Shown: piece after piece, positions 1-38,270 of the stretch | Layout of the letters: each line of letters opens with the position of its first letter | Numbering within the stretch: the stretch's first letter is position 1 | DNA from: a bacterium | Lineage (GTDB): Bacteria > Patescibacteriota > Microgenomatia > Levybacterales > UBA12049 | NCBI GenBank assembly: GCA_021824155.1 | Contig: JAKALN010000005.1 | Span: 1-38,270, forward strand | DNA: 38,270 nucleotides | Reading direction: 5' to 3' | Notes under the pieces: generated by a model | Seen by the model: only the letters and a program-made list of their open reading frames with translations | Databases searched by the model: none | What the model was told of the DNA's origin: nothing | Translations under genes and position numbers: made by a program

Positions 1-59
1 TCGAACCCACGACCGCAGGGATATGAATCCTGTGCTCTAACCGACTGAGCTACCCTGGC
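1..59 (-). tRNA. tRNA-Met (anticodon CAT), partial, truncated by window start
   Basis: Reverse complement reads GCCAGGG-TA-GCTCAGTCGGTTAGAGC-A-CAGGA-TTCATAT-CCCTG-CGGTC-GTGGG-TTCGA..., with D-arm, CAT anticodon loop and start of the T-arm. It could also be tRNA-Ile2 with lysidine. Confidence 0.9.
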
Positions 60-82
60 GAAACTCACACTATTTTATCATC

Positions 83-99
83 TGCTTCAATTTGAAGCA
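83..99. promoter_or_regulatory. perfect 8-1-8 palindrome TGCTTCAA-T-TTGAAGCA between divergent promoters
   Basis: Read directly. Candidate promoters flank it: plus-strand TATAAT at 109-114; minus-strand TTGCTT-17-TAAAAT in front of the tRNA. Confidence 0.5.
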
Positions 100-120
100 A
101 ATTTGTTGTATAATTGCAAA

Positions 121-318
121 AGCAAAGTGAGATTGTGCGGTTACAGCGTAAGTTTATTGCTAGCGCTGTCGCACTCCTTAAAGGGAAATCGTTGGGAAAG
201 ACCGTGAGGTTTGTCCCACGCTTTAGCGAACGCGCGGGGTAGTGTACAGTGCACATGAGGCTCATAATCTCATAGGCTAGGCGCAACTCCTAGCCCCGCA
301 ACATATTCCTCCTTTTTT
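121..318 (+). ncRNA. candidate structured RNA / murI leader of unknown family, ending in an initiator-tRNA-like fold and poly-T
   Basis: TATAAT at 109-114; hairpin GTGCG/ACAGCG (135-148) with CGCTGT/CGCAC (164-174); hairpin TGGGA-AA-GACC-GTGA-GGTT-TG-TCCCA (193-218); tRNA-like fold 233-301; poly-T tract about 310-317. Confidence 0.45.
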
Positions 319-320
319 CT

Positions 321-1111
321 ATGAACGAACCTATCGGAATAATAGACTCTGGTTTAGGAGGCTTAAGTATAGCTTCGGTTTTAATCAAAAAACTCCCCAG
401 GGAATCATTTATTTATCTGGCAGACTCCCGGAATTGTCCTTATGGCCAAAAAGACAAAGAAGAAATTTATGAATTGACAAAAAAAATGGTTAAGTATCTT
501 CTTAAAAAGAATATAAAGCTTTTAGTTGTTGCCTGTAATACAATTACGGTTACGTCAATAGATAAATTAAGGAAGGATTTTAACGAGGTTCCGATTGTTG
601 GTATAGTTCCGGTTATAAAGACCGCACAGGAGAAAACAGCAAACGGAAGAATCGGAGTTTATTCTACTATGGTTACAGCAAAAAGCCCCTATCAGAAAGA
701 TTTGATTAGAAAATTTGCTAAAAACAGTAATGTTGTAAACTTGGGTTCATTAAAGCTGGTTTCCCTGATAGAGAAAGGGGAGGGAGAAGGAATAAACAGA
801 CTTTTGAATAAAGAATTAAGGATATTTAAAGAAAATAATATAGATGTCCTTGCTCTTGGCTGTTCTCATTTTCCGCTTATCAAAAAAGAAATTAGCAGAT
901 TGCTGCCCAATGTTTTAATTCTTGATTCTTCTATAGCCGTTTTTCATCAGGTTAAAAGAATTCTTGAAAATAATAATATACTTTCAAGTTCACAAAATTC
1001 AGATTATAATTTTCTTACAACGGGAGATAAGAAGTTTTTTACCAAGTTTGTCAAAAAAACAATTGGAGCAAAATTGACAAACAAAGCCAAATTAAGTAGA
1101 ATTTCGCTTCA

Positions 1112-1115
<4 letters not shown>
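321..1115 (+). CDS. murI: glutamate racemase
   Basis: IGIIDSGLGGLSIASVL, VVACNTITV and ALGCSHFPLI motifs. Confidence 0.95.
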
Positions 1116-3617
<2,502 letters not shown>

Positions 3618-3629
3618 TAATATAAGGAC

Positions 3630-4625
3630 ATGAAAACAATTTTTTCGGGTATTCAGCCATCGGGAAATTTACATATAGGTAACTATATAGGCGCTTTAAG
3701 GCAATGGGTCAATCTACAGAATTCAGAATCTAAAATTCAGAATTCAGAATTATTTTTTTGCATTGTTGACCTTCATGCAATAACAGTTCCACAGGATCCT
3801 AGAGTTTTGAAAGGAAAAATACTGGAGGTTACTGCTTTATATATTGCATCAGGAATAGATCCCAAAAAATCTCATATTTTTGTTCAATCGGAGAATCCCG
3901 ACCACGCAGAGCTTGCCTGGATTTTAAATACGATTACCCCTTTTGGACAATTGGAAAGAATGACCCAATTTAAAGATAAGTCTCAAAAACATGAAGCAAA
4001 CGTAGGGCTTTTTGACTATCCGGTTTTAATGGCTTCGGACATCCTTTTATATGATACGGATGAGGTGCCTGTTGGAGAAGACCAAAAACAGCATATAGAA
4101 CTAACCAGGGATTTGGCGGAAAAGTTTAATTCAAAGTTCGGACAGACATTTAAACTTCCAATGCCCATGATTCAAAAAGATGCCGCAAGAATAATGAGTC
4201 TTCAAAATCCTGCCTCTAAAATGAGTAAATCCGACAAAGATCCCTTAGCAACAATTAATCTTTTGGATTCAGAAGAGGAAATAAGAGAAAAAATTAAAAA
4301 AGCGGTAACAGACTCGGGCTCTCATATTTCCAAAGACCAAGGGTCAGAAGCGCTTTCAAACCTTATTAGTATTTATTCGGCTTTTGTGAATAAGTCTTTT
4401 GAAGGTTCCTATGATGAGCTTGAAGGAAAATCTTATTCCGAATTTAAAACACTTTTGGCAGATTTAATTGTTGAAACCTTAACCCAGATTCAAAAAAGAT
4501 ACAAGGAAATAGCGGGAGAAAAAAGTATTCTTAAAGATATTTTGGAGGAAGGAAGAGAATTTGCAAAAGATAAATCCTCAAAAAAACTTTTGGAAGTTAA
4601 AGAAAAAGTCGGCCTCGGTATGTAA
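3630..4625 (+). CDS. trpS: tryptophanyl-tRNA synthetase
   Basis: SGIQPSGNLHIGNYIGAL (HIGH), DLHAITVPQDP, KMSKSD. Confidence 0.97.
   Translation: MKTIFSGIQPSGNLHIGNYIGALRQWVNLQNSESKIQNSELFFCIVDLHAITVPQDPRVLKGKILEVTALYIASGIDPKKSHIFVQSENPDHAELAWILNTITPFGQLERMTQFKDKSQKHEANVGLFDYPVLMASDILLYDTDEVPVGEDQKQHIELTRDLAEKFNSKFGQTFKLPMPMIQKDAARIMSLQNPASKMSKSDKDPLATINLLDSEEEIREKIKKAVTDSGSHISKDQGSEALSNLISIYSAFVNKSFEGSYDELEGKSYSEFKTLLADLIVETLTQIQKRYKEIAGEKSILKDILEEGREFAKDKSSKKLLEVKEKVGLGM
3716..3752 (+). repeat. heptad repeat (AGAATTC-type) in-frame in trpS
   Basis: acAGAATTCAGAATCTAAAATTCAGAATTCAGAATTA; encodes QNSESKIQNSEL. Confidence 0.8.
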
Positions 4626-4679
4626 ATTTCTCTAAAAACTGTGGTAATTGAGCTCAAGCTGTGGTATAATTTGCTTCCT

Positions 4680-6542
4680 ATGGCAAACGGAAAAAAGACC
4701 AAGCACTTAAAGCACGTAAAATTTAAAATGAACCTTTCCTGGAAGAACATGATTATTTATGTTTTCCTGTTTCTTTTTATTGCGTTTATTTTTTTAGGTC
4801 TTAACCAATCCTCAAGCCCTACTTTTCAGGAAACAAAAACAGTTCCTCTTTCCCAGGCAATCTCCGATGTAAAACAGGGTAAGGTTACAAGTATGGATGT
4901 ATATCTAAATAAGCTTGTTTTGCACGAGAAAACAGGCGATATCCAAAGCACAAAAGAATCAACATCCGACGTTTACCAGTTGTTTAAAAACGCAGGAGTT
5001 TCCCTCGATAAGACAAAAGTTAATATAAATGACGATACTACACTTAACAACATAATAAATATCCTTTCTACCCTTTTACCGGTTATTTTAATGGTAGCCT
5101 TCTTTTATTTTATATTTAGGCAGGCAAGGGGAGCTCAGGAAAGCGTTTTTTCTTTCGGACAGTCAAAGGCAAAAATCTTTAACAAAGACAATCCCAGAAT
5201 TACTTTTAACGATGTTGCAGGAGTTGATGAAGCAAAACAGGAGCTTTTTGAAATTGTAGATTTTCTTAAAAACCCCGGTAAATATAAGGCAATGGGAGCC
5301 CGTACTCCAAAAGGGGTATTGATGGTTGGGCCTTCGGGAACGGGTAAAACTCTTCTTGCAAGAGCAACCGCAGGAGAAGCAGGAGTGCCTTTCTTTTCTA
5401 TGGCAGGCTCCGAGTTTATGGAAATGCTTGTTGGGGTGGGAGCATCAAGAGTAAGAGATTTATTTAATAATGCGAAAAAAGCACAGCCCGCAATTATTTT
5501 TATAGATGAAGTTGATGCAATCGGAAGACAAAGAGGATACGGATTAATGGGTGGACATGATGAAAGAGAACAAACCTTAAACCAGATATTGGTAGAAATG
5601 GACGGTTTTGCTCCGACAGAACAATTAGTAGTAATAGCCGCAACCAACAGGCCGGATGTATTAGATCCCGCTTTGGTCAGGCCGGGAAGATTCGATAGAA
5701 GAGTAGTTTTGGATATGCCTGATGTTAACGGAAGAAAAGCGATTCTTTCTATTCATGCAAGGGGAAAACCCTTTGACAGACACGTTGAATGGGAAAAAAT
5801 AGCAAAAAGGACAGTGGGATTTTCCGGAGCCGATCTGGAAAATATGCTAAATGAGTCTGCAATTCTTGCAGCGCGTTTGTCTAAAAAGGCAATAGATATG
5901 AAAGATTTGGAAGAAGCCGCAACAAAAGTAAAGCTGGGTCCTGAAAAAAGAAGGCTTCAGACGGAAGAAGACAGGCGTATGACAGCATACCATGAAGCGG
6001 GTCACGCGTTAGTTTCCTGGTATATGCCCGGAATGGATCCTGTACATAGAATTTCAATTGTTTCAAGGGGAATGTCTTTAGGCCATACCATGATGGAGCC
6101 GACAGAACACGTGCACGAAACAAAAACGCATCTTTTGGAAGAAATTGCGGTAATGCTTGGGGGAAGGGCCGCGGAGAGTTTAATATTTAAAGAAATGACA
6201 ACCGGGGCATCTGATGATATTGCAAAGGCAACTGAAGTTGCAAGAACAATGGTTGTTGAGTATGGAATGAGTGAGTTAGGTCCTATAAATCTGGATTCGG
6301 ATTCAAGACGCAATCCCTATGAGCAGGCTCAGATTTCGCCCGAAATGGCAGCTAAAATCGATTACCAAGTCAAAAAAATAACGGACGAAGCATATAGGAA
6401 TGCATCCGATATTCTTAAAAAATTAAAAGATAAGCTTGATTTACTGGCAGACGAGCTTCTTAAAAGTGAAACCATTGAGTCTGAAGATTTTGCAAGAATA
6501 ATCGGGCCCAAAAAACCCGCTCTTCTAAAGGTTAAGGCTTAG
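4680..6542 (+). CDS. ftsH: ATP-dependent zinc metalloprotease FtsH
   Basis: Walker A GPSGTGKTLLA, FIDEVDAIGRQRG, SRH region, HEAGHALV. Start at 4680 (MANGKK) because TATAAT at 4665-4670 lies inside the longer ORF. Confidence 0.96.
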   Translation: MANGKKTKHLKHVKFKMNLSWKNMIIYVFLFLFIAFIFLGLNQSSSPTFQETKTVPLSQAISDVKQGKVTSMDVYLNKLVLHEKTGDIQSTKESTSDVYQLFKNAGVSLDKTKVNINDDTTLNNIINILSTLLPVILMVAFFYFIFRQARGAQESVFSFGQSKAKIFNKDNPRITFNDVAGVDEAKQELFEIVDFLKNPGKYKAMGARTPKGVLMVGPSGTGKTLLARATAGEAGVPFFSMAGSEFMEMLVGVGASRVRDLFNNAKKAQPAIIFIDEVDAIGRQRGYGLMGGHDEREQTLNQILVEMDGFAPTEQLVVIAATNRPDVLDPALVRPGRFDRRVVLDMPDVNGRKAILSIHARGKPFDRHVEWEKIAKRTVGFSGADLENMLNESAILAARLSKKAIDMKDLEEAATKVKLGPEKRRLQTEEDRRMTAYHEAGHALVSWYMPGMDPVHRISIVSRGMSLGHTMMEPTEHVHETKTHLLEEIAVMLGGRAAESLIFKEMTTGASDDIAKATEVARTMVVEYGMSELGPINLDSDSRRNPYEQAQISPEMAAKIDYQVKKITDEAYRNASDILKKLKDKLDLLADELLKSETIESEDFARIIGPKKPALLKVKA

Positions 6543-6591
6543 TTGACAAGCTTTAACTTTAGTGAGATTATAGAACTGAATTTATCCGTAT

Positions 6592-7251
6592 ATGGCAACA
6601 CAAAAGAAGAAAAATGCGGAGTCTGCTAGGCCTCATTTCTCCAAAAAAGAATCTGTTATTTTAGGCTTTGAGTTGGCAAAGAAAAATATTCTGTTTTTCA
6701 TAGGAATTTTTGTAATAGTTGCCGTAATATTCATAGTATCGGAATCGCTTCAATTTGGCTCGGCTGCAAAAACCGGAGTTTCTGGCTACGGGATTGTAAA
6801 CATAATTTCCTTTTTGGTGAACGTTGTTATAAGTATGGGTCTTATAAAAATATCCTTAGAGTTTGTAGATAAGAAAAAGCCTAAATTTTCCGATCTTTTA
6901 TACATAAAACCTTTTTGGTATTTTCTTCTTGGAAGTTTAATGAGGGGGGTAATAACCGTAATAGGACTTATTCTTCTTATAATTCCCGGTATTGTTTTTT
7001 CCATAAGACTTCAGTTTGTCACATATCTTATTGTCGATAAAAACATGCATCCTATAGATGCAATAAAAAAATCCTGGGCAATGACAAAAGGAAATACCTG
7101 GAACCTTTTTTTCTTTGGGATACTGTTAGCACTCATAAATATCTTAGGAGCGTTAATTCTTCTTGTGGGACTTTTTGTAACCGTTCCTCTGACAATGCTT
7201 GCAACAACCTTTGTTTACCGTAAGCTCCTCTTACAATCCAAAGCTTCCTAA
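6592..7251 (+). CDS. multi-pass membrane protein of unknown function
   Basis: Several hydrophobic helices; KSWAMTKGNTWNLF segment resembles the YciC/DUF975-like class of membrane proteins. Confidence 0.7.
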   Translation: MATQKKKNAESARPHFSKKESVILGFELAKKNILFFIGIFVIVAVIFIVSESLQFGSAAKTGVSGYGIVNIISFLVNVVISMGLIKISLEFVDKKKPKFSDLLYIKPFWYFLLGSLMRGVITVIGLILLIIPGIVFSIRLQFVTYLIVDKNMHPIDAIKKSWAMTKGNTWNLFFFGILLALINILGALILLVGLFVTVPLTMLATTFVYRKLLLQSKAS

Positions 7252-7265
7252 GCTATAATCATTTT

Positions 7266-8195
7266 ATGGAAAAACTCGTAATAATTGACGGTAACGCAAT
7301 AGTACACCGTGCTTATCATGCACTGCCCCCTATGAATACAAAGAGCGGTAAACCCACAAACGCCGTTTACGGTTTTTTCTCCATGCTTTTAAAGCTTTTG
7401 GCCGATTTAAAACCTGAATATCTTATTGTTTGTTTTGACAGGCCCAAGCCTACTTTTAGAAAGCAAATGTACGTTGGTTATCAGGCAAAAAGGCCGAAAA
7501 TGTCGGACGATTTGGTCCCACAGATTGACTTGCTCCACAAAGCCTTGGACAAAGCAAAAATTGCGCATTTTGAAATAGACGGGTATGAAGCAGACGACTT
7601 AATAGGAACTATTTCCAGGCAATCGGGGGAAAAAAAACTGCAGACAATAATAGTTACCGGTGATAGGGATCTCTTACAGCTTGTAAACCATAGGGTTTGG
7701 GTTCTTGCGCCTGTTTTAGGAATAACAAAAATGGTTCTGTATGATGAAGAAAAAGTAAAAGAGAAATACGGTTTAAGACCTTCGCAATTTATAGATTATA
7801 AGGCTTTGGTTGGTGATGCGTCCGATAATTATCCCGGTGTTTCGGGGATTGGTCCAAAAACGGCAAGCGAATTACTAAAAAAATACGACAATTTTGAGAA
7901 TCTTTATAAGCACATCTCTGAATTGCCGGAAAATGTAGGTTCAAGGTTGGCGGTTGACGCCGAACAGGCTGCTCTGGCAAAAAAATTGGCAACAATTGTA
8001 ACCGACGCGCCTGTTAAAATGGAGTTAGAAAAAGCAAAAACAGAGGAAATAGATAAAAAAGGCCTTTTATCCGAGTTCCAAGAATTGGGATTTAAAAGTC
8101 TGATAGGAAGAATTTCAAATTTGGACAACGGCCAAAGTGTAAATCGGTCTCAAGAGGAAAAGAAAAACAATGATAAGCAACTGGAACTTTTATAA
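7266..8195 (+). CDS. standalone 5'-3' exonuclease (PolA N-terminal/FEN-like domain)
   Basis: DGNAIVHRAYHALPP, DGYEADDLIGT, VTGDRDLLQLV, GDASDNYPGVSGIGPKTA; no polymerase domain. Confidence 0.93.
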   Translation: MEKLVIIDGNAIVHRAYHALPPMNTKSGKPTNAVYGFFSMLLKLLADLKPEYLIVCFDRPKPTFRKQMYVGYQAKRPKMSDDLVPQIDLLHKALDKAKIAHFEIDGYEADDLIGTISRQSGEKKLQTIIVTGDRDLLQLVNHRVWVLAPVLGITKMVLYDEEKVKEKYGLRPSQFIDYKALVGDASDNYPGVSGIGPKTASELLKKYDNFENLYKHISELPENVGSRLAVDAEQAALAKKLATIVTDAPVKMELEKAKTEEIDKKGLLSEFQELGFKSLIGRISNLDNGQSVNRSQEEKKNNDKQLELL

Positions 8196-8262
8196 ATTTC
8201 TAATTTCTAATTCAAAATTTTTACTAAAAGTGAAATATCTAAATTTTAAAATTTAAAACATT
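8196..8262. repeat. AT-rich heptad-periodic intergenic repeat
   Basis: TTTCTAA TTTCTAA TTCAAAA TTTTTAC ... Confidence 0.55.
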
Positions 8263-8283
8263 AAGGATCGATTGAAAATTGGT

Positions 8284-9384
8284 ATGAAGGTTGCAATTGT
8301 TCATGACTATATAAAAGAATATGGGGGAGCGGAAAGGGTCTTAGAAGCTCTTTGTGAGATTTTTCCGGATGCGCCTATTTACACAGCCTTTTATAAAAAT
8401 AATTCCATTGCCTACGAACATTTTAAAGATAAGAAGATAATTCCTTCCTGGGCACAGCACTTTCCATTTTTCCCAAAACTCGCAAGTCCTTTAAGGTTTT
8501 TGACTCCTCTAATTTGGGGGAGCTTTAATTTTAAAGATTATGATTTGGTTATTTCTTCCGCAAGTTGGTATATAACAAAAGGATTTAAGAAAAAAGGCAA
8601 TAAATTTATAGAAATTTGCTATTGCCATACTCCACCAAGGTGGCTTTATGGCTATAATACGTCTGTTAATTTCCAAAAACATAGATTAGTAAAGCTGTAT
8701 GCATTAATCGTCGGACATTTTTTAAGGCTATACGATTTTAAAAAGGCGCAAAAAGTTGACTATTTCATAGCAAATTCAAAAGAGGTAAAAAAAAGAATTA
8801 AAAAATTTTACAGAAGAGACTCCACGGTAATTTATCCGCCTGTTTCATTGCCAAAGGTAAATGCCCCAAGCTTAAAAAGAGATTATTATTTTATAGTTTC
8901 AAGAATTGTCGGGGCAAAAGGCCTTGATTTGGCAGTTGATGCAGCGGTCAAAGAAGGATTTAAGCTTAAAATTGCCGGTTCTTCTGCTGGTTATTATTTT
9001 GAACACGATAAGCTGGTGGAGAAGGCAGAAGGGAAAGTAGAATTTTTAGGGCAAGTGACGGATGAAGAACTTGCCAAACTTTATAAAGGGGCAAAAGCTT
9101 TTCTTGCTTTATCTAGAGATGAAGATTTTGGTATTACACCGGTTGAAGCAATGCTTTCGGGAACTCCGGTTATTGCTTTTAACGGAGGTGGATACAGGGA
9201 GACCGTGATAAACGGAAAAACGGGAATCCTCTTTAATGATTATTCTGCCGAAGGGTTAACAGAAGCGATAAAAGAATTTGACAAATTAAATATAAAAGAT
9301 GTAGATTGTATAGCTCAGGGAGAAAAATTTTCAAAAGAAAGATTTAAGAGGGAGATAAAAGATTTTGTAGAGAAATATGCCTGA
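8284..9384 (+). CDS. glycosyltransferase family 4
   Basis: VAIVHDYIKEYGGAERVLEAL, EDFGITPVEAMLSGTPVIAFNGGG. Confidence 0.9.
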   Translation: MKVAIVHDYIKEYGGAERVLEALCEIFPDAPIYTAFYKNNSIAYEHFKDKKIIPSWAQHFPFFPKLASPLRFLTPLIWGSFNFKDYDLVISSASWYITKGFKKKGNKFIEICYCHTPPRWLYGYNTSVNFQKHRLVKLYALIVGHFLRLYDFKKAQKVDYFIANSKEVKKRIKKFYRRDSTVIYPPVSLPKVNAPSLKRDYYFIVSRIVGAKGLDLAVDAAVKEGFKLKIAGSSAGYYFEHDKLVEKAEGKVEFLGQVTDEELAKLYKGAKAFLALSRDEDFGITPVEAMLSGTPVIAFNGGGYRETVINGKTGILFNDYSAEGLTEAIKEFDKLNIKDVDCIAQGEKFSKERFKREIKDFVEKYA

Positions 9385-10219
9385 ACTACCCGAAGTCGAA
9401 ACAGTTAAAATAGGCCTTCAAAAATATCTTGTAGGACACAAAATTTTGGATGTTGAGGTTAAAGTCCCCAAGCTTTTTCAAGGAGACCCCAAAAACTTAA
9501 CTGGTGCAAAAGCAACCGGAATAAGAAGAGTAGGAAAGGGCTTGATAATAGATTTGAATAATGGTTATTCAATGGCAATCCATATAAAATTAACCGGACA
9601 GTTAATTTATAGGGATGAAAAGACCAAGAATGTCCAGGTTTCAAAAGAAAAAGTTGGACAACTTCCGTCAAATGCTACCCATGTTATTTTTACTCTCGAT
9701 AAAGGAGCTATTCTTTATTACAACGACAGAAGAAGATTTGGCTGGATAAAAGTATTGCCAACGGAAGAAGTCTCAGAGCTGCCATTTTTTAAAGGAATGG
9801 GGCCTGAGCCATTTAAAGATTTAACCCTAGAAAAGTTTAAAAAAGTGATTAGTTCATCAAATACTGCTGTTAAGCCTCTGATTATGGATCAGAAAAAAAT
9901 AGGAGGGATAGGAAACATTTACGCAAACGACGCATTATTTTTAGCAGGGATTGACCCGAGAAGGAAAGCGAAAACATTAACAGAAGAAGAGATAGAAAAA
10001 CTTTATAAAGCAGTATATAACGTTATGGAAAAAAGCATTAGATTTGGAGGAGCAAGCGAACTTAACTTTGTAAATGTTTTAGGTCAGGAAGGTGAATACC
10101 AAAACCATTCTTTGGTTTACGGAAAACAAGGGCAAAAATGCCCAAAAGACGGAGAGACAATAAAAAAATTTTTCTTAGGCGGACGTGGCACCTACATCTG
10201 TCCTAAACATCAGAAGTAG
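9377..10219 (+). CDS. mutM: formamidopyrimidine-DNA glycosylase
   Basis: MPELPEVETVKIGL, GGIGNIYANDALF, C-terminal zinc-finger-like region. Confidence 0.94.
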   Translation: MPELPEVETVKIGLQKYLVGHKILDVEVKVPKLFQGDPKNLTGAKATGIRRVGKGLIIDLNNGYSMAIHIKLTGQLIYRDEKTKNVQVSKEKVGQLPSNATHVIFTLDKGAILYYNDRRRFGWIKVLPTEEVSELPFFKGMGPEPFKDLTLEKFKKVISSSNTAVKPLIMDQKKIGGIGNIYANDALFLAGIDPRRKAKTLTEEEIEKLYKAVYNVMEKSIRFGGASELNFVNVLGQEGEYQNHSLVYGKQGQKCPKDGETIKKFFLGGRGTYICPKHQK

Positions 10220-10281
10220 AGGTTGATTTTTGTAAAGTCTAATGATAGTATTAGAACCTAGCGCAAGGAGCTAGTTTTTTT

Positions 10282-10983
10282 ATGGCTTATAAAGACAAAA
10301 TTGTAATGTCTATTGGCGGTTCCCTTATTTTTCCAAATGGGGGAATTGACACTAAGTTCTTAAAAGAACTTAACGCTTTTATTCGAAAGCAACTGGCGAA
10401 AAATAAAAATCGCCAGTTTTTTTTGGTAGTAGGGGGAGGAACAATAGCCAGACATTACAGAGATGCCGGAAGAGAAGTAATAGGCCACGAATTAACAAGA
10501 GATGATTTAGACTGGCTTGGAATTCATGCGACTAAACTTAATGCCCACTTAATAAGAACGATTTTTAGAGATATAGCCCATCCCTACATAATTAAGCATT
10601 ATGAGATTATAAGAAAAGCGCACGAGTCGGTAGTTGTTGCCGCGGGATGGAAACCGGGCTGGTCAACGGATTACGACGCCGTTTTGCTCTGCGAGGATTA
10701 TAACGTTAAGGAAATTATCAATTTAAGCAACATTTCTCAGGTTTTTGATAAAGACCCGAAGAAATACAAAGATGCCAAACCGATAGAAAAAATTTCTTGG
10801 AATAATTTCAGAAAGTTAGTCGGAGATGAATGGATTCCGGGCATGAATGCTCCATTTGACCCCGTTGCCGCACAAAAGGCACAGGAAGAAGGAGTAAAAG
10901 TTGCCGTTTTGTCGGGACACGACTTTAAAAACCTTGAAAAATATTTTAAGGGCGAAAAATTCCTCGGTACTGTGATAGAATAA
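10282..10983 (+). CDS. pyrH: UMP kinase, archaeal-type
   Basis: KIVMSIGGSLI, FFLVVGGGTIARHYRDAG, CEDYNVKEIINLSNISQVFDKDPKKY, PGMNAPFDPVAAQKAQEE. Confidence 0.88.
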   Translation: MAYKDKIVMSIGGSLIFPNGGIDTKFLKELNAFIRKQLAKNKNRQFFLVVGGGTIARHYRDAGREVIGHELTRDDLDWLGIHATKLNAHLIRTIFRDIAHPYIIKHYEIIRKAHESVVVAAGWKPGWSTDYDAVLLCEDYNVKEIINLSNISQVFDKDPKKYKDAKPIEKISWNNFRKLVGDEWIPGMNAPFDPVAAQKAQEEGVKVAVLSGHDFKNLEKYFKGEKFLGTVIE

Positions 10984-10986
10984 GGC

Positions 10987-11068
10987 CATATTTACTATTG
11001 ACTATTTACGATTTATTACTTTTTAGTTAATTAGTAGTTCTAATTAGTAAATAGTAAATTGTATTTTG
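10987..11068. repeat. AT-rich heptad-periodic intergenic repeat with inverted arms
   Basis: TTTACTA TTGACTA TTTACGA ... GTAAATA GTAAATT. Confidence 0.6.
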
Positions 11069-11071
11069 TAA

Positions 11072-12136
11072 ATGATTAAGTCCGTCACTCTCCAAAACTT
11101 CCGAAGTTACAGGAAACAAGAATTTAATTTCGATAAAAAAACAACGGTCATCATTGGTCCGAATACCTCCGGTAAAACAAATCTTATTGAGGCTATTTTT
11201 CTTCTTGCTGTTGGTAAAAGCTTTAGGACCGAAAAAGATATGCAAATGATCTCGTTTAGGGAAGAATTGGGAAGAGTAAAAGGAAAAACCGAAGATAACG
11301 AACTCGAAATAATAATAACAAACGGTCAGTTTAATGGGAAAATTTCTCAATTTAAAAAATTTCTGGTAAACGGAGTTGCTAAAAGACGGGTAGATTTTAT
11401 CGAAAATTTTACGGCAGTTCTGTTTTCTCCTGAAGACTTGGATATTATCGTAGATTCCCCGTCTTTAAGAAGAAAATTTATGGACAATATATTAGAACAG
11501 GTTGACAGGGAATACAGGCTTGCTAGTATTTCATACTCGAAAGCTTTAAGACAAAGGAATGCCCTTTTGGAAAACACAAGAGAAACGGGCATAAAAAATG
11601 AAAAACAATTTGAATATTGGGATGGTTTAGTTATAGGAAACGGTGAGATTATTACTGGAAAGAGGGAAGAATTCATAGAATTTCTCAATAACGAAACAAA
11701 AGACATATTCGATTTTGTTGCATTTTATGATAAGAGCGTAATTTCAAAGCAAAGACTTTTGCAATATAAAGAGGCAGAAGTTGCCTCGGCAGTTACGCTT
11801 GTAGGTCCGCACAGAGATGATTTTTCGGTCTCCATGTTTAATAATACAAGACAAGATACTCATGATGTTAAATTTTTCGGTTCCCGTGGACAGCAGAGGC
11901 TTGTAATACTGCAGCTTAAAATGCTGGAGCTTTTATACATAGAAAAAAAACTTGGGAAAAGGCCTGTTCTTCTTTTGGACGATATATTTTCAGAGCTTGA
12001 TGAAGGGCATATAGAACTTATTCTGGAAATGCTGGACCTTCAGCAGACAATAATAACAACAACGCACAAGGAATTTATTCCGCAAAGTGTATTAAAAAAT
12101 ACTCAGGTGATAAAATTTAGCAAGGAGGATAAATAA
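11072..12136 (+). CDS. recF: DNA replication/repair protein RecF
   Basis: SVTLQNFRSYRKQEFNF, IGPNTSGKTNLIEAI, GSRGQQRLVILQLK, LLLDDIFSELDE. Confidence 0.95.
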   Translation: MIKSVTLQNFRSYRKQEFNFDKKTTVIIGPNTSGKTNLIEAIFLLAVGKSFRTEKDMQMISFREELGRVKGKTEDNELEIIITNGQFNGKISQFKKFLVNGVAKRRVDFIENFTAVLFSPEDLDIIVDSPSLRRKFMDNILEQVDREYRLASISYSKALRQRNALLENTRETGIKNEKQFEYWDGLVIGNGEIITGKREEFIEFLNNETKDIFDFVAFYDKSVISKQRLLQYKEAEVASAVTLVGPHRDDFSVSMFNNTRQDTHDVKFFGSRGQQRLVILQLKMLELLYIEKKLGKRPVLLLDDIFSELDEGHIELILEMLDLQQTIITTTHKEFIPQSVLKNTQVIKFSKEDK

Positions 12137-12999
12137 TGGAGGCGTTTAATATTATAGATTTAAAAAAACTTTATGTTCCAAAACCTTTTTCTCATAAGGG
12201 GGATAACGGGAAGTTGATGATTGTCGGAGGCTCTGTTCTTTTTCATGCTGCATCTCTCTGGGCATTGAAAATTGCGTCAAGAATTGTTGATATGGTGTTT
12301 TACTCTTCTGTAGATTCGAATAATGAAATTGTTCAAAAAGAAAAAGAGGAATTCAGGGAAGGAATAATAGTCCCAAGAGATAAAATTGGGCATTATATGG
12401 AGGAGGCTGATGCAATTTTAATAGGTCCCGGACTTCCAAGGGAAGACGGAATTGAAAAAGGTGATGAGGATACAAAAGAGCTTACGGAAAAATTTCTCAA
12501 AGCTTATCCTAATAAAAAATGGGTAGTTGACGGAGGTTCGTTGCAGGTTATAAATCCTGAAATTTTACCGACAAGCTCAATTATTACTCCGCATCATAAA
12601 GAATTTGAAGTTCTAAAGTCTAGAATTCAGAATTCAGAATTCAGAATTAAAATTCAAAATTCAAAAACCGAAGAACAAGTAAAAATGTTTGCTAACGAGT
12701 TCCATTGCGTTGTTCTTTTGAAAGGGGAAGTCGATATTGTTTCGGACGGAAAATTAACAGTTATGGTCCATGGGGGAAACGCCGGAATGACAAAAGGGGG
12801 GACAGGAGATGTTTTGGCAGGCCTCGTTTCTTCTTTATATTGCAAAAACGATGCATTTATTTCCGCTTGCGCCGCTTCTTATATAAATAAAAAGGCGGGA
12901 GAAAGTCTTTTTGAAAAAGTCGGATATTATTTTAACTCTTCCGATTTGGTTGAGGAAATTCCTGTTATAATGAAAAACCTTATATTAAAGGAGAAATAA
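12136..12999 (+). CDS. nnrD: ADP/ATP-dependent NAD(P)H-hydrate dehydratase
   Basis: KGDNGKLMIVGGS, ILIGPGL, VVDGGSL, GGTGDVLAGLVSSL. Confidence 0.88.
   Translation: MEAFNIIDLKKLYVPKPFSHKGDNGKLMIVGGSVLFHAASLWALKIASRIVDMVFYSSVDSNNEIVQKEKEEFREGIIVPRDKIGHYMEEADAILIGPGLPREDGIEKGDEDTKELTEKFLKAYPNKKWVVDGGSLQVINPEILPTSSIITPHHKEFEVLKSRIQNSEFRIKIQNSKTEEQVKMFANEFHCVVLLKGEVDIVSDGKLTVMVHGGNAGMTKGGTGDVLAGLVSSLYCKNDAFISACAASYINKKAGESLFEKVGYYFNSSDLVEEIPVIMKNLILKEK
12620..12666 (+). repeat. heptad repeat (AGAATTC-type) in-frame in nnrD
   Basis: cTAGAATTCAGAATTCAGAATTCAGAATTAAAATTCAAAATTCAAAA; encodes RIQNSEFRIKIQNSK. Confidence 0.85.
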
Positions 13000-13003
13000 A
13001 GAA

Positions 13004-13198
13004 ATGATAAGCAAAGGAGAAGGTGAGCCTCAAAGGAAATATCCGCCGGGTACAGAGATAGAGACAGATGAACACGGGAGAAAGATAGTTCATTTACCTC
13101 AAATTGGAAGGGTAAGGTTAGGTATTGGTGATAGGAATTTAAGAGGAACAGGACTCACCAAAGGACAAAAATATATTCGAAAAGACGGTCATGATTAG
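13004..13198 (+). CDS. small hypothetical protein
   Basis: ORF directly after nnrD; hydrophilic, no recognised domain. Confidence 0.5.
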   Translation: MISKGEGEPQRKYPPGTEIETDEHGRKIVHLPQIGRVRLGIGDRNLRGTGLTKGQKYIRKDGHD

Positions 13199-13491
13199 CT
13201 TTCTACTTTGTCTAAAATTCTAGAAAGCTGGTAGGTGATAAACACTGCCAATATAGTTACCACTAAAGCATATACAAATAAGGAAATTATTCCGCTGTTT
13301 GCCGGTAGGAATTTTTTTACATAAGAATTAACAAATTCCTGGATTAAACTGTTCCAGGCTAAAGCTGCAACTAAACCAAATCCGCTTGTTGCAAGCGTCA
13401 GCATTTGCTTAATAAGTTCGGTATGGAGCTTTTTTTCTTTTTTAGTTTCTTTTTTTCGGGAATTGTTAGGCATATATTTGGTATAATACAC
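13195..13491 (-). CDS. small two-TM membrane protein (DUF5654-like)
   Basis: FGLVAALAWNSLIQEFVNSYVKK...ISLFVYALVVTILAVFITYQLSRI. Confidence 0.65.
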   Translation of the reverse strand: MYYTKYMPNNSRKKETKKEKKLHTELIKQMLTLATSGFGLVAALAWNSLIQEFVNSYVKKFLPANSGIISLFVYALVVTILAVFITYQLSRILDKVES

Positions 13492-13518
13492 CTAATAATT
13501 TAAATTTTCAATTTTAAG

Positions 13519-14562
13519 ATGTTTGAGCCTAAATATACAATCACAAACAAAATTCTCAAAAATATTGGGAGCGTAGAAGCCTCAAAAGAAATAATAGATA
13601 ATGCTCCTCTTCTGCCTTATTACGAAAGAGAGTTCCAAAAAGATGCAATTGTACGCTCTGTTCATTACGGAACCCACATAGAAGGAAATGAATTGAACCT
13701 TTCCCAGGCAGAAAGAGTGCTTGACGGCCAGGAGGTCCCGGCAAGAGAAAGAGATATCCAGGAGGTAATAAATTACAGAAAGGTAATGGAGTTCATAGGC
13801 CATCTGGGCGGAGAAGAAAAGTTAAAAATCAGCGAGCAGTTAATCAAGGAAATACACAAGCTTACCGTAGAAAAAATTTTAGAACCCGATAAATGCGGAG
13901 TTTTCAGAAAAACGCAGGTTGTTGTTAAAAACAGCCTCACCGGAGAAGTTTCTTTTAAACCCCCTATGGCAGTTGCCGTCCCTTTTCAAATTAAAGAATT
14001 ACTTCTTTTTGTTAATAATTCTTCGGATATGCATCCCGTCCTAAAAAGCGGGGTTTTTCATTACGAGCTTGTAAGAATCCATCCGTATGTTGACGGAAAC
14101 GGAAGGGTTGCAAGAGCTTTATCGACCCTGATTTTATTTATGGAAGGATATGATATACGAAGATTTTTTTCATTGGAAGAATATTTCGATTCGGATGCAG
14201 GAGCATATTACGATGCCCTGCAAAGTGTTTCAAGAAGAGAAGGGGATTTAACGATATGGCTTGAATATTTTTCCTTAGGTCTTTCCATAGAACTTTCAAA
14301 AATAAGGGAAAAGGTCGAAAATATATCAATAGACGCAAAGTTAAAAGAAAAATTAGGAGGAAAACCCTTACTTCTTTCAAACAGGCAGCTTAAGATTATT
14401 GAATATATACAAAAGGCCGGTTATCTTCAAAACCAGGCTTTCGGGCAGCTTTTTCCAATGGTCTCCGAGGACACAATTTTAAACGAATTAAAATCTTTGG
14501 TGAAATCAGGGATAATAAAGAAACACGGAGTAACAAAAGGCGCAAAATATATAATGACATAA
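13519..14562 (+). CDS. Fic/DOC family protein (predicted AMPylase)
   Basis: HPYVDGNGRVARAL Fic motif; THIEGN helix; C-terminal winged-helix-like region. Confidence 0.92.
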   Translation: MFEPKYTITNKILKNIGSVEASKEIIDNAPLLPYYEREFQKDAIVRSVHYGTHIEGNELNLSQAERVLDGQEVPARERDIQEVINYRKVMEFIGHLGGEEKLKISEQLIKEIHKLTVEKILEPDKCGVFRKTQVVVKNSLTGEVSFKPPMAVAVPFQIKELLLFVNNSSDMHPVLKSGVFHYELVRIHPYVDGNGRVARALSTLILFMEGYDIRRFFSLEEYFDSDAGAYYDALQSVSRREGDLTIWLEYFSLGLSIELSKIREKVENISIDAKLKEKLGGKPLLLSNRQLKIIEYIQKAGYLQNQAFGQLFPMVSEDTILNELKSLVKSGIIKKHGVTKGAKYIMT

Positions 14563-14563
14563 T

Positions 14564-16312
14564 ATGAAATTTTCGGAACTAACAAATTATTTTGAAAAAC
14601 TGGAAGAAACAGCTTCAAGGCTTTCTTTAATTGAAATTCTTTCGGAGCTTTTTAAAAAAACCCCCGAGAATGAAATAGATAAAATTGTTTATCTTACCCA
14701 GGGTAGATTAGCTCCTTTTTTTGTTCCCTTGGAAATAGGAATGGCAGAAAAAACTGTTGCCGTATCGATTGCAAACGCATATGGTTTAACAAGAGAAGAT
14801 GTTATAAAGAGCTATAACAATCTGGGAGATATGGGTTTAGCTGCTTTTGAATTGAGTCAAAAACGAAATCAAACAATGAGAAAACGCTTGGAAGAAAACC
14901 TTACGGTTGATGAAGTTTTTATAACCTTAAATGCGATCGCTAATATGAAGGGCCAAGGGACAGTAGAAAAAAGGCAAAAACTATTATCAGAACTTCTTGA
15001 GAAGATGGATCCAGTATCAGCAAAACACTTTGTAAGAATTCCTCTTGGAAATACAAGACTTGGGATAGGAGACCCAACGGTTTTAGACGCATTGGCAACG
15101 GCAAAGCTCGGAGATAGGTCAAAAAGAAAACTTTTGGAGGAGGCATACAACCGAACTTCGGATTTGGGGCTTATTGCTAAAACTCTTTGGAGATATGGAT
15201 TGGTTGAAGTCGAAAAATTACCGGTTATGGTTGGTCATCCAATACGGTCCGAATTATGCGAGAGGCTGCCTAACCCGGAAAAGATAATTGAAAAAATGGA
15301 AGAAGTTGATGTGCAGTATAAATATGATGGTTTTAGGGTGCAAATTCATAAAAACAAAGACGATATCAGAATGTTTTCCAGAAACCTGGAAGAAATGACC
15401 CATATGTTCCCCGAGCTTACCAAAGCTGCAAGAAAACAAATAAAGGCTGATTCGGTAATCCTTGATTCGGAGGCATTGGCCTATAATCCCGAATCGGAGG
15501 AATTTTTACCTTTCCAAGAAACTACTAAAAGAAGAAGAAAACACGGTATTGAGGAAATGGCAGGAAAACTCCCCCTTAAAGCTTTTGTTTTTGACATCCT
15601 TTACAAAAACGGAAAACAGCTTTTAGACGAACCGCTTAAAAAAAGAATGGAAATTTTAAAAGAAACTTTACCGGAAGACGACATTCTTATCCGAACTAAA
15701 AATCAGACAATAAAGGACCCGAAAACCTTAGGAGTTTTACTCGATGATGCTATTTCAAAAGGTTTAGAAGGATTAGTTGTAAAACGCCTTGAAAGCCCCT
15801 ACGTTGCCGGCGGACGAAATTTTAACTGGGTTAAGCTAAAAAGGCATTCATCGGGAGAATTAAACGATACAATTGACTGTGTTATTTTAGGTTATATTAC
15901 AGGAAAAGGTAAAAGAGCCGCATTTGGGGCAGGGGCATTGCTTGTAGGGATTTATGATGATAAAAATGATGAGTTTGTAACTGTTTCAAAAATCGGAACA
16001 GGACTTACAGACGAAGAATGGAGAGAGGTGCATAAAAGAGCGGATAAGATAAAACTTAGCCATAAGCCTCCAAGAATCAATTCTCTCATTATTCCTTCCG
16101 AATGGATAAGGCCGGAAATTGTAATTGAAGTTTTAGCAGATGAAATTACGCGTTCGCCCATTCATACGGCCGGGAAAGAGGGAAACGAGCCGGGTTATGC
16201 TTTAAGATTCCCGCGTTTAGTGTCATTTAGAAATGCGGATAAAAAAGCAGAGGATTCAACAACGGTAAAAGAGCTAATAGAGATGTATCAACAGCAGGGG
16301 AAGAAAGATTAA
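14564..16312 (+). CDS. ATP-dependent DNA ligase, archaeal/eukaryal type I
   Basis: Adenylation motif VQYKYDGFRVQIHK, DSEALAYNP, EGLVVKRLESPYVAGGRNFNWVKLKR, IEVLADEITRSPIHTAG. Confidence 0.95.
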   Translation: MKFSELTNYFEKLEETASRLSLIEILSELFKKTPENEIDKIVYLTQGRLAPFFVPLEIGMAEKTVAVSIANAYGLTREDVIKSYNNLGDMGLAAFELSQKRNQTMRKRLEENLTVDEVFITLNAIANMKGQGTVEKRQKLLSELLEKMDPVSAKHFVRIPLGNTRLGIGDPTVLDALATAKLGDRSKRKLLEEAYNRTSDLGLIAKTLWRYGLVEVEKLPVMVGHPIRSELCERLPNPEKIIEKMEEVDVQYKYDGFRVQIHKNKDDIRMFSRNLEEMTHMFPELTKAARKQIKADSVILDSEALAYNPESEEFLPFQETTKRRRKHGIEEMAGKLPLKAFVFDILYKNGKQLLDEPLKKRMEILKETLPEDDILIRTKNQTIKDPKTLGVLLDDAISKGLEGLVVKRLESPYVAGGRNFNWVKLKRHSSGELNDTIDCVILGYITGKGKRAAFGAGALLVGIYDDKNDEFVTVSKIGTGLTDEEWREVHKRADKIKLSHKPPRINSLIIPSEWIRPEIVIEVLADEITRSPIHTAGKEGNEPGYALRFPRLVSFRNADKKAEDSTTVKELIEMYQQQGKKD

Positions 16313-16656
16313 CCCATTTGAGTAATAAATTTAAGCGCTTTGATTATTGCTTGTTTTCTTCTTTCTCCCGGTTCCGGAATTCTTATTTTTTGAAGCTCTT
16401 CTTCCGATTTAAAGTCAAAAATAGTAATCCCATTTTCTATGCTCCAAGTTCCAACAACAGTGTTTACAGGTTTTTCCGCAGTTAACTCTCCGGGAACAGT
16501 CATTGCTATTTGGGAAATTTCCGAAGGTGTCAGGCGTATTGGGGTGGGAGCAGGATCTATCCTTTCCCTCGCAGGGAAATTTATTCCGAGATATGCTTCA
16601 GCCCTTGATAACGCCATTAATACAATTATTATCCCAATTAGGAGTTTTTTTCGCAA
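16309..16656 (-). CDS. small secreted/anchored hypothetical protein
   Basis: N-terminal hydrophobic signal segment MRKKLLIGIIIVLMALSRAEA; tail-to-tail overlap with the ligase gene. Confidence 0.55.
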   Translation of the reverse strand: MRKKLLIGIIIVLMALSRAEAYLGINFPARERIDPAPTPIRLTPSEISQIAMTVPGELTAEKPVNTVVGTWSIENGITIFDFKSEEELQKIRIPEPGERRKQAIIKALKFITQMG

Positions 16657-16691
16657 CTGTTAATTTTGTGCTAAAATGGCTCTAGTTCTGT

Positions 16692-18056
16692 ATGGATTAC
16701 ATAGCCGATCTTCATCTTCACTCCAAATACTCAAGGGCAGTTTCCAGGGATATGGTCTTACCAATAATGGCATTATGGGCAAAGAAAAAAGGATTAAATA
16801 TTTTATCAACAGGAGATTGGACCCATCCTTTGTGGTTTAGGGAAATAAAACAGCAACTAAAGGAGGAAGGAAGAGGATTATTTAAACTTAAAACTGAAGA
16901 AAAAAATACAAATCCTTTACTTTTTCTTCTTTCCGTGGAAATTGCGAGTATTTACTCTCAGGGAGGAAGGACACATAGAATTCATAATCTGGTTTTCTCT
17001 CCAAGTTTTGAAACATCGGATAAAATAAATAAAGAGCTTATAAAAAGGGGAGCAAATTTAAACTCGGACGGAAGACCGATGCTGGGGCTTTCTTCAATAC
17101 AGCTTTTAGAACTAATAAAGTCCGTTGACGAAGAAGCACTTTTAATTCCCTGTCATATTTGGACGCCCTGGTTTTCTTTGTATGGCTCGAATTCAGGATT
17201 TGATTCAATAGAGGAAGCATTTGGAAAATATGCTGACGATATTTATGCTGTTGAAACAGGACTTTCAAGCGACCCCTTTATGAATTGGCAGATAAAAGAG
17301 CTTGAAACTCGTTCAATTGTTTCTTTTTCGGACGCACATTCTCCAATGAAAATGGGAAGGGAAGCGACTGTATTTGTGCCCAAAAATGATCTTCCGGCCG
17401 GAGGATCAAACAAGAAAATAACCTACAAAGATATAGTGTCTGCCATAAAGAAAGAAAAAGGGGCAAAGTACAGAATTGGATATACGCTTGAATTCTATCC
17501 GGAAGAAGGAAAATACCATTATAACGGACACAGAAACTGCCAAATAGTGCAGACTCCTAAGGAGACAAAAGAAAAAGGAAGCATTTGCCCCGCTTGCCAC
17601 AGACCCTTAACAGTTGGTGTTATGCATAGGGTTGAGGAGCTTGCCAAAAGTTCCGACTGGTTTGGGAATGAAACAGTAAAATCAAACTCTAACGGAGTTA
17701 AATGGATTTTGGATTCAAATGGAAAACATCCTCCCTTTGTAAAACTTGTACAGCTTATACAAATTATTGCCGAGAGCCAGAGTTTGGCGGTAACAAATGT
17801 AAAAGTTATGGAAACATATAACAGGCTTTGTGACAAGTTTGGCTCCGAGCTTGAGGTGCTTCTTAAGGTTCCTGTTGAGGCTTTAGAGAAAGAAGCGGGG
17901 GAAAGACTCTCGGAAGGTATAGCAAAAGTAAGAAAAGGAGATATTGTTATTCTCCCCGGTTTTGACGGACAGTATGGAATTGTAAAAATATGGGAAGATA
18001 AAAAAGTATCTGAGAAGCAAATTAATCTTGTAAGTCAGCTCGGTATTGATTTTTAG
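16692..18056 (+). CDS. PHP-domain nuclease, EndoQ (deaminated-base endonuclease)-like
   Basis: YIADLHLHSKYSRAVSRDM, STGDWTHPLWF, SFSDAHSP, C-x2-C region ICPACHRPLTVGVMHRVEELA. Confidence 0.85.
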   Translation: MDYIADLHLHSKYSRAVSRDMVLPIMALWAKKKGLNILSTGDWTHPLWFREIKQQLKEEGRGLFKLKTEEKNTNPLLFLLSVEIASIYSQGGRTHRIHNLVFSPSFETSDKINKELIKRGANLNSDGRPMLGLSSIQLLELIKSVDEEALLIPCHIWTPWFSLYGSNSGFDSIEEAFGKYADDIYAVETGLSSDPFMNWQIKELETRSIVSFSDAHSPMKMGREATVFVPKNDLPAGGSNKKITYKDIVSAIKKEKGAKYRIGYTLEFYPEEGKYHYNGHRNCQIVQTPKETKEKGSICPACHRPLTVGVMHRVEELAKSSDWFGNETVKSNSNGVKWILDSNGKHPPFVKLVQLIQIIAESQSLAVTNVKVMETYNRLCDKFGSELEVLLKVPVEALEKEAGERLSEGIAKVRKGDIVILPGFDGQYGIVKIWEDKKVSEKQINLVSQLGIDF

Positions 18057-18122
18057 GTTAATTTAAGATAATGTTAAGTTAGTCCCTCGTATATTAAACT
18101 GAGGGCGAAGGGAGGTGAAAAT

Positions 18123-18563
18123 ATGGCAGAAGCAAAACAAAAAGCTTTCATGGCCACATTAGAGGAGACATTTGCAAAACTTCCTCCTCTCTCGCCTAGT
18201 GTCCGCGAAGTTATAGTAACAATCACTCCTTGGCTCGCATTAATTTTCGGAGTTTTAGGAGTTTTAGCATCATTATCAGCTTTTGGTCTTTCCGCAGTTT
18301 TCTCGCCGGTGGTAGCGCTGGGAGGCGGAGTAGGCTTAGCAACAGGACTTATGGTAGCAGCAGTATTGGGTCTTGTTGAGAGTGCTTTGATGCTGGTTGC
18401 AACGCCAAACCTTTTTAAAAAGAAAGCGTTTGGATGGACACTTTTATTCTGGTCGGAAGTTGTTGCAGTAGTTGCAGCAGTAGTCTCCTTTTCGGTCGTG
18501 GGAGTATTGGTTTCTTTAATAGCTTTCTATTTCTTATTTCAAATTAAATCGTATTACAAATAA
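18123..18563 (+). CDS. multi-TM hypothetical protein
   Basis: Strong SD GGGAGGTG upstream; four hydrophobic helices. Confidence 0.7.
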   Translation: MAEAKQKAFMATLEETFAKLPPLSPSVREVIVTITPWLALIFGVLGVLASLSAFGLSAVFSPVVALGGGVGLATGLMVAAVLGLVESALMLVATPNLFKKKAFGWTLLFWSEVVAVVAAVVSFSVVGVLVSLIAFYFLFQIKSYYK

Positions 18564-18582
18564 GAAGTAGAGGTTTTAGTAT

Positions 18583-18618
18583 AAAGGGCTATTCCAATAA
18601 ATAGGGTAGCCCTTTTGT
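18583..18618 (+). terminator. intrinsic terminator after the 18123-18563 ORF
   Basis: AAAGGGCTA / TAGCCCTTT stem (583-591/607-615 of 18 kb) followed by T-rich tract. Confidence 0.75.
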
Positions 18619-18619
18619 T

Positions 18620-18684
18620 TTCTAATTTCTATTTTCCAGTTTCAAAATCTAACATCCAGCTTCAATTGTCTATCATCAAATAGT
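18620..18684. repeat. heptad-periodic intergenic repeat
   Basis: TTCTAAT TTCTATT TTCCAGT TTCAAAA TCTAACA TCCAGCT TCAATTG TCTATCA TCAAATA. Confidence 0.65.
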
Positions 18685-18705
18685 CAAGGTGTATAATTGT
18701 TCCAA

Positions 18706-19329
18706 ATGTTTGAAGACAGAGAAGAGGCTGCAGTAAAACTAACTAAAAAACTAAAAAAAATAGTTAGAAACAAAGATGTTGCGGTGATTGCTCTTGTTAG
18801 AGGCGGAGTTGTTTTGGGGAAAATAATTGCAGATTATTTTAATTCTTCCTTGGACATTATGGTTATAAAAAAAATAGGAGCTCCGGATAACAGTGAGCTT
18901 GCAATAGGGGCAGTAGGCCCCAAAAATACTGTTTATTGGAATAATAGGTTGTGTAATATCCTTAATATTTCAGAAGAAGAAAAATTAAAACTAAAGGAAC
19001 GCAAGGAAGTTGAAAGGATACAGCAGGAAGTCATTTTAAAACATAGCAGGGTTGACTTTAAAGAAAAAACAGTTATTCTTGTTGATGACGGTATTGCAAC
19101 CGGTGCGACGGTAATAACGGCAGCAAGGTTTTTAAGAAAAGAAAAAGTTGAAAAGGTGATTCTTGCAGTACCCGTTCTTTCTAAAGATACATTACGAAAT
19201 ATTAAGAAATACTTTGATACTGTTGTTTATTTGTTAGCTGTCGGGGATTTCTACGCAGTTGGGGAATTCTATAAAAACTTTCCTCAAGTAGAAAACGAGC
19301 AAGTTTTAAAAATTTTAGGTAAAATATAA
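18706..19329 (+). CDS. phosphoribosyltransferase-family protein
   Basis: ALVRGGVVLGKIIADYF, VILVDDGIATGATVITAAR PRPP motif. Confidence 0.88.
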   Translation: MFEDREEAAVKLTKKLKKIVRNKDVAVIALVRGGVVLGKIIADYFNSSLDIMVIKKIGAPDNSELAIGAVGPKNTVYWNNRLCNILNISEEEKLKLKERKEVERIQQEVILKHSRVDFKEKTVILVDDGIATGATVITAARFLRKEKVEKVILAVPVLSKDTLRNIKKYFDTVVYLLAVGDFYAVGEFYKNFPQVENEQVLKILGKI

Positions 19330-19331
19330 TT

Positions 19332-19955
19332 ATGAAAATAATAGTGGGTCTTGGTAATCCCGGATTAAAATACGAACGGACAAGACACAACTTAGGCTTT
19401 ATTGTCCTTGACCATTTCCTGAAAAACTTTCAGCCCGAAGGAGAAGGAGATTGGGAAGAGTCCAAAAAGTTCAAAAGTGATTTTGCCCAAATTTCTTGGC
19501 AGCCAAAAAAAGGAGTATTCGAAAAAGTTATTCTTATAAAACCACTGACTTACATGAATAACTCCGGAATGGCGGTAAAAGCGGTTAAAGATTTTTATAA
19601 AGTCCAAAACTCAGATATTTGGATTATTCATGATGACGTAGATTTAGTGTTGGGAAGCATGAAAATACGCCTTGGCGGGGCATCGGCGGGCCACAGGGGC
19701 GTTGAATCTATAATTAATGCTTTGGGTACAGACAAATTTTGGCGATTCAGGCTTGGTATAGGCCGGCCCAAGCAAAATACAAAAGAAGGTTCAAAGGCTA
19801 TATTTTTTAGGGGAGTCGACGAGTATGTATTGGGAGACATGGCAGGCCAGGATTGGAGTAAGGCAAAAGCACTTGTTAAAAAGGCAGTTAAAGCTCTGGA
19901 AACCGCGCTTGAGAAAGACTTAGAAACTGCGATGAACAGGTTTAACAGCAAATAA
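19332..19955 (+). CDS. pth: peptidyl-tRNA hydrolase
   Basis: IVGLGNPGLKYERTRHNLGF, PLTYMNNSG, IHDDVDLVLGSMKIRLGGASAGHRG. Confidence 0.95.
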   Translation: MKIIVGLGNPGLKYERTRHNLGFIVLDHFLKNFQPEGEGDWEESKKFKSDFAQISWQPKKGVFEKVILIKPLTYMNNSGMAVKAVKDFYKVQNSDIWIIHDDVDLVLGSMKIRLGGASAGHRGVESIINALGTDKFWRFRLGIGRPKQNTKEGSKAIFFRGVDEYVLGDMAGQDWSKAKALVKKAVKALETALEKDLETAMNRFNSK

Positions 19956-19958
19956 TAT

Positions 19959-20231
19959 ATGAAGTCCGTAAACCAGGTTTTAAAAAAATTTAATCCCGTA
20001 CAGGATAAATATATCTCAAGAGATTTCCAAGCTTTTGGAATTTATTTAGCGGAAGAGCTTGATGATTATAAACACAGAAGCCTTTATATTAAACTGGCTA
20101 AAACGGTTCACCGGTCAATTCTTGAGAAAGCGCTGTCTTTTGTTTCCGATTCAAACGCAGATAATAAAGGGGCACTTTTTATGTGGAAATTAAAGCAATT
20201 AAAAACTGCGGATGTAATTAAAGATAAATGA
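19959..20231 (+). CDS. small conserved hypothetical protein
   Basis: ORF in tight operon between pth and acylphosphatase. Confidence 0.55.
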   Translation: MKSVNQVLKKFNPVQDKYISRDFQAFGIYLAEELDDYKHRSLYIKLAKTVHRSILEKALSFVSDSNADNKGALFMWKLKQLKTADVIKDK

Positions 20232-20497
20232 CAGCACACGTTTTTGTTTTCGGTTTTGTACAGGGTGTAGGCTACAGGCAGTCTGTAAAAAGAAAAGCAA
20301 GGTCTCTGGGATTGACCGGATGGGTTAAAAACCTGTCCGACGGCCGCGTAGAGGTAACATTTTGCGGACCGAAAGAGAAAATAGGAGAAGCTATAGATTT
20401 TTGTAAAAAAGGACCTTTTCTGTCCGAAGTAAAACATTTGGATATAGAATGGGAAGATAAAGATTACAGTTACTCCGGATTTGATGTTACGCGTTAG
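20228..20497 (+). CDS. acyP: acylphosphatase
   Basis: VFGFVQGVGYRQSVKRKARSLGLTGWVKNLSDGRVEV. Confidence 0.93.
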   Translation: MTAHVFVFGFVQGVGYRQSVKRKARSLGLTGWVKNLSDGRVEVTFCGPKEKIGEAIDFCKKGPFLSEVKHLDIEWEDKDYSYSGFDVTR

Positions 20498-21600
20498 CTC
20501 ATTTTTTTAGAGACAGCAAGGCTTGCTATTAAGGTTACAATAGGAACCGCAAGTATAAGTCCGCTGCTTCCCGCAATAATTCGTATTATCTCGCCGGAGA
20601 TTATTTCATTATTTAATATTACCCAGTAAGGTAAATGTGCCGGGTTTAATGCAAGGAAAATAAATATTGCAATCGAACTTCCGGCATAAGCTAAGATAAG
20701 TGTGTTAACCAAAGATGCAATATGCTCTTTTCCAACTCCAAAACCCTTTTTTAACAGTTGCGAAAACTTTAGTTTATCATTGGTTTTTTTGAGCTCAAAA
20801 ATGGTTGCGGATTGCGTAGTTGTTATATCGTTTAAAGCTCCCAGCGTGCCAATAATAATACCGCTTAAGAAAAGCCCTTTTATGTTAATAAAGCTTGTTG
20901 TCCCAATCATAAGAGTGGCAAAATCCTCATTTCCAAGTCCTGTAAGTTTAGCGAAGTTTATTGCAAGAATAGAAAAAGCAGCTGCAAGTATCAGCGCAAT
21001 AAGGGTTGAAATAAGTGCAACGGTTGTTTTTTTGGAAACCCCGTGGGCAAGATAGGTGCTTACAAAGATGATAGCAACTGAGCCTACGACGGTAACCGTC
21101 AAAGGATCTTTTCCCGATAGAATATTTGGGATTATAAATACCATAATTATAAAAAGGCTGGAAGTCATCCCTAAAACAGAGCCAATACCCTTAAGTCCGG
21201 CAACTATTACAATAAGTACAAAGAACAATACAAGAAGAATCAGAAGGGGATTTAATCTATAAGCGTCATAAATAGAATATGAGGCTTTACCGCTCTGGTC
21301 TGTAATTTTTGTTAAGATTACTTCTTGTCCCTGGGAAACCTCCTGGTCTTTTGTTATCTGGCTGTCTTTTCCGTAAGAAATATTTATTGTTTTACCGCTG
21401 TCGGGGCCTGTTGTAATTTTTACTTCCAGATTTTGAAATAAGACTTTATATCCCATTACGTTGTTTTCTCCGGAGCTTATGACCTTGACAACAGTGCCTT
21501 TGTAATAATCTTGAACAGGGACATTAGTTTGTGCAAAAATTCTATGTTGGGGAAGTAGAAAAAAGAAAGCGACAATAATTATAAAAAGTATTTTTCGCAT
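20494..21600 (-). CDS. YibE/F-like membrane protein
   Basis: Signal segment, extracytoplasmic domain, then several TM helices with GALNDITTTQSATIFEL and GSSIAIFIFLALN. Confidence 0.82.
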   Translation of the reverse strand: MRKILFIIIVAFFFLLPQHRIFAQTNVPVQDYYKGTVVKVISSGENNVMGYKVLFQNLEVKITTGPDSGKTINISYGKDSQITKDQEVSQGQEVILTKITDQSGKASYSIYDAYRLNPLLILLVLFFVLIVIVAGLKGIGSVLGMTSSLFIIMVFIIPNILSGKDPLTVTVVGSVAIIFVSTYLAHGVSKKTTVALISTLIALILAAAFSILAINFAKLTGLGNEDFATLMIGTTSFINIKGLFLSGIIIGTLGALNDITTTQSATIFELKKTNDKLKFSQLLKKGFGVGKEHIASLVNTLILAYAGSSIAIFIFLALNPAHLPYWVILNNEIISGEIIRIIAGSSGLILAVPIVTLIASLAVSKKMS

Positions 21601-21640
21601 GCCGGTAAATTATACCAAAAATTATCAGGGTTTTGGTCCC

Positions 21641-21669
21641 TTGACAAATGCAACTAAGTTGCATATACT
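21641..21669 (+). promoter_or_regulatory. promoter TTGACA-17-TATACT with perfect palindrome TGCAACT-A-AGTTGCA filling the spacer
   Basis: Palindrome 21649-21663; -35 at 21641-21646; -10 at 21664-21669. Confidence 0.8.
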
Positions 21670-21677
21670 CATACTTT

Positions 21678-22055
21678 ATGGAAAGGAAAACACCCGCAAA
21701 AAAGACAATTTCCGAGTTTTTAAATTCTACAGTTTCACCGGTTGATATAGAACAAATTATAGAATATCTCCGCTCAAAGAATTTAAAAACAAATAAAGTA
21801 ACCGTTTACAGAATTATCGAGCATTTTTATAAAGAAGGTATAGTTACAAGACTTGAGCTTGGGGAAGGTAAGTTCAGATATGAATTAAACAGAAACCACC
21901 ATCATCATCTGATTTGTCAGAAGTGCGGGAAAATTGAAGACTTTAAAGATGTGACTATACAAGAACTGGAGAAGAAAATTTTTAAACAAAGGGGTTTTTT
22001 GGTAAAGTACCATTCATTGGAGTTTTTTGGGATTTGCAAAAATTGTCAGGGATAA
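21678..22055 (+). CDS. Fur-family metalloregulator (Fur/Zur type)
   Basis: KVTVYRIIEHFYKEGIV, RNHHHHLICQKCGKIEDF, FGICKNC. ATG at 21678 preferred over 21648, which lies in the promoter. Confidence 0.9.
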   Translation: MERKTPAKKTISEFLNSTVSPVDIEQIIEYLRSKNLKTNKVTVYRIIEHFYKEGIVTRLELGEGKFRYELNRNHHHHLICQKCGKIEDFKDVTIQELEKKIFKQRGFLVKYHSLEFFGICKNCQG

Positions 22056-22058
22056 ATT

Positions 22059-22784
22059 ATGGAAGCGGTATTGTTATCTTTTTTTACTTTCATTTCTACA
22101 TCATTAGGCGGTATTTTCGCTTTACGAAACAAGGAAAAATTGCATCTTATAATGAGTTTAACCGCCGGGGTTTTGGTAGGAGTAGTTTTTTTCGATATTC
22201 TCCCTGAAATTTTTAGCCTTTCAATGGAAAAAAGATTGGATATTACCCCCGCATTTATTGCCCTGGTTGTGGGCTTTTTGTTGATACACATATTAGAAAA
22301 ATTTGCTTTGATTCATACAGAGCATGAAGAAGAATATGCAACCCACAGACATCCTACGGTAGGTTTAATAAACGCTTCCGGGCTTTCCTTTCATAGTTTT
22401 TTGGACGGAGTTGGAATAGGCCTCGGTTTTCAAGTAGGTCCCCATGTGGGCTTTATAGTTGCTCTGGCTGTAATAGCTCATGATTTCTCAGACGGTCTTA
22501 ACACGGTTACTCTGATGCTCAGTCATAAAAATACTTCAAGAAAAGCTTCAATATTACTTTTAGTTGATGCTACTACACCAATACTTGGAGCATTTTCTAC
22601 GCTTCTTTTTAAGATACCGGATAACATTTTAATGCTATACCTTGGTTTTTTTGCAGGCTTTCTTCTATATATTGGCGCAAGCGACCTGTTACCGGAAGCC
22701 CATAGCAAGCACAGTTCTTACAAGATGATTGGTTTAACCATAATAGGGGTTTTATTTATATTCTTAGTAACGCGGTTTACTTAA
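22059..22784 (+). CDS. ZIP-family metal transporter
   Basis: SFHSFLDGVGIGLGF, AHDFSDGLNTVTL, HSKHSS; follows the Fur-family gene. Confidence 0.9.
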   Translation: MEAVLLSFFTFISTSLGGIFALRNKEKLHLIMSLTAGVLVGVVFFDILPEIFSLSMEKRLDITPAFIALVVGFLLIHILEKFALIHTEHEEEYATHRHPTVGLINASGLSFHSFLDGVGIGLGFQVGPHVGFIVALAVIAHDFSDGLNTVTLMLSHKNTSRKASILLLVDATTPILGAFSTLLFKIPDNILMLYLGFFAGFLLYIGASDLLPEAHSKHSSYKMIGLTIIGVLFIFLVTRFT

Positions 22785-23316
22785 CCTCGCAGATCTTTCC
22801 TTCGTAAAGACTTTTTAGGCTAAAAATTACAGAGAAAATAAGAAGTGCCAAAACTGCCAAATGAAGTCCCAGCGCGCCGAAAGGAATAAGGGTTAAAGAG
22901 GCAGAAAGCCCTATTAAGGAAAGGACTGAAAATCCGCAAGAGGAACATCCTGCGACGGCAATTCCCAAAAGAGCGCTTCCTCCGACAGTAAAACTTAATT
23001 TACCTTTTTTGTTTTCAAGAGTAAGCATGGTTTTGATAATTAAAAGGATATTAAATCCTACAAGAAGGGAAGTAATAACAAGAAGGAAAAAATCCAAATT
23101 TGATAACGCGGTCCAGGAGCCCTCTAGAAGGTTTAAAAAAATAAACAATTTATAAATAATTGGAAAATTACCTATAAGAGTGTGATAGACAAGATTATAA
23201 TTTAATATAAGTACGGATAAAGCAAAATAAAAAAGAGAAATAACTAAAACAAAAACTATAGATTTGAAAGAAAATAATTCTTCTTTTGCTGTTAATCCGA
23301 AAGAGGAAAAGGACAT
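22777..23316 (-). CDS. polytopic membrane protein with intramembrane CSSC motif
   Basis: AVAGCSSCGFSVLSLIG within a hydrophobic helix; in tandem with the DsbA-like gene. Confidence 0.75.
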   Translation of the reverse strand: MSFSSFGLTAKEELFSFKSIVFVLVISLFYFALSVLILNYNLVYHTLIGNFPIIYKLFIFLNLLEGSWTALSNLDFFLLVITSLLVGFNILLIIKTMLTLENKKGKLSFTVGGSALLGIAVAGCSSCGFSVLSLIGLSASLTLIPFGALGLHLAVLALLIFSVIFSLKSLYEGKICEVK

Positions 23317-23317
23317 C

Positions 23318-24115
23318 TTATTTAGCTTTTGCTAATTCCTGGTCAATGAGTGTTTTAAATGCGCTGTAGGGTTGTGCTCCTACCACCGATTGTCCGTCGA
23401 CAAAGCTTGTCGGTGTCCCGTTTACTCCGGCTGCTTGACCGTCTTTTACATCGCTTGCCACCTGTGCAGCATATTTATCGCCGTCTAAGCAGGAATTAAA
23501 TTGGCTTGTATTAAGCCCCAAATCCGAAGCAAACTGTTCGAGATTAGCCTTGCTGAAAGCTCCCGAATTTTCCTGTCCCTGGTGTTTATAAAGGTAATCG
23601 TGATAATCCCAGAATTTACCCTGGTCGTTAGCACAGTAAGCAGCTTCTGCTGCCCAGGTAGATTCCTGTCCTAAAAATGCGTAATTCCTGAACGCAAATT
23701 TAACTTTTCCCGTATTTACATAATCTTTTATTAAATCACCCTCGACGTTTGTAAACCATTGTTCGCAGAAAGGGCATTGGAAATCGGCAAATTCAACAAT
23801 GGTTACTTTTGCATTTTTATCACCGAGTACAGGAAAAGCTCCGGTGGATACATTTACTTTGGCTCCGGGCGCGGGAGTTGCCGCTCCGGAGGCTTGAGGA
23901 GCTGCTGCTTGCTGATTACCCGTATTACTATTTTCAAGATATGCAACTTTTGTCGTTAACACTCCTAAAAGAAAAGCGGCAACCAGTAAAAGCGCCATTA
24001 AAATAGGTGTGTATCTCATGTTTTGCAGGTTAAAATCGGGGATTTTAAAAGAAACTACTTTTTCCGCTTTAGCTTCCGAAACGGAGCTTTTTTTCTCGAC
24101 TGCTTTTTTCGGCAT
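23318..24115 (-). CDS. membrane-anchored DsbA-family thiol oxidoreductase
   Basis: TM anchor; VTIVEFADFQCPFCEQWF active site; GTPTSFVDG cis-Pro loop. Confidence 0.93.
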   Translation of the reverse strand: MPKKAVEKKSSVSEAKAEKVVSFKIPDFNLQNMRYTPILMALLLVAAFLLGVLTTKVAYLENSNTGNQQAAAPQASGAATPAPGAKVNVSTGAFPVLGDKNAKVTIVEFADFQCPFCEQWFTNVEGDLIKDYVNTGKVKFAFRNYAFLGQESTWAAEAAYCANDQGKFWDYHDYLYKHQGQENSGAFSKANLEQFASDLGLNTSQFNSCLDGDKYAAQVASDVKDGQAAGVNGTPTSFVDGQSVVGAQPYSAFKTLIDQELAKAK

Positions 24116-24230
24116 ACGTGCATTTTATATTTTCCAAAGATTTATTGTCAATAGGTAAAAGGTAAGTAAAGGTATTTTTGAAAGATTTTAATAATTATTA
24201 TATAGTATAAATAAAAGGGGGTGATGAAAT

Positions 24231-24365
24231 ATGATGTGGGGATACGGAAATTACGGAGCAGGTTTTGCCGGTTTTTGGATACTGGGAGTTGTTTTCTATT
24301 TGGTAGCTTTTTTTGATCTGGTTCTCTTGGGAATGTGGCTTTGGAAACAGCTTAAAAAGAAATAA
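24231..24365 (+). CDS. 44-aa single-TM micro-protein MMWGYGNYGAGFAGFWILGVVFYLVAFFDLVLLGMWLWKQLKKK (not in ORF track)
   Basis: SD AAGGGGGTGAT upstream; Trp/Gly-rich N-terminus, one hydrophobic helix, basic C-terminus. Confidence 0.7.
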   Translation: MMWGYGNYGAGFAGFWILGVVFYLVAFFDLVLLGMWLWKQLKKK

Positions 24366-24405
24366 TAAATTGACATATTAAAATTTATGTTCTACTCTAA
24401 TCTTA

Positions 24406-24972
24406 ATGAGTAAATCTTCTGTTATTGAAATCCCCGAACCTAAAATTACTTCTCTGATTTTTGCCGATACAAGGTTTGCGTTAATCTGGTTGCTGCTTCG
24501 TATGTATGTTGGCTGGGAATGGTTTTCGGCCGGCCTTGAAAAAATCCAAAACCCAGCTTGGGTGGGAGGGAAAGCCGGGACTGCCTTAGGAGGATTTATA
24601 GCAGGTGCTTTAGCAAAATCTTCGGGAACCCATCCGGATGTCCAAAGCTGGTATGCAACTTTTCTTCAGCAGTTTGTTATTCATAATACGGTTTTGTTCT
24701 CTTATATTGTTTCTTTCGGGGAGCTTTTGGTCGGAGTTGCGCTTATTTTGGGTCTTTTTACGGGGATCTCTGCGTTTTTTGGCGCTTATATGAATATGAA
24801 CTATCTTTTGGCAGGTACGATTAGCACAAACCCCGTTCTTTTTGCCTTTGAACTTTTACTGATTCTTGCTTGGAGAATTGCAGGATGGTGGGGTTTGGAT
24901 AGATTTGCTCTGCCCCTTGCAGAAAAACATTTAACAGGAAAGATACCTTCCAGAAGGAAAAAACATGGATAA
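24406..24972 (+). CDS. DoxX/DoxD-like membrane protein
   Basis: RMYVGWEWFSAGLEKIQNPAW; promoter TTGACA-17-TACTCT upstream. Confidence 0.82.
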   Translation: MSKSSVIEIPEPKITSLIFADTRFALIWLLLRMYVGWEWFSAGLEKIQNPAWVGGKAGTALGGFIAGALAKSSGTHPDVQSWYATFLQQFVIHNTVLFSYIVSFGELLVGVALILGLFTGISAFFGAYMNMNYLLAGTISTNPVLFAFELLLILAWRIAGWWGLDRFALPLAEKHLTGKIPSRRKKHG

Positions 24973-25966
24973 AATAGTTTTTTTTGACGTTGAGCCCTGG
25001 GAAGAAGAGCATCTAAAAAATGCTCTTTCCGGTTCTGAAGTTACTTTTACTACAGAAAAGCTCACGGAAGAAAATGTCTCAAATTTTATCGATGCCAAGG
25101 TAATATCAACTTTTATCTACTCCACAATAGATAAAGCATTGCTGGATAAACTTCCTAACCTTAAATTTATTACTACAAGGTCAATGGGCTTTGACCATAT
25201 AGATACGCAATACTGCAAACAAAAAGGGATAACGGTTTCAAATGTCCCGACATATGGTTCTTATACTGTTGCCGAGCACACATTTGCCCTTATTTTGGCG
25301 ATAACAAGAAAGCTTCTTCCGGCAATTGCCAAGGCAAAAAAAGGAGATTTTACTCCCGAGGGGCTTGAAGGATTTGATATCCACGGAAAAACTTTGGGAG
25401 TCGTAGGGGCAGGACATATAGGAGGAAATGTTGCTAAGATCGGGCGCGCATTCGGAATGAATGTGCTTGTTTTTTCAAGGCATGTTGATGAAGAGTTGGC
25501 AAAGGACCCGGGAATTAAATTTGTAGATTTGGATACACTTTTGTCTTCTTCAGATATTATCACTCTTCATTTGCCTTTTACAAAAGAAACAGAGCATTTA
25601 ATAAATATGGGTAATATTGGAAAAATTAAAAAAGGAGCAGTGTTAATAAATACGGCAAGAGGGGCTTTGGTCGAAACACAGGCAATACTTCAAGGCTTGG
25701 AGAAGGGGATATTGCAAGGAGCAGGCTTAGATGTTTTAGAAGAAGAATGTGATTTAAGGGAAGAAAAAGAACTTCTAACGGCAGAATTTTTCAAAACCTG
25801 CGATATTAAAACAGACCTTTTAAACCACGTGCTCTTAACAAGGGACGACGTTATTATTACTCCGCATAACGCCTTTAACAGCAAAGAAGCTTTGGAACAA
25901 ATAAACGATACAACAGTCTCCAATATAAAAGCTTTCCTTTCCGGTACCCCGCAAAACACGGTATAG
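24965..25966 (+). CDS. D-2-hydroxyacid dehydrogenase (D-lactate dehydrogenase-like)
   Basis: TTRSMGFDHIDTQYCKQKGITVSNVPTYGSYTVAEHT, GVVGAGHIGGNVAKIG, LINTARGALVET. Confidence 0.9.
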   Translation: MDKIVFFDVEPWEEEHLKNALSGSEVTFTTEKLTEENVSNFIDAKVISTFIYSTIDKALLDKLPNLKFITTRSMGFDHIDTQYCKQKGITVSNVPTYGSYTVAEHTFALILAITRKLLPAIAKAKKGDFTPEGLEGFDIHGKTLGVVGAGHIGGNVAKIGRAFGMNVLVFSRHVDEELAKDPGIKFVDLDTLLSSSDIITLHLPFTKETEHLINMGNIGKIKKGAVLINTARGALVETQAILQGLEKGILQGAGLDVLEEECDLREEKELLTAEFFKTCDIKTDLLNHVLLTRDDVIITPHNAFNSKEALEQINDTTVSNIKAFLSGTPQNTV

Positions 25967-25969
25967 TTT

Positions 25970-26032
25970 AGAATGAATGGTTCATAGTAGATAGTAGAAA
26001 TGAACTATGAACAATAGACTATCCACTATTTT
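25970..26032. repeat. heptad-periodic intergenic repeat with inverted arms
   Basis: ATAGTAG ATAGTAG AAATGAA CTATGAA CAATAGA CTATCCA CTATTTT; GTTCATAG/CTATGAAC arms. Confidence 0.6.
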
Positions 26033-26037
26033 GACTC

Positions 26038-26091
26038 TTGACAAAAAAACCGCAGATGTTATATCCTCTCTATATCCCCCCAGGGGGGATA
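26038..26091 (+). promoter_or_regulatory. promoter with CsoR-type operator TATCCCCCC-A-GGGGGGATA
   Basis: TTGACA 26038-26043, TATATC 26060-26065, perfect 9-1-9 palindrome 26073-26091 over the expected start site. Confidence 0.82.
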
Positions 26092-26101
26092 ATAAAGAAG
26101 C

Positions 26102-26602
26102 ATGGATAAAAAAATTATTGCACTTTTTTCTATTTTTACCTTCGCTGTTATAGGAATTGCAATTTTTGTTGTAGGGTCAGGCAACCCAAAAGCGGAGTTA
26201 CAAAAAACAAAGGGTGCAAAAATATTAACTACAATAACCTCAAAATCAGCAGGAAACATTCCGTATAGCGGGCCGGATTTAATTGAATCATTTCCCATTA
26301 AAAATGTAGGAGACAAAAATCTGGAAATTGCCAATATCGCTACTTCCTGTATGTGTACAAATGCCTATTTAAAGCAAGGAAGCAATAAGAGTGAAGAGTT
26401 TGGAATGAAAGGAATGTCTGCTCCCTCAGCTTGGAAGGGGATTATTAAGCCGGGGGAAACGGCAGAAATAGTTGCAGATTTTAACCCTTCATATCATGGG
26501 CCTTCGGGAATAGGTCCTATTCAAAGAACCGTAAGTTTTGAAACCAACGATCCGGACAACCCTTATGTAGAATTCAATTTTGACGGGACGGTTATAAAAT
26601 GA
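26102..26602 (+). CDS. DUF1573-type secreted/anchored protein
   Basis: FPIKNVGDKNLEIANIATSCMCTNAYL ... GETAEIVADFNPSYHGPSGIGPIQRTVSFETNDP. Confidence 0.85.
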   Translation: MDKKIIALFSIFTFAVIGIAIFVVGSGNPKAELQKTKGAKILTTITSKSAGNIPYSGPDLIESFPIKNVGDKNLEIANIATSCMCTNAYLKQGSNKSEEFGMKGMSAPSAWKGIIKPGETAEIVADFNPSYHGPSGIGPIQRTVSFETNDPDNPYVEFNFDGTVIK

Positions 26603-27555
26603 TGAATAACAAACTATTAAAGGACTACAGGAAGTTATTAAATAAAAATTATTTTTTATTGTTTTTGCTAGTGATAATTGCTTTTCTGTCAGGTTTTATA
26701 ATAGACAGGAAGATAGGGAGTAGGGCCGAAGTGAGGCAACAAACAAAAGCAGCATCCTTTCAAAATACTTCAGCAAATGCCGCTCCAAGCGAGGCAAATA
26801 TAGCAAAGCTTCAAAGCGAAGTTATTAAAAAAGAATATGTGTTCAAAATTAAATGGGGAGATCTGGGACAAAAAATGATTGCTGACGGCGTTATAGATAA
26901 AGAAAAGCTGACAAAAGCGGTAACAGGAACAGACAAATTACCTCAAGATTTAGATAAATATCTTACAGAATACCAAAATTCAATAGAGCTTAATCAAAAT
27001 AACGCACAATTTTGGGTAGACGTTTTATGGGCTTTAGGTCTTGCGAATAACAATCCTATTTTAAATAGCGGTCCTATGGTAGAAGGGGGGAATACGGGAG
27101 GGTTTGCATCTACCGGCGGATATACAATCGGAGTAAATCAGCCCATGAATATTTATTCGAAATACCAATATATAAACCTTTCCAAAGACCAGGAAAATGA
27201 GGTTTACGAAATTGCATCTAATATTTACAGGCCTTGCTGCGGAAATTCTACAGCTTTTCCCGATTGCAATCATGGAATGGCAGCTCTCGGGCTTATAGAA
27301 CTCATGGTTTCCCAAAATTTTTCTAAAGACGATATCTATAAAACAGTTCTTGCTTTTAACACTTATTGGTTTCCTCAAACATATCTTGATACCGCCTATT
27401 ATTTTCAACAAAATGGTAGAGATTACTCTAAAGTTTCACCCCAAGAGCTTCTTTCAAAGACTTTTTCAAGCGCAATGGGCTACCAGGTGATTCAGAAAAA
27501 AGTAGGGGCAATAAAATGGCCTGCGTTACAAAACGGAGGGAGCTGTGGAGCATAA
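26599..27555 (+). CDS. membrane-anchored Cys-rich hypothetical protein with CCGN...PDCNHG motif
   Basis: N-terminal TM; IYRPCCGNSTAFPDCNHGMAALGLIELM; operon context. Confidence 0.75.
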   Translation: MMNNKLLKDYRKLLNKNYFLLFLLVIIAFLSGFIIDRKIGSRAEVRQQTKAASFQNTSANAAPSEANIAKLQSEVIKKEYVFKIKWGDLGQKMIADGVIDKEKLTKAVTGTDKLPQDLDKYLTEYQNSIELNQNNAQFWVDVLWALGLANNNPILNSGPMVEGGNTGGFASTGGYTIGVNQPMNIYSKYQYINLSKDQENEVYEIASNIYRPCCGNSTAFPDCNHGMAALGLIELMVSQNFSKDDIYKTVLAFNTYWFPQTYLDTAYYFQQNGRDYSKVSPQELLSKTFSSAMGYQVIQKKVGAIKWPALQNGGSCGA

Positions 27556-28386
27556 ATGGTTTTCCAAATTTCTTTAATTGCAGCTTTTATTGCAGGAATG
27601 GTGGCTCTGTTTGCCCCATGTTGTATAACTTTTTTACTCCCTTCATATCTTGGAAGTGTTTTTAAAGAAAAAGAAAAAGTTCTTCTTATGACACTAATTT
27701 TTGGTCTTGGCATTTTCGTTATGCTTTTTCCTGCTGTTATCGGGACAGGATTAATTTCAAAATTTCTCTTCAGGTACCATGACAATGTTTATTATTTAGG
27801 TGGAATTGTTTTGATAGCGGTTTCGGTAGTTACTTTCTTGGGAATAAAGCTTCCGATGCCAAATTTCCCGAGAAATAAAAATCCTGAAAAAGTAGACGCG
27901 GTTTCGGTTTTTACAATGGGGATATTCTCGGGAATTACAAGCGCGTGTTGTGCTCCTGTTCTTGTAGGGATTTTAACTTTTGCGTTTCTTTCACCAAATT
28001 TAATCGGAGCAACTTTAATAGGCGCAGTTTATGTGTTAGGTATGGTAACACCTCTTCTTTTAATATCGTTATTCCTAAACGGACGAATAGACAAAGTTCA
28101 ATTTTTAAGAAAACCGGCAGGGCAAATAAAGTTACTGGGTAAAACTTATTTTATTATGACAAGCAATTTAATTGCTTCAATGATATTTTTATTAACAGGG
28201 CTTTTGACGCTTGTTTTGAACTATAAAGGTGTGCTTTCGATGGCAAAAAGCGAGGGATTTGCGCAAATGATTCAGAATGCAGGAGGTTATGTAAATCAAT
28301 ACGTAGGGAATAACCTGATTTTAAATATTATTTTCTTTATACTTGTTATAGCGTTCGCCTTTTATATTTCAAAAAGGATTAAGTAA
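27556..28386 (+). CDS. CcdA/DsbD-like transmembrane thiol:disulfide carrier
   Basis: [21 protein letters not shown] and [22 protein letters not shown], multi-TM. Confidence 0.88.
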
Positions 28387-28390
28387 AACT

Positions 28391-30475
28391 ATGGAGACCG
28401 ATATAAAAACTTTATATACATGTCCTATGGATCCGGATGTTATTAAACATTCTCCGGGCTTTTGTCCTAAATGCGGAATGGATTTGGTGCCGTTAATAAA
28501 AAAGGAAAAGACCGAAGATAACCATTCTCATCACAGCTCAATGGAGGATAACTTCAAAAGAAGATTTTTCATTACTCTTCCATTGGTAATTTTTACAATG
28601 TTACTTTCTCCGAATATCCAAAAATGGTTCCATTATGTTTTTAACTTTCAAGGAAGGGAAATCGTACTTTTTACATTGGGTACTTTTATATTTTTTATAG
28701 GAGGAATGCCATTTTTTATTGCCGCAAAGGGGGAATTAAAAGCAAAATCTCCTGCGATGATGACCCTTGTAGCTTTTGCCATTACAGTAGGTTACATATT
28801 TTCCGTGGCGGCCACTTTTCTTTTTCCGGGAGAGTCTTTATATTGGGAAATTTCAACTTTAATTTCCGTATTCCTTCTGGGACACTGGCTGGAAATGAGA
28901 GCTGTAAGGGGCGCTACGGGAGCTCTTTCGGAGCTTGCCAAACTTATTCCGCCCAGCGCACACCTTATAAAAAACGGTAAAACAATAGATGTAAAAACTG
29001 AAGAATTAGCAATAAAAGACGTGGTTATTGTTAAGCCCGGAGAAAAAATTCCTGTTGATGGAGTTGTTTTGGAAGGCCAATCTTTTGCAGACGAATCTAT
29101 GGTTACCGGAGAATCAAGGCCCATTTCCAAACAGAAGGGCGATAAGGTAATAGGAGGCACTATTAATCAGGACGGGTCTTTAACAATAGAAGTTTCAAAA
29201 ACAGGTTCCGATACTGTAATCTCGCAGATAATGAAGCTGATACAAGAAGCTCAGAGTTCGAAACCGAATGTGCAGCATCTCGCAGACAGGGCAGCGGGCG
29301 TGCTCTTTTATATTGCCGTTATTGCAGGTTTTGTCTCATTCATTTTTTGGCTACTCATTATTCCTCATGGTCTAATTTTTGCAGCTACAATTGCCGTTGC
29401 GGTTGTTGTTGTCGCATGTCCGCATGCATTAGGACTTGCGATTCCCACGGTTACCACCATAACCTCTACTCTTGGCGCTAAAAACGGAATTTTGATTAAA
29501 GAAATGAAAGGCTTGGAGATCGCAAGAAAAATAAATTATGTTGTTTTTGACAAGACGGGAACTCTAACAAAAGGGGAGTTTGGGGTTTCTTCCGTAGGTG
29601 TTTTTACAGGGGTCGAGATCTCCAAAGATGAACTCTTAAGACTAGCCGCATCACTTGAAACAAACTCACAACACTCAATTGCAAAAGGTATATTAGAAGA
29701 GGCAAAAAAAAATAAATTAAATACTTCAAAAGTCTCGAACTTTAAATCGTATCCTGGTAAAGGCGCAGTTGGGACCGTAGATGGGGTAAAAGTTGCTGCA
29801 GGCAACAAAGCCCTGATGGATCAGCTTGGAATAAAAAACCAAAACTTTGATAATAAGTCAACAGGGACACAAGTTTTTGTAGGAATTGATAATAAGCTTT
29901 CAGGTGTCATCTTCTTAAAAGACCAAATAAGAGAAGATTCAAAAGATGTTGTGGATAAGCTTCACAGCATGGGAATAAAAGTAGCAATGTTAACAGGAGA
30001 CGTAAAAGAAGTTGCAGAGGAAGTAGGAGAAAGACTTAATATAGACACGGTTTTTACGGGAGTTTTGCCCGGGGATAAGGTAGAGAGAGTAAAAGAGCTT
30101 CAAAAAGGAGGAAATATTGTCGCAATGGTAGGGGACGGAGTCAATGACGCCCCCTCATTAACCCAAGCGCATGTTGGGATAGCTATAGGAGCGGGAACAG
30201 ATGTTGCAATTGAGTCAGCGGACATAGTTCTTATGAAAAGCGACCCTTTGGATGTAGTTAAGGCAATTTCTTTAAGCAGAAAAACAAATTCCAAGATGGT
30301 TCAAAACCTCGCATGGGCAACAGGTTATAATGTCTTTGCAATTCCGACAGCTGCGGGAATACTTTATCCGACATTCGGAGTATTACTTAGGCCGGAATGG
30401 GCGGCACTTCTTATGAGTGCCTCATCTATAATAGTTGTATTTAATGCGTTACTTTTAAGGAAGACAAAGCTGTGA
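28391..30475 (+). CDS. copB: P1B-type copper-translocating ATPase (CPH/CopB-type) with N-terminal heavy-metal-binding domain
   Basis: [60 protein letters not shown]. Confidence 0.95.
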
Positions 30476-30497
30476 GCGACTTTAGAAAAGAAAGGGG

Positions 30498-31079
30498 GTG
30501 GAAACAATTAAAAAATTAATATTGTTACTATCTGTAACTGCGTTTTTTTTGTTGGTTAAGCCCTCTTTTGCGCAGATGGGAGGAATGATGGGAAACTATC
30601 AGGGGCAAAATCCTCCTTCCCAAAGCGATATTCAAAAAGAACAGAATGAGCAAAATGAAGGACAGGCAATTTATCAAAAACTTCAGGATAAGAGGATAAC
30701 CTGTAAAGATTTAACAAACGACGACTTAGAAAAACTGGGTGATTATTTTATGTGGCAGGCGCTCGGAAGCACAGAAAACCATTTTTATATGGACCAGAGA
30801 ATGACGCAAATGATGGGAGATCAGGCTAATACCCAAGTGCACATAGCATGGGGACAAAGGGGAAGCGGATGCTCTGCGAATACTCCTCTTTCTTCAAATA
30901 CTCTTCCATCTCAAATGAATGTAAATGGTACAACCGGATTACCAATGATGGGCATGATGGGTTATTCAATGATGGCTGATAACAATGGGCTGGGCATTTT
31001 TTCTTTGATACTGTTGTTAACGGCATTGGCTGATCTTATTCTTCTCGGAGCATTGCTTTTTAAAAAAGTCAGAAAATAG
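30498..31079 (+). CDS. secreted/anchored Met-rich protein, GTG start
   Basis: Signal peptide ending ...PSFA-QMGGMMGNYQ; MTQMMGD; C-terminal TM; SD AAAGGGGGTG. Confidence 0.75.
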   Translation: METIKKLILLLSVTAFFLLVKPSFAQMGGMMGNYQGQNPPSQSDIQKEQNEQNEGQAIYQKLQDKRITCKDLTNDDLEKLGDYFMWQALGSTENHFYMDQRMTQMMGDQANTQVHIAWGQRGSGCSANTPLSSNTLPSQMNVNGTTGLPMMGMMGYSMMADNNGLGIFSLILLLTALADLILLGALLFKKVRK

Positions 31080-31080
31080 G

Positions 31081-31130
31081 TTGACAAAAATAAGGTATTG
31101 AGAATATACTTAATCCCTAAGGGGGAGATA
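31081..31130 (+). promoter_or_regulatory. promoter TTGACA-18-TATACT followed by degenerate CsoR-type box TAATCCCTAAGGGGGAGATA
   Basis: Same placement relative to the -10 as the operator at 26073-26091. Confidence 0.72.
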
Positions 31131-31131
31131 T

Positions 31132-31401
31132 ATGTATAGACCAAAAGATACACAGGAAAGAATATTGCACAGGCTAAAAATTTCAAGAGGACATCTTGAT
31201 AAAGTTATTAGAATGATAGAAGACGATGAATATTGCATAGATGTTATGCATCAGATTCATGCAGTAGAAACAGGTCTAAAAGAGACCGGAAATCTCGTTT
31301 TAGAGAATCACCTTAACTCTTGCGTGGCAGATTCAATTTCCCAAGGAAAAAAGGAAGAAGCAATCAAAGAGGTAATGAGCGTATTTAAGAGCAAAGTTTA
31401 A
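31132..31401 (+). CDS. csoR: CsoR-family copper-sensing repressor
   Basis: RLKISRGHLDKVIRMIEDDEYCIDVMHQIHAVETGLKETGNLVLENHLNSCV (C-H-C ligand set). Confidence 0.92.
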   Translation: MYRPKDTQERILHRLKISRGHLDKVIRMIEDDEYCIDVMHQIHAVETGLKETGNLVLENHLNSCVADSISQGKKEEAIKEVMSVFKSKV

Positions 31402-31479
31402 AAAAAGAACATATTTTTGGTTCTTTGATATTGATATCGAACAACCTTCTCCCACTTGACAAAAGGTGTTTAAAAGTAG

Positions 31480-31509
31480 TATTTTAATATTTGAACAACC
31501 ATTAAAATA
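31480..31509 (+). promoter_or_regulatory. inverted repeat TATTTTAAT-N12-ATTAAAATA at arsR start (candidate operator)
   Basis: Perfect 9-bp arms; contains TTGAACAACC; downstream of TTGACA at 31456-31461. Confidence 0.6.
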
Positions 31510-31808
31510 TGAAATTACCATTCAAAAATCAAGCAGGGAATTTCTACGAAGATAGGGCATCTCTTTTAAAATGCGTAGGAGACCCCAACACACTTAAAAT
31601 ACTTGATGCTTTATCAAGAGAAGACAATCCTTGTGTTTCCGATATAACAAAAAATCTAGATATTTCAATTTCCGCAGTCTCCCACCAGCTTTCAAAATTA
31701 AAATCTATGGGAATAGTAGAAACAAAAAGGACAGGCCAGACAATTTGTTATTCGTTGTCCAACAGCGAAAATGCTAATTTTGTAAAAAAGTTGATTGACA
31801 GGGGTTAA
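31509..31808 (+). CDS. ArsR/SmtB-family winged-helix regulator
   Basis: LKILDALSREDNPCVSDITKNLDISISAVSHQLSKLKSMGIVETKRTGQTICYSL. Confidence 0.9.
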   Translation: MKLPFKNQAGNFYEDRASLLKCVGDPNTLKILDALSREDNPCVSDITKNLDISISAVSHQLSKLKSMGIVETKRTGQTICYSLSNSENANFVKKLIDRG

Positions 31809-31823
31809 ACCCTTTGATATTTT
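31795..31823 (+). promoter_or_regulatory. trxA promoter TTGACA-17-TATTTT with palindrome GGGTT-A-AACCC in spacer
   Basis: Palindrome 31802-31812, near-symmetric to 31800-31814. Confidence 0.6.
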
Positions 31824-31844
31824 AATAAAGCAAGGAGGTGACAT

Positions 31845-32165
31845 ATGGCAGATTTAGTAATAACAGACCAAAATTTTGCGGAAGAAGTATTAAATTCTAA
31901 AACTCCGGTTTTAGTTGATTTTTGGGCGGATTGGTGCATGCCTTGCAGAATCGTGAGCCCGATAGTCGAAGAATTGGCAAAGGAATACGGGGATAAACTT
32001 AAAGTAGGAAAGCTAAACGTTGACGAAAACGGACAAACAGCACAAAGTTACGGAATAATGAGTATCCCAAGCCTTCTTGTATTTAAAGACGGACAAGTTG
32101 TAAAACAAATGGTAGGTGCCCAAAGCAAAGATAATTTCAAAAGGGAAATAGACAGCGTTCTCTAA
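31845..32165 (+). CDS. trxA: thioredoxin (active site WCMPC)
   Basis: [37 protein letters not shown]; strong SD. Confidence 0.95.
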
Positions 32166-32290
32166 ATTTGAGATTGGACAATAGATGTTAGAAGTTAGAA
32201 CTTGAAGTTAGCGGTTGGATGTTAGATTTCAATTTTCTATCTTCGAACTTCGAATTCTAGCTTCTAGTTTCCAGTTTCTATTATCAAATA
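32166..32290. repeat. heptad-periodic intergenic hairpin between trxA and trxB
   Basis: GATGTTA GAAGTTA GAACTTG ... TTCGAAC TTCGAAT TCTAGCT TCTAGTT TCCAGTT TCTATTA; opposite-sense arms. Confidence 0.65.
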
Positions 32291-33204
32291 TGACCTACGA
32301 CGTAATAATTATAGGAAGCGGGCCAGCAGGTTTGACTGCAGCCATTTATACAACAAGAGCAGATTTAAAAACTCTGGTTATATCGGGTGTTAAGTGGGGT
32401 GGACAGCTTATGCTTACAACCGCAGTCGAGAACTTTCCCGGTTTCCCCGAAGGAATCCAGGGGCCCGAACTTATGATGAAAATGAGAAAACAGGCAGAAA
32501 GGTTCGGGACAGAGTTCGTCGATGACGATGTAACCTCTGTTGATTTTTCCAAAAAACCTTTCAAAGCTTCGGTAGGGGAGAAAACTTTTGAAGGAAAAAG
32601 CGTAATTATAGCAACAGGCGCAGATACTATGTGGCTTGGTGTCCCGGGAGAGCAGGAAAGAATAGGAAAAGGAGTATCTTCTTGCGCTCCCTGTGACGCC
32701 GCGTTCTTTAGAAATAAAAATGTAATTGTAGTAGGAGGAGGAGACTCTGCTATGGAAGAAGCAGACGTTTTGTCCAAGTTTGCTTCCCAGATATCTATTG
32801 TTCACAGAAGAGATGCTTTTAAAGCTTCTGAAATAATGCAAAAAAGAGTCAAAGAAAATTCCAAAATAAAAATAATGTTTAATTCTGAAGTTGTTGAAAT
32901 ACTGGGAGAGCAGAAAGTAGAGAGAGTTAAGATTAAAAATAATAAGACAGGAAATATTGAAGAAATGCCTATAGACGGAGTCTTCGTCGCAATAGGACAT
33001 ATGCCAAACAGCAAAGTATTTACCGGAATCGAGACAGACGAAAAGGGGTTCATAAAAGTAAAAGAGCATTATTTAACTAACATAGAGGGTGTTTTTGTTG
33101 CCGGAGACGTTCATGACCATGAATACAAGCAGGCAATAACAGCAGCAGGCTTCGGCTGTGCTGCGGCTTTGGAAGTCCAAAACTGGTTAAGAGCACAGGA
33201 ATAG
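32290..33204 (+). CDS. trxB: thioredoxin reductase
   Basis: DVIIIGSGPAGLTAAIYTTRA, SSCAPCDAAFF, VVGGGDSAMEEA, GVFVAGDVHDHEYKQAITAAGFGC. Confidence 0.95.
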   Translation: MTYDVIIIGSGPAGLTAAIYTTRADLKTLVISGVKWGGQLMLTTAVENFPGFPEGIQGPELMMKMRKQAERFGTEFVDDDVTSVDFSKKPFKASVGEKTFEGKSVIIATGADTMWLGVPGEQERIGKGVSSCAPCDAAFFRNKNVIVVGGGDSAMEEADVLSKFASQISIVHRRDAFKASEIMQKRVKENSKIKIMFNSEVVEILGEQKVERVKIKNNKTGNIEEMPIDGVFVAIGHMPNSKVFTGIETDEKGFIKVKEHYLTNIEGVFVAGDVHDHEYKQAITAAGFGCAAALEVQNWLRAQE

Positions 33205-33262
33205 CCTCGAAAAATGACCTATAGTTGACTTTAGAAGTCATCTTTTGTAGAATACCCTTTCT

Positions 33263-33637
33263 ATGGGAGCAAAACAAGAATCTCAAGCCGGAAACAGAGG
33301 AACGAATCCCCTTCGTGAATTATCTGTTTGTTTAGGTAGTGAACAGGAAAGGTATGGCTTCGCTCTGATCAACGCAAGAGAGCCATTAGGAGTAATCAGC
33401 GATTTACTTGTCGCTATTGATAGTGGGGAAGTAACACTTATTCCTCTTGATATGTTTGAATATAGAGTTAAAGATCCTTTTGTTAGATCTTTTTCAATAC
33501 TTCCTACTTTCCGTCTTTCGCAGATGATTGGTGATGAGCCCGGAAGATTCGACGGACAGTTTATAGCAGAAGAATACAGCGGTCAACAGCCTTTTCTTCT
33601 TATCCCTTCAGACCAAGTCGAAAAGGATCCCTCTTAA
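33263..33637 (+). CDS. hypothetical protein
   Basis: Own promoter TTGACT-17-TAGAAT ending 9 nt before ATG. Confidence 0.6.
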   Translation: MGAKQESQAGNRGTNPLRELSVCLGSEQERYGFALINAREPLGVISDLLVAIDSGEVTLIPLDMFEYRVKDPFVRSFSILPTFRLSQMIGDEPGRFDGQFIAEEYSGQQPFLLIPSDQVEKDPS

Positions 33638-33761
33638 TCTTCTCCAAAGGATATAAATATAGTAATTTTGGCGGTTGCCCTAATTATTGCCTGACTGGGT
33701 TTTTCTTATAGCTTCAACCTAAATTGACTTTTTTTCTTCCTGTGCTTATAATCCCTCATAA

Positions 33762-34211
33762 ATGAGCAGACGCGAACTTCTTTTTATTATTCTTTCGGGT
33801 TTGGTAATTTTTATTCTGGTTTTTATTGCCGTTTATCGTTTGGGAGGAGGAAATTTGAATTTTCCAAAAATACGACAAACTGTAACCCCAACACCAAACC
33901 CGGTTGCAAATTCTGTAATAAAAGTAACAAGCCCTTACGTAAACCAAAAAGTAAAAACCCCGTTTAAAATAACCGGAGAGGCAAAAGTATTCGCAAATAA
34001 TTTTACATACAGAGTTACCGATTCTTTGGGAAGAATTTTAGGTGAGGGTCAAGTAATGGCTAAAAGCCAAACAATAGGTTCATTTGCGCCATTTGAAATC
34101 ACAATAACTTCTCTTCCTGATGTTACCGGCAAAGGCCAAATAGAAGTGTTTAATTATTCAAACAGCGGAAAAGTAGCTAATGAATTAAAAATCCCCGTTA
34201 CAATAGAATAA
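33762..34211 (+). CDS. membrane-anchored Gmad2-like immunoglobulin-fold protein
   Basis: TM anchor; ITVTSPYVNQKV-like KVTSPYVNQKVKTPFKITGEAKVFANNFTYRVTDSLG. Confidence 0.75.
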   Translation: MSRRELLFIILSGLVIFILVFIAVYRLGGGNLNFPKIRQTVTPTPNPVANSVIKVTSPYVNQKVKTPFKITGEAKVFANNFTYRVTDSLGRILGEGQVMAKSQTIGSFAPFEITITSLPDVTGKGQIEVFNYSNSGKVANELKIPVTIE

Positions 34212-34216
34212 AGTAG

Positions 34217-34669
34217 TTATTTATTGGCCACACAGGAAGCTTTTACGTCAACTTTTGTAACTCCGCCGGATAGAGGAGAGGATGTAACATTATAATCGAT
34301 TCTTCCGGACTGGAAAATTATACCATCGTGCGGATTTATCGTGACGTTTCCGTTTTCTACTGTACCGTCAGCCTTAATATCTAAAGTGCCTGATGATGTC
34401 CCTACCTGTAAGTGCCCGTTTTCGGATGTCAATTTTAAATGCGGAATAAACGCTCTTCCGTCTTCGCCGCTTAAGTCTAAATTTGCTCCGGTAGGTAAAT
34501 TAACAATAAGTTCTCCTTGTTTTGGTCCATTATTGCAATCTACAAGTCTTACATTATTAACCTGGCTTGGAGTTTGAAGAAATACTCCGGCCTCTGCGGC
34601 ACCCGCTAAAACAATAACCGCTCCGGCTACTTTTGCTGCAGGACCCCTGAATCTTCGTAATCTTTCCAT
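34217..34669 (-). CDS. secreted hypothetical protein, beta-rich
   Basis: Signal-like N-terminus AGAVIVLAGAAEAGVF; repetitive polar beta-like body. Confidence 0.55.
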   Translation of the reverse strand: MERLRRFRGPAAKVAGAVIVLAGAAEAGVFLQTPSQVNNVRLVDCNNGPKQGELIVNLPTGANLDLSGEDGRAFIPHLKLTSENGHLQVGTSSGTLDIKADGTVENGNVTINPHDGIIFQSGRIDYNVTSSPLSGGVTKVDVKASCVANK

Positions 34670-34750
34670 AGGGCCATATTATAAACAATTATTTTTTAAA
34701 ATCAACAGTTATCTTGATTCTTGGGCATTTATAATATATACTCCCATTTC

Positions 34751-35095
34751 ATGACAGAAGGCCAACCCAAAGAATTATCGGTTTTAGAAAGTCTAAAAAC
34801 AAGAAATCCCCAAGGGAACCTAGCTGCTCTTGCAGTACAATATTTACAGACTCAAGAGGAAATGGCAGCTTTTCTAGAAGAATACACAGAACATTTAAGG
34901 GTAACATCAAACAATCCTATGACAAGAAGAGACCCTTTAAAAGCTGCCACAGGAGACATTCTTCAAGCGGCATGGGAATATCCGTATGATGTTGTTAGAA
35001 AATGGGACGGATTTATACACACAGGAGTTATTCCTCCCCGAGATCTACTTACCACTTCTACAAGAAAAAAACACAGAGGAAACGGCGGATTTTAA
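34751..35095 (+). CDS. hypothetical protein
   Basis: Promoter TTGATT-17-TATACT ends 8 nt before ATG 34751. Confidence 0.55.
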   Translation: MTEGQPKELSVLESLKTRNPQGNLAALAVQYLQTQEEMAAFLEEYTEHLRVTSNNPMTRRDPLKAATGDILQAAWEYPYDVVRKWDGFIHTGVIPPRDLLTTSTRKKHRGNGGF

Positions 35096-35125
35096 AATCT
35101 GGTATACTGTTGGAAATCCTCTTAA

Positions 35126-36049
35126 ATGTCTTTAAGAACAAAGAAAAAAACAAAAAAAATTAAAAAAGGCCGGATAAGAATTTTTGGTCTTCTTTTTCTT
35201 TTTATAGGCCTTTCCCTAGTTTCTGCATCTGCTTATTTTTATTATCAACTAAGGAGTGTTCCCGACCTTAAGGAGGAAAATCAGGTAACTGTTTTGCCTT
35301 CCGACGTGGAAAAAGTTTTAGCGGGAAAAACAGGGCCAAAAATTACTTCCGAAACAGCAGTGCGTGCCCCAATTTTTATGTACCATTACATAGAGTATGT
35401 AGCCGATAAAAACGATACGATAAGGCGTAAGCTTGATATTACTCCGGATGTATTAACCTCCCAAATAGATACTTTAAAATCCGCAGGATATACTTTTATA
35501 AATCCTACAGACCTAACTCTTGCAATATCAGAAAAGAAAAAACTTCCTCAAAAAGTAATAATGTTGACGTTTGACGACGGTTATATGGATTTTTATACAA
35601 ACGTTTATCCTATTTTAAAAAAAGAACAGGTAAAAGGAACGGTATATGTAATCCCTAATTTTCTTGACAGGCCGAATTTTATGTTTACTTTTCAGCTTAA
35701 AGAAGTTGCTAAAAGTCCTTTTGTTGAAGTTGGCGCTCATACAATGGATCATATTTGGCTTAAGGGGGTTGATAAACAAAAAGCTCAGTATGAAATCAGT
35801 CAAAGCAGGATTTCTTTGCAGAAAACCCTTAACCTTCCTATAGATTCTTTTGCTTATCCATATGGAGCCTTTGACCAACAAACGATTGAACTTGTGCAGA
35901 ACGCAGGTTTTACAAACGCAGTGTCTGTTATTCCCGGAGTTATGCAGGCGGAACAGAATAAATATTTTTTATATCGTTTAAGACCGGGATACAGGACTGG
36001 GCAAGTTCTTTTAGACTATCTCTCCCAGAATACGTTTAAGCCCTGGTAA
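35126..36049 (+). CDS. polysaccharide deacetylase, membrane anchored
   Basis: APIFMYHYIEY, MLTFDDGYMDFYTNVYPILKK, VEVGAHTMDH. Confidence 0.92.
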   Translation: MSLRTKKKTKKIKKGRIRIFGLLFLFIGLSLVSASAYFYYQLRSVPDLKEENQVTVLPSDVEKVLAGKTGPKITSETAVRAPIFMYHYIEYVADKNDTIRRKLDITPDVLTSQIDTLKSAGYTFINPTDLTLAISEKKKLPQKVIMLTFDDGYMDFYTNVYPILKKEQVKGTVYVIPNFLDRPNFMFTFQLKEVAKSPFVEVGAHTMDHIWLKGVDKQKAQYEISQSRISLQKTLNLPIDSFAYPYGAFDQQTIELVQNAGFTNAVSVIPGVMQAEQNKYFLYRLRPGYRTGQVLLDYLSQNTFKPW

Positions 36050-36127
36050 TTTTACCTTTTTTTGTGACATTCTTTACTGCAATTTCTTTTTTTGCTTCTA
36101 CCATATAACCACGTTAGTTTTACTTCT

Positions 36128-36637
36128 ATGCCAAGCAGTATTGAAAGTGCAGTAACTTATGGGAATTTAGGTTTGGGGGAAGAACGGGATATTCCCTGGG
36201 GGTTTTCTTTGTCTCCAAGAGAATTGGAGGTCCTTGAACTGAAGGCAATGGGTTTGATAAATAAAGAGATAGCATGGAAGCTGGGAATAAGTCCGGATAC
36301 GGTCAAGAATTTTCTTTCTTCAGCTTTACGTAAATCCGGGACAAATACAGTCGGTACAGTTTTAGCTCTTATTAAATCCGGAAGAATTAACAGGGAAAAA
36401 TTGTTGGATGGGATTGATTTCGAAAGATATAAGTATTTATCCGTAAGACAGATACAATTAATACAACATATTTTAGTGCCATCAACATTTGAACAGACAT
36501 CGAGCCAAATGGCATACGATATGGGAATCTCGGAACAGACATTTAAAAATCATTGCGGAGAAATATACAGGACTCTAGAAATTTCTCCCAGCATACTTAG
36601 GCTAAGAGTATTTATGTATCTTGCTCCAAGGAAATAG
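36128..36637 (+). CDS. tandem LuxR/GerE-type HTH protein without receiver domain
   Basis: LSPRELEVLELKAMGLINKEIAWKLGISPDTVKNFLSSALRKSG plus second repeat LSVRQIQLIQHI...MAYDMGISEQTFKNHCGEIYRTLE. Confidence 0.75.
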   Translation: MPSSIESAVTYGNLGLGEERDIPWGFSLSPRELEVLELKAMGLINKEIAWKLGISPDTVKNFLSSALRKSGTNTVGTVLALIKSGRINREKLLDGIDFERYKYLSVRQIQLIQHILVPSTFEQTSSQMAYDMGISEQTFKNHCGEIYRTLEISPSILRLRVFMYLAPRK

Positions 36638-36698
36638 ATAAAAATATCTTAGTAAATTTGACTTTTGATGCAGTTTGAGCTACAATCCGAGCCGCGAT

Positions 36699-36881
36699 AT
36701 GAACAGAGAGCGAGAGATGCAATATTTACAATGGCTTAGCGGGCCAAAATCTGCGGTAGGATACCCGGAAGTTCCTTTCAAGTATCAGCCCGTTGATACT
36801 CATCAGCTCCAAGTTCAAGATAGCCATTCCGAAACACATAAGCCTTCTTCAGGGCCAAGCGGAAGAAAAACCCACAGATAA
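36699..36881 (+). CDS. small hypothetical protein
   Basis: Promoter TTGACT-17-TACAAT; ATG 36699 preferred over 36675. Confidence 0.4.
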   Translation: MNREREMQYLQWLSGPKSAVGYPEVPFKYQPVDTHQLQVQDSHSETHKPSSGPSGRKTHR

Positions 36882-36902
36882 ACCCCATGCTATAATCAAT
36901 AA

Positions 36903-37373
36903 ATGATTACCTGTACTTTCGAAAATAAAGGAAAGGGAAATCTCCGACATGTAGTTGTTAATGCAATTATTTTAAAAGAGAACAATATTCTTCTTGTAAA
37001 AAGAGCTAAAAAATTAAAAGAAGGAGAAAAATGGGGGTTGATCGGCGGTTTTATTGAAAGAGATGAAACACTGGAAGAAGGTTTAATTCGCGAAGTTTTT
37101 GAAGAAGTAGGATACAGATTGAAAAAAGTAAGTTTTTTTACAGTTATAGATAATCCAAACAGAAAAGGAAGCGATTGGCAAAACATTAATTTTATATATA
37201 TTTGTGAGGCAGGGGAAAAAGAAGGAAAAGCAGATTGGGAATCTACAGAGCAAAAATGGTTTGATTTAGATAATCTTCCAAGAGAAGAAGAAATTGCATT
37301 TGATCACCTTGAAATAATTAATCTGTATCTTAAATACAAAAACACCAGTTTTCCAAAATTAGTGAATTACTAA
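36903..37373 (+). CDS. NUDIX hydrolase
   Basis: GGFIERDETLEEGLIREVFEEVGY Nudix box. Confidence 0.93.
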   Translation: MITCTFENKGKGNLRHVVVNAIILKENNILLVKRAKKLKEGEKWGLIGGFIERDETLEEGLIREVFEEVGYRLKKVSFFTVIDNPNRKGSDWQNINFIYICEAGEKEGKADWESTEQKWFDLDNLPREEEIAFDHLEIINLYLKYKNTSFPKLVNY

Positions 37374-37433
37374 AAAGAAGCCGAGAATAATTTAATCATT
37401 TTTACTGTTTTCTTACATTCCTTTTACAGCCTA

Positions 37434-37462
37434 TTGACACCTTCAGGCACGTATGTTAAGAT
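37434..37462 (+). promoter_or_regulatory. strong promoter TTGACA-17-TAAGAT
   Basis: -35 37434-37439, -10 37457-37462. Confidence 0.7.
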
Positions 37463-37468
37463 AACCGT

Positions 37469-37563
37469 TGTGAATCAATCTTTCTCCGCAAATTCGGAGA
37501 TAAGAGGACACTTTATGATGATATTTAGCAAAATTAATTTTTTAACCGCATAGCGGTTTTTTG
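37469..37563 (+). ncRNA. candidate short transcript with hairpin, 12-codon ORF and intrinsic terminator
   Basis: Hairpin TCTCCG-CAAATT-CGGAGA (37483-37500); ORF ATG 37515 MMIFSKINFLTA TAG; terminator AACCGC-ATA-GCGGTTTTTT. Confidence 0.5.
37544..37562 (+). terminator. intrinsic terminator AACCGC-ATA-GCGGTTTTTT
   Basis: 6-bp GC-rich stem plus T6. Confidence 0.75.
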
Positions 37564-37663
37564 CTGTTCTTCTTAAAGTTTCCTCTTAACATTTATTCAT
37601 AGTTCTTTTTATGTTTGGGTTTTGACTCGAGGGCCGCCAGATGGGCGAGCCTCGCTTTTAAGC

Positions 37664-37736
37664 GGGCCCGAAGTTTACCTGGTTGAACGCCTCGTTTGCA
37701 ACGAGGAGGTAGGGAGTTCGACTCTCCTCGGGTCCA
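37664..37736 (+). tRNA. tRNA-Ala (anticodon TGC)
   Basis: GGGCCCG acceptor pairs CGGGTCC; anticodon stem-loop CCTCG-TTTGCAA-CGAGG; T-arm GGGAG-TTCGACT-CTCCT. Confidence 0.93.
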
Positions 37737-37740
37737 CAAT

Positions 37741-37799
37741 TATTATTTAGTGCGTAGCGCTTGCCAGTAAAGACTCTGGCCGCTACACACTAAATAATA
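37741..37799. repeat. long hairpin between tRNA-Ala and 23S
   Basis: TATTATTTAGTG/CACTAAATAATA (12 bp), GTAGCG/CGCTAC (6 bp), GCCAG/CTGGC (5 bp), loop TAAAGACT. Confidence 0.85.
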
Positions 37800-37807
37800 A
37801 ACAAGAT

Positions 37808-37820
37808 TAGCTCTTTGACA
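37808..37820 (+). promoter_or_regulatory. boxA-like rRNA antitermination element TAGCTCTTTGACA
   Basis: Matches the bacterial rRNA boxA core GCTCTTT(A/G)ACA, just upstream of 23S. Confidence 0.75.
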
Positions 37821-37884
37821 AGTGAAGGGAAGAACCTTATACCACGCTTTCTTTTAACTAAGAACGCGTATATAGGGTAAAGTC

Positions 37885-38270
<386 letters not shown>

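What the first reader, a model, noticed from the sequence alone, without database searches (positions are those of the whole stretch)
8196..32290. Dispersed family of degenerate heptanucleotide-periodic repeats filling intergenic gaps
At least five gaps (8196-8262, 10987-11068, 18620-18684, 25970-26032, 32166-32290) parse cleanly into 7-nt units, e.g. TTCTAAT-TTCTATT-TTCCAGT-TTCAAAA-TCTAACA-TCCAGCT-TCAATTG-TCTATCA-TCAAATA. The unit sequence drifts between and within sites while the 7-nt register stays. Several sites have arms of opposite sense that could fold into long imperfect hairpins. Sites share words (TTTCCAGTTTC and ATCAAATA at 18.6 and 32.2 kb). The nearest described analogue I know is the cyanobacterial STRR heptamer repeats; I know of no description in this lineage.
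Basis: seen in the sequence. Interest (0 to 1): 0.74.

Follow-up and report, generated by a model that had tools for sequence, protein, structure and literature searches.

The report
Heptad-armed elements carrying four-helix-bundle genes
The seven-letter DNA repeats in the gaps of this tiny bacterium are the mirror-image arms of a family of dispersed, probably mobile DNA elements that, when complete, enclose one small gene (the "23S rRNA intervening-sequence protein"), and the same gene-plus-repeat anatomy occurs in cyanobacteria, which suggests an origin for a class of bacterial repeats whose cause has been unknown.

Summary
In 399 kb of this genome (a Candidatus Levybacteria relative, CPR) 64 period-7 arrays pass a threshold that dinucleotide shuffles reach 0.7 times, and no other tested period comes near. 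They are not just decayed microsatellites. Site 32168-32287 is a full copy, and 18614-18679 a half copy, of a discrete ~119-bp dispersed imperfect palindrome (family A, about 22 copies) with sharp TTGA...TCAA ends. Each arm is a ladder of TNGA cores 7 nt apart: cores are 98-99.6% invariant while spacers differ by 46% between copies. The key find lies outside the window: one family A copy has its arms wrapped around an IVP gene (PF05635, S23 / four-helix bundle). Families B and E each have both arms around another IVP gene of the same genome, and F very probably too. Across CPR, 33 of 61 IVP genes are flanked by inverted arrays of short units (mostly 7 nt) against 3 of 291 control genes (p=4e-26); on cyanobacterial plasmids 13 of 15 against 0 of 35. 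Best reading: the heptads are arms of IVP-encoding elements and their gene-less miniature derivatives. That IVP itself reads the heptads and moves the elements is inferred, not shown.

The parts
32168..32287 (.). Full copy of the dispersed family A palindrome (~119-120 bp) filling the trxA-trxB gap: GA-ladder arm, then TC-ladder arm, ends TTGA...TCAA
   Evidence: nhmmer 88.8 bits, model 1-120; alignment of 19 copies; lag-7 77/118 and inverted-repeat p<0.005
18614..18679 (.). Half copy of family A (right half, model 55-120), downstream of an intrinsic-terminator-like hairpin at about 18583-18620
   Evidence: nhmmer 37.9 bits; no inverted repeat inside the half; sequence
10987..11068 (.). S2: single-copy palindromic heptad array (TATTTAC units), inverted arms spanning about 10993-11063
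   Evidence: lag-7 49/75 and inverted repeat p<0.005; no second full copy in own genome or 39 relatives
25970..26032 (.). S4: single-copy palindromic heptad array (ATAGTAG / ACTATNN units), inverted arms spanning about 25977-26015
   Evidence: lag-7 33/56, inverted repeat p=0.005; one partial own-genome match, none in relatives
8196..8262 (.). S1: weak heptad array without detectable inverted arms
   Evidence: lag-7 35/60 p=0.0017; inverted repeat p=0.75
12612..12666 (+). AGAATTC heptad array inside the NAD(P)H-hydrate dehydratase gene, read as ...SRIQNSEFRIKIQNSK...
   Evidence: TRF and lag scan; Pfam Carb_kinase; translation
3717..3751 (+). CAGAATT heptad array inside a class I tRNA synthetase (Trp/Tyr-type) gene
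31845..32165 (+). trxA (thioredoxin), immediately upstream of the family A copy
   Evidence: Pfam Thioredoxin; stop codon 2 nt before the element
32290..33204 (+). trxB (thioredoxin reductase); ATG 2 nt after the element
   Evidence: Pfam Pyr_redox_2; gene call; spacing

Best explanation
The heptad repeats are the arms of a class of dispersed palindromic elements. A complete element is [array of 7-nt units] - [one ~120-codon gene of the PF05635 family: 23S rRNA intervening-sequence protein, S23, four-helix bundle] - [inverted array of the same units]. Most copies have lost the gene and persist as ~60-125-bp palindromes, or as half palindromes, in intergenic gaps. SHOWN: discrete boundaries; dispersed copies at unrelated loci; near-invariant cores at 7-nt steps; patchy distribution; turnover of different palindromes in one orthologous gap; both arms of families A, B and E around three different IVP genes of the same genome, with F probably around a fourth; a strong IVP-to-inverted-array association in CPR and on cyanobacterial plasmids. 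INFERRED: the IVP protein (pentameric in its solved relative Xcc0516) binds its own family's unit in duplex or single-stranded DNA, which fixes the 7-nt step and the core; it promotes copying or insertion of the palindrome with host enzymes; gene-less copies are moved in trans, like MITEs; insertions survive mainly just behind stop codons, where they do least harm.
For: Family A: 19 full copies in the sequence examined, 1.35 bits per column inside against 0.23 in the flanks. GA cores at offsets 2,9,16,23,30,36,43,50,57 and TC at the mirror offsets. Over 263 heptads T 259, G 262, A 259; core differences 2.5%, spacer differences 45.6%. Gene-bearing copy L039:12585-13077 with arms on both sides of PF05635, E 2e-26. 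Own IVP genes with cognate arms: B (both arms, E 1e-5 and 7e-4), E (both arms, E 2e-7 and 1e-3), F (right arm E 2e-11, left arm only by inverted repeat). Inverted arrays around IVP: 15/33 near relatives and 18/28 in a phylum-wide set, against 3/291 control genes, Fisher 4e-26; the three control cases are genes beside or between separate repeat copies. Cyanobacterial plasmids 13/15 against 0/35 controls. In 47 such loci the unit is 7 nt in 30, 8 in 13, 9 in 3; median distance from stop codon to arm 5 nt; similar IVPs have similar units (Mantel r=0.30, p=0.0005). Patchy spread: 46/280 genomes of the class. The trxA-trxB gap holds family A in three genera, family B or other palindromes in others, and 6-32 nt in three more.
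Against: No excision or insertion event was observed: no pair of near-identical strains was available and no target-site duplication is evident. The closest two family A copies still differ at 34% of spacer positions, so there is no sign of recent movement. About 45% of CPR IVP genes show no inverted arms at z>4. Array density follows IVP number only loosely: G006 has 0 IVP and 0 arrays, G025 and G027 have 9-10 IVP and 32-36 arrays per 100 kb, but G005 has no detected IVP and 17 per 100 kb. IVP could be a passenger, or a repressor of its own operator, rather than the mover. The Mantel correlation could reflect shared descent alone.
Confidence: 0.75

Rival explanations
1. Plain replication slippage: each array arose locally as a perfect heptanucleotide microsatellite (favoured by polymerase footprint) and decayed by point mutation.
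For: Heptamers are the commonest long simple repeats in many bacteria, and a polymerase-footprint explanation has been proposed (Mrazek 2007, as summarised in PMC4679880 and PMC4692102). Some arrays are mainly direct, such as 12612-12666.
Against: Family A copies at unrelated loci share one 119-nt plan with sharp ends and one mirrored 6-nt step. Cores and spacers diverge 18-fold differently. Inverted arms abut IVP genes specifically. Slippage predicts none of these.
Confidence: 0.08
2. REP/REPIN-type elements moved by a Y1 (RAYT) transposase, or a retroelement moved by a reverse transcriptase with IVP acting as an Avd-like helper.
For: Palindromic, dispersed, with half copies, as REP singlets are remnants of REPIN doublets (PMC3116915). 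Avd of diversity-generating retroelements is homologous to PF05635 (PMC10053308).
Against: The 99.5% complete genome has no Y1_Tnp match and no RVT_1 match.
Confidence: 0.05
3. The arrays are cis-regulatory sites kept by selection (operator, centromere-like or transcript-end hairpin); IVP genes sit in them because IVP is the regulator or is autoregulated, and no mobility is involved.
For: Nearly invariant cores. Position 0-12 nt behind stop codons. The same gap is filled by different palindromes in different species. Omega/ParB of pSM19035 shows that a DNA-binding dimer can read arrays of 7-bp units in direct or inverted order (PMC9499535).
Against: Copies are patchy between genera. No orientation preference relative to transcription. 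No RNA-strand selection: G-U 84 against A-C 82 in the transcribed strand, with equal fold energies. Arms do not covary to stay paired. No Omega_Repress protein.
Confidence: 0.2
4. IVP is only cargo: an unrelated, unidentified transposase moves the palindromes and the IVP gene hitch-hikes.
For: IVP has no known catalytic site (prior knowledge); integrase or transposase genes lie next to IVP on some cyanobacterial plasmids.
Against: The only gene found repeatedly inside the arms is IVP, across CPR and cyanobacteria, with units that track IVP sequence.
Confidence: 0.25

Closest known systems
Intervening sequences (IVS) of 23S rRNA with an S23/IVP open reading frame (e.g. Coxiella IVS, PMC4990558)
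   Same: Same protein family; the gene lies in the loop of an inverted repeat; thought selfish or mobile; sporadic distribution
   Different: IVS sit in rRNA helices and are cut out by RNase III; here the elements sit between protein genes, have arms built of tandem 7-9-nt units, occur in many copies, and are mostly gene-less
Cyanobacterial STRR heptamer repeats; Xanthomonas GGGAATC and Beggiatoaceae TAACTGA heptamers (PMC4692102, PMC4679880)
   Same: Intergenic 7-nt tandem units, many sites per genome, some in inverted pairs; on cyanobacterial plasmids here such arrays flank IVP genes
   Different: Described as repeats only, with no gene partner or element boundaries; mostly less degenerate units
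MITEs and REP/REPIN elements (PMC3116915)
   Same: Short palindromic, dispersed, gene-less copies with half-element remnants; like MITEs, a gene-bearing partner in the same genome
   Different: No Y1 transposase in the genome, no evident target-site duplication, arms made of 7-nt ladders rather than one conserved terminal repeat
parS arrays of plasmid pSM19035 read by Omega/ParB (PMC9499535)
   Same: Consecutive 7-bp units in direct and inverted order, partly degenerate
   Different: Six plasmid sites read by a ribbon-helix-helix protein; no Omega_Repress match found here

Membership tests
23S rRNA IVS element | Encodes an S23/IVP (PF05635) protein | tested here: met
   Gene-bearing copies; most copies, including all in the window, lack the gene
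[quoted passage not shown]
   33/61 CPR and 13/15 cyanobacterial-plasmid IVP genes at z>4
23S rRNA IVS element | Located inside a 23S rRNA gene | tested here: not met
   Copies lie between protein genes
23S rRNA IVS element | Excised from rRNA by RNase III | not testable with these tools
   No RNA data
REP/REPIN (RAYT-mobilised) | RAYT (Y1_Tnp) gene in the genome | tested here: not met
   PF01797 absent from a 99.5% complete genome, with positive controls
REP/REPIN (RAYT-mobilised) | Dispersed intergenic inverted pairs, with singlets | tested here: met
   19 full copies and half copies
MITE | Terminal inverted repeats shared with a gene-bearing element in the same genome | tested here: met
   Both arms for families A, B, E; right arm and an inverted repeat for F
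MITE | Target-site duplication | tested here: inconclusive
   None visible in the flanks of 19 copies, without a formal test; no close strain for an empty-site comparison
Heptanucleotide simple sequence repeat (STRR type) | Tandem 7-nt units more frequent than chance | tested here: met
Heptanucleotide simple sequence repeat (STRR type) | Direct tandem array only, no further architecture | tested here: not met
   Family A boundaries, mirror arms, core/spacer split
Omega-type (RHH) operator or parS array | Cognate Omega_Repress protein encoded | tested here: not met
   PF07764 absent

The most novel reading that the evidence does not exclude
IVP/S23 four-helix-bundle proteins are the mobility factors of a previously unrecognised class of mobile element found in CPR, cyanobacteria and probably other bacteria. 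The pentameric protein reads a ladder of 7-nt (sometimes 8- or 9-nt) units that coevolves with it, and the widespread bacterial heptanucleotide repeats (STRR, GGGAATC, TAACTGA) are arms and gene-less relics of such elements.
Probability: 0.4. Interest if true: 0.95.

Novelty: new variant of a known kind. Interest (0 to 1): 0.85.

Why it matters
Heptanucleotide repeats have been known in bacteria for decades and are reported as the commonest class of long simple repeat, with no cause established; S23/IVP proteins have no known function outside their Avd relatives. Tying the two together gives both a testable role: the protein would read the heptads and the heptads would be the ends of its element. 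It would also explain why the unit differs between genomes while the 7-nt step mostly does not, and would add a new type of small mobile element in some of the smallest bacterial genomes.

Tried and rejected
(1) RNA hairpin under selection: rejected on present evidence. G-U 84 against A-C 82 in the transcribed strand, sense and antisense folds equal, no compensatory changes; S5 alone does fold well as RNA (z -4.2) but weakly as DNA (z -2.2). (2) An apparent anti-complementarity of the two arms is partly an artefact of pooling both orientations of an asymmetric palindrome; a smaller deficit remains in two genomes and is left unexplained. (3) Rho sites (TC every 7 nt in one arm): Rho is present, but several families lack YC ladders, so not pursued. 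(4) Shine-Dalgarno and terminator associations: SD use is weak genome-wide (85/443 against 66/443 shuffled) and the terminator scan was too insensitive to use. (5) RAYT and reverse transcriptase: absent. (6) Omega repressor: absent. (7) Phage carriage: an exact family A pattern gave 0 hits in viral contigs. (8) Remnants of IVP codons in gene-less family B copies: only short low-complexity matches, suggestive at best. (10) A planned survey around a Bacteroidota locus failed because the centre must be a genome handle.
Full report
WHERE WE ARE. The window is one complete contig (C4) of an 814-kb, 99.5% complete draft genome. The nearest named relatives of its trxB are Patescibacteria/CPR, mostly Candidatus Levybacteria. 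Twenty further stretches of the same genome were read; with the window they make 399 kb.

THE OBSERVATION. Period 7 is the best lag at all five sites. Genome-wide, a two-lag detector finds 64 arrays at lag 7 against 0.7 in dinucleotide shuffles and 0-13 at the other lags tested between 4 and 13. Arrays fill 13% of non-coding bases but 0.4% of coding bases, and are in 26% of co-directional gaps of 20 nt or more.

A DISCRETE ELEMENT. BLAST of S5 against its own genome returned 33 matches, often on both strands at the same place. Iterated nhmmer gave a 119-120-nt palindromic model with 19 full copies in the sequence examined, plus half copies, one of which is S3. In alignment the copies begin TTGA and end TCAA; information falls from 1.35 to 0.23 bits per column at the edges. 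Each arm is a ladder: GA at offsets 2, 9, 16, 23, 30, 36, 43, 50, 57 and TC at the mirror positions, that is, 7-nt steps with one mirrored 6-nt step. Over 263 pooled heptads the T, G and A of TNGA are kept 259, 262 and 259 times; core columns differ by 2.5% between copies and spacers by 45.6%; even the closest pair differs at a third of its spacer positions with no core change. Neutral decay of local repeats cannot give this. Copies lie mostly 0-12 nt behind a stop codon with no preferred orientation. Other families in the genome share the plan but not the unit: B (CTAANNN), E (TNGA at 7- and 9-nt steps), F. S2 and S4 are single-copy palindromes.

SPREAD. With a sequence model of family A, 46 of 280 genomes of the class have matches at E<=1e-8, in many families, but the same-genus genome G001 has only two weak ones. 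The trxA-trxB gap that holds S5 is telling: family A there in three genera of two families, family B in the same-genus relative L010, three other kinds of palindrome in L014, L015 and L009/L018, and only 6-32 nt in L011, L016 and L020. In other gaps conserved between this genome and G001, arrays are likewise present, absent or replaced.

THE GENE. Looking for arms with something between them, one family A copy (L039:12585-13077, contig C9) has its left arm, then a 120-aa gene, then its right arm (sequence). The gene is PF05635, the 23S rRNA intervening-sequence protein or S23 four-helix bundle (E 2e-26). The genome has six such genes. A second is flanked by both arms of family B, a third by both arms of family E, and a fourth by the right arm of F with a matching inverted repeat upstream. 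The natural reading is complete elements and their gene-less derivatives.

TEST OF THE LINK. For each IVP gene the best inverted repeat between 170 nt upstream and 170 nt downstream was scored against shuffles of the same flanks (300 nt for plasmids). In near relatives 15 of 33 exceed z=4; in an independent set of 28 from across the phylum, 18; in 291 other short genes, 3, all of them genes lying beside or between separate repeat copies (Fisher p=4e-26). On cyanobacterial plasmids 13 of 15 IVP genes exceed z=4, against 0 of 35 other plasmid genes; one of the 13 (L220) is weak and not clearly periodic. Cyanobacteria (Calothrix) are among the first groups in which tandem heptanucleotides were reported (PMC4692102). 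In the 47 positive loci of a repeat run the unit length is 7 nt in 30, 8 in 13, 9 in 3; the downstream arm begins a median 5 nt after the stop codon; and similar IVPs have similar units (Mantel r=0.30, p=0.0005), which fits recognition but also plain co-inheritance.

MECHANISM. Shown: anatomy, core constraint, dispersal, patchiness, gene link. Inferred: IVP reads the ladder and helps the palindrome to copy itself. The solved relative Xcc0516 (2GSC) is reported as a ring of five four-helix bundles (title cited in PMC10053308), so a protein with repeated contacts on a regular ladder is plausible. Avd, a homologue, acts in retrohoming, but this genome has no reverse transcriptase match and no Y1 transposase match, so the chemistry would have to come from the host or an unknown enzyme. 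Selection for an RNA hairpin was tested and not seen.

KNOWN RELATIVES. IVS in 23S rRNA (PMC4990558) have the same gene in the loop of an inverted repeat, but in rRNA. STRR, GGGAATC and TAACTGA heptamers have the unit but no described gene. MITE/REPIN elements have the life style. No paper found in the searchable library joins heptamer repeats to IVP; subscription papers and preprints were not searched.

LIMITS. Draft metagenome genomes; no strain pair; E-values and z-scores from simple shuffles; about 45% of CPR IVP genes lack detectable arms; one genome (G005) has arrays without a detected IVP gene; the cyanobacterial controls come from two plasmids.

Noticed in passing
L048:18108-18266, L008:1435-1589, L042:5063-5250: G+C-rich REP-like hairpins (CCCGCCTGC...GCGGGCAGG) are nested at the same place inside three family A copies, and one copy carries a second such insert in its other arm.
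   Followed up: no
L219 (Anabaena sp. 90 pANA02) and L225 (Pseudanabaena pPg_01): The IVP gene with its heptad arrays (339 bp in Anabaena) sits between cas6 and cas4 on both cyanobacterial plasmids.
   Followed up: partly
Family A in own genome and in G018 (L115-L127): The two arms of one copy are slightly less complementary than arms taken from different copies (0.426 vs 0.485 and 0.394 vs 0.471 at variable pairs), even after orienting copies; in the own genome the number of paired positions is unusually constant (37-41 of 58).
   Followed up: partly
window 12612-12666 and 3717-3751: Heptad arrays read in frame inside two housekeeping genes (NAD(P)H-hydrate dehydratase and a Trp/Tyr-type tRNA synthetase).
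   Followed up: partly
L009 and L018, upstream of trxB: A different G+C-richer palindrome (GCTGAGGTCGCT...AAAATTTT...AGCTCCCCGCAC) fills the trxA-trxB gap in two relatives.
   Followed up: no
whole genome: Shine-Dalgarno-like motifs are hardly above chance upstream of called genes (85/443 against 66/443 shuffled).
   Followed up: no
window 13519-14562: A Fic/DOC-family gene with a C-terminal DeoR-type HTH match.
   Followed up: no
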